64,000 bases of DNA from Astrocystis sublimbata (taxonomy: Eukaryota > Ascomycota > Sordariomycetes > Xylariales > Xylariaceae), in NCBI GenBank assembly GCA_022453515.1, contig JAJNNY010000045.1, forward strand, positions 247,299 through 311,298. Direction: 5' to 3'. A model generated the notes under the pieces. The model ran no database searches. It had not been told where the DNA came from and saw only the letters and a list, made by a program, of their open reading frames with translations. The position numbers were made by a program, and so were the translations under genes. Positions within the stretch are counted from its first letter, which is position 1. Every line of letters begins with the position of its first letter. Of the stretch, positions 1 through 64,000 are shown one piece after another.

Positions 1-1549
1 GCACTCAGCCCGTCGAACAACCCAATGAAAAACTGCTGCGTGGGCAGCAGTTGAAACCTCGCCTCATGTCTCGTTCCTTCCGAACGACCTTCACATGCAG
101 TCCAAGTCCCATCGAGCATCCTCGGCTTGTAGAAGCCCTATTTGTGTGATAGACGTCGCAGGTGTTTCTGCACGGTACATTTCAGAAGGCGACCGTCGGC
201 ATTCGGCATGCAGTCATCCTCGTGGCACTTTTAGCGTACAAGTCTCCAATAGGCCATCCAGCTAACACAGCCGGCGCATCAGCGGAGGCAGACTTGCGGC
301 ATGTAGTGCCATCCATCACTGCTGTTTCTTTAGTCTGTTGAATAAACGGCAGTTGGGAATCTGGTAGTAGTGCGACAATAGATCAAGGGCACTGGCGAAT
401 CCAGCCAGTCCAGTGGGCTACCTCCTGGATGGCCACAGCGTCTGCATTTGACAATCAACAGACGGGCATGATTGTCCGGGAAGGCGGTAAGGGCCGAGGT
501 AAGGGGTCCTGACTCCTGCATCTGCTCGCCTGCGGTCCGGGGATGGGAGATCCTACATTCACGATTGTAGAGTCACCGTACAAAATTAGCAACGGGCCGC
601 AAGGTCAGGCATGTCAGGGTTGCATTCGGTGCAGCAGAACAGGCATTTAACGGGGCGGTTGTTGGTCAGGGCTAGCCTAGACCTGGCGGCCTGGCTAGTT
701 GCCGAGAACCTTGATTTTGACAAGGACTGTGCAGGTGATAGGTACTCAAGTACTTGAGCTAAGACGACCAGTACCTATCACCAGTCTTTGATGCGGTTGC
801 AGATGGAGCAAGGTAGGGTCTAAGCATGATAATTCCAAATTTGGAGAAGAGTAGCTGTTTTCTGTCGCGAGTCGAAAAACGCATGTAGAAAGAGGGATTA
901 TTCCTTGTAGCGCGGATATTATACTAGGTATGAGAAACTCAGACGGACTGCTTACAGGACTCGCAGGATACATTCAGGTGGTAAGATGCGCGGTACTGAC
1001 CAGGGGCGGGCAGGGGGTCTTAACTGTAGCGCGCGTTAATTTGTTGTTATTTCAGGCCTGTTTCTTCCATTTATGGCAATAGCTTACACAACACCCGCTT
1101 AGACATTGTCTCGTAGCCAAACTCGTGTCTACTTCCTTACATGGAGGACACATTGGCCTACATGTAGTCAATATGTCGGTGTGGAAAATCGATCTTTGAA
1201 GCCAGCCATGCTCAGACATTCTCGCGCTAGTTACTATCAGGCTTGTGTGTCGTGTCGCTCGACTTCAAGATGACTCCGTCGTCTAATGCAGTATATCCGT
1301 TATATCAATACAGTGTCCCTCTGTATTTGTACTCATTCATGCAAGTTACCAAAATATCAAGTGCTAGATTAGATACGCCATTCAACTTTGTCCATTTCCC
1401 AGTCATTTGCTCATTTAGAATTTCTTTGCCGGTGATTGTTATACAGGGTGATGCTTCTCTTCGTTTCTCTCAGCACCACAGTGACGTGTGATGGTATGTA
1501 CAATTGCTGCGACGAGCTCGTCCTAAGAACCACTGGAACAGCCCCTATA
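1..1549. other. Intergenic, no gene recognised
   Basis: No reading frame here has a convincing start, intron pattern or protein-like composition; all open frames are below about 135 codons and overlap one another on both strands. The sequence is ordinary unique DNA with no obvious repeats. It includes the 3' flank of the minus-strand membrane-protein gene that ends at 1550. Confidence 0.5.
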
Positions 1550-2618
1550 TCAATTGGCAGGGAGCTCATTTGGCGCCAAATGTTGAGAGGTCTGTGCGGA
1601 ACGCCAGGGTGTGTTAGGCGACGGGTACACAGCGGGCTCTTGGGTGTTGATCTCGTGAATGTTCGACGCGGTACCCATCTCATGTGTATTATCCGCCGTG
1701 TGCAATTCAGCTTGATGCAGTGCCCACGCTTCTGAAGGCATCGCGGGCTTTGGCTCGTTGATGCCAGTCTGGCTATCAGCGACGTCCGGCCTGTCGCTTG
1801 GTGTTGCACCAACTTTCTGTTTCTTGCTTCGCCTCTTCAAGAAGAATATGAGTGCGCTTGCTGCAAGGACTATGAGAGATCCTACGCCGACTCCCACCCC
1901 TATACCTATCTTAGCCACCGTTGATAATTCTTTTCCATGCCCATCCACTATCGGTGAGCTGGTACTCTGGGGCAAGCCTGAGATCGACGAGGACAAGCTA
2001 GAATGTGGTTGCGATGGGCTAGTTGAGGCACTTGTGGTAACAAAGTCTGTTGACTGCCATCGGACATTGATCGCTCCGGCATTGATAACGGGTTGCAGCT
2101 GAACCACTCTACTCCATACCCGGTAATCGTCATCTGGAACAGTAACGTAGATATCAGAATGAGCGGTTGAGACGCAAGAGAGAGTTGACCAAGTTATCGA
2201 GTCTGGTGGCGGTTCCATACAGGTATATCCTCTTGATAAAACTTGTCAATTGATTTGCAGCCTGAAGCGTTTGCAGCAAGTTGCCCAATCGACCGGGTGG
2301 ATGGGTAACGTACGATGGACAACACGTGGCGCGGGTCTCCGGCGAGTTATCACTTGCAAGACGAACACTAACACAAGCCTCATACCAGCCTGATGGGCAC
2401 ATAGCTGGGGAGTAATAGGCTCCAGTTCCTATGTGGTAATAGGGAGGATAGCATGATGACGTATTGTGCAAACCGAGAGTGTGGTACTTGTATTCATTGG
2501 TGGTTGTCGAGCCGTTTTTAACCGGACTCTGGGTGTAGATGAGGCCAGATACGTAGGAAAGGCAGTTTTGAGCAGGTGTGAAAGTGGTTGTCAAGACCCC
2601 CAGGTTGAAATCATCCAT
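1550..2618 (-). CDS. Cys-rich extracellular domain / single TM protein, unknown function
   Basis: Two-exon model: exon 1 2618-2314, intron 2313-2232 (GTACGT donor, AAG acceptor), exon 2 2231-1550; 328 aa. The splice joins phase 2 to phase 2 and creates a CCPSGYTC motif typical of a family of fungal cell-surface proteins. The N-terminal ~200 residues are Cys/Tyr/Thr-rich with sequons. A Ser/Thr/Pro-rich stalk follows, then a Gly/Val-rich transmembrane helix (IGIGVGVGVGSLIVLAASA and on) with a basic KRRSKKQK stop-transfer, and a ~90-residue polar cytoplasmic tail. I chose the ATG at 2618 because the frame further upstream has only a GTG. No clear signal peptide follows it, so an upstream exon may be missing. 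The architecture resembles fungal wall-sensor-like proteins; the function is inferred only as a membrane or cell-wall protein. Confidence 0.75.
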
Positions 2619-4568
2619 TTTCAGACATGCGTGGGTGAACACTGTGATGAAGCTTTATACTTGAGCATGTACTAGGACTCATGAAGAAATGTAAAGAGAG
2701 GAGAATCCGTATTCAAGCAGATATTCAATTCATGGCCGGGCCATATATCATGCGAGTAACACAAATTCCCCTTTTCAAGGAACGCCAGTTACAGTGTTAT
2801 CATGTGGATGCTCCGCGGGGTAATATATAATTAGGATTCTTATGTTGCGACGCCAACTTTCTTGTCGTCACACCCAAAGCCGTGAAGGTCATACAAATGT
2901 AACCCGTCGTTGGGTATCATTCGTCGAGAAACTGCGATCTCGTTTTTGATCGGAAATTCGAGCTGCTGATAGGCTGCTTGAATCTCTGGGATTGCTGCAG
3001 ATCGCCACTGCGGCGACTAATGCATGCACTGGGCACCGGGATCCTTCGCATCTGACAAGGAAGCCTCGGGAGCGAGAGAAGGCCAGTAGACACAGACACA
3101 CCCTTTGCTTGATTTTCATCAAGAATCAACAAAAATAATGGCAATAGGCGCTGTGTCATTGATCAAACAGTCGTGAGCTTTGTTCTTTACATTCCCTCGG
3201 CAACATATGATGGGTGTATCTGATTCGCACGATATTCATTCACTAGCTGTCACACAACATGCAGCATAAAAACAAATCAATCATTGTTGATTGACAGCGC
3301 TGCCGTCAGAGTGTTACACAGTCAACCTCCATATCAACTGCTTGAGCGCGTACATGCAGCACGCACTCAATAAACTGTGGCCGGTGCTTAGCTGACAGTT
3401 GAAACAGACGAGACAGATACAGTAATCTCTCCCTTTCCCGACAGCCAGTACTCTGCAGACCTTCCAACTCTAAGCACGCCAATGGCGGCCTCTTATTTCC
3501 CATCTAGACCTTAAATGGTTGCCTAATACTAAATATGCTAATCTTCTATTCTTTTCTTGTAGAAAGAAAATCTTATGGGATATCTATATTTTCATGTGTT
3601 TATTGCAATATCTGTTAACGATTTACAAATCTATAAGACTTATTATTCGATCGTTGTTACAAGCCGATGCAGGAACACGAAGCAAGTCTCGAGGTTTAGT
3701 GTCGTTTCCAGTCTCCTGTCAAGAAAGCTGCTCTCTGTGGCGCATTTATATCCTGCTCATTCGGTAGTAGGTAAGTAAATAACATCTCTGCAGGCTAGGG
3801 GGCAGGGGATTGATAGCATGACACGGTACACACGTAGATGGCTGTGTTGCAATTTCGGTCAGCAGTAATGAGGTAGGCCACAGATTCTCTTGCATTTTAA
3901 TCACATCACCAGTCCCATGATACAATAGCAAAGGCGCTTGTGCAACGGTTACCGATTAGGTTTGGCCTAAGCCACGATGAACACCGCCACCCGGAACACT
4001 TGATAAAAAGGAATCAGCGCTGCAAGGAATATGCCTAGCCTACTGTCCCTTCCGATTCATATTACATGACATGTGTGACATGGTAATATGAATGTTGAGG
4101 GATTGATACCTAATACCTGCTCGCTCAGGGGCTGAGCAAACACCGCGACAAAGCAAGCATCAAGCTGGTTACTTCAGATGAATTCCCTTGAAGAGGATCA
4201 TCGATCTCTCGATAGTCATATTGTCGAGAGGGAGCAGGTAGCGTCGGTCTGATAACACGCGCTCCCTATGACTGGGTTTAGGTATCTTGAGTATTGGAAC
4301 AGATACGTAGTACAAAGTTCTCCCTGCGCAATGATCATCTGCGCCCTTGAATACTTTCTCCGTTGACCACAGGATATCGAAGCAGCAAGTAGTTTGACAA
4401 TCCTGGATTGTTTTCAAATAGAATATCACAGATCTCGCCCCTCGGTGTTGTCTGATCACAACTCTTAAGTCCTACACTTCTTGCTCCCTGCTAAAGCCCT
4501 TACCCTGATCTTTAGGATTAGCATCGCCACCCACCCTCAACTATCCGCATCAAGATCACATCAACACA
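2619..4568. other. Intergenic, no convincing gene
   Basis: This is the shared upstream region of the minus-strand membrane protein and the plus-strand unknown gene at 4569. Only short overlapping frames occur. The longest, on the minus strand at 4169-4459 (96 codons), starts with GTG and has no ATG until near its end, so I did not call it. A CT-rich stretch with CAATG context precedes the ATG at 4569. Confidence 0.4.
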
Positions 4569-5751
4569 ATGGCCTTCAATGCAGAATCGCATGCAGAGCC
4601 TTTGGGTCTGAGAAATAATTCCTTGCCGTCATCACAAGATGCAAACAGCCCCTCCAGGGAATATCCGCCGCAGACTAGTCTTGGCGTCAAGGGATTCGAC
4701 GTACAGGGCCTCGGTGGATCACCGCTTTTCGTAAGTGATCAGTTTTTCGCTTGTACTTTTGTTCAGTCTTGGTGAAAGCTTCATTGTTCAATATTACTAG
4801 GTGAAATCAGGATTGCAACTTAGATAGCCTTAGCCCAAGAGGTGTGTCTGGGGGTCTATCATCCTCGTACTCACAGCTAATCTTGATTTTCACGTTCAGT
4901 GGTTCATTGTCATAGATAAGGAAGGACACCCTTATGCAGCTCGCATGACACGTCGTTATGTTGATTTCGAGTTTCCTTACGGCCCGCTGTTTGTACGCGG
5001 GAATACATTCTCTAAAGTAGACATCGGATCTCAGCTCTCAGAGTACAGAATGCTCCGGGGTGATAAAATCGACGAAATTATTCGGCGCGAGGATTCGATC
5101 TCAGAGGACGTCCTGAAGCGCTGCACATTTCTCAACCCCTTTCTAGATAAATCCCGTATAGTTTCGGATTTCTGTCTTCACGAAGATGACATTCTGATGC
5201 CATCCTTAACTGATCTCTTGACATCCCCTACCTCACTAGTTTCAGACCTAATGCGTCGTGCACACAACATCGCATTGCCGTGCCGCTTCTTAGAGTCCTC
5301 CGAGCTCATGGATATGTTGAAGAACTTGCCGATTCTCAGGAACATCTGGATCTTGTATTCATGGCATCAAGACGATGTTGACTCCGGCAGCACACGGGAC
5401 AAACACAAGCTCCTAAGCTTGCAATCAATCGAACGTGTGAGTTATCTTGTTGAAGCTTGTGACCAACGCCCTTCGGCGGGGGTCCAGGGACCAGCAGAGT
5501 TAGAGGGATCCTACGATAGCGACAAGCTCGTATCCATTCTCCAATGGTGTGCCGCTGCCGATATCAGGATAGTTGAAGTGCAAGACCCATGTGGGATGCA
5601 AGCCGACAACTTGCTATTGACTGCGAAGTTCAGAATGAGCAGAAACCTTCGACCAGATATGGCCGCAGTGGACGACAGCGGTAGCATCGATTCCCAAGAA
5701 GGCCACGAGGGGCTCGTTTTGCCACAACATCTTAGGAATAGATCGGGTTAG
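4569..5751 (+). CDS. Hypothetical protein, 343 aa, three exons with an 18-nt microexon
   Basis: Proposed exons: 4569-4730, 4824-4841 and 4900-5751. Intron 1 has GTAAGT...TTAG; intron 2 has GTGTGT...CAG with a branch-like GCTAAT. All junctions are phase 0, and the internal exon encodes only IALAQE. The large last exon is open for 284 codons and has protein-like composition: charged, Leu/Asp/Arg rich, no transmembrane segment, and no signal peptide at the N terminus. The family is not recognised. The last exon is well supported by length and codon use. The microexon rests on splice signals and frame only; intron 1 cannot simply stop at the earlier CTAG, because that frame hits TAG. Confidence 0.6.
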
Positions 5752-5921
5752 GATCCCAAATGAACTCCCTGAAACTCCTGCACTCGAGAAATAACATAAT
5801 CTGAGTAGCACCTACGTTTGTTTCGGGGTTCTCGCAGTGGCAGCTTCATGCAAAAGTTTTTCTGAAAGTGCTTTTCTTCTGGCTAGATTTTCCAATGGCC
5901 TGAGGGTAGATCAATTGATGT

Positions 5922-6164
5922 TCATGAATTTGTTTCTAGGACACGTGTGAAATAGAGAAGTTGCAAAGATGCGGTGAGATTAACGAATGGCGTTTCTATA
6001 GTTGGCATGAATATATGATGAATGTATTTTCCGCTTGGCAGATACTTCATCAAGTCCTGTTCTTCAACTAATAGCTTCCGAAAGTGCTCGGTATCGTCGG
6101 TTTTCTCAGCTGTGATCAATACTATAAACAAGCCCCTATAACACCTGCCTAACCTTGACAACAT
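5922..6164 (-). CDS. Possible small hypothetical protein (80 aa)
   Basis: An ATG-started frame of 80 codons with balanced composition (a basic/hydrophobic N terminus, an acidic EKTDDTE stretch, an aromatic-rich C terminus). No family is recognised and no Kozak or intron evidence settles it. It could be a short gene, a degenerate fragment or chance; it lies alone between two well-supported genes. Confidence 0.25.
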   Translation of the reverse strand: MLSRLGRCYRGLFIVLITAEKTDDTEHFRKLLVEEQDLMKYLPSGKYIHHIFMPTIETPFVNLTASLQLLYFTRVLETNS

Positions 6165-6458
6165 AGGAGATTGAACGAGAAGTAATGAGTTGTCTCCAGT
6201 GACACAAAACCAGTTGGGTTTGTGAGACTCTTATATATCCCGTCACGCTATAACGTATGACAAGCTGACAAGCTGCCGTTGTCAAAATTCTTTGTTTTTG
6301 TTGCTATGGGTATAACCATAAAACGTTGTGCTCTTCGTTTAATCTTTGAATGAGCGTTCCACTCCTTCAACATGACTGACCTAAGGACCGGGCTTGTCCT
6401 GTGGCCATGACATGTTCTGATAAGCCTTTAAGAAGTTAGTCCTATACGTCGGAACTAA

Positions 6459-7905
6459 TCACTTGTTTGGGATTTGATTGAATACCTGTTCAAATGGAAA
6501 AGCACTTCCCGCATGCACAGAACCATCGAGGCTTGTGGCGGACGACACAGGAATTGCGGAGCTATCCTGACTGGTGGTGATGGTTGTCAATTCTGTGAAT
6601 GGGATCAGGGATGAATTCAATGGGCTATGTCCATGTGCAATAATTACTCACGAAACGATGGTGCCATGGACTGAGCATAATTTCTGGCGGGTCCCAAGTG
6701 GTTGGCCGACTGCATTGATGCTTGCCCGATATGGTCATCGTAGCCCACGACATTCGTAAACGGACTCTGAAAGGCAGCACCTTGAGTGTCTCAAGATAAG
6801 TTTTAATCTTCAAAGGCTTTGGCGAGACGCGACATACCAGAAAGCTGCAATGGCAAACTTGTGTGGACATACTCCATGCTGGCTGATTGCTGCTCGACGA
6901 CCCCTGATCTCTGCTGTGCATTCAACCGTGCTAGATACCTGTAATCGCTACACAGCACCATATCAACGCCTCTCATTGATTCTGTCTCTTGCATAGGATG
7001 GCGGTCAATGACCGATAGTGGCATCTTCACCACTTGGCCTTTGTCATTCTTCAGGCTCAGCTGTATGTATTTGCCACCATTGGAGTCATAGCCCGCACGT
7101 GTGAAGCTCGGATGCCCTGGAGGCCACGGACGGAGAAAATTTCTTAGGTCTTGCATCTGCAGTACCTTGGAGAGTGCATCACTATAGATCCACGATGTGT
7201 ATAGTAAGGTCTCGTCTACCCTTGTAACCAGTGAATAATTCCAGTCCGTTAATAAAATTGCTTCGACTTTGGATAGAGACTGATTTTGAGCGTTGTTCAA
7301 TTGTGGAAGAACATGGCTAAATGGCAACATGCTGAGTGACTCCGAGGATGAAGGAATAACTTGTTGCTGTTCAGGGGGCTGGATAACGATGCTTGGGGTA
7401 GCCGATGGAAATGGAGTCGCTTGGGGTTGGTAATTGGGCCAATTTACAACTCCTGTTGCACTTGCTGCGCCAATAAAGGTATTGTCGTACGCACTTTGAG
7501 GCTCCATATGTCGATAGAAGGGTGAGTTGATATGATCAACCAATCCGCCATGACCCGGTATTACAGTATGGTAATTGGTAGGGGTTCCGGACAACGATAC
7601 GAAGGGTGTGATGGGAGTATCTGTCTGAAGACGTGCGAGTTCCCTGCCTGTGGCGGGATTCAGCTGTTGAGTCGGTGATGAATTGGTATCCGTCAGGCTT
7701 GGAGTTATCAGTCTGAGAACGTTCGACGAGCGCGGCACGCGCCTGGGATCTGTGGAGCCTAGAGATACTATTGGGGAGTTAGTTTTACTCAGGAACTATT
7801 CCGGTTAATTTGCCACCAAGACTTACGTCCTCGATCTCTATTATCCGAGAGGTCAATAGTCCTTTTGCCCTGGAGGCGTTGCTTTAAGATAGGGTGCAGA
7901 ACCAT
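6459..7905 (-). CDS. Hypothetical protein, 420 aa, four exons
   Basis: Spliced model: exons 7905-7827, 7758-6838, 6780-6652, 6592-6459; introns of 68, 57 and 59 bp with donors GTAAGT, GTATGT and GTGAGT and acceptors TAG, AAG and CAG. Every junction is phase 1 and the joined frame is open to a TGA. The largest single open frame would stop at 6803, but the downstream exons give a coherent Ser/Gln/Pro-rich tail, so I prefer splicing. The N-terminal ~150 residues are low-complexity (Pro/Thr/Ser/Gln). A compact central region (~residues 165-330) is rich in Trp/Tyr/Leu with a WNYSLVTRVDETLLYTSWIY stretch. There is no transmembrane segment or recognised catalytic motif. A disordered-plus-core layout would suit a regulatory protein, but that is only a guess. 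Confidence 0.6.
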
Positions 7906-9593
7906 TCTGGTGTAGGTTCGTATCGAGCCTCACCACCCTTCCCGATGAAGTGGTGTCGTCCCAAGGCTTCAGTTGGCGAAGCGAATACTAGTAGGTGGCG
8001 ATTAGGTAGGGCACGCGTCCTCAACAGGTCCATTTCTGAACCTCAGCTGGGACCGATGCAAATTGTCGGTAACAATGCAGACAATAGACTTCGTACTGTT
8101 GAAGTGAAGTCTTGTCATCATTGTCTTGCAGTGTGCCTGACTGAGTGTGACTGACACAAACCCTAATGTCCTGCCTCGCCCTGCTGTAGGTGACGGGTTC
8201 AGGCAACGGGTTAAAAGGGCGCAGTCCCTGGCGGAGGGAGTGGGACAATCTCAATATATTAGATTTTACACAATAATGAGTGTAAGAAGAGAACAGTGTC
8301 TAGAAACGCGAAGAGGTGTGCAAAATCCGCTGTCCCTGGTGAAGCCTAAAGAACGGACAGCAAATGCGAAACGAGAAAGAGTCAAATAGCACACAGAGAC
8401 TCAGACGAGGTGGTGTATGCCTTAATACCTGCTAGGGTAGACTGAAGGCTTGACAACGTAGAAAGGGACTATCGAGGCTTTCCGAAGGCATATTATCCCA
8501 AGGAGCCGGCTGCCTTGCAAGGCAACCGGGCCCGCAATCCTTGATATTGGAATTGTCATAGCCCCGGGACACTCCGGTGTGAGCTATCCTACGCGCTTCT
8601 TGTAGGATGAGTGATTGTCAGAAGAAGTTGTCGGGGGTCGTTGTTAATGTATAAGTCTCTGGGGCCTCTTCTCTCACTACAAGGGAATTTCCAAACAATC
8701 ATTACCAGAAACTTCGGCGTCAGTAGAGAGACTCGGTGATTGAAAGATATTGAAACCACACCTATTTTCGCCATCCGTAAGTGACATTCCACTTATGCAT
8801 ACCACATCCCGATTCAGTTTTGGGTCGCATCATGAAAGGACCCTAAGCGCCCAGTTCCCCCTCCTGACGTGCCCGAAATCGCTGCGCCAGATATCTCACC
8901 GAAATTATTGGAATTGGCATTTGGTGACTACGGGAAAATGGAATCACACAGCGGATGGGAATTGGCACCGCCCAATCGATATTGTCCGCGTGTCGACGCG
9001 TGCATGAGGCTTGCATTGGATCATGGGGTTCCCTGTTTTGGGCCCAGCCTGCCGCGGCTCTGAAAGAGACCCCCAACAATCCGGTGAATGGGGGGAAACG
9101 CCGTATCATCATCTTATGACTATTGGGGACGCCTCGGCCCCCGATTCGGTGGGAATCACTCTCTCTTCACGGGCGTTGTAACTGAAGCCATGAGCAAGGC
9201 GAATATGTTTGCGAATTCGACAGACTTGTTTTCAATCTCAATTTTGTATATATATAATGCTCGAAGTTCCGGTTACTCACCTCAGACAGGGTGTTGTAAC
9301 TAAGAATGCAGATCACCAACGAGAAACTCGCCACTTTACAATTCCCTTGTTGTGCTTTTCTTCTTCTTCAATGACTTCCTGCTAGAATCTCAACTTTGTA
9401 CCCAATGTTCAGGTCCACTTGCTGTGATGCAGAGCATTCCAAATTCTCTAGGTGGGTGACAACGCTATTTTCCTAAAGCTACCGTTTGACTTTGTTCCGC
9501 TGTTGATAATACGAATCATCACCCTTCGCAAACCAAAACAATTTTAGTTGAAGACCTACTGAACTGACAACTAGAGTGTATAGTGATCGCACA
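7906..9593. other. Intergenic, no gene recognised
   Basis: About 1.7 kb between divergent genes. Open frames are short (below 90 codons) and mutually overlapping, without supporting splice patterns. A TATATATATAA-like stretch occurs near 9246-9256, and a polypyrimidine stretch lies around 9353-9375 upstream of the plus-strand gene near 9.6 kb. Confidence 0.4.
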
Positions 9594-10314
9594 ATGCCCT
9601 TTACGACTCTATCCCCTCGAGGCGACAAACAGCCCTCGGTCCAATCACAGCAGGCCTCATCATGGCATTGCTCCTTGCGAAAGTCGAACCATATCCACTC
9701 CTTATCACCATACTACTAGTCGAGGGAGAACTACAGATGTATGCTGTACCCAAGGAGCGCTGGGAGCTTCCAAGGACATCTTGGAGCACGAATACCCAAG
9801 CAAGTCCTCTGTAACGGAGTCATCGGCGTATAGTGGAGGCGAAAAATACTTATCAACTACAACCCTGAGTCGACCATCAGAACCTGATCACAACGTTGTT
9901 CCATGTGATTCTAATGCCAATCACATTACCCCTTATACCAACAACGGAGCTGAACCGCAACCATTGGAGAGCTATGTCAACGAGGTCCATCCTGTGTTTG
10001 ATGATGCGTCCACACATGAATCGATGCAACAAGACGCTGAAGCTGCTTATCAAGGGACGTACTTCATCGAAGATGATCCGAAAGTAGCAGAGCTATTACT
10101 ATCGCGAAGTGCTATCACCGAGTACGATGCGAACTTGGAAGCTGCTTCCGATGACAGCCGACATCTGTTTGCTGAGTTCTATAAACGCACTTATGGCGAG
10201 GCGACGGCTGAGAACGAAGGCCCAAGCGAGGAATACTGGAAGTGGGATGACAAAATACAACAATGGTTTCATATGGACGCGAAAACACAACTAGTAGAAT
10301 GGTTTATGGGTTGA
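9594..10314 (+). CDS. Acidic hypothetical protein with a C-terminal WKWD/WF motif; 5' end uncertain
   Basis: A long open frame runs from about 9583 to a TGA at 10314, but it has no in-frame ATG at its start. The best ATG (9594, MPFTTLSPRG) is in another frame and reaches a stop near 9719, so a short intron or a different start is needed; a GT...AG segment ending near 9719 would restore frame but is only 37 bp. The N-terminal half is Ser/Thr/Pro rich. The C-terminal ~100 residues are strongly acidic and end in EYWKWDDKIQQWFHMDA...VEWF, an aromatic tail resembling WW-like endings in some fungal proteins. No enzyme motif is seen. Confidence 0.5.
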
Positions 10315-11814
10315 GCAAGGGTGAAATAATGGACCTTCAGTCAGCACATCGGATACCAGTAGCGGCGAAACTGCCATCAATATACGTTACTCATTCATTA
10401 ATTCCAACTTATTTCTCGTTCGTGAACTTCTCCAGCGGAGAAGATTGTATCGCCCATGACTGACTCAACGAAGCTGCGCGCCACCAGCCCGTCTGGCGGG
10501 GCTTCCGAAACCTCTTATGATGGACTGCAAGTAAATAGATAATTACCCTCAACTCAGTGTGATGGGTCCATCTGGGTGCCAATCTCCGTCATTGAGGCTT
10601 CAGGCCGAACGAGCGGCGGAGAAGGGGCATTCGTAACAAATAGCTTTGACAGCATGAGATGGTCAGGACTAACGAGTTGACTTGGGCCTGAGGATTCAGC
10701 ACCCTGATATATATAGCAAAATAGTTCACTACGCACTGCTATAGTAGCTCTTATGACTCATCTCACCGCTCTCCGTGCACATGCACTGCCTCCAGCAGCT
10801 CGCATCCGGGAGACTTCGAGCCCAATCACAGGTATTCCGCCCTATATGCACTTTCTTGAGATGCAATTCTAACTCTCACCGCCGCCCAAAATAAGTCACG
10901 ACGGATACGCCGTATTCCAGCACGCTATCCAAAAGGTGCCGATCTATATTGCATATTTTCTTAGCCATCACTCGTATCAGATGAGACAACAGCAAGAACG
11001 CCTCGTAGTAAGAAGGACTGCTTGTACTATTCGTTATTTTTGGTCATGCAAGTTTATATTAGGCACTCTCTTAGAACTTGACTGACTCTCACAAGCGAAG
11101 AGCGTAGAACTGAGATTGAGATGCTGCGTAAATAATTCCCGTAGACAATTTACTGAGATACAGTAGCTTGAAAAATATGATTAAAACCCGGAAAAGGGGC
11201 ACCCAATACCTGAGGTATCCCGCGATTCAACGTGCATGTGGCTGTTCTAAATTTAGGGTCATTAACTCGGTAGTTGAGACTCAGTTAGTAGGTAAGTATG
11301 TAGCGGGTCAGCCAAGGGCTCAGTCACCTCACAAATTTCCTAGATGCATAACCGAACACAATCTCAAGAGAGTTCACAGATGCAACCTTGCGAAAATGGA
11401 TAGGTACTAATACAAGAGCATAAGAACTTGGTATATGACGACCACATCATGAAAAAAGACAAAACCTCCAAGAAGAGTATCAGGTATCATAAAAAAGGGG
11501 GCGGACAACAGAGTATCTAACGTAAGTAGCAAGAATATGGGCAAATCGTTCGTGAGGAAACATCGTTTTTCATCTCCCGCTGCAACCCCAGCATGCCACA
11601 TCGCAAGGTACCAAACCCCACGATGGAATCACCCTCTGCCCAAGCGCAAAACCTTATGCAAATCAACCACGAGCTTCCCATACCATCACCATCACCACAT
11701 GTTGTGCTTCTTCCTTAACGTATCCTCATCTACTCTGCTCCGTTCAATCTCCAACCGCGTCACTAGTTATGTAGCATCGTAACGTGTCCAGAGCGCATCT
11801 GTCCGTCGATGCTG
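10315..11814. other. Intergenic, no gene recognised
   Basis: About 1.5 kb between a plus-strand gene and the 3' end of the minus-strand SYLF-SH3 gene. Only short frames occur, and part of the region is A-rich (around 11150-11250 and 11440-11500). Nothing else was identified. Confidence 0.4.
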
Positions 11815-13296
11815 TTATTCAGTCATCTTGACGTAGTTGCTTGGAAATACGCCATGTCTGGAACCGACCATGCCCGTCCTAGATGCCGCTCGTTAGATCA
11901 AATCAAAAACCGAGAAAAAAAGTCTCGGATTGCGATCACTTACCACCAGTCGTTGTCACTTTCCGTCTTCTTCAGCACCGTGATGATGTCGCCTTTCTTA
12001 AATCCTAAATCACCAGGCTGATCGGCCTCGAAGGTGAACAGCGCAACCGCCTCGTTCTTCTTCAGAAGCGCTTGTTTGCTTGCGAAATTGGGCTTCGGGG
12101 GCGCCACAGGCCGTGTGGCGCCCGAGGACTGAGCCGTAGGCGCTCTGTCGCGGTACTGGTAGTCGTCGTCCACCCCTCTGGATCCCATGGTGTTCGACCG
12201 ATTGATTCCGCCACTGCCAGGTCGGTCGTAGACGTCGTCCTGCCACGTATTCGATCGCTTGGGGCCTCCCATGTTGCCCTCGCCATATGCGCTGCCGCGC
12301 TGCCCGTTCCATACCACATCGTCGTGTCGATCGTCGTATACGGGCGCTTCGTTGTACATGGGATCAGCCCTACTGCCATGCTGCTGCTGCGCGTTGAAGG
12401 TCTTGGTCTCCAGCACGTCCAACAGCGGCCGAGCTGCTGGAGGGGCTGGGACCGAACCACTGAGAAGCTGTGCGGCGGTGTAGCGTTGGCCGTACAGCTT
12501 TTCGTTGGCGTCTCTGCGCTCTATTATAGCGGATCCCTCAAGCGACACACCGGCGAACAGACCCTTCGTCTTGCTGTAACTGAAGATGCCAGCGACACTC
12601 TTAAGGGAGGCGGCACCGGCGGCTTCGGCATTTCGGCCAACGGGACCAGCTGCTATGGAGACGTTTCCTCCGAGGGTGATGGAGCCTTGTTGGGAGAAGG
12701 TTTTGACGGCACTGGCGTCATTAAGAACGAAGACAAAGTCGGTCAGTTCGAATCCGATCTGGCCACCAAATCCACCCCCGCCGGTGATGATGGCCGTGGG
12801 GGCGGACCAGCGAGTGCGGCCGCGTTCGTCGTTGGGAAGGCGGGCGACGACGAGACCGGAACCGAAGCGGGCGGAGCCGAGGAACCCGGCTTTGATGACT
12901 GTGAGGATGGCAAGGCCCTGGAAGTTGTGCTCTGTTAGCCTCCCCATTCGCGCATTGTGGCAGGAGTGCGAGGGCAAGATGACGGTTCTGCCGGCTTACC
13001 TTGGCGTTGGCGAGAATGTGAGGGGGGATGATCTTATCGGGACTGAAGGCTTGCCTCGGGTCGACGAACGAGTTCAGGATCTTGCCGCACTTCTTGCACT
13101 CGGCTGTTATTCGAAAGGTTCATTAGCGTTGAGGTCGCAGTGTGAGGCGCGAGTTGTTGCGCAGCGCAGCGCATCGTATCGCATCACATCGTGCCATAGA
13201 GCGCAACAGAGGCTCGGGCATGAAGATGAGCAACGGATAGGACGGATGTGAGCACTTACACGCCAGCGACGACGGAAGAGGGTTGTTGATACCCAT
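11815..13296 (-). CDS. YSC84: SYLF (Ysc84) domain - SH3 protein, actin/endocytosis
   Basis: Four exons: 13296-13260, 13103-13000, 12917-11944 and 11878-11815 (392 aa); introns of 156, 82 and 65 bp, all phase-consistent. The N terminus (MGINNPLPSSLAS, then an ECKKCGKIL Cys pair) leads into the lipid- and actin-binding SYLF domain (IPPHILANAKGLAIL through the FGGQIGFELTDFVFVLN and SLEGSAIIERRDANEKLYG stretches). A ~120-residue disordered Arg/Asp/Ser linker follows. A C-terminal SH3 domain (ALFTFEADQPGDLGFKKGDII, then DNDWW) is completed by the short last exon with GVFPSNYVKM. This is the domain order of yeast Ysc84/Lsb3, which act in actin patch assembly and endocytosis. The short terminal exon is needed to supply the final SH3 strand (W...G...FP.NYV). 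Confidence 0.93.
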
Positions 13297-14861
13297 GTTG
13301 ACGGTATTTCCCGGTCGCCCGTGCGTCAATGATTCGTCCGATGTCGAGCAAGCAGGTGCGCGATAGCTTCAAGAGCAGACGGTATTACGCAGCTGTTATG
13401 TCAGGCGGTTTGGTGGAGTTGTTAGTGTAGGTAGGTAGGTGGCAGTAGGCAGCTAGACCGGTCGCCCAAGCTGCGGTGGGTATCGCGAGATGCCGTATGT
13501 ATGCGTACAGTACAGTTCAAGGGAGGCTAGGATGGAGATGGATGGTGGGCGATTGCGAATTGCGGGGACAAAAGCTAAGATTGAGGCAGCCTGACGGGAT
13601 TTGGAATAGTTGAATTAGGTACTGTAGAGCTATGTCAGGATGCGAGTCTCGTGTGGAAGAATGCGAGTGAGCTTGTTGTATATCGGGTATCATATGTGTT
13701 GAGGGCGAGTAGACGCAGTTACTCTAGTTTATGTAGATACACGCTCTTTCGTTGGAGGATTGGGGATCTTTGAAAATCCCAATATATGGGATTCTAGTCG
13801 CATGACAAAAAGCAGGCGAATCGAGCGGCAAAAAGTTGTCGTCAGCAAGGGTCGATAATCAAAGGTGCCCGCCAAGCCAGCTCTCATTCCTACACATTAG
13901 ACTTTTATAGTAGCACACTGATTTAATGTGTTTTAGGAAACTGTCTCCATGTATGGGAAGGTGCTCTATACATTGATTGGCCCATTTACTAGATGCCAAG
14001 ACCGAAGACCAAGCCTTAAACAAGCTTGAAGATCTACTCATAGGTAGAACTCCAAGGCCATAGGTAGGTAAGTAAGTCTTCTAAGTTTTATATCAAGTAA
14101 CCAGATCTCAAAATAACCTTGGGGTTATGGTTAATACTAGTGTTAGAATTAAGTTTGTAATTATGCTTTAAAGTAGAAGGTTCTTATGCGTCGGTAAGAT
14201 TATCCAAAAGTATATTAGTTGAATCTTCAGATGCGAGTTTCCCATGTGCAAGAACTAGACCTGCTGTCAAGCAGCGATCCTGACAGCTCCATGGACAGGG
14301 CTGTCCTCAGAGCTTTCAGGGCTTAGGTACCTGTCGTCAGGCAGCTATTTCCCCCATGTACCCCACCATGGGCGGCGTCTGGTGTCGCTAGGCCAGAAAC
14401 GTGGGGTTGACGGATAGTCCGCATCTGCTCAGGCGTGGCGCAGCTCTGAATTGCTGCAGTCACCAGCCACAAACGGCTGCGTCATGGCACTGGTACAGTA
14501 CATTGTACATGGTCACGGTTACATTGCCTCCTATTCTGAAATCGTTAGATGCGACGGGGATCTAGACCAGTCCGTTCAACCAACCAACCAACCAACCACC
14601 GCTGCCTTCACGACATTCCTTTCACAGACGTAGGAAACAAGACTTACCCGCTACCCATCAAATCTACCGCCGAACTCGACGCAAGAGCAATACTACTGAA
14701 GTTCCGTCAAATAACACGACTTATCGACGCGTGCATTCGATCCCATAGAACCGAGTTTGCGATTGAATTTCCAGCATTCCCAGACCCTGCGACGAGCGAG
14801 CGACTGCCCCGAGCAGCAGTATCAGAGTTAGAGAGAGAGAGACGAAGCAAAACCCGCCAAG
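13297..14861. other. Intergenic region between divergent SYLF-SH3 and BET1 genes
   Basis: Contains short GTAG repeats (13429-13441, TAGGTAGGTAGGTGG) and a CAAC tetranucleotide run near 14577-14597. A local AT-rich stretch lies at 14090-14220. Two short GAGA-rich tracts precede the BET1 ATG (14828-14842). No other gene is supported. Confidence 0.45.
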
Positions 14862-15277
14862 ATGTCCGAGGCCTACGAACGCGAGCGCCAGAACAACGCG
14901 CGGCTCGAGGAGCTGTCGGCGAAGGTATCGTCTCTGCGCGGCGTCACCGTCGATATATACGACAATGCGCGGGCGCAGGACATCATCGACAATACCGTAT
15001 GTCTTCGCATCCACTCTCCCAGCCTTGCGCACCATCGCCAGCACCCACATACCATCGTCCACTGAAACATAACACAATTGCTTTGAGAACATGTACTAAC
15101 ATCAGCGAAAAACCAAAGTCCGACACCTTCTCCTCCATGTCAACACAGCTCAAGGGCTCCGCGGGCCGGCTAGGCCGCATGGCCGCCTCGGGGAACAAGG
15201 TCGCCATCTTCAAGCTGGCGGGCATCGTCATCGCCGCGTTCCTGGTGTTGTACTACATGGTGAAATTGATATTCTAA
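14862..15277 (+). CDS. BET1: Bet1-type Qc-SNARE, ER-Golgi transport
   Basis: Two exons, 14862-14996 and 15119-15277 (97 aa); the 122-bp intron has GTATGT, a TACTAAC branch point and an AAG acceptor, phase 0. The N terminus carries the SNARE helix (LEELSAKVSSLRGVTVDIYD, then DNT joined across the splice to SDTFSSM). The zero-layer region and the LKGSAGRLGRMAASGNKV linker precede a C-terminal membrane anchor (IFKLAGIVIAAFLVLYYMV). The size matches small fungal Bet1 proteins. Bet1 acts as the Qc-SNARE in fusion of COPII vesicles with the Golgi. Only the AAG acceptor keeps the frame and the conserved DNTS(D/E)TF sequence; the upstream CAG at 15103-15105 would shift frame. Confidence 0.95.
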
Positions 15278-16162
15278 GCGAGTGCGCCGATGTTCCGAAT
15301 CGATGATGAGTATCTGAACAACCATCAAGTCGCAATATCGAGATTCGCAACAACTCGTATCGACACAAGGGATACGAGAAATAACTTAAAACTACACACG
15401 AACACACACACATACACACAATGATTAGGACCAAGGCCAGCCGTCTGCTTTGAAGTCCGATAGAGGACGCGAGAGGGAGGTCATGGATGGCCCATCACAC
15501 TGATGGGGAAGGCGATACTGAGTTGAGCGGATTGATGGATGAATCGACGAAGTCTATGCGCAAATCCGGTTATTTCACAGCAGTTGGTATGGAGAACCAG
15601 GAAGGAGAGAAGATTTGGTCCCTGTATCGATTCTACACGCCGTGGACCGGAACTTGGAGGCTCGGAAGCCCACAATACCAGTGCCTCAGCCCAAGCCTGT
15701 GGTTATGCCTCGTGGGACGGGCATGTCGGGGTGAGATGAGCTATGGATATTCCCCTGAAGCGATTAGCAGCAAGCAGCATGGCATGGGATAGGCGTTAGG
15801 TGATATGCTTCGTGTTAGGTCTTGACTTTTGATTGAATTTAACGGCATCTATATTTTGCTCTACTTGTCTATGACCGAGACTATGGGAACCAGCTCCATG
15901 GTATCATGCTTGCATACAAACGTATCTGAGACACTGACATCAGATCCCAACTGATCTCAACTTTCTTAACTCTCAACATGCTCGCTCCGCTCTGCTCAGC
16001 TCTCCTCTCCGACCATCATCTCTCATTGTCTCGTGATTCAATATATACTAGGCATCATGCCATGTCATTGTGTGAAATCTGAAGCTAGTTCGATTTGGAC
16101 ACCATTTTTGGTCCTGGTCCTCCTATATATGCCTGATTATAGTGTGAATACCAAAGAGCACA
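15278..16162. other. Intergenic / convergent 3' flanks of BET1 and AGE2
   Basis: Convergent 3' regions. A CA-rich tract (15393-15419, ACACACGAACACACACACATACACACA) lies downstream of BET1 and may belong to its 3' UTR. A 101-codon frame at 15487-15792 (+) has an ATG but no recognisable features and lies in the expected 3' flank, so it was not called. Confidence 0.4.
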
Positions 16163-17921
16163 CTATTCCCAGACGTTATTGAAAAGATCGTCGTTGCCGC
16201 CGCCAAACCCACCCGCAGGCTTCGCTGCTGCTCCTCCGCCGCTGTTCCCGCCCGTGCTGCTCGTCCAGCCACCGAACTCCTCGTCCGCCGCAACCTTGGG
16301 CGCGGCGGCGAAGCCACCAGACATCCCTGGCACTATGCTCTGCGAGGCAAATGAGCCGCCAGCGCTGCTACCCCAGCCACCAAAGTCGTCGCCGGCGCTC
16401 ATGGCTGCAGGCTTAGGGACGATTGCTGGGCTCTTTGCGGCTGGCGCAGGGTCAGGTGCGCCCCACGCGTTACCGCCCCATATGTCCGCATCGGATGTGG
16501 TGAGAGCAGCCGCAGCGGGCGCCGGCGTTGATTGCGCAGGGGCTGGGGTTGCTGAGAGGTTGAAGACGGAGTTGGAAGAGGGGGCCGGTGCGGCCTTGAA
16601 CGCTGGCGGTGAGGCGATAGATGGCTGGGCAGGCATCGACCAGTCGAAGTCTCCTAGGCCTGCAGATGACGACTGCGCGGGTTTTGACGAAGCGCCAGGG
16701 GAGGCAAAAGCACTAAAGGGATCGTTTGAGGCAGCGGGCGGTTTCTGCTGTTGAGGTGGCTTGCTATCGAAGAAACTGCCGCCGCCGAGGCCGGAGTAGG
16801 TGGGGTTCGTAGATGGTACAGGAGACATGTTGCTCGACCTGCTTGACATGCTCGTCAGGCCGGCGAAGGCATCCACTTGTGGGCTCTTTTGCGACTGGGC
16901 AGGGTTTCCGAAGCTAAGACTTGCGAAGGCATCGTTGAGGCCACCGCCCTGCTGATGCCCTGTCGAAGGTGACTGTAGCGGCGATTGCATGGACCCAAAG
17001 CCACCACCGAAAGACCCGGTAGATTGGTGTCCTGACTGCTGAGGGGGCTGTGGCCGCGGTGCCGACGCATAAAGTGATAGAATAGACTGCTTGAGATCTG
17101 GCCTGGACTGGCCTCCTCCGCTCGCTGTACCAGTCGTGCTCGCAGGCCTCGGGGGCGCGGCAGGTGTGTCTCCTAGGAAGTCGAGGCCTAGGAGAGAGGC
17201 ATTGGAGGTGACTGTCTTGGGGGGCGCAGGCGACGATTTAGGAGGTACTTGATGCTGAGCGGAAGGACCGGCCGTGCTGGCCCTCGGAGGAACATCACCG
17301 CCGCCAATGAGGTCTCCTTGTGGCGGCGCCCTCCTCGTGCTCGACTCTGCGGCGGGCGGTGCGTTCCGCAACGAAACTTTGCGCTCGATTGTCTTTTTCT
17401 CTTTGACGATGCTTAGGGGCACCTCGTCGTCGCCTTCGACGTCTAGGTCGGCCGGGTTAGGCATCGGCCCGTCCATAGCCCACCTCTTCAGCTCGTACTT
17501 GGTCCTTATGAAGTTCTCGATCTTGGCTTCGGAAGGGGCATGGTTAGCGGCCAGCTTCGACTCCCAGTACTTGTTGGCCCGCGCATTCCCCCAGTTGAGC
17601 ACGCTTTGCAACTGCTCGTCCGTCCACGAATCTAGATCGACCGACTTGACACGCGAGATATGTGTGCCCATTCCACGGTGGATACCGGAGCAGCGAATGC
17701 AGATGAATATGCCGAGATTCCAACTGGCCCAGCGCGGGTCTAATGGCCGAAGGTACAGGTCAGCATGTTGAATGGTAGGTGTGGGCGAGTGTGGGCGACT
17801 CACGCTTGTTGCGCTTGCAGTCGGCGCATACTTTGTTGGGCTCGAGCTTCAATAGACTCTTGATGGTCTGCGAATTCTGGGCTGCCCTCTCGGCAGCAGG
17901 GTTGGGGGGACGCCGAGACAT
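16163..17921 (-). CDS. AGE2: Arf GTPase-activating protein, Age2-like
   Basis: Two exons, 17921-17804 and 17739-16163; 64-bp intron (GTGAGT...TAG), phase 1; 564 aa. Splicing yields KRNKHPRWASWN and completes the ArfGAP zinc finger: Cys32 and Cys35 (CADC), Cys53 and Cys56 (CIRC), with the catalytic arginine finger at Arg61 in CSGIHRGMG, followed by THISRVKSVDLDSW. The remaining ~430 residues are low-complexity Ser/Pro/Gly/Gln/Ala with repeated phenylalanine-glycine and WG motifs, typical of trafficking adaptors. ArfGAPs stimulate GTP hydrolysis on Arf in trans-Golgi and endosomal transport. The domain layout fits yeast Age2 and human SMAP proteins better than Gcs1, which has an ALPS region. 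Confidence 0.93.
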
Positions 17922-20900
17922 GATGGCCCAACACAAGTCGAATACGGGTGCTGATAGACAGGTGCCGAGTATGTGACCGACGGTGTTGCGAGAGTTGGTG
18001 GAACAGGAACTGGCTGTCGAAAAGGGGTTGCCTGGATGGTATCGAAGCGCAGTGGTGGCAGTGATGGGCAACCTTGGTCTAGTGTACAGTTGAAGAGATG
18101 ATGTCTTTTGGAGGCTGACCAAGTGTGGCTTGTGCATCGAGTTGGACTGTCCCAGTTGATTGCTTCGTACTGTGCACTTACCTAAGCTTCTTTGGTACCT
18201 ACTAGTAGACCCTACCCTCGCCTTCCTACATCGGGCACCGTACTTAGCTGCACAGGCGGGCGTTGGGGCGGGTGCTATTCATGGCTTATTGCACTGACCG
18301 ACTGGCCTTGATATTGCCCAGGTGCATTTCCATCATGATACTGCATGGTTGAGTAAGGTCCAATGAATTTCATCAAGCCTCAAGGTTCCGCTTCATTCCT
18401 ACAATAGCTCACTCGCCTCATGTAATTCGCTCTCAGGTTACATGCCAGACAACAAAGGCCCAGGAATGGCCAAGTTAGCCAAGCGCGCTGCCGGCAAGAC
18501 ACGTTGGCATCTGGCCTATTCGCATGCCGTCGTCGGGTATGGATGAACATGAACAGTCATGTAGATTGAGGAGGGCCTACCAGAACAAGCCCAGTGTTCT
18601 CGGGCTCTCTCCTGGGCTCTCTCCATCATCCTGCTCGACAAGACCAAGATTGGAAGCCCAGAGAAGGCAAATCGTTTCAGTCTGGATATCGTAGACTGTT
18701 GTCATGTGCGGATCTCTGTCCTACACTCGCCATGGTGGCCCATACCAGTGAAGGAATGCATTCATTGTATTCGTATGAGGCCCTTCGACCTGGGCAACAA
18801 ACTCGATACCGCCGGCTTCGATTTTACCGCCGAGAGCAATTCGGGCTTACCACGGCAGTTCCATCCACGGCCGATACGACACAGTCTCTCGGTCGATCTC
18901 GCCGTCATCTCCATCCCCTCTGTAAGTACTACAGAGCCTATGACTCGTCAGATCCGGCAAGACTATGCAACTATGCTACTGAGTGACGGATTACGAGGCT
19001 GTTCAGGCTTCCTTCCACATATCCTTCTGCATGCTTCCGGTGGCCTCGCTGCGACACGGCGGTCGGTGTTACTGTCAAGTGGAACGAGCACAGCATGCTC
19101 AAATTGTGCCCACCGAGATACGGCAGTGAACCCCTTCCACCATGGTGCGTATGAAGCAACGTGCCGGTTGGGGTAAAATATGAGCCTGTGCGGACGAAAG
19201 AAGACGGTTTGGATACTCCCACACCACCATGCGCTTCCCTCAAACAGTCATCACTCTTGCGTGTTCGGCCGGTCGGCCTGCAGCTTCCCGTCGAGAGAAA
19301 CTCCCAATCCGTACTTTGCTGGCGAACGAACTGGTGCGACCGATTGTCCTGCCTTCGTTGGCCTCGCAGATCTGTTCTAATCTGCAAGATGAGATCCTGA
19401 GCTCAACCCTCCACCAGTAGCTCAACTGTGTTCTCGTTTCCTGGGCTAACTGTGCTAGCATCATTCATCGCCCTTGCTCGTGTGATGCTGTGTTAATGCA
19501 GGGCCGATGAGCAAGACTGGGTGTGTTTCTGCCAAGGATTGGTAAAGCTGGATCGCTGGAGAGTATCCATTCAAGCAGGCTCGATGGATCGTGGCGTTGA
19601 GCTTGCGAATACGTTGTCAATTAGTGGGGGAAACTGCAATTGTTGTCCAGAGCCAGCAAATATAGTATGTATGGTGGCTTCTAGCAAGTTCTGCCGACTG
19701 TCTTGGCTAATAACTGTATGCAGGTCACCAGCCGCAAATTTCCACTTGGTATACTTATCTTGATCTATTTCCATGATCCCACTCGGGGTGGCTCTCGTGA
19801 AAGATATGGGCTGCCATGGGGCAGCGAGCAATGGGATGTTTGAATAACCGGGATGTAGGCAAACAACTTCGATTTGTGAGCCCGTAATCACGTTGGGTCC
19901 TTCTCACACTTGTGAAATCTCGGAGGGTACCGAAGTCACACGACAATAACTTTCGTGTATGTTCAAGTCGCTGATGGTTTAAGAACTAAACACTCTCGGC
20001 TCAACACTCTCCAAGTGTATCCTCAATCTTGTGCGCAATCTTTCACAAGAGAACAAGACCTCGTCAGATTGGTCTGTGTGATCGGCCAATTTGGGTTAAC
20101 TGTCCTATTGTACGCATGCTGACCCAAACCCTCGGTATCGATACGGACAAATGATCTTCTCGCATATCGCACAATGTTCCACATTTTGATTCGATTATCA
20201 GACCGGGACATTACGGGTTTGACGGTTCGTTTGAGTCCTGCAACGCTGCATCGAGGCTAGTTGCTGATGAACTAGCGACAGCATGAACCAGCGTCTCCCT
20301 GTCGCGTCCACTAGCCACATAGTCACCATACCTGCATCTATTTCTACTTGCGTTGGCTCAGGCAAGTAATGGCTTGCCTGATTTTGTCAAAGCGTCGCTC
20401 AGGGTCCCTTCTATATTGCTGAAACTATGAGGAAGAACATTAACCAAATGGTCGATACTCTTGCAGCATAACATGTCCCTGACCTGACATTGCCGAGACT
20501 CATCAAAACCAGCCAGCCCTGTTTTGACGTCACGATCATTTTTTCACGGGACACGCACGCTGCATTACGTATATTTCTGTGCGCGGAATCTCTCAGGAGA
20601 CGGCTCGGCTCATTCCATGAGGCTTTGGCCAATGCGAACCACGATCAACATGGATCAGAGGCTTCTGGACCGACAGGCTTGGTCGTTGTTGGTTGGTGAT
20701 TCTCGACGAACGACCCACATGCCTGCCTCACCATTGGATGCGCACTGCCGCAGCTACACATGTTGCTAGCCGGTTGTGACTAATAATGTGCCTGATAAGA
20801 TCGCACTAAGTAAACGGTCATCGTCTGCGAATGCTCTGCCACACCAATGCGATCATGGCTTCGCGATTGATACGATTTACAGCCTTTCGTCTGTGGTATG

Positions 20901-22611
20901 AATAGGGCAATCGCTAAAGCAACTCTCATACACTGGTAGCGGCGCATCAAACGATATACGTCATCTTATTGATTCTCAATGGAAAGGAACAGCCCTCGGC
21001 ATTGTAATCCCACCTCGGGCGAAAAATAATCAGCTCTAACTCCAGCATTTTCTCAGCTCAGAATTGGGCTGGATTGTCGAGTTTCGTCTAAACCGAGGCG
21101 TGAGGACTTTCTATCGTCATTGGACACGTCTGCCGAGCCATGCCTGTCGTTGAACATTTAACCCTAGGCCCTGCAAATTTGGCACCAGACGAGCCAGATA
21201 CGCCGGTATACGCTTTGCCTAGTAGGGTCTGGCGTTGAGAATCACTCGCGGCAGCCAAGGCGCCCTGCTTATCGGCTAATGCAATCCTTCCCCACCCCTG
21301 ATCAGCTTCAAGAAAAGCAACCATCTTCGGATTACGAACACATACCTACTCTGCGATCCTCGGCATTCGTTATACCATGCAAACTATGTAAGTCATACAG
21401 TCCGGTTATTGGTATAAGAGAGGGAAAGGGGCAGGATGAGGCTCACATGCCGCTACTAACGCATGGTTCTTCCTTGGTCTCAATATCCTCGCACGAAGTC
21501 GGTAGCACCCGGCAGTGTCAGGCGCTGGCAGCCAACATGTGTTACAATGTGACGACGACTCGGGGAATTTCTTCGTTCCGATCTGACTAGGTCGACCATC
21601 GTGTTACGGTTCCTTCGAACACCCAATTCCGTTCTATTGGGTTGTAACGGTTCTCGAAGGATGGCAACGCAATGTCACCGAGGTTTTGGATATTGTGTTA
21701 TGAAATCACTCCGACTCCAGTATGCCATCATAGACCATGCGTAAACTCGTCCCTCTCTGTCGAAAGCTTTCTGGGGTAACATTCTGCTCCTCCCAGTGCC
21801 GCGTTCTTTTTTTGATACGACGAACGGCTCGTCCGAAGCCATCAGGCAAGTGTTTTGCTTGTGGAACAAGTGAGCGCTGCATGCGGCCAGCCTACCACAC
21901 TCACCCGATATGCGAACCCCCCGGGGAGTGACACGATGCCCAACGAGACATGCAGTTTGACAGCAGCTCTTATGCGCGTTTGACAGGAGGTGAGACACGC
22001 CTTCAGGCTACAGCAGGAACCGGCCGAGCCCTCAACAAGATTCGTATGACCCTGTGGGGAACATCGTCCAAAATTCCAGTATTTTGTTTGCAGTCTCCCT
22101 CCTTCTCTTTCCGCATTGTACTACTGTGTATGCGTAGTTAGGCTATCGACGTGGATGTATAGAGGTACCCACCCCTGCTAACCTTATTTGTTGTTGTTTT
22201 TTGCTTTTGCGCCCCAATTGTTCGGCGCGAGTGGGCCGTCATGCGTCTAGCAGCTCCTGCATGTCGCCCTATCCCACAAAGGAGAGAGACTTCGATGTCA
22301 CATACTAACTATTCTGTACTTGCGCATGCTGGGAAGATCATGGGGCCCACCGTTCCAGAAAAGGTGAAGAGGAAAAATGAAATAGGACATAGTCTCAGTG
22401 TGGTGAGAAAAAGCAAATACGGAGACGGGGACTTACTACAGGTCCAGCAATTCTGCACTTGTGACTTTTTTTTGTGTGTAGTTTAGTTCGACTCTATGAG
22501 GGTATCATAATAGAAAAACCAGCCAATTTCACTCTCCAGTAATCGCTGATCTGCTCGACTGTGTTTCCCCCTTCCCACATGTGTTGCTTCGCCCCGGCCG
22601 TGGTTCGTCCT
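17922..22611. other. Gene-poor 4.7-kb stretch
   Basis: No confident gene. Several frames of 60-160 codons exist on both strands but lack ATG starts or clear splicing; the minus-strand frame at 19571-19891 is listed separately. An imperfect hairpin occurs at about 21612-21662 (ACCCAAT arm and ATTGGGT arm flanked by CCTTCGA/TCGAAGG). Average base composition; no tandem arrays or transposon ends noticed. Confidence 0.4.
19571..19891 (-). CDS. Possible coding exon or gene remnant (106 codons)
   Basis: An open frame with protein-like composition (HPGYSNIPLLAAPWQPISF, KYTKWKFAAGDLHTVIS). It begins at GTG behind an in-frame TGA, and its first ATG is about codon 39. It could be the last exon of a gene whose upstream exon I cannot place, a pseudogene fragment, or chance. 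No family is recognised. Confidence 0.25.
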   Translation of the reverse strand: MITGSQIEVVCLHPGYSNIPLLAAPWQPISFTRATPSGIMEIDQDKYTKWKFAAGDLHTVISQDSRQNLLEATIHTIFAGSGQQLQFPPLIDNVFASSTPRSIEPA

Positions 22612-23331
22612 ACGCTTTTTCCCACACGCCCTATAAACATTCGCTCCTTTCACCGTATACACACCCTTCCATGATGCATGATGCCGTCGAATTTGCCGAA
22701 TAATCTCCCTCCCATATCCGTGCCTGCATCACCGTTGTGCAAACAGTCTTTTAGGGCGCCTCTAGACTAATCCTTAGCTGCCACATCACTATCTTTTTTC
22801 CCTTTTGCTTGTATCGCGCCCGTTTTCCATCCGATATCACTTACTAGGTACTACCGGGGAAATAGTAGGTACCTGTCTACCATCTGACGCAAGAGACATT
22901 CGACGAAGTGGACCAGTCGCGGGAAGGGATAATACAGGTCTAACTAGCACAACATTTGACGCCTTATTTAAACGCCCTGGTTCCCGGCCTCGGTTTGGTC
23001 GAGATACCTGTTTCTATCATTAGAAAGCCTTCAAAAAGCAAAAGAATTCCAGGTGCTCGCACGTTTTACACAAAAAAGACAAAACCATTCACAGGGTCGC
23101 TCATTCAATAACTTCTTTCGTCTTCTCTTACACTTTGCCCTCCCAAGTGTCCCACTAGTCAGTCCCGTGTTCGTTCGGTCCCGTTGGCAGCAATTGATTG
23201 TCAAGCTATCCAAAAGCTAAGCTGAGCTTAACGCAACCACCATATAATCTATCTATCGATCTATCGATCGATTATCGGATCTGCTCGGAGCCCACTATTA
23301 GGTCACCGCAACGGGCTTAACTCTGAACATT

Positions 23332-23755
23332 ATGCCATCCGCTTCCCGCCGCTCTCAACAGTCTGCCTCGTGGCAAGACAAGCTCGAAGGTTTGTTTCCC
23401 CATATATCTTTAAACTCGTCCGACTATCACCACATCGCTAACCATTATGGTTAGAGGTATGCCGCGACTATCAGATTTCGCCGCCTGATTACCAGCTAGT
23501 GTCAGATCGACGAGGCAAGTTTGTCCTCATCTCAGCCCAACTGCTATCGCCAGTAGTTTGCTCGAGACCCCGTTGCTTTGCTTGTATAAGTTGTTAACAC
23601 GAACTCAACTAGGTGGTCGGACGGCTTGGTCCAGCGTCGTCCACGTCTACGGCCAGCGCTTCCAGGCGCGCTACTGGTACGACGGCAACAACCTCAACAA
23701 CGCCAGAGAAGACGCCGCCGAGGCCGCGTTCCTCTGGCTCAACAGCAGCCAGTAG
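23332..23755 (+). CDS. Small double-stranded-RNA-binding-like protein (86 aa), GC-AG intron
   Basis: Three exons: 23332-23389, 23455-23514 and 23613-23755; phases match (1/1) and total 261 nt. Intron 1 is GTTTGT...TTAG. Intron 2 starts with GCAAGT after AG (the classic GC-AG donor context) and ends ACTAG. The protein begins MPSASRRSQQSASWQDKLEE, then VCRDYQISPPDYQ and a core W(S)SVVHVYGQRFQARYWYDGN, ending with AREDAAEAAFLWLNSS. This alpha-beta-beta-beta-alpha pattern, with the closing 'A.E.AA..AL' helix, resembles a dsRBD fold. No GT donor in intron 2 keeps the frame. The role is unknown; similar small proteins are annotated in fungi only as dsRBD-like or hypothetical. Confidence 0.75.
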
Positions 23756-26700
23756 AGCAGCCAAGCCAAGCTCGTGGGGTGGGGGGGTTGGCTGGTGAAA
23801 ATCATATTGATAATGAATGATGTTCACAAGGAACAAGGAACCCCTTCCCAGCGCAATGACGAAGCCATGCATGCACGACATTTTCCATCCCATATTCCCA
23901 GCGCAGCGCATTGGGCGCGAGGCGGACGAGTTACGAGGTTCGAATGCGTTGTTTAAGATCGACCGCTATTATGGGATCTCGTCCCCCGGGCCCCCCCATC
24001 CCCCCCTCTCCCCTTCTTAATCGGGAGTTCTTATGTTGATCAGTCTTAAGACTTCAGGCTTAAGGCTGTAAGGGTTCTTTCCGACTTGCCTTGTCTTGAC
24101 TCTCTCCCTCCGCCTCCGCCTCCTCCTCCTCACAGGGCTTACACCGGTGTATGGGTTGTTCGTTCATGCGCTGGAACAGGGCTTGTTTCATGATGACGCT
24201 GTCTATGTCCTTTTCTCTTGTTGTTGTTTTTTTTGCCCTACTTTTTTATCCATTTCCATTTTTACTTTTCCACTCTGTTGATTGTTATTTGTTGTTCATT
24301 GGAAATGTCCTGGTTCTACCTTACAACTACCTACCAATCGGAGTTTCGGAAAGGGATTTCTAGCGGCCCCACGGCCCAATAACAACAACGCAAGGCAAGG
24401 GGGGAAAGCAAAGCAGGGAGCAAAGCAGGGAAAACGAACGATACCCACGACTTTTTTCTCTTGCCAACTATTACCTAACGTTCTATCTATCCCTCACTTT
24501 CATCATACGAAATCGGCGCACGACATATCTCTTGGGGGAAAATTGACTGGTGCTCATTTCTTACACTTTCCTGCTGTTTCTCTTTCCCTTACCTGATGAC
24601 ATCGCACGTTGAGAAGGGCGGGAAAAATGAGGCTTACTGGTGCTGGTGCCTGGTGGGGGTACTTTCTAGGAAATGGGTTGTTGTTTTGACATGTGATTTT
24701 CCTTACTTTACCTACTTTACCAACTTGTTTCGAGGACTTATGATCACCAAGTATGATTCGATGAGGAATGGTCTGGCTAGGTTACTCTGTCTGGGTGCGT
24801 GCTTGCTTCAGGTTGTCTACAGATTAGGTCAGAGGCGCAGGACTTTTGAAACAAAAGAGGCTTTTCTTCACATGGGGGGCATCTGGGAAGGAGTTCGGAG
24901 ACAGAGCTTTCAGCATTTCTCTCTTTCCCTTTTCTTCCTTTTTTCCCTTCCTTGATTCCCTCACCCCCCCTTGTTACCTTCCTGGATGGGACGCCGGTCC
25001 CCCCACGCATTGGACAGCACGTCTCGTACGGCTGAGTCTGGGAGCGGCGACGCCGAAACCGTGGTGCGCGAGTAAGGGTCGGCAGAGTTACGAAACCAGA
25101 TGACCGTTATCAATCATCCGGCATGGTGTTCACCGGCTGCATAGGGGTTCTGAGGGTATAGAATTCAAAAAGGGGTGATGTGATGGGCGAGATGGGGACA
25201 GGACCAAGGCGCAAAAGAAAATATAACTCATGGATAAATTCTGCGACGACGGGATGGATCATGTCAAATTGCTAGGGTCAGGAAAAATAAAACCTCTCTC
25301 AATTGAAAATGGTTCATGTTGCCAAATGGCCGGGTGACTTAGTCATTGCTTTTTTCCGCATGTGAGAAAAACTGGACATGTAAGCATCTAACCTTGTCCT
25401 TGAACTACTTACTCTCTTAGTAGGGACATCCCAATCACTCTTACGAACACGTAGTTCGCTTTTGAGAAGTTGTGCCGACGGCAATAAAGACCGCGACCTT
25501 GACACGCTGGCTAGATCTTGCATCATCCAACTAAACTCTTGAAACCATAAGGGAAGGAATGTGACCGCTGGGCATTACCAAAACCTTTCTGGGTCTTCAT
25601 GCTGTCTTGAAGCTGAACTCATCCCACTCTCTCATAAACCACGCCCGCTGGAGTGAGTAGGGTAGTATTTTCAATTGTTAGCTAGGGTTGGAAAGGGGCT
25701 GCATGACTCTGGTGCAGGACTCAAGGTATGCCGCTCAATCCCATCGACGTGGGATGTCGATTGGGGCCAAGACCTGCGGACTCGTTTGGCACCGTCGCAG
25801 CGCTACTGCCGCCCACTTCGTTCCAAGTCGAGCTTAAGCTTACAGGTGTATTGCGTCCCGGCCCACACTCGCCCAGCTTTTGTCGCTATCTACGACGCAG
25901 GAAGCACAGGAATAGGAAATAGCCAGAATCATGTGTCCAAAAGAGGACGAGGAGCTCCAAAATTCTGACCGTCTGATCCGAATCCAGACAGATTGTATGT
26001 ACCATAGTGGATTAGTAGTATGTATGTACAGTCTATACTAGGTACTCGTAAGTGCATCGCATACAAAACCCACAGTTCACCATAGTGGGGGTGAAAAAGG
26101 ATATATGTAAGCATTATGCGGTAGATCCATCCTTCTGCTGGGCCTCAGGGGGTTGATGGGTGACGAGTCATCTCAGCTACGATAGGACGAATCAACCCAT
26201 AGAACTATGCCATATAGAACTCCATTTGGACATAGTGCGATGAGGCGAGCTGGAGAGACACAGAGAGCTAGCTAGCTGCTAAGCTACTCGGAACGCTAGG
26301 TGCCGTGGCTTAAGCTACCGTAGCTTGGGACGGACGGGATTGAAATGGGGCCTTGACATCGCCGCCCGACGGCATGGTGATGGGCCAGCCATGGCGTGGA
26401 GGGCTTGATGATGGGTTGGGAAAATAAGGAATTCCTTCTCAATGCGAGACATAGGGATTTATTTGTGGCGCCGTGACATTCGTTGTGACATCAGGCAAGG
26501 ACTGAATTCCACAGTTCGCAGGATGGGTGACACACGCACCATTGAATTGGCGCAAAGCAGCAGCTTGCGTTCTGCATTCTGCATTGCGCACAGCATGGCG
26601 CGTTGAGGCGCGTGGTGAATAAACCTAGCATGCTCAGTACCGCGTGGGCGCCAACAGAACACCAGTGACCACCTCCCTACGCGACAACAACATCGACGTG

Positions 26701-27540
26701 GAGAGCGGCTCAAGTACAAGCAAGACAAATAGACCCGACAATAGATTAGCGAGACAGACTAGACTCGGAATCTAGAACAGAGGCCCGAGGGTGTGGATTA
26801 TCACATACTACCGAATTTTACTTGCCGATCACAGCCATTAGACACACTAGTCGGCGTAGGACTAGATAGACGAAAGCCACCGGAGGTCCCCTTATTTCGC
26901 TAGAGAATTCCAGGCAGGTAGTGTAGCATGGCATGGGCTGCGAACCGGGGAATAAGACAGCTGGTTCCTTACATGTCGGGCGGAAGGTGAGGGGGAACGG
27001 GATCCAGAATGTAACGTCGGCGTCTGCCAGTCTGTTTAAGTCATGTAGGTGTGCCATAAGGAGCAATACGCATCCACGGTAGTGCAGGGGTGGTGGCCTG
27101 CTTGAATCACCTGCGGGTGGTCGACATACATAGTAGTTCCTATATTGCCAGATGTACGGACGGACGCCCACAACTTGGCTGACATATCACATGATATGAC
27201 CCCGTTGACGAGGCTTGACAAGGATGACGATGAAGAGGGAAATACGGACAGGCCGACGACACGGAACAAGCTCCGCGCGAGTCAGAGCTGGCAGGCCTGA
27301 GAAGTCAATTCCGAGGAGGTCCCACGGAGAAGGTGGCAAGCCCAAGGTGGCCGCATAGGCATCGGTGTTGGCATTTGGGCGCAGCTGATCGGTGTGTCTC
27401 GAGCTTGGCTGGCGGGTGTTTGTTCCGGTATCAGCTTTCGAAAAGGCACGGAATAGGCATTAGCAGACAATAGTAAACGCCGACTAAGGAACGGGACGCC
27501 GGGGATCTTCTGCCCCGTGTTAGTGTACTGTATAGCTAAT
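23756..27540. other. Gene-poor 3.8-kb region
   Basis: No convincing gene. It contains homopurine/homopyrimidine tracts (23983-24016, C-rich; 24102-24135, CTC/CCTCCG repeats; 24220-24260, T-rich) and an AGCT-rich palindromic patch near 26268-26325. It could hold long UTRs or non-coding RNA of the neighbouring genes, but nothing in the sequence proves that. Mirrored at 59074-62858. Confidence 0.4.
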
Positions 27541-27869
27541 TAGGGAATGCCGATCGTCGAAGTCGCCGTTCTGAGCGGGCATGGCGGGATAGTGGCAGAT
27601 GTGGGATGGTGTTTGTGGTATGACTTTGGTTCTGCGGTGGACAGAATTGGCAAAAAGCAAATGGCCTCAGCATTGGACTAGTCTCAGAGGCCTGCCTTAG
27701 CGGTACATCAAACTGCCACCCTACCTCTCTGTGCCTGTTCTGCGAGGGCCGAGAGGGCCTCTCGGACCTCTTCATGCATACCGTAGGGGTGGTAGGCGGG
27801 GAGCGTGGGAGAAGTGTGGGAGGGGAATCTGAGGGGGGACAGGGGACGTGCATTGATTGGGCCCGACAT
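27541..27869 (-). CDS. Possible small protein, two exons
   Basis: An ATG at 27869 opens a frame (MSGPINARPLSPLRF, then HEEVREALSALAEQAQ, an amphipathic helix-like stretch) that stops at 27708 if unspliced. A GTAGGG donor after the AQR codons and an ACCGCAG acceptor near 27634 would instead extend it in frame to a TAA at 27541-27543. Protein-like composition in the first exon; no family recognised. The same structure is mirrored in the right arm at 58745-59073. Confidence 0.3.
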
Positions 27870-28225
27870 GCTAGGTAGGTACCCAATACCCGAGTCTGTG
27901 TCTTATCAATTGCGGCTCCTCTCCTTTGCTGAGCGGAACGGAGATAGGCGACTGCTTCTTTCGGAGTAGCGCCTCAGCCACAGACCACCAGCCTTATGAG
28001 AGTTCCAGACCGGCCAAGCCACAGCAATCCCTGCACTCTGCACCCTGCAGCCCATGAACATCACCAACTTTTGCTGAAGCCGGGGTAAATAGTGCTGTCC
28101 GCTCGCAATACGATCTCAACAGCGACGACGGTGACGACGACAGCGACAAACACACCTACCAACGAGTTGATGTGCTGACTGCGCAATTGAGGGTTTGGAA
28201 CTGGTGGGCGGAAGCGCTCTCGAGA

Positions 28226-29216
28226 ATGGCGTCGAAAATAAATCCCTGGCGGTCGTTGCGCAGTCTTGCCGTCCGAACACGGCCGTCCGGACCTCATCAT
28301 CCCCATGTCCTAGCGACCACCACCACCAGAGCTTCCGTGCCCTATGGGAGGAGGGGGCTCACCGATACCACATCGATGCGGTCACCACCGGAAGATGCCG
28401 AACTCCCCCCATCAGATCCGCCACAAGAATACCAACTGCAACATCAACCCCCGCCCTTCGCCGACAATTTCTTGAACAGGGAGGCTATCGAGGCTCTCGA
28501 ACAGGCTGCTGCCGGCGAAGACGCTGCCGAAATCCTCAGTGGTCTGAAATTCGGCATGCCCCCGCCGCCTGGCAAGAAAGAGAAGCTGCAGGACCGCCAC
28601 CATCCCGTCGTACACCAGGTCACGAGAATGCTCATGCGCGACGGGAAGCTGAGCAAGGCAGAGAAGGTGCGCATGTCTCGTTCTGTCTGCTTCTACTCAT
28701 ATTGGCTTTTTCCTCTCAGTCTAGGCTAGGCTAACACATCATCTTTTCCGGGAATAGCACCTCTCCCTCATCCTCAACCACCTCCGCACAAGTCCGCCGC
28801 CGAAAGTCTCGCCCCTCCGCCCCCTCCTCCCCGGCGCCCCACCAGCGGAGCAGCTCCCTCTCAACCCGCTCCTCTACCTCACCCTCGCCATCGAATCTGT
28901 AGCGCCCATCGTGCGCATACGCTCTCTGAAGGGGATGGCGGGTGGTGGTGCGGCGCTAGAACTTCCGGAACCCATCAACGCGCGCACCCGCCGGCGCCAG
29001 GCCATCCTCTGGATCCTCGACATCGTCAACAAGAAACAGTCGGTAGGCTCGGGCAAGAAGCAGTTCGCCGCCCGCTTCGGGCAGGAGATCGTCGCCGTCG
29101 TGGAGGGCCGATCCGCTGCCTGGGACCGCAGACAGCAGGTACACAAGCAGAGCACGAGCGCGCGTGCGAACCTGGCGAACCCTGCCATTCGGGGGGCGAA
29201 GAAGAAGAGTTTCTAG
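28226..29216 (+). CDS. RSM7: Mitochondrial small-subunit ribosomal protein uS7m
   Basis: Two exons, 28226-28666 and 28758-29216; 91-bp intron (GTGCGC...TAG), phase 0; 299 aa. The N-terminal ~120 residues are Arg/Ser/Pro-rich with a mitochondrial targeting character (MASKINPWRSLRSLAVRTRP). The uS7 core starts at HHPVVHQVTRMLMRDGKLSK and continues after the splice with AEKHLSLILNHLR, the helical AIESVAPIVRIRSLKGMAGG segment, RRRQAILWILDIVNKKQ, and a basic C terminus. uS7 nucleates assembly of the small-subunit head by binding the 3' domain of the rRNA. I chose the ATG at 28226 over an in-frame upstream TTG at 28172 because it gives a targeting-like N terminus. Confidence 0.92.
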
Positions 29217-30308
29217 GCTAAGCCTTGCCGGGATATCTAACATGTGGAAATGCATTTCGTGCACATCAGGCAGTGAGGTCATCAAGGTTGAGAAAAGCCT
29301 GCTTGAAATGATATGGGCGCGGTATCTGGGATCGGAAAAGCCACGGTGTGGCCATGGCCGCCTGCACATACAGAGGGGGGGAGCCTCCATCGCGTAGTAT
29401 ATACAACAACCTCTACATACTCTGTGTTGAAATTGTATGATAGGACAAGATAGGCCATTCGTCAGCGTATTGCCTTAGCATGACTTGTAAAAACTTGTAC
29501 ATTTGCTGCGTATCGTCCGGCCTCGTTATGAAATCCAACTTCAAGTGCCCAACCTTTCGCATTTCTTGGTACCATTTGCTTTTGTAGATGTTGCTCGATA
29601 TCTACTTGATGTCACAACTATTATATCACATGCAATGAGGACACCTAGAAGCACACCGGGGGGCAGGGGGGGCATGATAGCATTGTAGACGCTGTGATCC
29701 AGACTCTGCGTTTCGCTGCTGCATTGCATGAGTCTATCAGTATTTAAATCCCATTATACGGAATTTCTGAATTTATAGACACAATGTGGCTGTAAAGCCA
29801 TGTTTACGAGTTATGAACACGATTTCAGAAAGTTGCCAAGCTGTCAAGTTTGAAAAAACAACATCTAGTGAGTTAGTATAGTACCGTACCAAATCAAGCC
29901 GTGTCTAGCTAGTAAAGTGTTGAGCATTATTTTGCTTTTTTAACTATGCATCAACTGCACAAATTATTTTCAAATAACCAATACGGGCTTGATAAACGTT
30001 TAACAAGTATTGATTAACTATCGATTGATGATAATTGATTGTCATTTCCAGGTTAAACGTCTGGAAGGAGCAAAGTAATGGTCAATAGTTTACTGTGTAG
30101 GGCCTGGTTTGTTACGGTAGCTAGTCATTCGTCTATTCTAGTTAGACATTTAACAATCAATCTATTTTGCATCGCTCCCCGAACGCCAAACATGATGCAG
30201 AGGTTGTAGCAAAATCAAGAGATATTCTCGTTATAGTTCTGCGAGGGAACAGCACTTGAGTAAGCCGCTTTGTATTTCAATCGGCCGCAGATAGTTCCCT
30301 CATAATCC
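29217..30308. other. Intergenic, convergent 3' flanks
   Basis: Lies between the 3' ends of uS7m and the Yrb30-like gene. Notably AT-rich from about 29740 to 30160 (runs of TTGATTAACTATCGATTGATGATAATTGATT type). Contains the homopolymer (G6 at 29658-29663) that is G5 in the right arm. No gene supported. Mirrored at 56307-57397. Confidence 0.45.
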
Positions 30309-32302
30309 TCACGTTGATGGATCCGCATACGGATCGAACCCAACCCTCCTCTCCGCCTCAGCGCTCGCATCCAAGCGGTCCCTTCCTTGCAGCCCGCTCG
30401 AAGAAGCCGAGTCGTCAAGGTAAAATCGGAGTACATTATCCGGTATGGCGAGGTGTGTCGTCTGCTGGAACTCCTGCAGACTGGTGAGGCGGAGCAACAT
30501 CTCTAGAAGCGACAAGGACGTCTTGATAGCGCCAAAAGGCGACCTCTCGATGAGTTTCGTGGGAGTCATGTCAGTGGGCCTCGGCCTCAGACTTCGAGAT
30601 GGAGTGTCGTTGTTGGCGGGTTGGAGGCTAGGGGTTGTGGGTCGGTGAATGTGCGCTTCGACTGATGAAGAGCGGGATGAGGAGGCCATGTTCATCCGGC
30701 CCAGCTGCGTGATGAGGTTCTGGTCCACGGAGGGGCGGGTGGTATGTCGAGGACGACAGCCATTAGTTGCCCCTTTCGAATTCTCGACGTCGGGTGTAGG
30801 CTCCTTTCCGTCACCTATGGAGTCCGAGTCCGATTGCGAGCTTTCGTCATCTTCATCGAGGTCGAGGACCTCTAGCGCTATCCACTCCGGGTCCAGATCT
30901 TGTGGGATACGCCAATCCTTTCGATTCGGGTGTCCTTGGGAAGGCCGCGACGGAGCGATTGTGGAACAAACTGGCTCTTGCAGGAGCCCCATTTCCTGTG
31001 TCAGTTGGTAGTCAATGTCGTCCTGTGTGTCTCCTTCTGACAATGTCGTATCAGACAATATACTGTTTTCCGAGTATTCAATAGTCAAGACGGGATCAGC
31101 AGGCTCGTCAATTACTGGTATAGTATTGACTGGCATAGCATCGACATCCCTCTTGAGGAGGAGCACCGGGCTGCTGGAGGCATTTTCATCATTACTGATG
31201 TTGAGAATCTTCCCCACATCGGCGTAGAACATCTTACAGATTTGATGAATGGGGATCAGCTCTCGTATACCAGCTAGAGGTATGCCGTCGTAGGAGGTGG
31301 GCCTTGAGTCCTCCTCGTCCAAATCATGGTGCCGGCCGTCGTCCAAGTCCTCTACCAATTGGAGCCGGTAGGCATAACGCACTCGATGGTCGCTTCTAAC
31401 AACTCCGTTGGGTAGGTCATCTAGAGGGATCCGAAGAAGTCGTACTCGCGCTTTGTGTATGACCTCTTGCCACATTGGTTTTCGTTGTCCTTCCTCAATG
31501 CCGTACGGTTCCTGCAAGCCATGGGCTGAAGCATGGCCACGAAACAGCATGTAGAGAGACAAGTTGAAGTCTGGTCCGATCTGCATCGGCCGACTTGGGT
31601 CGAGTATGAACTGAGTATCGCCAACATTCACCAACATGCTAGCCTGAAGTAAGCGGGAGGGCGAGAAGGACGACGTTGGTGTTTGAATGCCACCAATGGC
31701 AGACACCCATAAATTGATGAGAGGGATAGCGTCGTCAATCTTGTCGATCAACAGTTTGATGTCGCCTCTGATTTCCATGAGCTCGACTCGCTGAGCAGCC
31801 GCTGCAGCCTTGGGGTCCCGAACCCCATTTGTTGGCAGGGTTGATGTGGGTGTGGCATTTTCCAGCCGCTCGCCCAAGGCGTCGATGTCCTCACGCAACT
31901 CTCTAGCAGTTCGCACCACATTCTCGAGGGCCGAGTCTCCCCTGGTGTAGCGGAGCTCGATATGTTCTAAGATGGGAGATACCAACTTGCAGTCTAGGTC
32001 AATGCCAAGTTCTGCCATCAAGAGCTAGGTATGCTCGTTGGGATGATGCTGACTCACCTCTATCTTACGGCCCAGCCGACGTTGTAACTGGCTGAGCTCC
32101 TGTCGCAAAGGATCATCCTCAACGGTCTGTCGGCAATGTGAGTCATCTCTGTTGTATTTGAAGTAAATCATGACATCCATGAACTACGTACCTTGAGCAG
32201 CTTCACCCCTTGGTTGATGACATAGGTTGAGGTCAGGGCGATGCAGGATCGGACGGCGTAATTGGTGGCATGGTAGGACAACCGTGCGAGAAATGCATCC
32301 AT
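30309..32302 (-). CDS. YRB30: Yrb30-like Ran-GTP-binding protein
   Basis: Exon 1 32302-32192 (MDAFLARLSYHATNYAVRS, and VINQGVKLLK); intron 32191-32127 (GTACGT...CAG); exon 2 32126-32058 (TVEDDPLRQELSQLQRRLGR); then exon 3 to 30309. The second intron starts GTGAGT. It could end at a TAG after only 33 nt, or, as I prefer, at AAG after 72 nt, giving RRLGRKIE followed by LVSPILEHIEL; both keep frame (618 or 631 aa). The N-terminal helical region resembles the fungal RanGTP-binding protein family of yeast Yrb30, which inhibits RanGAP-stimulated GTP hydrolysis. The last ~200 residues are acidic and Ser-rich, with a conserved-looking tail (LLEMLLRLTSLQEFQQTTHL). The family call is from memory of the N-terminal sequence. 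Confidence 0.8.
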
Positions 32303-33237
32303 AGTAGCTGTGGCTCAGTCGCTCCAGCTCCAGACGAGAAGCTTTGCAGATTTGGGATGATGTACTGGATGCATCGATATCGAGGTTGAAGTAAATACTT
32401 ATTAGGGAAGTCCGTGCCCAAGGGCCAGTGCTGTGTCGCCTGCAGACCCAAACCTTTTCTTTATAGGAAGTCAACTCCAGAGAATTAAAAAGGGATTAAC
32501 AGTGTGCGAGCATGCCTCCACGGTCGTTACATTTTGTTGAAGTGAGGGAAGGTCAAGTGTAAGAGATGCAGCACAGCAGCTGCTTCTGGCGGTTCGTAGG
32601 TACGTAGGTACCTATCGCACCTACTTTCAGGTACCAGCACATCACAGTACGCATACCTGATATTGGGGCTTAAATGCACTGCCCGTTGGCAGGTCGAGGT
32701 AGGTAGGTACACGGGAAGGCAAGTCGGCTACATCGTCATTGGCGGGGTCAAGCGACTCAGATCAGCTACCCCGCCACTCGCCCCACCAAAAACCTGACCG
32801 CGACACGAAATCGACCAACTGCGAGCGGAAACTTTAGGTGAAAGCCTCAAGGAAGTTTCCACCTGTCTTCAGGCAACTCAGCCCTGACTGTTCGAAGTAC
32901 CTACGTAACTGAGCCCCCAGCGATTTTGCGACTTCTACATAGTGCCGTCGGAGGAATCGAAATTTGAGGGATCCATGTAGGTACATACTTAGAGGTAGCT
33001 GCCAATTTGATTTCGCCCTCGCCCTGGTTGCAAACCACTCTACCCGACTTCATCTCACCAAATTAATCACCCTATCTTCCTACCTAGGTATATTATCTGC
33101 CATCTACCTCCGTCCAGCAAGAAGCCCTTCTGTATCCGCCCTCCACTTACTCAACATCGTACCTTACAGCGAGCACTTTTCTTCTCGACGCCAATCTAAT
33201 AGACGCATAGACACGCAAGGCCACCACGTCGCCAATC
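32303..33237. other. Divergent promoter region of Yrb30-like gene and SUP35
   Basis: A bidirectional upstream region of about 0.9 kb. It carries repeated GTAGGTAC/TACCTAGGTA-type motifs (32599-32613, 32696-32711, 32976-32984, 33081-33091) in both orientations, and a CT-rich leader before the SUP35 ATG. Two single-base differences between the palindrome arms fall here (32741-32742 and 32900-32901). No gene is supported. Confidence 0.5.
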
Positions 33238-36141
33238 ATGTCGGACCTCAACTCGTGGGAGGACGACCCCGCCGCGCAGGGTGAGAACCTCTCGCGCCAG
33301 ACCCAACAGATGAACATAAACAACAACCCGGCCGCCGCGCCCACATTCCATCCCGGCGCCGCCTCCTTCCAGCCTACTGTCTCCGCTTTCCAGCCTGGCC
33401 AGCAGGCCTACAGCGGCTATAACCAGTACCAGCAGCCCCAGCAAGGATACTATGGCGGCTACAATCAATATCAGCAGTATGGCCAGCAGTACGCCCAGGG
33501 CTATGGCCAAGGCTACGGCAATGTCTACGGCCAGGGCCAGCAAGCTGGTTATAATAGCCAAGGATACGGTAGGGCGCATTCTCCGTAGCCCCTCTGTTCT
33601 CTCTCGCCGCTGACACGCCCTCAGGCCAACAGCAATACGCCCAGTACCAGCAACAGCCACAACAGAACCCATCCCAGGCTGTTCCTACCATTGCCAAGCG
33701 CTCCGAGAAGCCTGCCTCAAGTGCCCCTGCCCCTGAACCGAACAAGCCCACTGTCACCAATGAGGGTGGCACCAAAGTCTTGAGCATAGGCGGCGATGCC
33801 AAACCCAAGGCTGCCAAGGTACTTTCCATCGGCATGCCTGTGGCGCCCAAGGACGAAGAGAAGCCGGCCGACGAGGTCGAGGCTGCCGCAAAAGTGACGG
33901 CCACCAAAGCCATCGAGAAGACCGGAGAGACCACAAGCTCCGCCAAAAGTGCCAGCGGGAAAACCTCGCCCACACCGTCGTCCGGCCGGTCGAGCCCTTC
34001 CAGAGCGGCGGCCAAAGGCCCTACTCGTGATGCTGACGCCGTCGTGAATGAACAGAGTGCCGATGTCGACGATGAGACGCTTAATGAAATTTACGGCAAA
34101 GAGCACGTCAACGTCATCTTTTTAGGTCACGTTGACGCTGGCAAGAGTACCCTTGGTGGCAGCATTCTCTACGCTACTGGCATGGTCGACGAAAGAACAA
34201 GTAAGTGGTATACAGAGATGCCTCTCCACATATCCGGCCAACTCTAGAGCTATCCATATCTCTGTTTGAAAGTTTTACGACCTTGGCTGCAAATCCCAAT
34301 GTCATCTTCATTATTTTTCAAAGAAAATGCTGACACGAACGACAGTGGACAAGTACAAGAAAGAAGCCAAGGACCTCGGTAGAGAATCCTGGTGGTTGTC
34401 ATGGGCTCTGGATCTCACTAAGGAGGAGAGAGCAAAGGGAAAGACTGTCGAGGTTGGACGAGGTTTCTTCGAGACTGAGAAACGTCGTTACAGTATTCTC
34501 GATGCGCCGGGTCACAAGACATACGTCCCGAGCATGATCGGTGGTGCCGCCCAAGCAGATGTCGGCGTTCTTGTCATCAGCGCCCGCAAGGGTGAATACG
34601 AAACAGGATTCGAAAAGGGCGGTCAAACTCGAGAGCATGCCATGCTTGCGAAGACACAAGGTGTCAATAAGCTAGTTGTGGTTATCAACAGTCAGTCCTC
34701 CTTTTCCTGCTCTTGCTTTGAACTTGGAGGTTCATGGCTTCATTATGAGTTTTCAGTTAACCAACCAACTGGCTGTAAACTTCTCATTATGCATAACAAG
34801 GTTTCATCGTAATTGCTAACAGTTGGACAGAGATGGATGACAATACGGTCGAGTGGTCTGAGGACCGATATAAAGAGTGTTCCACGAAGCTAGCACAATT
34901 CTTGAAGGGCGTAAGTCTATGGATTCTTGCATCTTTGGTCTTCCCGGCGGTACTGACCTTTGACTGCGAATAGGTGGGATACGCCAAGAATGATGTCTTT
35001 TTCATGCCCATTGCTGCCCAGCAGTTGTTAAATATCAAGGACAGACTCCCGGACGGTGTTTGCACCTTCTACCAAGGCCCCTCATTGCTTGAATACTTGG
35101 ATGACATGCAATCTTTGGAGCGCAAGGTCAAGGCGCCGTAAGTAATTCCCTCCTTTCGATTCGTCCCACTACAACATTCGAACGCCTGTCATACGGGCTT
35201 CCCCGGTAGTTTCAACGACACGTCGATGTTGTCAAACTAGAATTGCTAACCCTCTGTTATCAAGTTTCATGATGTCTGTCGCTGGAAAGTATCGTGATAT
35301 GGGTACCATGGTTGAAGGCAAGATTGAGGTACGCTTTCTATTTATTATCATGTGCCACCCGTGCAACGTTTAATTATTCGAAGCCGCCAACGACTGACCG
35401 GGTGACTCTACATAGGCTGGTGTCTGCCGGAAGGGCATGAGCTTGATCATGATGCCGAACAAGGAGAAAATCGAAATTGCTGCTTTGTATGGCGAGACCG
35501 AAGATGAGATCCCGATCGCCCAGTGCGGTGACCAGGTTCGAATGCGTCTCCGAGGTATTGAAGAGGATGATATCTCACCGTAAGTGCTCCTTGCCATTAC
35601 GCTTACCTTTCAAGTGGCCTCCTGCTCTCATATCTTCTCATAACCTCGACAATTTCCGCGCCTCGGTTTTATGATACTAACTTGTGAACTGCACAGTGGC
35701 TTCGTTTTGTGCAGTCCCAAACGGCTAGTGCATAACGTCAAATCCTTTGAGGCACAAATCAGAATTTTGGAGCTCAAGACTATTCTTTCGGCGGGTTTCA
35801 ACTGTGTGCTTCACGTTCATGCTGCTATTGAGGAAGTCACTTTTGCTGCATTGCTGCACAAGCTGCAAAAAGGGACCGGAAGGAAGAGTAAGGTGCCCCC
35901 GACACACGCGAAGAGGGGCGACAGCATTATTGCTCGTATGGAAGTTACTGGCGGTGCCGGTTCCGTGTGCATCGAGACTTTCGACGACGCACCTCAGCTC
36001 GGTCGCTTCACCCTTCGTGACCAGGTACGTTCATTCCCCCCACCTTTTCGCCTTGCTACTGCGGTACTGATAACTGGTCTATAGGGACAAACTATTGCTA
36101 TTGGCAAAATCACTAAGCTCATCACGGAGGAAGCTGCTTAA
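33238..36141 (+). CDS. SUP35: Translation termination factor eRF3 (Sup35)
   Basis: Nine exons: 33238-33568, 33625-34200, 34346-34690, 34831-34910, 34974-35137, 35265-35328, 35416-35579, 35697-36024, 36085-36141; all phases agree; 702 aa. The N domain (about 40-110) is a Gln/Asn/Gly/Tyr-rich prion-like repeat (GYNQYQQ, QGYGQGYG). The M domain is charged and Ser/Lys/Glu rich. The GTPase domain starts near residue 275: GHVDAGKST (G1, ~278), DAPGHK (G3, ~354) and NKMD (G4, ~417, split by intron 3). Beta-barrel domains 2 and 3 end in GQTIAIGKITKLI. eRF3 binds eRF1 and couples GTP hydrolysis to peptide release. Intron 5 uses a CTAAC branch and an AAG acceptor; this gives APFMM, the conserved continuation. 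The size is close to yeast Sup35 (685 aa). Confidence 0.97.
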
Positions 36142-36663
36142 AGGATTCATAGATTCGTTGCAGAAGCATTATTCCAAAAAGCGTCTACATGGAAGATTTC
36201 AAAAATACTGGGTTAATTGCACCTGGTAGAAATCTTGAGCCTTGGGTCTAGTAGATTATTTGATATCTCAGCGTCAACGCATCATACGGCGAGGATTCTA
36301 CTATACGCATCTCGTCGATGCGCATCACCACTTTGGCAAATTTCACGTATACTAGCGATGTCTAAAACCGGCTATAAGTTAGCTTTCTTTGGGCGGAAAT
36401 GACTAGGTAGATTTGGAATCTTGTCAAATCAATTAGAAAATTTCAAGCAAAGTTGAGTATGGAGATCCCTTTGCAGAAGTTTCTGCCTGGTGCTGCTGCT
36501 AGATACACTTACCTCTCTACCTAACCTGAAAGTTCGAATCCCGACCAACTCCGTCAGGTTTGGTAGACGTGAGGTATATATAAGGCACGTTGTGAATTGA
36601 GTTTGCCCTGGTCATCGGGTCCGAGGTAGGTAGATTTGGAAATCTGTCTCAAATTCAAATGTG

Positions 36664-36742
36664 AAGTCAGACGTACTATGACGAATTCCTGCTACCGTGG
36701 CTGTCTTCTCAAAGGCCCCTGACAACCATCACGTCGATGACG
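36664..36742 (+). repeat. Dispersed repeat copy A
   Basis: About 79 bp similar to 39357-39434 in the same orientation: shared blocks are GTCAGA, CTATGACGAA/TTATGATGAA, CGTGGCT, CAAAGGCCCC and CATCACGT.GATGA. The copies flank the feruloyl esterase gene. C/T and G/A differences dominate, as expected from RIP or simple decay. Mirrored in the right arm at 49878-49956. Confidence 0.6.
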
Positions 36743-38042
36743 TCCTGCTTTCAGACTTCCTCCTCCTTTCTCATTAACCTTCTCCCCGATAACCTTGGTC
36801 GAAAGTGGGAAGTTCTATAGTATAGGTAGCTACCCTAACGCACAAACATAGTTTGATCAAAACCTACTTGCACATTGAACCCAAACTTTGAGATATCCGT
36901 GCGCCAGAAATAAGCTTTCTTATGTCTAATAATGCTGTCCTACCTTGTGAATGGCATTTGTTGTTGTTAATTTTGGTGTTGGGGAAGATGAGGAAGTGTC
37001 ATCCGAAGGAGACGTGCTTCTGAGTTTTGCGTTGTTTATAAATGAAGGCGACGTCTCCCGGCTTCGTTCACTTCTCCTCTCTTTTCTCCACTGTCAATCT
37101 AAATCGACATATCTTCACATTATTTAATCTTCGCCTGTTAAGTTTTCCTATCATCATCATTCCCACATGCATCATATTCATCCATCTCCATCAATCAACA
37201 GGAGTCTGTCTTCTCATATGCTCATCGCCTGGCCTCAACACAAATGAATTGATCATGGAACTTATGTCACGATTCCGTACCTAGGTATATAAGCGCCCAC
37301 AGATGGTCGACTTTCCGAATTGACAACATTCTATCTTTTGGTAGTACAACGGTTTAAAGCTGCAGACCCGAACTGTTACAAGTTCTCAGGGTCAGGGGAT
37401 AAGAAATGAGTCGAAACACAACCATTCGAGCTTTCATCCCCCAACTGGATGCAGGGTTGATTCGCTACCCAACAGGTCGTGGTTCAAAACTCATCACAAC
37501 ACTAGCCTGCATTCTAAACCGAAGTATCGTGCCAATAGCCTTTGGCCTTGAATTGGTCTGAGCGGCGATCGATACGGATAGTAACGTGGGAAGCGATGAT
37601 TACCTAGAAGTCTCCATCCTGGTTCAATAAGCCGTTCAACTATAGTTCAACTTATCGTCTCGGAGCTTTTAGCCTAACAACTCTCCACCGCTTGCGAAGA
37701 TCTGGGGTACAACGCTATATATCAACCCACGTGGATTAGTTCATCCCCTGCAATTCCAACCGGTTTTATAGCCAGGAAAGGAAACCCGACTTGTCATCTC
37801 GTTCTGGGAGCTAATTTTTCCACCTCTGTAGTGCCCTAGTCGCGATGAGAACCGTGGAATACGACGCTTCCCCGCTGGACTACGGGGAATTTTATTTAGC
37901 CAAAACCTTTTTAGCTATAGATCAAAAGGTAATATTTCTACTTCGGTCGTACTAATTCCTATTGTATCACATATAGTTGCTCAAAAGGTACGAAAGTCTT
38001 GCGAGAATCCAATTGCTACAGCGGATATCTTTTGCCTGTTTC

Positions 38043-38053
38043 ATATATATATA
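38043..38053 (+). promoter_or_regulatory. TATA-like element upstream of feruloyl esterase
   Basis: An alternating TATATATATA run lies about 90 bp before the ATG at 38142, followed by a CT/CA-rich leader (ACCTGCATCTC, CCACCACCACCACCATC). Position and sequence fit a fungal core promoter; this is inference only. Confidence 0.4.
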
Positions 38054-38141
38054 CTGTCTATACACACCTCATGGCTATCTCTCATCCTCACCTGCATCTC
38101 AACCCTCATCCTAGGTTGCGCCCTCCACCACCACCACCATC

Positions 38142-39002
38142 ATGCATCTTTCCACCCTCTTCCTCGGCTTAACCAGCCTGACTACCCTCGCCACAGCAGC
38201 CCTCAGCTCCGGCTGCAACAAGGGTCCCACCATAACCTCCGGTGTAAAAACCATCTCCGTGAACGGGCAATCCCGAGAATTCACCATCCGCGTCCCCGAA
38301 AACTACCAGAACAACAGAGGCTACAAGCTCGTCTATGGCCTCCACTGGATCGGCGGCCGCATGGACCAAGTCGCCAACGGCGGCGACACCGGCTCCCGAA
38401 ACTGGAAATACTACGGCATGCAAGTCCTCGCCAACGAGTCGGCCATCTTCGTTGCCCCGCAAGGCATCAACGGCAACTGGGGCAACAACGGCGGCGAAGA
38501 CGTGCGATTCATCGACGCCATGAACGACTACATCGATGCCGGCCTGTGCGTCGACACCGCGCAGCGCTTCTCCATCGGCTTCTCGTTCGGCGGAGGCATG
38601 ACGTACGCTATCGCTTGCTCCCGCGCCAAGCAGTTCCGCGGCGTCGCCGTCATCGCTGGCGGAGAGCTGTCCGGGTGCGACGGCGGCAACGATCCGATTG
38701 CGTACTTTGGCATCCATGGTATTCGCGACGGGACGCTGAATATTGCGGGTGGGAGGTCGATGCGCGATCGCTTCATCAGGAATAATGGGTGTGCGAGTCT
38801 GAGCGGCGCCAAGGAGCCGGGTCAGGGGAGTAGAACGCATATTACGACGGCCGCGACGGGGTGTAAAGCGGGTTTCCCGGTCAAGTGGGCGGCGCATGAC
38901 GGCGGGCACATTCAGGCTGCGGCGGACAAGCCGGCGCCTGAGGAGAATGGGGAGGCGAGCTGGGTTGGGCCTGAGGTGTGGGATTTTTGGAATTCGTTGT
39001 AG
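38142..39002 (+). CDS. faeC: Secreted feruloyl esterase (type C/D, CE1-like alpha/beta hydrolase)
   Basis: Intronless, 286 aa. Signal peptide about residues 1-19 (MHLSTLFLGLTSLTTLATA). The mature part begins near SSGCNKGPT and shows the family hallmarks: VNGQSREFTIRVPENY, YGLHWIGG with a D-x-V loop, FVAPQG, NNGGEDV. The nucleophile elbow is GFSFGG (Ser148), followed by a likely acid in IHGIRDGTLN (Asp196) and a histidine in HDGGH (His256). These enzymes release ferulic acid from arabinoxylan and pectin in plant cell walls. The length matches fungal FaeC/FaeD proteins (about 270-290 aa). Codon use is strongly GC-ending, unlike the AT-richer flanks; this also creates a long antisense frame (38169-38909), which is a shadow. 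Confidence 0.93.
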   Translation: MHLSTLFLGLTSLTTLATAALSSGCNKGPTITSGVKTISVNGQSREFTIRVPENYQNNRGYKLVYGLHWIGGRMDQVANGGDTGSRNWKYYGMQVLANESAIFVAPQGINGNWGNNGGEDVRFIDAMNDYIDAGLCVDTAQRFSIGFSFGGGMTYAIACSRAKQFRGVAVIAGGELSGCDGGNDPIAYFGIHGIRDGTLNIAGGRSMRDRFIRNNGCASLSGAKEPGQGSRTHITTAATGCKAGFPVKWAAHDGGHIQAAADKPAPEENGEASWVGPEVWDFWNSL

Positions 39003-40173
39003 AGGGGAATGGTTTTATAAGTCCTATCAGTTCATGCTGTTATCAGATTGTTCACAATTATCCCCCCTTTTGATTCTATCTATTAAGTGTCCCCGGTGCG
39101 GTTTTACTCGAACCGCGACGTTAATGATTATCATTGTTATATCTGAAGACCTTGGAGTCAAGCTTTTGAAGCGTTCGGTATGTTCGTACACTCGGTTAAC
39201 CAAAACTTCCGACGTATACCTAGAGCTAGGCGTCAGGTGTCTAGAACGGACGCCACGAATTGAGTATGCCTTACTCGTTGGCATACTTAGGTACTCAAAC
39301 TTCGCGTGCAGGTAGGTACCTGGGTTCATGAGAAGCCTTGTGTAGCGCTTGATTTTAAAGTCAGATGTTTTATGATGAAATCTGTCGTCGTGGCTACTTT
39401 TCCAAAGGCCCCTTACGGCCATCACGTTGATGAAGATTGCGCTTCGTGATACGGTAAGCTTGCAAACCTGAACACGCTGGTGACGTCCAGTTTTCAACCT
39501 CCCTGGGTTATCGGGCCGTGGGTTACCAAGAGATGGGCTGAGCCTCTAAAACCTTACCTCTTTGCCTGCCTGCCAGCCTAGTTTGTACCCCCTATACCGC
39601 GCCGCATCGAATGGCGCATGCATGTATAATGTCGTACGAGCTTGCGACACGGATTACCCTATGTTTGAAGTTCTGAGACCTTGGCCCCCAATAGCAAGGG
39701 GCTATGTTCACGTGTAACAGTTTTATCAAGTTTCCTGCAACGCCTATACAAGTGAAACCCCCTAATCACAGGTTCAGAGGTGAGCTTAGAAAAGTCTTGG
39801 CATTTCAATAATATCCCGATGTCGTATCAGCATGGCAGTGGCAATGGCTCTGTTCCAAGGTTCTTAATGGGAACATCCTGCCTGATCTTTTGAGGCTTCT
39901 TGATGCAACGTCGATCATTTCGGGGCGGTGCATGTACGGTAGCATCGCAAGGCTTTGCACCGGAGAGTATTGCAAATGTTGCCTTGTTGTTTACATAAAT
40001 AGCGTGCAGTGCAATATAATTACCCCTCTCTGTGTCGTCGCATCAATATCTCCTTCTTTATGACAGATCCATTAGCAACTGCACGAATTCCGAACTACAG
40101 GTTATGCCCTATTCAGTTTTTATCTTCAATACACTCTTCGACTTTTGCTCGATTTCTTGACCATCTTCTCAAT
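39003..40173. other. Intergenic between feruloyl esterase and DUF6536 gene
   Basis: No gene supported. Holds the second dispersed-repeat copy (39357-39434), and AT-rich and T-rich patches near 39100-39150 and 40010-40030. Open frames of up to 156 codons in both strands lack ATG support or splice logic. Confidence 0.4.
39357..39434 (+). repeat. Dispersed repeat copy B
   Basis: Partner of 36664-36742 (roughly three-quarters identical by eye, direct orientation), lying about 350 bp beyond the esterase stop codon. Mirrored in the right arm at 47186-47263. Confidence 0.6.
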
Positions 40174-42094
40174 AATGGACACGTTCAACCCCTTCAAATC
40201 AACCGGATGGAAGAAGGCTGCTAGAATCAATTGCCTCATACTAGTCATTTTGTCGGTGATTTTGATAGCACTGTCGATCGCAACTTTATCTCGAGGATTC
40301 AAGACCGCTTTGTTCATCTACTCCGGAAACTGCAGGAGTCACAATGTAACAACAGTCAATCTTGCATTTCACCTGCTCATAAATGTGGTTTCGACTCTTG
40401 TAGTAAGTAGCTTCAACTCACATAAAGATGGACAAACTATCTTCAACACTAACTCAGTGACCCAAGTAAGTCCCCTCTAATGATTAGCCGGCCTGTTGCC
40501 CTACCAACTGCTAATGTGTGGATGATTAGGTTCGCCTCAAGCAATTTTTTCATGCAGGTTCTAAATTCACCCTCGAGGGAGGAAATCGATAAAGCCCACA
40601 TAGCAGGGTCCTGGCTTGACGTCGGCGTTCCCTCGATTCGTAACACTTTCCGGCTTTCTAGATTCAAGTCCTTATGCTGGACGTAAGCAACCCTTAGCAT
40701 CTGTGGTATTAGTCGGATAAAATTAGTTTGGAACAGAAAGAGTACATCTTCAAGGCTTGAATCTTGACGATGAAAGGTTTTCTCGATAGTTACACGACCC
40801 TGTTACCTGATGCTGACTTAACAAACAACAACAGTGCCTTGGCCATCAGCTCAATACCCATACATGTCCTATTCAATTCTACCGTCTTCAGAACAGAATA
40901 CCGTGGCGGACTATTTCACCTCACAATAGCAACCGAGAACTTCACACAAGGCGGCACCTACTTTCCCCCGGGAGCAGGACTCCTTTTCCCAGGCTCTGAT
41001 TCCTTGCCGTCTGATCGCGACTTAATTGACTATGATTACAATTTCGGGTATGATGAAAATGGAGTCTCGTGGAGCTGGGTGCAGGATTACGGATTCCTTG
41101 TGCGTGAAGCTGACTACGATGACGAAGACTCGCATGTGCTCAAAAAAATATCCACGATCGCAAAGAAGGCTGGACAATGGACCAAGATCGATGTCGATAC
41201 TTGTCAGCAAGTATATACCTCCTCCTGTCAAGGTCTATCATCAGATTATGGCAATGTCGTACTAGTTATAGATAAGCCCAGTGGCTGGATTCGAGACGAC
41301 ATTTGGAAACTCGAGGCTAACGAATCCCATTTCTGGAACCAATATGTTCCGCCGGATCAACCAAATCATCTATTATTTGACGCCGAGTGCCGTGTTCGAG
41401 AGGTTTCTTGGAACAATTACGGAACCCCTTGCAAAAATGCATGTGAAGGTGCATTTGGCGGAATGGACTCTCCAGATCACTCTATGTCTACCAACCTAAG
41501 TACTTACAACTTTGTTGATCAGTACATATCACGTGCAGTAGAGGAGGTGATCTTGGTGAACAAAAGTAAGGACCCCCTCCCGTACACTGAGAGATTTTGG
41601 AAAAGTCATGTACACCATACAGCAACAGACCTCCGGTCTTCAGCACTGGATTTATCTATTGAATACTGTTTGGTGGAACCGGTAGATGCTACTTGTTGTA
41701 AGTTGAGCTGGATTCATTGTCAAGGCTCTGCTTCTCCGTTGGAGCGGGATTGTCGTGACCTGACTAACAACATATCGCCTCCACAGGGGTTGGTGTAGCA
41801 CCGACCTTGCTACTAAGTGTTGCGATTCTCGTTGTTATGAAAACATTCACAGCTATTTTGGTCACCTCTTCCATAGGCTGTGCCGGGAAGACACCACTAG
41901 TCACCCCCGGAGATGCTATAGCGTCATTTATCACCAACCCTGACGCCACTACAGTAGGGTATTGCACGATGAACCATGGGCGAATCCGGAAAGCCTTTCG
42001 AGGCAAATTCTCCTCCTCTCCATCTGCAGCCCGGCCATGGTACGGTGCTCGTACGACTTGGGCATCAACCATAACCAAATCTCAATGGGTATAA
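40174..42094 (+). CDS. DUF6536-type membrane protein, 3'-truncated (likely pseudogene)
   Basis: Exon 1 from 40174 (STGWKKAARINCLIL with an N-terminal TM helix, then FIYSGNCRS and LLINVVSTLV). An exon carries ASSNFFMQVLNSPSREE to LCW (ends 40682). Exon 3 is 40835-41697; intron 41698-41786; exon 4 41787-42094 with a second hydrophobic segment (APTLLLSVAILVVMKTF). The junction between exon 1 and the ASSNFF segment cannot be made in phase with ordinary GT-AG signals, although joining to VLNSP at 40558 is possible. The frame ends abruptly (TKSQWV, stop) exactly where transposon-like DNA starts, while full-length relatives continue with several more transmembrane helices. I therefore read it as a truncated, probably dead copy. 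Confidence 0.65.
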
Positions 42095-42327
42095 GCTAAC
42101 CGCAGGGGCCACGGGCCATGACCTCACGGGCCACCCAGCCCCGCGACTTTTCGTGACACCGCGTATTTAATCCTAGCGTAATAACGCAACCACTTTTAAC
42201 CTTCTCTTGTTATAATTATTATTAATCGAACCGTTTTTTTTCGCTTTTTATTATAATGCTTTTAAATGATTATGATATATGTTGTTGGGGTGCCCTATGT
42301 GACGTTAAATTTGGTATGGCTGTCTGA

Positions 42328-42648
42328 GCCGCGGCTAAGAAGTGGGCAGTCCCTCGAACCACTTTATAACGCTGTATCAACGGGATTCCTATTAGAAAAG
42401 ATATTAATAGAAGCCTTTAAGCTTTATTACCTTATTTAGAAGCCCGATTAGCGTTCTGGGCGATTGGCTAGGCTAAACTAGGCTACGCACTTTTGCTCGT
42501 TAAATTCCGGCAGATTGCTAATTTACTATTAAGTGCTTCTGGCGTTACTAGAAGGGTTGGGGAAGTGTGGTATCGCGCTTTTTTTAAGCGCAATCCAATC
42601 GTTAAAGCCTTAAGATCGCGTATAATAGCTTATTCAAGGGTAAATGTG
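42328..42648 (+). pseudogene. Fot1/pogo transposase N-terminal fragment, RIP-mutated
   Basis: One frame reads AAKKWAVPRTTL, RCINGIPIRK, then LGYALLLVKFRQIANLLL, EVWYRAFFKRNPIVKALRSR and YSRVN: the Psq-type HTH followed by the Tc5/CENP-B DNA-binding domain of pogo-like transposases. It is broken by in-frame stops (a TGA just upstream at 42325, then TAA, TAA, TAG). Each is explained by C-to-T change in CGA, CAA or CAG codons, the expected outcome of repeat-induced point mutation. No intact DDE triad is visible downstream. Confidence 0.8.
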
Positions 42649-42889
42649 TAACAACTGCTCTATCTGTAATACTAAGTATAGGGTAGAGTAGGGGTCTTAG
42701 TGGGTTTATATTCCTAAAGATAAGGGCTAAGCTTATAACAAAGGATCGCTAAGCAATGTAAAGTATTATTTACTAAGTCGCTAGGAGGTTATTCCTATTT
42801 TAAAAACTATTAGTATGCTTAGATTAAATAGTGAAGTAAGGAAAGACTAGATATATAGGAATGCTGTCGAGGCTATATAGTATTTCTTT

Positions 42890-43035
42890 CCTTTATATAA
42901 TGTCTCTGCCTACTGGCTTACTTATACGATCTGGTGAGCTACTTTGGCTTACTGGCTTACTGGCGTGAGCTGGTGATCTAGGCTTACTGGCTTACTGACG
43001 TGATCTAGTGATCCTGTTACGTGACCTATTTCTTG
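42890..43035 (+). repeat. Short degenerate tandem repeat (TGGCTTACTGGCTTACT...GATC)
   Basis: Imperfect repetitions of TGGCTTACTGGCTTACT followed by a GTGAGCTGGTGATC / GTGATCTAGTGATC tail, three times in about 140 bp. It lies in the AT-rich part of the decayed element and is mirrored at 43585-43730. Confidence 0.7.
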
Positions 43036-43290
43036 GCGCTTTACGTGGCTTGTCCTCCTAGCCCCGCGCCTACCCGCTTAGGTATAACTGTCTGCCCTTA
43101 CTAGGCCTTCCTGATAGGTTGTTTTTTGTTAGTTTGTAATATTATTTCTTTTTTTCTTAGGATTATTGCTTTTAATAATTATAAGTAGTAAGTGCCTCCC
43201 TTAGTTTCTTTTCTATTTAAGTGCGATGCTTTTTACCTTTTTTTTTCTTTTTATTTATAATGTTTAATTATATCGAAAAATATTCTTGTT

Positions 43291-43330
43291 TTATAAAAAC
43301 TAAATAATATATATTATTTAGTTTTTATAA
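43291..43330. repeat. Centre of the giant palindrome, no spacer
   Basis: A perfect 40-bp palindrome, TTATAAAAACTAAATAATAT on one side and its exact complement on the other, with the axis between 43310 and 43311. All-AT at the axis (TAATATATATTA). Confidence 0.95.
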
Positions 43331-44525
43331 AACAAGAATATTTTTCGATATAATTAAACATTATAAATAAAAAGAAAAAAAAAGGTAAAAAGCATCGCAC
43401 TTAAATAGAAAGAAACTAAGGGAGGCACTTACTACTTATAATTATTAAAAGCAATAATCCTAAGAAAAAAAGAAATAATATTACAAACTAACAAAAAACA
43501 ACCTATCAGGAAGGCCTAGTAAGGGCAGACAGTTATACCTAAGCGGGTAGGCGCGGGGCTAGGAGGACAAGCCACGTAAAGCGCCAAGAAATAGGTCACG
43601 TAACAGGATCACTAGATCACGTCAGTAAGCCAGTAAGCCTAGATCACCAGCTCACGCCAGTAAGCCAGTAAGCCAAAGTAGCTCACCAGATCGTATAAGT
43701 AAGCCAGTAGGCAGAGACATTATATAAAGGAAAGAAATACTATATAGCCTCGACAGCATTCCTATATATCTAGTCTTTCCTTACTTCACTATTTAATCTA
43801 AGCATACTAATAGTTTTTAAAATAGGAATAACCTCCTAGCGACTTAGTAAATAATACTTTACATTGCTTAGCGATCCTTTGTTATAAGCTTAGCCCTTAT
43901 CTTTAGGAATATAAACCCACTAAGACCCCTACTCTACCCTATACTTAGTATTACAGATAGAGCAGTTGTTACACATTTACCCTTGAATAAGCTATTATAC
44001 GCGATCTTAAGGCTTTAACGATTGGATTGCGCTTAAAAAAAGCGCGATACCACACTTCCCCAACCCTTCTAGTAACGCCAGAAGCACTTAATAGTAAATT
44101 AGCAATCTGCCGGAATTTAACGAGCAAAAGTGCGTAGCCTAGTTTAGCCTAGCCAATCGCCCAGAACGCTAATCGGGCTTCTAAATAAGGTAATAAAGCT
44201 TAAAGGCTTCTATTAATATCTTTTCTAATAGGAATCCCGTTGATACAGCGTTATAAAGTGGTTCGAGGGACTGCCCACTTCTTAGCCGCGGCTCAGACAG
44301 CCATACCAAATTTAACGTCACATAGGGCACCCCAACAACATATATCATAATCATTTAAAAGCATTATAATAAAAAGCGAAAAAAAACGGTTCGATTAATA
44401 ATAATTATAACAAGAGAAGGTTAAAAGTGGTTGCGTTATTACGCTAGGATTAAATACGCGGTGTCACGAAAAGTCGCGGGGCTGGGTGGCCCGTGAGGTC
44501 ATGGCCCGTGGCCCCTGCGGTTAGC
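43311..44525 (-). mobile_element. RIP-decayed pogo/Fot1-like fragment, mirrored copy
   Basis: Exact mirror of 42095-43310 apart from one homopolymer base; transposase remnant at 43972-44292 on the minus strand. Not an independent insertion: its flank is also mirrored. Confidence 0.75.
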
Positions 44526-46446
44526 TTATACCCATTGAGATTTGGTTATGGTTGATGCCCAAGTCGTACGAGCACCGTACCATGGCCGGGCTGCAGATGG
44601 AGAGGAGGAGAATTTGCCTCGAAAGGCTTTCCGGATTCGCCCATGGTTCATCGTGCAATACCCTACTGTAGTGGCGTCAGGGTTGGTGATAAATGACGCT
44701 ATAGCATCTCCGGGGGTGACTAGTGGTGTCTTCCCGGCACAGCCTATGGAAGAGGTGACCAAAATAGCTGTGAATGTTTTCATAACAACGAGAATCGCAA
44801 CACTTAGTAGCAAGGTCGGTGCTACACCAACCCCTGTGGAGGCGATATGTTGTTAGTCAGGTCACGACAATCCCGCTCCAACGGAGAAGCAGAGCCTTGA
44901 CAATGAATCCAGCTCAACTTACAACAAGTAGCATCTACCGGTTCCACCAAACAGTATTCAATAGATAAATCCAGTGCTGAAGACCGGAGGTCTGTTGCTG
45001 TATGGTGTACATGACTTTTCCAAAATCTCTCAGTGTACGGGAGGGGGTCCTTACTTTTGTTCACCAAGATCACCTCCTCTACTGCACGTGATATGTACTG
45101 ATCAACAAAGTTGTAAGTACTTAGGTTGGTAGACATAGAGTGATCTGGAGAGTCCATTCCGCCAAATGCACCTTCACATGCATTTTTGCAAGGGGTTCCG
45201 TAATTGTTCCAAGAAACCTCTCGAACACGGCACTCGGCGTCAAATAATAGATGATTTGGTTGATCCGGCGGAACATATTGGTTCCAGAAATGGGATTCGT
45301 TAGCCTCGAGTTTCCAAATGTCGTCTCGAATCCAGCCACTGGGCTTATCTATAACTAGTACGACATTGCCATAATCTGATGATAGACCTTGACAGGAGGA
45401 GGTATATACTTGCTGACAAGTATCGACATCGATCTTGGTCCATTGTCCAGCCTTCTTTGCGATCGTGGATATTTTTTTGAGCACATGCGAGTCTTCGTCA
45501 TCGTAGTCAGCTTCACGCACAAGGAATCCGTAATCCTGCACCCAGCTCCACGAGACTCCATTTTCATCATACCCGAAATTGTAATCATAGTCAATTAAGT
45601 CGCGATCAGACGGCAAGGAATCAGAGCCTGGGAAAAGGAGTCCTGCTCCCGGGGGAAAGTAGGTGCCGCCTTGTGTGAAGTTCTCGGTTGCTATTGTGAG
45701 GTGAAATAGTCCGCCACGGTATTCTGTTCTGAAGACGGTAGAATTGAATAGGACATGTATGGGTATTGAGCTGATGGCCAAGGCACTGTTGTTGTTTGTT
45801 AAGTCAGCATCAGGTAACAGGGTCGTGTAACTATCGAGAAAACCTTTCATCGTCAAGATTCAAGCCTTGAAGATGTACTCTTTCTGTTCCAAACTAATTT
45901 TATCCGACTAATACCACAGATGCTAAGGGTTGCTTACGTCCAGCATAAGGACTTGAATCTAGAAAGCCGGAAAGTGTTACGAATCGAGGGAACGCCGACG
46001 TCAAGCCAGGACCCTGCTATGTGGGCTTTATCGATTTCCTCCCTCGAGGGTGAATTTAGAACCTGCATGAAAAAATTGCTTGAGGCGAACCTAATCATCC
46101 ACACATTAGCAGTTGGTAGGGCAACAGGCCGGCTAATCATTAGAGGGGACTTACTTGGGTCACTGAGTTAGTGTTGAAGATAGTTTGTCCATCTTTATGT
46201 GAGTTGAAGCTACTTACTACAAGAGTCGAAACCACATTTATGAGCAGGTGAAATGCAAGATTGACTGTTGTTACATTGTGACTCCTGCAGTTTCCGGAGT
46301 AGATGAACAAAGCGGTCTTGAATCCTCGAGATAAAGTTGCGATCGACAGTGCTATCAAAATCACCGACAAAATGACTAGTATGAGGCAATTGATTCTAGC
46401 AGCCTTCTTCCATCCGGTTGATTTGAAGGGGTTGAACGTGTCCATT
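44526..46446 (-). CDS. DUF6536-type membrane protein, truncated, mirrored copy
   Basis: Same predicted protein segments as 40174-42094, with exon 4 at 44833-44526 and exon 3 at 45785-44923. It carries the same truncation and the same phase problem near its first intron, so the defect predates any duplication or lies in the template read. Confidence 0.65.
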
Positions 46447-47617
46447 ATTGAGAAGATGGTCAAGAAATCGAGCAAAAGTCGAAGAGTGTATTGAAGATAA
46501 AAACTGAATAGGGCATAACCTGTAGTTCGGAATTCGTGCAGTTGCTAATGGATCTGTCATAAAGAAGGAGATATTGATGCGACGACACAGAGAGGGGTAA
46601 TTATATTGCACTGCACGCTATTTATGTAAACAACAAGGCAACATTTGCAATACTCTCCGGTGCAAAGCCTTGCGATGCTACCGTACATGCACCGCCCCGA
46701 AATGATCGACGTTGCATCAAGAAGCCTCAAAAGATCAGGCAGGATGTTCCCATTAAGAACCTTGGAACAGAGCCATTGCCACTGCCATGCTGATACGACA
46801 TCGGGATATTATTGAAATGCCAAGACTTTTCTAAGCTCACCTCTGAACCTGTGATTAGGGGGTTTCACTTGTATAGGCGTTGCAGGAAACTTGATAAAAC
46901 TGTTACACGTGAACATAGCCCCTTGCTATTGGGGGCCAAGGTCTCAGAACTTCAAACATAGGGTAATCCGTGTCGCAAGCTCGTACGACATTATACATGC
47001 ATGCGCCATTCGATGCGGCGCGGTATAGGGGGTACAAACTAGGCTGGCAGGCAGGCAAAGAGGTAAGGTTTTAGAGGCTCAGCCCATCTCTTGGTAACCC
47101 ACGGCCCGATAACCCAGGGAGGTTGAAAACTGGACGTCACCAGCGTGTTCAGGTTTGCAAGCTTACCGTATCACGAAGCGCAATCTTCATCAACGTGATG
47201 GCCGTAAGGGGCCTTTGGAAAAGTAGCCACGACGACAGATTTCATCATAAAACATCTGACTTTAAAATCAAGCGCTACACAAGGCTTCTCATGAACCCAG
47301 GTACCTACCTGCACGCGAAGTTTGAGTACCTAAGTATGCCAACGAGTAAGGCATACTCAATTCGTGGCGTCCGTTCTAGACACCTGACGCCTAGCTCTAG
47401 GTATACGTCGGAAGTTTTGGTTAACCGAGTGTACGAACATACCGAACGCTTCAAAAGCTTGACTCCAAGGTCTTCAGATATAACAATGATAATCATTAAC
47501 GTCGCGGTTCGAGTAAAACCGCACCGGGGACACTTAATAGATAGAATCAAAAGGGGGGATAATTGTGAACAATCTGATAACAGCATGAACTGATAGGACT
47601 TATAAAACCATTCCCCT
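46447..47617. other. Intergenic, mirror of 39003-40173
   Basis: Holds the mirrored dispersed-repeat copy B (47186-47263). No gene supported. Confidence 0.4.
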
Positions 47618-48478
47618 CTACAACGAATTCCAAAAATCCCACACCTCAGGCCCAACCCAGCTCGCCTCCCCATTCTCCTCAGGCGCCGGCTTGTCCGCCG
47701 CAGCCTGAATGTGCCCGCCGTCATGCGCCGCCCACTTGACCGGGAAACCCGCTTTACACCCCGTCGCGGCCGTCGTAATATGCGTTCTACTCCCCTGACC
47801 CGGCTCCTTGGCGCCGCTCAGACTCGCACACCCATTATTCCTGATGAAGCGATCGCGCATCGACCTCCCACCCGCAATATTCAGCGTCCCGTCGCGAATA
47901 CCATGGATGCCAAAGTACGCAATCGGATCGTTGCCGCCGTCGCACCCGGACAGCTCTCCGCCAGCGATGACGGCGACGCCGCGGAACTGCTTGGCGCGGG
48001 AGCAAGCGATAGCGTACGTCATGCCTCCGCCGAACGAGAAGCCGATGGAGAAGCGCTGCGCGGTGTCGACGCACAGGCCGGCATCGATGTAGTCGTTCAT
48101 GGCGTCGATGAATCGCACGTCTTCGCCGCCGTTGTTGCCCCAGTTGCCGTTGATGCCTTGCGGGGCAACGAAGATGGCCGACTCGTTGGCGAGGACTTGC
48201 ATGCCGTAGTATTTCCAGTTTCGGGAGCCGGTGTCGCCGCCGTTGGCGACTTGGTCCATGCGGCCGCCGATCCAGTGGAGGCCATAGACGAGCTTGTAGC
48301 CTCTGTTGTTCTGGTAGTTTTCGGGGACGCGGATGGTGAATTCTCGGGATTGCCCGTTCACGGAGATGGTTTTTACACCGGAGGTTATGGTGGGACCCTT
48401 GTTGCAGCCGGAGCTGAGGGCTGCTGTGGCGAGGGTAGTCAGGCTGGTTAAGCCGAGGAAGAGGGTGGAAAGATGCAT
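47618..48478 (-). CDS. faeC: Secreted feruloyl esterase, mirrored copy
   Basis: Encodes a 286-residue protein identical to the left-arm copy, including the signal peptide, GFSFGG nucleophile motif and HDGGH histidine region. Complete identity, including third codon positions, argues against an old duplication. Confidence 0.92.
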   Translation of the reverse strand: MHLSTLFLGLTSLTTLATAALSSGCNKGPTITSGVKTISVNGQSREFTIRVPENYQNNRGYKLVYGLHWIGGRMDQVANGGDTGSRNWKYYGMQVLANESAIFVAPQGINGNWGNNGGEDVRFIDAMNDYIDAGLCVDTAQRFSIGFSFGGGMTYAIACSRAKQFRGVAVIAGGELSGCDGGNDPIAYFGIHGIRDGTLNIAGGRSMRDRFIRNNGCASLSGAKEPGQGSRTHITTAATGCKAGFPVKWAAHDGGHIQAAADKPAPEENGEASWVGPEVWDFWNSL

Positions 48479-50476
48479 GATGGTGGTGGTGGTGGAGGGC
48501 GCAACCTAGGATGAGGGTTGAGATGCAGGTGAGGATGAGAGATAGCCATGAGGTGTGTATAGACAGTATATATATATGAAACAGGCAAAAGATATCCGCT
48601 GTAGCAATTGGATTCTCGCAAGACTTTCGTACCTTTTGAGCAACTATATGTGATACAATAGGAATTAGTACGACCGAAGTAGAAATATTACCTTTTGATC
48701 TATAGCTAAAAAGGTTTTGGCTAAATAAAATTCCCCGTAGTCCAGCGGGGAAGCGTCGTATTCCACGGTTCTCATCGCGACTAGGGCACTACAGAGGTGG
48801 AAAAATTAGCTCCCAGAACGAGATGACAAGTCGGGTTTCCTTTCCTGGCTATAAAACCGGTTGGAATTGCAGGGGATGAACTAATCCACGTGGGTTGATA
48901 TATAGCGTTGTACCCCAGATCTTCGCAAGCGGTGGAGAGTTGTTAGGCTAAAAGCTCCGAGACGATAAGTTGAACTATAGTTGAACGGCTTATTGAACCA
49001 GGATGGAGACTTCTAGGTAATCATCGCTTCCCACGTTACTATCCGTATCGATCGCCGCTCAGACCAATTCAAGGCCAAAGGCTATTGGCACGATACTTCG
49101 GTTTAGAATGCAGGCTAGTGTTGTGATGAGTTTTGAACCACGACCTGTTGGGTAGCGAATCAACCCTGCATCCAGTTGGGGGATGAAAGCTCGAATGGTT
49201 GTGTTTCGACTCATTTCTTATCCCCTGACCCTGAGAACTTGTAACAGTTCGGGTCTGCAGCTTTAAACCGTTGTACTACCAAAAGATAGAATGTTGTCAA
49301 TTCGGAAAGTCGACCATCTGTGGGCGCTTATATACCTAGGTACGGAATCGTGACATAAGTTCCATGATCAATTCATTTGTGTTGAGGCCAGGCGATGAGC
49401 ATATGAGAAGACAGACTCCTGTTGATTGATGGAGATGGATGAATATGATGCATGTGGGAATGATGATGATAGGAAAACTTAACAGGCGAAGATTAAATAA
49501 TGTGAAGATATGTCGATTTAGATTGACAGTGGAGAAAAGAGAGGAGAAGTGAACGAAGCCGGGAGACGTCGCCTTCATTTATAAACAACGCAAAACTCAG
49601 AAGCACGTCTCCTTCGGATGACACTTCCTCATCTTCCCCAACACCAAAATTAACAACAACAAATGCCATTCACAAGGTAGGACAGCATTATTAGACATAA
49701 GAAAGCTTATTTCTGGCGCACGGATATCTCAAAGTTTGGGTTCAATGTGCAAGTAGGTTTTGATCAAACTATGTTTGTGCGTTAGGGTAGCTACCTATAC
49801 TATAGAACTTCCCACTTTCGACCAAGGTTATCGGGGAGAAGGTTAATGAGAAAGGAGGAGGAAGTCTGAAAGCAGGACGTCATCGACGTGATGGTTGTCA
49901 GGGGCCTTTGAGAAGACAGCCACGGTAGCAGGAATTCGTCATAGTACGTCTGACTTCACATTTGAATTTGAGACAGATTTCCAAATCTACCTACCTCGGA
50001 CCCGATGACCAGGGCAAACTCAATTCACAACGTGCCTTATATATACCTCACGTCTACCAAACCTGACGGAGTTGGTCGGGATTCGAACTTTCAGGTTAGG
50101 TAGAGAGGTAAGTGTATCTAGCAGCAGCACCAGGCAGAAACTTCTGCAAAGGGATCTCCATACTCAACTTTGCTTGAAATTTTCTAATTGATTTGACAAG
50201 ATTCCAAATCTACCTAGTCATTTCCGCCCAAAGAAAGCTAACTTATAGCCGGTTTTAGACATCGCTAGTATACGTGAAATTTGCCAAAGTGGTGATGCGC
50301 ATCGACGAGATGCGTATAGTAGAATCCTCGCCGTATGATGCGTTGACGCTGAGATATCAAATAATCTACTAGACCCAAGGCTCAAGATTTCTACCAGGTG
50401 CAATTAACCAGTATTTTTGAAATCTTCCATGTAGACGCTTTTGGAATAATGCTTCTGCAACGAATCTATGAATCCT
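48479..50476. other. Intergenic, mirror of 36142-38141
   Basis: Holds the mirrored dispersed-repeat copy A (49878-49956) and two arm-specific homopolymer differences (50408-50409, 50439-50442). No gene supported. Confidence 0.4.
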
Positions 50477-53380
50477 TTAAGCAGCTTCCTCCGTGATGAG
50501 CTTAGTGATTTTGCCAATAGCAATAGTTTGTCCCTATAGACCAGTTATCAGTACCGCAGTAGCAAGGCGAAAAGGTGGGGGGAATGAACGTACCTGGTCA
50601 CGAAGGGTGAAGCGACCGAGCTGAGGTGCGTCGTCGAAAGTCTCGATGCACACGGAACCGGCACCGCCAGTAACTTCCATACGAGCAATAATGCTGTCGC
50701 CCCTCTTCGCGTGTGTCGGGGGCACCTTACTCTTCCTTCCGGTCCCTTTTTGCAGCTTGTGCAGCAATGCAGCAAAAGTGACTTCCTCAATAGCAGCATG
50801 AACGTGAAGCACACAGTTGAAACCCGCCGAAAGAATAGTCTTGAGCTCCAAAATTCTGATTTGTGCCTCAAAGGATTTGACGTTATGCACTAGCCGTTTG
50901 GGACTGCACAAAACGAAGCCACTGTGCAGTTCACAAGTTAGTATCATAAAACCGAGGCGCGGAAATTGTCGAGGTTATGAGAAGATATGAGAGCAGGAGG
51001 CCACTTGAAAGGTAAGCGTAATGGCAAGGAGCACTTACGGTGAGATATCATCCTCTTCAATACCTCGGAGACGCATTCGAACCTGGTCACCGCACTGGGC
51101 GATCGGGATCTCATCTTCGGTCTCGCCATACAAAGCAGCAATTTCGATTTTCTCCTTGTTCGGCATCATGATCAAGCTCATGCCCTTCCGGCAGACACCA
51201 GCCTATGTAGAGTCACCCGGTCAGTCGTTGGCGGCTTCGAATAATTAAACGTTGCACGGGTGGCACATGATAATAAATAGAAAGCGTACCTCAATCTTGC
51301 CTTCAACCATGGTACCCATATCACGATACTTTCCAGCGACAGACATCATGAAACTTGATAACAGAGGGTTAGCAATTCTAGTTTGACAACATCGACGTGT
51401 CGTTGAAACTACCGGGGAAGCCCGTATGACAGGCGTTCGAATGTTGTAGTGGGACGAATCGAAAGGAGGGAATTACTTACGGCGCCTTGACCTTGCGCTC
51501 CAAAGATTGCATGTCATCCAAGTATTCAAGCAATGAGGGGCCTTGGTAGAAGGTGCAAACACCGTCCGGGAGTCTGTCCTTGATATTTAACAACTGCTGG
51601 GCAGCAATGGGCATGAAAAAGACATCATTCTTGGCGTATCCCACCTATTCGCAGTCAAAGGTCAGTACCGCCGGGAAGACCAAAGATGCAAGAATCCATA
51701 GACTTACGCCCTTCAAGAATTGTGCTAGCTTCGTGGAACACTCTTTATATCGGTCCTCAGACCACTCGACCGTATTGTCATCCATCTCTGTCCAACTGTT
51801 AGCAATTACGATGAAACCTTGTTATGCATAATGAGAAGTTTACAGCCAGTTGGTTGGTTAACTGAAAACTCATAATGAAGCCATGAACCTCCAAGTTCAA
51901 AGCAAGAGCAGGAAAAGGAGGACTGACTGTTGATAACCACAACTAGCTTATTGACACCTTGTGTCTTCGCAAGCATGGCATGCTCTCGAGTTTGACCGCC
52001 CTTTTCGAATCCTGTTTCGTATTCACCCTTGCGGGCGCTGATGACAAGAACGCCGACATCTGCTTGGGCGGCACCACCGATCATGCTCGGGACGTATGTC
52101 TTGTGACCCGGCGCATCGAGAATACTGTAACGACGTTTCTCAGTCTCGAAGAAACCTCGTCCAACCTCGACAGTCTTTCCCTTTGCTCTCTCCTCCTTAG
52201 TGAGATCCAGAGCCCATGACAACCACCAGGATTCTCTACCGAGGTCCTTGGCTTCTTTCTTGTACTTGTCCACTGTCGTTCGTGTCAGCATTTTCTTTGA
52301 AAAATAATGAAGATGACATTGGGATTTGCAGCCAAGGTCGTAAAACTTTCAAACAGAGATATGGATAGCTCTAGAGTTGGCCGGATATGTGGAGAGGCAT
52401 CTCTGTATACCACTTACTTGTTCTTTCGTCGACCATGCCAGTAGCGTAGAGAATGCTGCCACCAAGGGTACTCTTGCCAGCGTCAACGTGACCTAAAAAG
52501 ATGACGTTGACGTGCTCTTTGCCGTAAATTTCATTAAGCGTCTCATCGTCGACATCGGCACTCTGTTCATTCACGACGGCGTCAGCATCACGAGTAGGGC
52601 CTTTGGCCGCCGCTCTGGAAGGGCTCGACCGGCCGGACGACGGTGTGGGCGAGGTTTTCCCGCTGGCACTTTTGGCGGAGCTTGTGGTCTCTCCGGTCTT
52701 CTCGATGGCTTTGGTGGCCGTCACTTTTGCGGCAGCCTCGACCTCGTCGGCCGGCTTCTCTTCGTCCTTGGGCGCCACAGGCATGCCGATGGAAAGTACC
52801 TTGGCAGCCTTGGGTTTGGCATCGCCGCCTATGCTCAAGACTTTGGTGCCACCCTCATTGGTGACAGTGGGCTTGTTCGGTTCAGGGGCAGGGGCACTTG
52901 AGGCAGGCTTCTCGGAGCGCTTGGCAATGGTAGGAACAGCCTGGGATGGGTTCTGTTGTGGCTGTTGCTGGTACTGGGCGTATTGCTGTTGGCCTGAGGG
53001 CGTGTCAGCGGCGAGAGAGAACAGAGGGGCTACGGAGAATGCGCCCTACCGTATCCTTGGCTATTATAACCAGCTTGCTGGCCCTGGCCGTAGACATTGC
53101 CGTAGCCTTGGCCATAGCCCTGGGCGTACTGCTGGCCATACTGCTGATATTGATTGTAGCCGCCATAGTATCCTTGCTGGGGCTGCTGGTACTGGTTATA
53201 GCCGCTGTAGGCCTGCTGGCCAGGCTGGAAAGCGGAGACAGTAGGCTGGAAGGAGGCGGCGCCGGGATGGAATGTGGGCGCGGCGGCCGGGTTGTTGTTT
53301 ATGTTCATCTGTTGGGTCTGGCGCGAGAGGTTCTCACCCTGCGCGGCGGGGTCGTCCTCCCACGAGTTGAGGTCCGACAT
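50477..53380 (-). CDS. SUP35: Translation termination factor eRF3 (Sup35), mirrored copy
   Basis: Nine exons mirrored from the left copy (paired coordinates sum to 86618): 53380-53050, 52993-52418, 52272-51928, 51787-51708, 51644-51481, 51353-51290, 51202-51039, 50921-50594, 50533-50477. The predicted 702-residue protein is identical in every exon. A second intact copy of this essential, usually single-copy gene would be unusual, which is one reason to doubt the duplication. Confidence 0.93.
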
Positions 53381-54313
53381 GATTGGCGACGTGGTGGCCT
53401 TGCGTGTCTATGCGTCTATTAGATTGGCGTCGAGAAGAAAAGTGCTCGCTGTAAGGTACGATGTTGAGTAAGTGGAGGGCGGATACAGAAGGGCTTCTTG
53501 CTGGACGGAGGTAGATGGCAGATAATATACCTAGGTAGGAAGATAGGGTGATTAATTTGGTGAGATGAAGTCGGGTAGAGTGGTTTGCAACCAGGGCGAG
53601 GGCGAAATCAAATTGGCAGCTACCTCTAAGTATGTACCTACATGGATCCCTCAAATTTCGATTCCTCCGACGGCACTATGTAGAAGTCGCAAAATCGCTG
53701 GGGGCTCAGTTACGTAGTACTTCGAACAGTCAGGGCTGAGTTGCCTGAAGACAGGTGGAAACTTCCTTGAGGCTTTCACCTAAAGTTTCCGCTCGCAGTT
53801 GGTCGATTTCGTGTCGCGGTCAGGTTTTTGGTGGGGCGAGTGGCGGGGTAGCTGATCTGAGTCGCTTGACCCCGCAATGACGATGTAGCCGACTTGCCTT
53901 CCCGTGTACCTACCTACCTCGACCTGCCAACGGGCAGTGCATTTAAGCCCCAATATCAGGTATGCGTACTGTGATGTGCTGGTACCTGAAAGTAGGTGCG
54001 ATAGGTACCTACGTACCTACGAACCGCCAGAAGCAGCTGCTGTGCTGCATCTCTTACACTTGACCTTCCCTCACTTCAACAAAATGTAACGACCGTGGAG
54101 GCATGCTCGCACACTGTTAATCCCTTTTTAATTCTCTGGAGTTGACTTCCTATAAAGAAAAGGTTTGGGTCTGCAGGCGACACAGCACTGGCCCTTGGGC
54201 ACGGACTTCCCTAATAAGTATTTACTTCAACCTCGATATCGATGCATCCAGTACATCATCCCAAATCTGCAAAGCTTCTCGTCTGGAGCTGGAGCGACTG
54301 AGCCACAGCTACT
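53381..54313. other. Divergent promoter region, mirror of 32303-33237
   Basis: Two bases shorter than the left-arm counterpart (single-base losses at 53717 and 53875). Same GTAGGTAC-type motifs. No gene supported. Confidence 0.45.
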
Positions 54314-56306
54314 ATGGATGCATTTCTCGCACGGTTGTCCTACCATGCCACCAATTACGCCGTCCGATCCTGCATCGCCCTGACCTCAACCTATGTCATC
54401 AACCAAGGGGTGAAGCTGCTCAAGGTACGTAGTTCATGGATGTCATGATTTACTTCAAATACAACAGAGATGACTCACATTGCGACAGACCGTTGAGGAT
54501 GATCCTTTGCGACAGGAGCTCAGCCAGTTACAACGTCGGCTGGGCCGTAAGATAGAGGTGAGTCAGCATCATCCCAACGAGCATACCTAGCTCTTGATGG
54601 CAGAACTTGGCATTGACCTAGACTGCAAGTTGGTATCTCCCATCTTAGAACATATCGAGCTCCGCTACACCAGGGGAGACTCGGCCCTCGAGAATGTGGT
54701 GCGAACTGCTAGAGAGTTGCGTGAGGACATCGACGCCTTGGGCGAGCGGCTGGAAAATGCCACACCCACATCAACCCTGCCAACAAATGGGGTTCGGGAC
54801 CCCAAGGCTGCAGCGGCTGCTCAGCGAGTCGAGCTCATGGAAATCAGAGGCGACATCAAACTGTTGATCGACAAGATTGACGACGCTATCCCTCTCATCA
54901 ATTTATGGGTGTCTGCCATTGGTGGCATTCAAACACCAACGTCGTCCTTCTCGCCCTCCCGCTTACTTCAGGCTAGCATGTTGGTGAATGTTGGCGATAC
55001 TCAGTTCATACTCGACCCAAGTCGGCCGATGCAGATCGGACCAGACTTCAACTTGTCTCTCTACATGCTGTTTCGTGGCCATGCTTCAGCCCATGGCTTG
55101 CAGGAACCGTACGGCATTGAGGAAGGACAACGAAAACCAATGTGGCAAGAGGTCATACACAAAGCGCGAGTACGACTTCTTCGGATCCCTCTAGATGACC
55201 TACCCAACGGAGTTGTTAGAAGCGACCATCGAGTGCGTTATGCCTACCGGCTCCAATTGGTAGAGGACTTGGACGACGGCCGGCACCATGATTTGGACGA
55301 GGAGGACTCAAGGCCCACCTCCTACGACGGCATACCTCTAGCTGGTATACGAGAGCTGATCCCCATTCATCAAATCTGTAAGATGTTCTACGCCGATGTG
55401 GGGAAGATTCTCAACATCAGTAATGATGAAAATGCCTCCAGCAGCCCGGTGCTCCTCCTCAAGAGGGATGTCGATGCTATGCCAGTCAATACTATACCAG
55501 TAATTGACGAGCCTGCTGATCCCGTCTTGACTATTGAATACTCGGAAAACAGTATATTGTCTGATACGACATTGTCAGAAGGAGACACACAGGACGACAT
55601 TGACTACCAACTGACACAGGAAATGGGGCTCCTGCAAGAGCCAGTTTGTTCCACAATCGCTCCGTCGCGGCCTTCCCAAGGACACCCGAATCGAAAGGAT
55701 TGGCGTATCCCACAAGATCTGGACCCGGAGTGGATAGCGCTAGAGGTCCTCGACCTCGATGAAGATGACGAAAGCTCGCAATCGGACTCGGACTCCATAG
55801 GTGACGGAAAGGAGCCTACACCCGACGTCGAGAATTCGAAAGGGGCAACTAATGGCTGTCGTCCTCGACATACCACCCGCCCCTCCGTGGACCAGAACCT
55901 CATCACGCAGCTGGGCCGGATGAACATGGCCTCCTCATCCCGCTCTTCATCAGTCGAAGCGCACATTCACCGACCCACAACCCCTAGCCTCCAACCCGCC
56001 AACAACGACACTCCATCTCGAAGTCTGAGGCCGAGGCCCACTGACATGACTCCCACGAAACTCATCGAGAGGTCGCCTTTTGGCGCTATCAAGACGTCCT
56101 TGTCGCTTCTAGAGATGTTGCTCCGCCTCACCAGTCTGCAGGAGTTCCAGCAGACGACACACCTCGCCATACCGGATAATGTACTCCGATTTTACCTTGA
56201 CGACTCGGCTTCTTCGAGCGGGCTGCAAGGAAGGGACCGCTTGGATGCGAGCGCTGAGGCGGAGAGGAGGGTTGGGTTCGATCCGTATGCGGATCCATCA
56301 ACGTGA
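54314..56306 (+). CDS. YRB30: Yrb30-like Ran-GTP-binding protein, mirrored copy
   Basis: Exon 1 54314-54424, intron 54425-54488, exon 2 54489-54557, intron 2 to 54629 (AAG; or 54590, TAG), exon 3 to the TGA at 56304-56306. The coding sequence is identical to the left copy. The only difference, one missing C at 54483, lies within intron 1 six bases before exon 2. Confidence 0.8.
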
Positions 56307-57397
56307 GGATTATGAGGGAACTATCTGCGGCCGATTGAAATACAAAGCGGCTTACTCAAGTGCTGTTCCCTCGCAGAACTATAACGAGAATATCTCTTGA
56401 TTTTGCTACAACCTCTGCATCATGTTTGGCGTTCGGGGAGCGATGCAAAATAGATTGATTGTTAAATGTCTAACTAGAATAGACGAATGACTAGCTACCG
56501 TAACAAACCAGGCCCTACACAGTAAACTATTGACCATTACTTTGCTCCTTCCAGACGTTTAACCTGGAAATGACAATCAATTATCATCAATCGATAGTTA
56601 ATCAATACTTGTTAAACGTTTATCAAGCCCGTATTGGTTATTTGAAAATAATTTGTGCAGTTGATGCATAGTTAAAAAAGCAAAATAATGCTCAACACTT
56701 TACTAGCTAGACACGGCTTGATTTGGTACGGTACTATACTAACTCACTAGATGTTGTTTTTTCAAACTTGACAGCTTGGCAACTTTCTGAAATCGTGTTC
56801 ATAACTCGTAAACATGGCTTTACAGCCACATTGTGTCTATAAATTCAGAAATTCCGTATAATGGGATTTAAATACTGATAGACTCATGCAATGCAGCAGC
56901 GAAACGCAGAGTCTGGATCACAGCGTCTACAATGCTATCATGCCCCCCCTGCCCCCGGTGTGCTTCTAGGTGTCCTCATTGCATGTGATATAATAGTTGT
57001 GACATCAAGTAGATATCGAGCAACATCTACAAAAGCAAATGGTACCAAGAAATGCGAAAGGTTGGGCACTTGAAGTTGGATTTCATAACGAGGCCGGACG
57101 ATACGCAGCAAATGTACAAGTTTTTACAAGTCATGCTAAGGCAATACGCTGACGAATGGCCTATCTTGTCCTATCATACAATTTCAACACAGAGTATGTA
57201 GAGGTTGTTGTATATACTACGCGATGGAGGCTCCCCCCCTCTGTATGTGCAGGCGGCCATGGCCACACCGTGGCTTTTCCGATCCCAGATACCGCGCCCA
57301 TATCATTTCAAGCAGGCTTTTCTCAACCTTGATGACCTCACTGCCTGATGTGCACGAAATGCATTTCCACATGTTAGATATCCCGGCAAGGCTTAGC
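56307..57397. other. Intergenic, mirror of 29217-30308
   Basis: AT-rich convergent 3' region; includes C5 at 56952-56956 where the left arm has G6. No gene supported. Confidence 0.4.
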
Positions 57398-58388
57398 CTA
57401 GAAACTCTTCTTCTTCGCCCCCCGAATGGCAGGGTTCGCCAGGTTCGCACGCGCGCTCGTGCTCTGCTTGTGTACCTGCTGTCTGCGGTCCCAGGCAGCG
57501 GATCGGCCCTCCACGACGGCGACGATCTCCTGCCCGAAGCGGGCGGCGAACTGCTTCTTGCCCGAGCCTACCGACTGTTTCTTGTTGACGATGTCGAGGA
57601 TCCAGAGGATGGCCTGGCGCCGGCGGGTGCGCGCGTTGATGGGTTCCGGAAGTTCTAGCGCCGCACCACCACCCGCCATCCCCTTCAGAGAGCGTATGCG
57701 CACGATGGGCGCTACAGATTCGATGGCGAGGGTGAGGTAGAGGAGCGGGTTGAGAGGGAGCTGCTCCGCTGGTGGGGCGCCGGGGAGGAGGGGGCGGAGG
57801 GGCGAGACTTTCGGCGGCGGACTTGTGCGGAGGTGGTTGAGGATGAGGGAGAGGTGCTATTCCCGGAAAAGATGATGTGTTAGCCTAGCCTAGACTGAGA
57901 GGAAAAAGCCAATATGAGTAGAAGCAGACAGAACGAGACATGCGCACCTTCTCTGCCTTGCTCAGCTTCCCGTCGCGCATGAGCATTCTCGTGACCTGGT
58001 GTACGACGGGATGGTGGCGGTCCTGCAGCTTCTCTTTCTTGCCAGGCGGCGGGGGCATGCCGAATTTCAGACCACTGAGGATTTCGGCAGCGTCTTCGCC
58101 GGCAGCAGCCTGTTCGAGAGCCTCGATAGCCTCCCTGTTCAAGAAATTGTCGGCGAAGGGCGGGGGTTGATGTTGCAGTTGGTATTCTTGTGGCGGATCT
58201 GATGGGGGGAGTTCGGCATCTTCCGGTGGTGACCGCATCGATGTGGTATCGGTGAGCCCCCTCCTCCCATAGGGCACGGAAGCTCTGGTGGTGGTGGTCG
58301 CTAGGACATGGGGATGATGAGGTCCGGACGGCCGTGTTCGGACGGCAAGACTGCGCAACGACCGCCAGGGATTTATTTTCGACGCCAT
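57398..58388 (-). CDS. RSM7: Mitochondrial ribosomal protein uS7m, mirrored copy
   Basis: Exons 58388-57948 and 57856-57398 with the same 91-bp intron; protein identical to the left copy (299 aa). Confidence 0.9.
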
Positions 58389-58744
58389 TCTCGAGAGCGC
58401 TTCCGCCCACCAGTTCCAAACCCTCAATTGCGCAGTCAGCACATCAACTCGTTGGTAGGTGTGTTTGTCGCTGTCGTCGTCACCGTCGTCGCTGTTGAGA
58501 TCGTATTGCGAGCGGACAGCACTATTTACCCCGGCTTCAGCAAAAGTTGGTGATGTTCATGGGCTGCAGGGTGCAGAGTGCAGGGATTGCTGTGGCTTGG
58601 CCGGTCTGGAACTCTCATAAGGCTGGTGGTCTGTGGCTGAGGCGCTACTCCGAAAGAAGCAGTCGCCTATCTCCGTTCCGCTCAGCAAAGGAGAGGAGCC
58701 GCAATTGATAAGACACAGACTCGGGTATTGGGTACCTACCTAGC

Positions 58745-59073
58745 ATGTCGGGCCCAATCAATGCACGTCCCCTGTCCCCCCTCAGATTCCCCTCCCACAC
58801 TTCTCCCACGCTCCCCGCCTACCACCCCTACGGTATGCATGAAGAGGTCCGAGAGGCCCTCTCGGCCCTCGCAGAACAGGCACAGAGAGGTAGGGTGGCA
58901 GTTTGATGTACCGCTAAGGCAGGCCTCTGAGACTAGTCCAATGCTGAGGCCATTTGCTTTTTGCCAATTCTGTCCACCGCAGAACCAAAGTCATACCACA
59001 AACACCATCCCACATCTGCCACTATCCCGCCATGCCCGCTCAGAACGGCGACTTCGACGATCGGCATTCCCTA
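58745..59073 (+). CDS. Possible small protein, mirrored copy
   Basis: Mirror of 27541-27869; same two-exon hypothesis, same low support. Confidence 0.3.
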
Positions 59074-62000
59074 ATTAGCTATACAGTACACTAACACGGG
59101 GCAGAAGATCCCCGGCGTCCCGTTCCTTAGTCGGCGTTTACTATTGTCTGCTAATGCCTATTCCGTGCCTTTTCGAAAGCTGATACCGGAACAAACACCC
59201 GCCAGCCAAGCTCGAGACACACCGATCAGCTGCGCCCAAATGCCAACACCGATGCCTATGCGGCCACCTTGGGCTTGCCACCTTCTCCGTGGGACCTCCT
59301 CGGAATTGACTTCTCAGGCCTGCCAGCTCTGACTCGCGCGGAGCTTGTTCCGTGTCGTCGGCCTGTCCGTATTTCCCTCTTCATCGTCATCCTTGTCAAG
59401 CCTCGTCAACGGGGTCATATCATGTGATATGTCAGCCAAGTTGTGGGCGTCCGTCCGTACATCTGGCAATATAGGAACTACTATGTATGTCGACCACCCG
59501 CAGGTGATTCAAGCAGGCCACCACCCCTGCACTACCGTGGATGCGTATTGCTCCTTATGGCACACCTACATGACTTAAACAGACTGGCAGACGCCGACGT
59601 TACATTCTGGATCCCGTTCCCCCTCACCTTCCGCCCGACATGTAAGGAACCAGCTGTCTTATTCCCCGGTTCGCAGCCCATGCCATGCTACACTACCTGC
59701 CTGGAATTCTCTAGCGAAATAAGGGGACCTCCGGTGGCTTTCGTCTATCTAGTCCTACGCCGACTAGTGTGTCTAATGGCTGTGATCGGCAAGTAAAATT
59801 CGGTAGTATGTGATAATCCACACCCTCGGGCCTCTGTTCTAGATTCCGAGTCTAGTCTGTCTCGCTAATCTATTGTCGGGTCTATTTGTCTTGCTTGTAC
59901 TTGAGCCGCTCTCCACGTCGATGTTGTTGTCGCGTAGGGAGGTGGTCACTGGTGTTCTGTTGGCGCCCACGCGGTACTGAGCATGCTAGGTTTATTCACC
60001 ACGCGCCTCAACGCGCCATGCTGTGCGCAATGCAGAATGCAGAACGCAAGCTGCTGCTTTGCGCCAATTCAATGGTGCGTGTGTCACCCATCCTGCGAAC
60101 TGTGGAATTCAGTCCTTGCCTGATGTCACAACGAATGTCACGGCGCCACAAATAAATCCCTATGTCTCGCATTGAGAAGGAATTCCTTATTTTCCCAACC
60201 CATCATCAAGCCCTCCACGCCATGGCTGGCCCATCACCATGCCGTCGGGCGGCGATGTCAAGGCCCCATTTCAATCCCGTCCGTCCCAAGCTACGGTAGC
60301 TTAAGCCACGGCACCTAGCGTTCCGAGTAGCTTAGCAGCTAGCTAGCTCTCTGTGTCTCTCCAGCTCGCCTCATCGCACTATGTCCAAATGGAGTTCTAT
60401 ATGGCATAGTTCTATGGGTTGATTCGTCCTATCGTAGCTGAGATGACTCGTCACCCATCAACCCCCTGAGGCCCAGCAGAAGGATGGATCTACCGCATAA
60501 TGCTTACATATATCCTTTTTCACCCCCACTATGGTGAACTGTGGGTTTTGTATGCGATGCACTTACGAGTACCTAGTATAGACTGTACATACATACTACT
60601 AATCCACTATGGTACATACAATCTGTCTGGATTCGGATCAGACGGTCAGAATTTTGGAGCTCCTCGTCCTCTTTTGGACACATGATTCTGGCTATTTCCT
60701 ATTCCTGTGCTTCCTGCGTCGTAGATAGCGACAAAAGCTGGGCGAGTGTGGGCCGGGACGCAATACACCTGTAAGCTTAAGCTCGACTTGGAACGAAGTG
60801 GGCGGCAGTAGCGCTGCGACGGTGCCAAACGAGTCCGCAGGTCTTGGCCCCAATCGACATCCCACGTCGATGGGATTGAGCGGCATACCTTGAGTCCTGC
60901 ACCAGAGTCATGCAGCCCCTTTCCAACCCTAGCTAACAATTGAAAATACTACCCTACTCACTCCAGCGGGCGTGGTTTATGAGAGAGTGGGATGAGTTCA
61001 GCTTCAAGACAGCATGAAGACCCAGAAAGGTTTTGGTAATGCCCAGCGGTCACATTCCTTCCCTTATGGTTTCAAGAGTTTAGTTGGATGATGCAAGATC
61101 TAGCCAGCGTGTCAAGGTCGCGGTCTTTATTGCCGTCGGCACAACTTCTCAAAAGCGAACTACGTGTTCGTAAGAGTGATTGGGATGTCCCTACTAAGAG
61201 AGTAAGTAGTTCAAGGACAAGGTTAGATGCTTACATGTCCAGTTTTTCTCACATGCGGAAAAAAGCAATGACTAAGTCACCCGGCCATTTGGCAACATGA
61301 ACCATTTTCAATTGAGAGAGGTTTTATTTTTCCTGACCCTAGCAATTTGACATGATCCATCCCGTCGTCGCAGAATTTATCCATGAGTTATATTTTCTTT
61401 TGCGCCTTGGTCCTGTCCCCATCTCGCCCATCACATCACCCCTTTTTGAATTCTATACCCTCAGAACCCCTATGCAGCCGGTGAACACCATGCCGGATGA
61501 TTGATAACGGTCATCTGGTTTCGTAACTCTGCCGACCCTTACTCGCGCACCACGGTTTCGGCGTCGCCGCTCCCAGACTCAGCCGTACGAGACGTGCTGT
61601 CCAATGCGTGGGGGGACCGGCGTCCCATCCAGGAAGGTAACAAGGGGGGGTGAGGGAATCAAGGAAGGGAAAAAAGGAAGAAAAGGGAAAGAGAGAAATG
61701 CTGAAAGCTCTGTCTCCGAACTCCTTCCCAGATGCCCCCCATGTGAAGAAAAGCCTCTTTTGTTTCAAAAGTCCTGCGCCTCTGACCTAATCTGTAGACA
61801 ACCTGAAGCAAGCACGCACCCAGACAGAGTAACCTAGCCAGACCATTCCTCATCGAATCATACTTGGTGATCATAAGTCCTCGAAACAAGTTGGTAAAGT
61901 AGGTAAAGTAAGGAAAATCACATGTCAAAACAACAACCCATTTCCTAGAAAGTACCCCCACCAGGCACCAGCACCAGTAAGCCTCATTTTTCCCGCCCTT

Positions 62001-62858
62001 CTCAACGTGCGATGTCATCAGGTAAGGGAAAGAGAAACAGCAGGAAAGTGTAAGAAATGAGCACCAGTCAATTTTCCCCCAAGAGATATGTCGTGCGCCG
62101 ATTTCGTATGATGAAAGTGAGGGATAGATAGAACGTTAGGTAATAGTTGGCAAGAGAAAAAAGTCGTGGGTATCGTTCGTTTTCCCTGCTTTGCTCCCTG
62201 CTTTGCTTTCCCCCCTTGCCTTGCGTTGTTGTTATTGGGCCGTGGGGCCGCTAGAAATCCCTTTCCGAAACTCCGATTGGTAGGTAGTTGTAAGGTAGAA
62301 CCAGGACATTTCCAATGAACAACAAATAACAATCAACAGAGTGGAAAAGTAAAAATGGAAATGGATAAAAAAGTAGGGCAAAAAAAACAACAACAAGAGA
62401 AAAGGACATAGACAGCGTCATCATGAAACAAGCCCTGTTCCAGCGCATGAACGAACAACCCATACACCGGTGTAAGCCCTGTGAGGAGGAGGAGGCGGAG
62501 GCGGAGGGAGAGAGTCAAGACAAGGCAAGTCGGAAAGAACCCTTACAGCCTTAAGCCTGAAGTCTTAAGACTGATCAACATAAGAACTCCCGATTAAGAA
62601 GGGGAGAGGGGGGGATGGGGGGGCCCGGGGGACGAGATCCCATAATAGCGGTCGATCTTAAACAACGCATTCGAACCTCGTAACTCGTCCGCCTCGCGCC
62701 CAATGCGCTGCGCTGGGAATATGGGATGGAAAATGTCGTGCATGCATGGCTTCGTCATTGCGCTGGGAAGGGGTTCCTTGTTCCTTGTGAACATCATTCA
62801 TTATCAATATGATTTTCACCAGCCAACCCCCCCACCCCACGAGCTTGGCTTGGCTGCT
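59074..62858. other. Gene-poor region, mirror of 23756-27540
   Basis: Same homopurine/homopyrimidine tracts in opposite orientation, including G7/G7/G5 runs at about 62607-62631 that match the left arm exactly. No gene supported. Confidence 0.4.
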
Positions 62859-63282
62859 CTACTGGCTGCTGTTGAGCCAGAGGAACGCGGCCTCGGCGGC
62901 GTCTTCTCTGGCGTTGTTGAGGTTGTTGCCGTCGTACCAGTAGCGCGCCTGGAAGCGCTGGCCGTAGACGTGGACGACGCTGGACCAAGCCGTCCGACCA
63001 CCTAGTTGAGTTCGTGTTAACAACTTATACAAGCAAAGCAACGGGGTCTCGAGCAAACTACTGGCGATAGCAGTTGGGCTGAGATGAGGACAAACTTGCC
63101 TCGTCGATCTGACACTAGCTGGTAATCAGGCGGCGAAATCTGATAGTCGCGGCATACCTCTAACCATAATGGTTAGCGATGTGGTGATAGTCGGACGAGT
63201 TTAAAGATATATGGGGAAACAAACCTTCGAGCTTGTCTTGCCACGAGGCAGACTGTTGAGAGCGGCGGGAAGCGGATGGCAT
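62859..63282 (-). CDS. Small dsRBD-like protein, mirrored copy
   Basis: Exons 63282-63225, 63159-63100 and 63001-62859; identical to the left copy, including the GC-AG intron. Confidence 0.73.
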
Positions 63283-64000
63283 AATGTTCAGAGTTAAGCC
63301 CGTTGCGGTGACCTAATAGTGGGCTCCGAGCAGATCCGATAATCGATCGATAGATCGATAGATAGATTATATGGTGGTTGCGTTAAGCTCAGCTTAGCTT
63401 TTGGATAGCTTGACAATCAATTGCTGCCAACGGGACCGAACGAACACGGGACTGACTAGTGGGACACTTGGGAGGGCAAAGTGTAAGAGAAGACGAAAGA
63501 AGTTATTGAATGAGCGACCCTGTGAATGGTTTTGTCTTTTTTGTGTAAAACGTGCGAGCACCTGGAATTCTTTTGCTTTTTGAAGGCTTTCTAATGATAG
63601 AAACAGGTATCTCGACCAAACCGAGGCCGGGAACCAGGGCGTTTAAATAAGGCGTCAAATGTTGTGCTAGTTAGACCTGTATTATCCCTTCCCGCGACTG
63701 GTCCACTTCGTCGAATGTCTCTTGCGTCAGATGGTAGACAGGTACCTACTATTTCCCCGGTAGTACCTAGTAAGTGATATCGGATGGAAAACGGGCGCGA
63801 TACAAGCAAAAGGGAAAAAAGATAGTGATGTGGCAGCTAAGGATTAGTCTAGAGGCGCCCTAAAAGACTGTTTGCACAACGGTGATGCAGGCACGGATAT
63901 GGGAGGGAGATTATTCGGCAAATTCGACGGCATCATGCATCATGGAAGGGTGTGTATACGGTGAAAGGAGCGAATGTTTATAGGGCGTGTGGGAAAGCGT
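63283..64000. other. Upstream flank of the dsRBD-like gene, mirror of 22612-23331
   Basis: Holds ATCGATCGATAGATCGATAGATAGAT short repeats (about 63342-63367) upstream of the small gene. The window ends inside the inverted repeat. Confidence 0.4.

What the first reader, a model, noticed from the sequence alone, without database searches (positions are those of the whole stretch)
22612..64000. Giant near-perfect palindrome with arms of at least 20.7 kb
All genes of 22.6-43.3 kb recur reversed in 43.3-64 kb with identical predicted proteins, introns and spacers. Natural inverted repeats of this size and identity are very rare in fungal chromosomes. If real, it would be a fold-back inversion, isochromosome arm or palindromic mini-chromosome that doubles the dose of SUP35, uS7m and the Yrb30-like gene. 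If not, it is a misassembly that would create false duplicates in gene counts.
Basis: seen in the sequence. Interest (0 to 1): 0.9.

Follow-up and report, generated by a model that had tools for sequence, protein, structure and literature searches.

The report
Fold-back assembly artefact at contig end
The huge mirror-image duplication is really in the deposited sequence, but it runs exactly to the end of its contig, and many other contig ends of this fungal assembly fold back in the same way, so it is almost certainly a long-read assembly error and not a real chromosome structure.

Summary
The palindrome is in the sequence: axis between 43310 and 43311, arms 22612-43310 and 43311-64000, no substitutions, eight small indels (nine bases), all missing from the right arm. 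The chromosomal interpretation is not supported. The window is the last 64 kb of contig C130, which ends at window base 64000, so the right arm stops where the contig stops, with no unique sequence beyond it. The apparent left boundary is only the mirror of the contig end. The axis lies inside a dispersed, AT-rich, probable Ty3-like retroelement; the four copies printed continue past this point. Other ends of the same assembly do likewise: 10 of 39 probed fold back on their own contig, as does the end of C132 (18.5 kb arm, matching to the last base). All 12 axes have lower GC than the window mean. Two contigs carry one locus with turning points about 0.3 kb apart, hard to reconcile with one fixed palindrome. 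SUP35, mitochondrial uS7 and the Yrb30-like gene are most likely single-copy. The genome is Astrocystis sublimbata. Raw reads were not available.

The parts
22612..43310 (+). Left (native) arm, continuous with the rest of contig C130. Carries the mitochondrial uS7, Yrb30-like, SUP35-like and other genes.
   Evidence: Self-alignment. Pfam: Ribosomal_S7, Ran-binding, GTP_EFTU, GTP-eEF1A_C.
43311..64000 (-). Right arm: reverse complement of the left arm, lacking 9 bases in 8 places, running to the last base of the contig. Most likely the overhang of a fold-back long read.
   Evidence: the contig ends at 311298 = window 64000.
43310..43311 (.). Axis, zero spacer (TAAATAATAT|ATATTATTTA), 101 bp perfect on each side, GC 0.16 in the central 200 bp.
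42647..43310 (+). Part of a dispersed retroelement (86-88% identical copies on C101, C21, C91, C154, C135; 80% on C129). The six copies are colinear to within 3 bases of the axis. The four copies whose sequence was printed continue past it.
   Evidence: a Tf2-1-like SH3 integrase domain, just under the curated cut-off, in the copy on C101.
43311..43973 (-). Mirror copy of that retroelement piece.
30309..32302 (-). Yrb30-like RanGTP-binding protein gene, two exons. The mirror copy at 54314-56306 (+) has the same 569-aa open frame.
33211..36141 (+). SUP35-like (eRF3) gene region. Mirror copy on the right arm.
Evidence: Open frames and Pfam GTP_EFTU, GTP-eEF1A_C and GTP_EFTU_D3; last exon and stop.
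28226..29216 (+). Mitochondrial uS7 gene region. Mirror copy on the right arm.

Best explanation
A contig-terminal fold-back assembly artefact. The assembler most likely extended contig C130 with a chimeric palindromic long read, one that runs outward along one strand, turns round inside an AT-rich retroelement at window 43310, and returns along the complementary strand. The contig then ends where that read, or the few reads like it, ended. The true chromosome very probably continues from 43310 into the rest of the retroelement, and the genes of 22.6-43.3 kb are single-copy. Shown: the palindrome ends with the contig, the axis lies in a repeat that continues elsewhere, and the same pattern recurs at many contig ends. 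Inferred: that it arose in library preparation, amplification or sequencing. Whether by strand switching in amplification, snap-back priming or a hairpin-closed molecule is not resolved. The confidence is for an artefact of any origin and includes the 0.08 given below to a graph error without chimeric reads.
For: (1) The right arm runs to the last base of C130 (311,298 bp), with no unique flank and no telomere array. (2) Of 39 other contig ends probed with 80-100 bp of terminal sequence, 10 recur inverted on their own contig at 98-100% identity. All 10 predicted centres were read: each matches its own reverse complement over the 800-1200 bases fetched, at 82-100% identity. (3) C132 has the same structure: axis about 277747, arm 18.5 kb, with pieces at the centre, middle and end read and matching to the last contig base. 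(4) C31 and C123 hold the same locus (99% over 0.3 kb) but C31 turns back roughly 0.3 kb earlier than C123. (5) Arm lengths at the 12 fold-backs, from axis and contig end, range from about 1.5 to 25 kb, the range of single long reads (recalled). (6) Zero substitutions, with all eight indels missing from the distal arm, fit a less polished copy of the same sequence. (7) The central 200 bp at all 12 axes has GC 0.08-0.38, against a window mean of 0.50. (8) Fold-back reads, often with no spacer, are documented for long reads (PMC12870357, Results and Discussion read) and after whole-genome amplification (PMC6218980, Background and passages read). In the latter, an assembly from corrected reads lacked inverted duplications that were visible in the published one.
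Against: No raw reads or depth could be examined. The sequencing platform and any amplification step of this assembly were not found in the library. PMC12870357 saw virtually no fold-backs in its PacBio HiFi data and few recurrent fold-back places in its newest ONT genomic data, so the source here is open. Missing bases on the distal arm are not universal: near the C132 axis the inner arm lacks bases. Not every centre is as clean as C130's: C35 (82%), C135 (88%) and C123 (95%) have unmatched or mismatched central stretches, and C186, C179, C172, C134, C57 and C31 have 2 to 16 mismatches. C123's longer centre could also be read as about 0.56 kb of AT-rich DNA that C31 lacks. The surveyed contigs were not random. 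They were those surfacing, many because they carry the same retroelement.
Confidence: 0.95

Rival explanations
1. A real fold-back inverted duplication (breakage-fusion or hairpin-capped) at the AT-rich retroelement, truncated in the assembly only because the distal part was not reached.
For: The zero-spacer axis in AT-rich DNA is what sister-chromatid fusion could give (recalled). Zero substitutions fit a very recent event.
Against: No unique distal sequence or telomere. It would need at least 12 such events in one assembly, each reaching a contig end. One locus shows two turning points.
Confidence: 0.03
2. An assembly-graph error without chimeric reads: the assembler joined a sequence to its own reverse complement through inverted copies of the retroelement lying near each other.
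For: The retroelement is dispersed and occurs in both orientations. Contigs C131 and C130 share an unmerged colinear overlap of about 20 kb, so the graph was tangled.
Against: The turn at C130 happens inside one element copy with zero spacer. A join through two separate inverted copies would leave both and whatever lies between. At C99 the turn is exact over at least 397 bp per side, with no match there to the one element copy tested.
Confidence: 0.08
3. A palindromic extrachromosomal molecule or mini-chromosome.
For: Symmetric arms around one centre.
Against: The left arm is continuous with ordinary contig: the first 22.6 kb of the window has no mirror within the window, and a probe at 8000-9200 is single-copy. 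C130 has 247 kb more to the left of the window, of which only a few stretches were read. No telomere on the arm end.
Confidence: 0.01

Closest known systems
Fold-back (palindromic) long-read artefacts, as profiled with Breakinator (PMC12870357)
   Same: Near-perfect reverse-complement halves, often no spacer; some places recurrent (abstract, Results and Discussion read).
   Different: There they are seen as reads. Here the artefact is fixed in an assembled contig, and the reads were not available.
Whole-genome-amplification palindromes and the false inverted duplications they leave in assemblies (Pacasus, PMC6218980; also PMC13265396, abstract only)
   Same: Artificial inverted duplications in a long-read assembly (abstract, Background and passages read).
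   Different: No evidence was found on whether this DNA was amplified.
Biological fold-back inversions (breakage-fusion-bridge, ODIRA; PMC5314454, PMC10766183 and PMC10491683, search listing only)
   Same: Inverted arms around a short centre.
   Different: Those are expected to have a distal junction or capped end and raised copy number (recalled). No junction or cap is seen here; copy number could not be tested.

Membership tests
Contig-terminal fold-back assembly artefact | Inverted arm runs exactly to the contig end with no unique sequence beyond | tested here: met
   C130 ends at 311298 = window 64000.
Contig-terminal fold-back assembly artefact | Recurs at unrelated contig ends of the same assembly | tested here: met
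   10 of 39 probed ends, plus the C132 end; centres read.
Contig-terminal fold-back assembly artefact | Turning point varies between copies of the same locus | tested here: inconclusive
   Met at another locus: C31 and C123 turn about 0.3 kb apart. At C130 itself there is one instance only, so it could not be tested.
Contig-terminal fold-back assembly artefact | Single-copy read depth and fold-back reads at the axis | not testable with these tools
   No raw reads.
Real fold-back inversion / breakage-fusion-bridge palindrome | Distal junction to other sequence, or a telomere or hairpin cap | tested here: not met
   The contig ends inside the arm, so a junction beyond it cannot be excluded. C130 is not among the 100 listed of 145 telomere-repeat places.
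Real fold-back inversion / breakage-fusion-bridge palindrome | Doubled copy number of the arms | not testable with these tools
   No depth data. Two assembled copies only, both on C130.
Palindromic mini-chromosome or isochromosome | Whole molecule symmetric, or symmetric about a centromere | tested here: not met
   Of the window, only the last 41.4 kb is mirrored; the contig is 311 kb. The centromere was not assessed.

The most novel reading that the evidence does not exclude
AT-rich retroelement blocks in this xylariaceous fungus are real sites of recurrent fold-back breakage in culture, so that a fraction of nuclei or DNA molecules end in long inverted duplications with variable turning points, which the assembler captured at many contig ends. 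The varied axes at one locus (C31/C123) fit this as well as a preparation artefact if it is a mosaic process.
Probability: 0.03. Interest if true: 0.75.

Novelty: not a real feature. Interest (0 to 1): 0.1.

Why it matters
It removes a striking but false claim of doubled SUP35, uS7m and Yrb30-like genes. It also flags a public assembly in which about a quarter of the probed contig ends (10 of 39) carry inverted duplications that are very probably false. These would inflate gene counts and fake paralogues and synteny breaks, and should be trimmed. The twelve cases found here would add roughly 137 kb of false sequence if each arm is mirrored throughout.

Tried and rejected
Telomere or subtelomere origin of the axis element: rejected, because four printed copies of the element continue past the axis and the loci carry one TTAGGG or CCCTAA each. 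Natural cruciform or inverted-repeat transposon at the axis: rejected, because each of the six copies compared gives a single match to the left arm, with no mirror match. A third copy of the arm elsewhere: none found with a 1.2-kb probe. The 19-kb arm query did not even list the window's own match, so it was not used for copy counts. Finding the assembly's sequencing method: searches (1 paper listed; 0; 6 listed; 0); I opened none of the seven listed, whose titles do not describe this assembly. That it is one of a set of xylarialean genomes from JGI is recalled, not shown. A literature search for fold-backs at fungal contig ends (at least 5 of 6 terms) returned nothing. Searches gave the artefact papers used.

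Survey limits: 58 contig ends were fetched for the survey and 39 probed. The 19 left out were 18 that were AT-rich, retroelement-like, telomeric or otherwise set aside by eye, and C131's end, known to overlap C130. Contigs were not random (they surfaced). C182's end has nearby inverted copies at 96% that are also present on C100, and was counted as a repeat, not a fold-back. C57's start (arm about 1.5 kb, with further partial copies nearby) and C179's (about 2.1 kb) are the shortest positives. For the ten positives only the terminal 80-100 bases (250 at C99) and the centre were compared, not the whole arm.

Full report
What is there. The window contains one inverted match, 22618-63996 against itself, with no substitutions. 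The axis is between 43310 and 43311 with no spacer. The arms are perfect for 101 bp and then differ by seven single-base gaps and one two-base gap at the far end. All eight are bases missing from the right arm, each in a run of two to six identical bases. The chance of all eight on one side is 2 in 256 if either side were equally likely (my arithmetic). The arms are therefore 22612-43310 and 43311-64000.

Where it is. The window is bases 247299-311298 of contig C130 of a 42.6-Mb, 189-contig genome, and C130 has 311,298 bases. The right arm thus ends exactly where the contig ends, and the left boundary at 22612 is just the mirror of that end. A 1.2-kb probe from the arm has two matches in the genome, both on C130. 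A 1.2-kb probe from 8000-9200 has one. The open frame of the Yrb30-like gene matches at 100% (over 98% of the query) a protein named Astrocystis sublimbata, on a contig of 311,298 bases, which identifies the source.

The axis. The last 0.66 kb before the axis belongs to a dispersed element with copies on C101, C21, C91, C154, C135 (86-88% identical) and C129 (80%), colinear to within 3 bases of the axis. In the four copies printed (C101, C21, C91, C154) the sequence continues past the point where C130 turns back. The C101 copy encodes, on its other strand, a stretch matching the Tf2-1-like SH3 integrase domain at 28 bits against a cut-off of 30; two further frames had no Pfam match. The element is therefore probably, not certainly, a Ty3-type retroelement. 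The turn is not the end of a natural unit.

Is it a property of the assembly? A telomere-repeat search showed mirror-symmetric short telomere stretches on C132. Reading its centre, a middle pair and its end showed another fold-back, axis about 277747, arm 18.5 kb, matching to the last base of the contig. I then probed 39 further contig ends with 80-100 bases each. Ten recur inverted on their own contig: starts of C135, C134, C31, C57, C35 and C179, and ends of C99, C186, C123 and C172. The other 29 do not, counting C182's end as a repeat. All ten predicted centres were fetched and match their own reverse complement: C99 at 100%, C31, C57, C134, C172, C179 and C186 at 97-99.6%, C123 at 95%, C135 at 88% and C35 at 82%, the last two with an unmatched middle. 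The innermost matching 10-mers are 0 to 198 bases apart. Arms run from about 1.5 to 25 kb. Central GC is 0.08-0.38 at all 12, against a window mean of 0.50.

One locus, two turns. C31 and C123 carry the same sequence at about 99% identity over 0.3 kb beside the centre, and both terminal probes of C31 match C123 at 100%. But C31 turns back after following C123 to its local base 323, while C123 goes on to its own axis near local base 601. A single chromosomal palindrome would have one turning point, whereas separate fold-back molecules can differ. The alternative is that C123 holds about 0.56 kb of AT-rich middle that C31 lacks.

Mechanism. Fold-back reads are known in long-read data, often with no sequence between the halves. 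ONT genomic DNA showed about 0.55-0.6% of reads, while PacBio HiFi showed virtually none; recurrence at one place was common overall but low in the newest ONT genomic data (PMC12870357, Results and Discussion read). Amplified DNA gives many, and they can leave false inverted duplications in assemblies (PMC6218980, Background and passages; PMC13265396, abstract). The AT-rich axes here suggest strand separation or polymerase switching at weakly paired DNA; that is inference. The platform and preparation of this assembly were not found.

Conclusion. The biological readings are not supported. SUP35, uS7m and the Yrb30-like gene should be counted once until read depth shows otherwise.

Noticed in passing
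G000 C131:288270-308518 and C130:1-20299 (loci L082, L052, L083, L086, L087): The two contigs share what looks like an unmerged colinear overlap of about 20 kb (0.5 kb at 99.8% at one end, 0.3 kb at 100% at the other; the middle was not read), so C131 and C130 are probably neighbours.
   Followed up: partly
L006 (C91:11323-13970) and L007 (C154:191254-193898): C91 and C154 end with the same retroelement sequence at the same place. The C154 version differs by many small indels, as if unpolished (by eye).
   Followed up: no
C146 end; C138:248155-248235 (-) and 254489-254569 (+): The end of C146 occurs twice, inverted, on C138, which suggests a further fold-back on C138 overlapping C146.
   Followed up: no
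C35:1-88, C35:20077-20164, C29:19718-19805: The probe from the start of C35 is also present on C29, so C29 may be a redundant contig.
   Followed up: no
C15 end (58027), C143 end (235802), C156 near 178340-178477, C132:275136-275658: TTAGGG arrays lie at the ends of C15 and C143 and near the end of C156 (178539 bases). Short interstitial TTAGGG stretches about 490 bp apart occur on C15 and C132.
   Followed up: partly
C172, C123, C31 and C130 axes: Four of the 12 fold-back axes lie in or within about 0.2 kb of a match to the same retroelement copy.
   Followed up: partly
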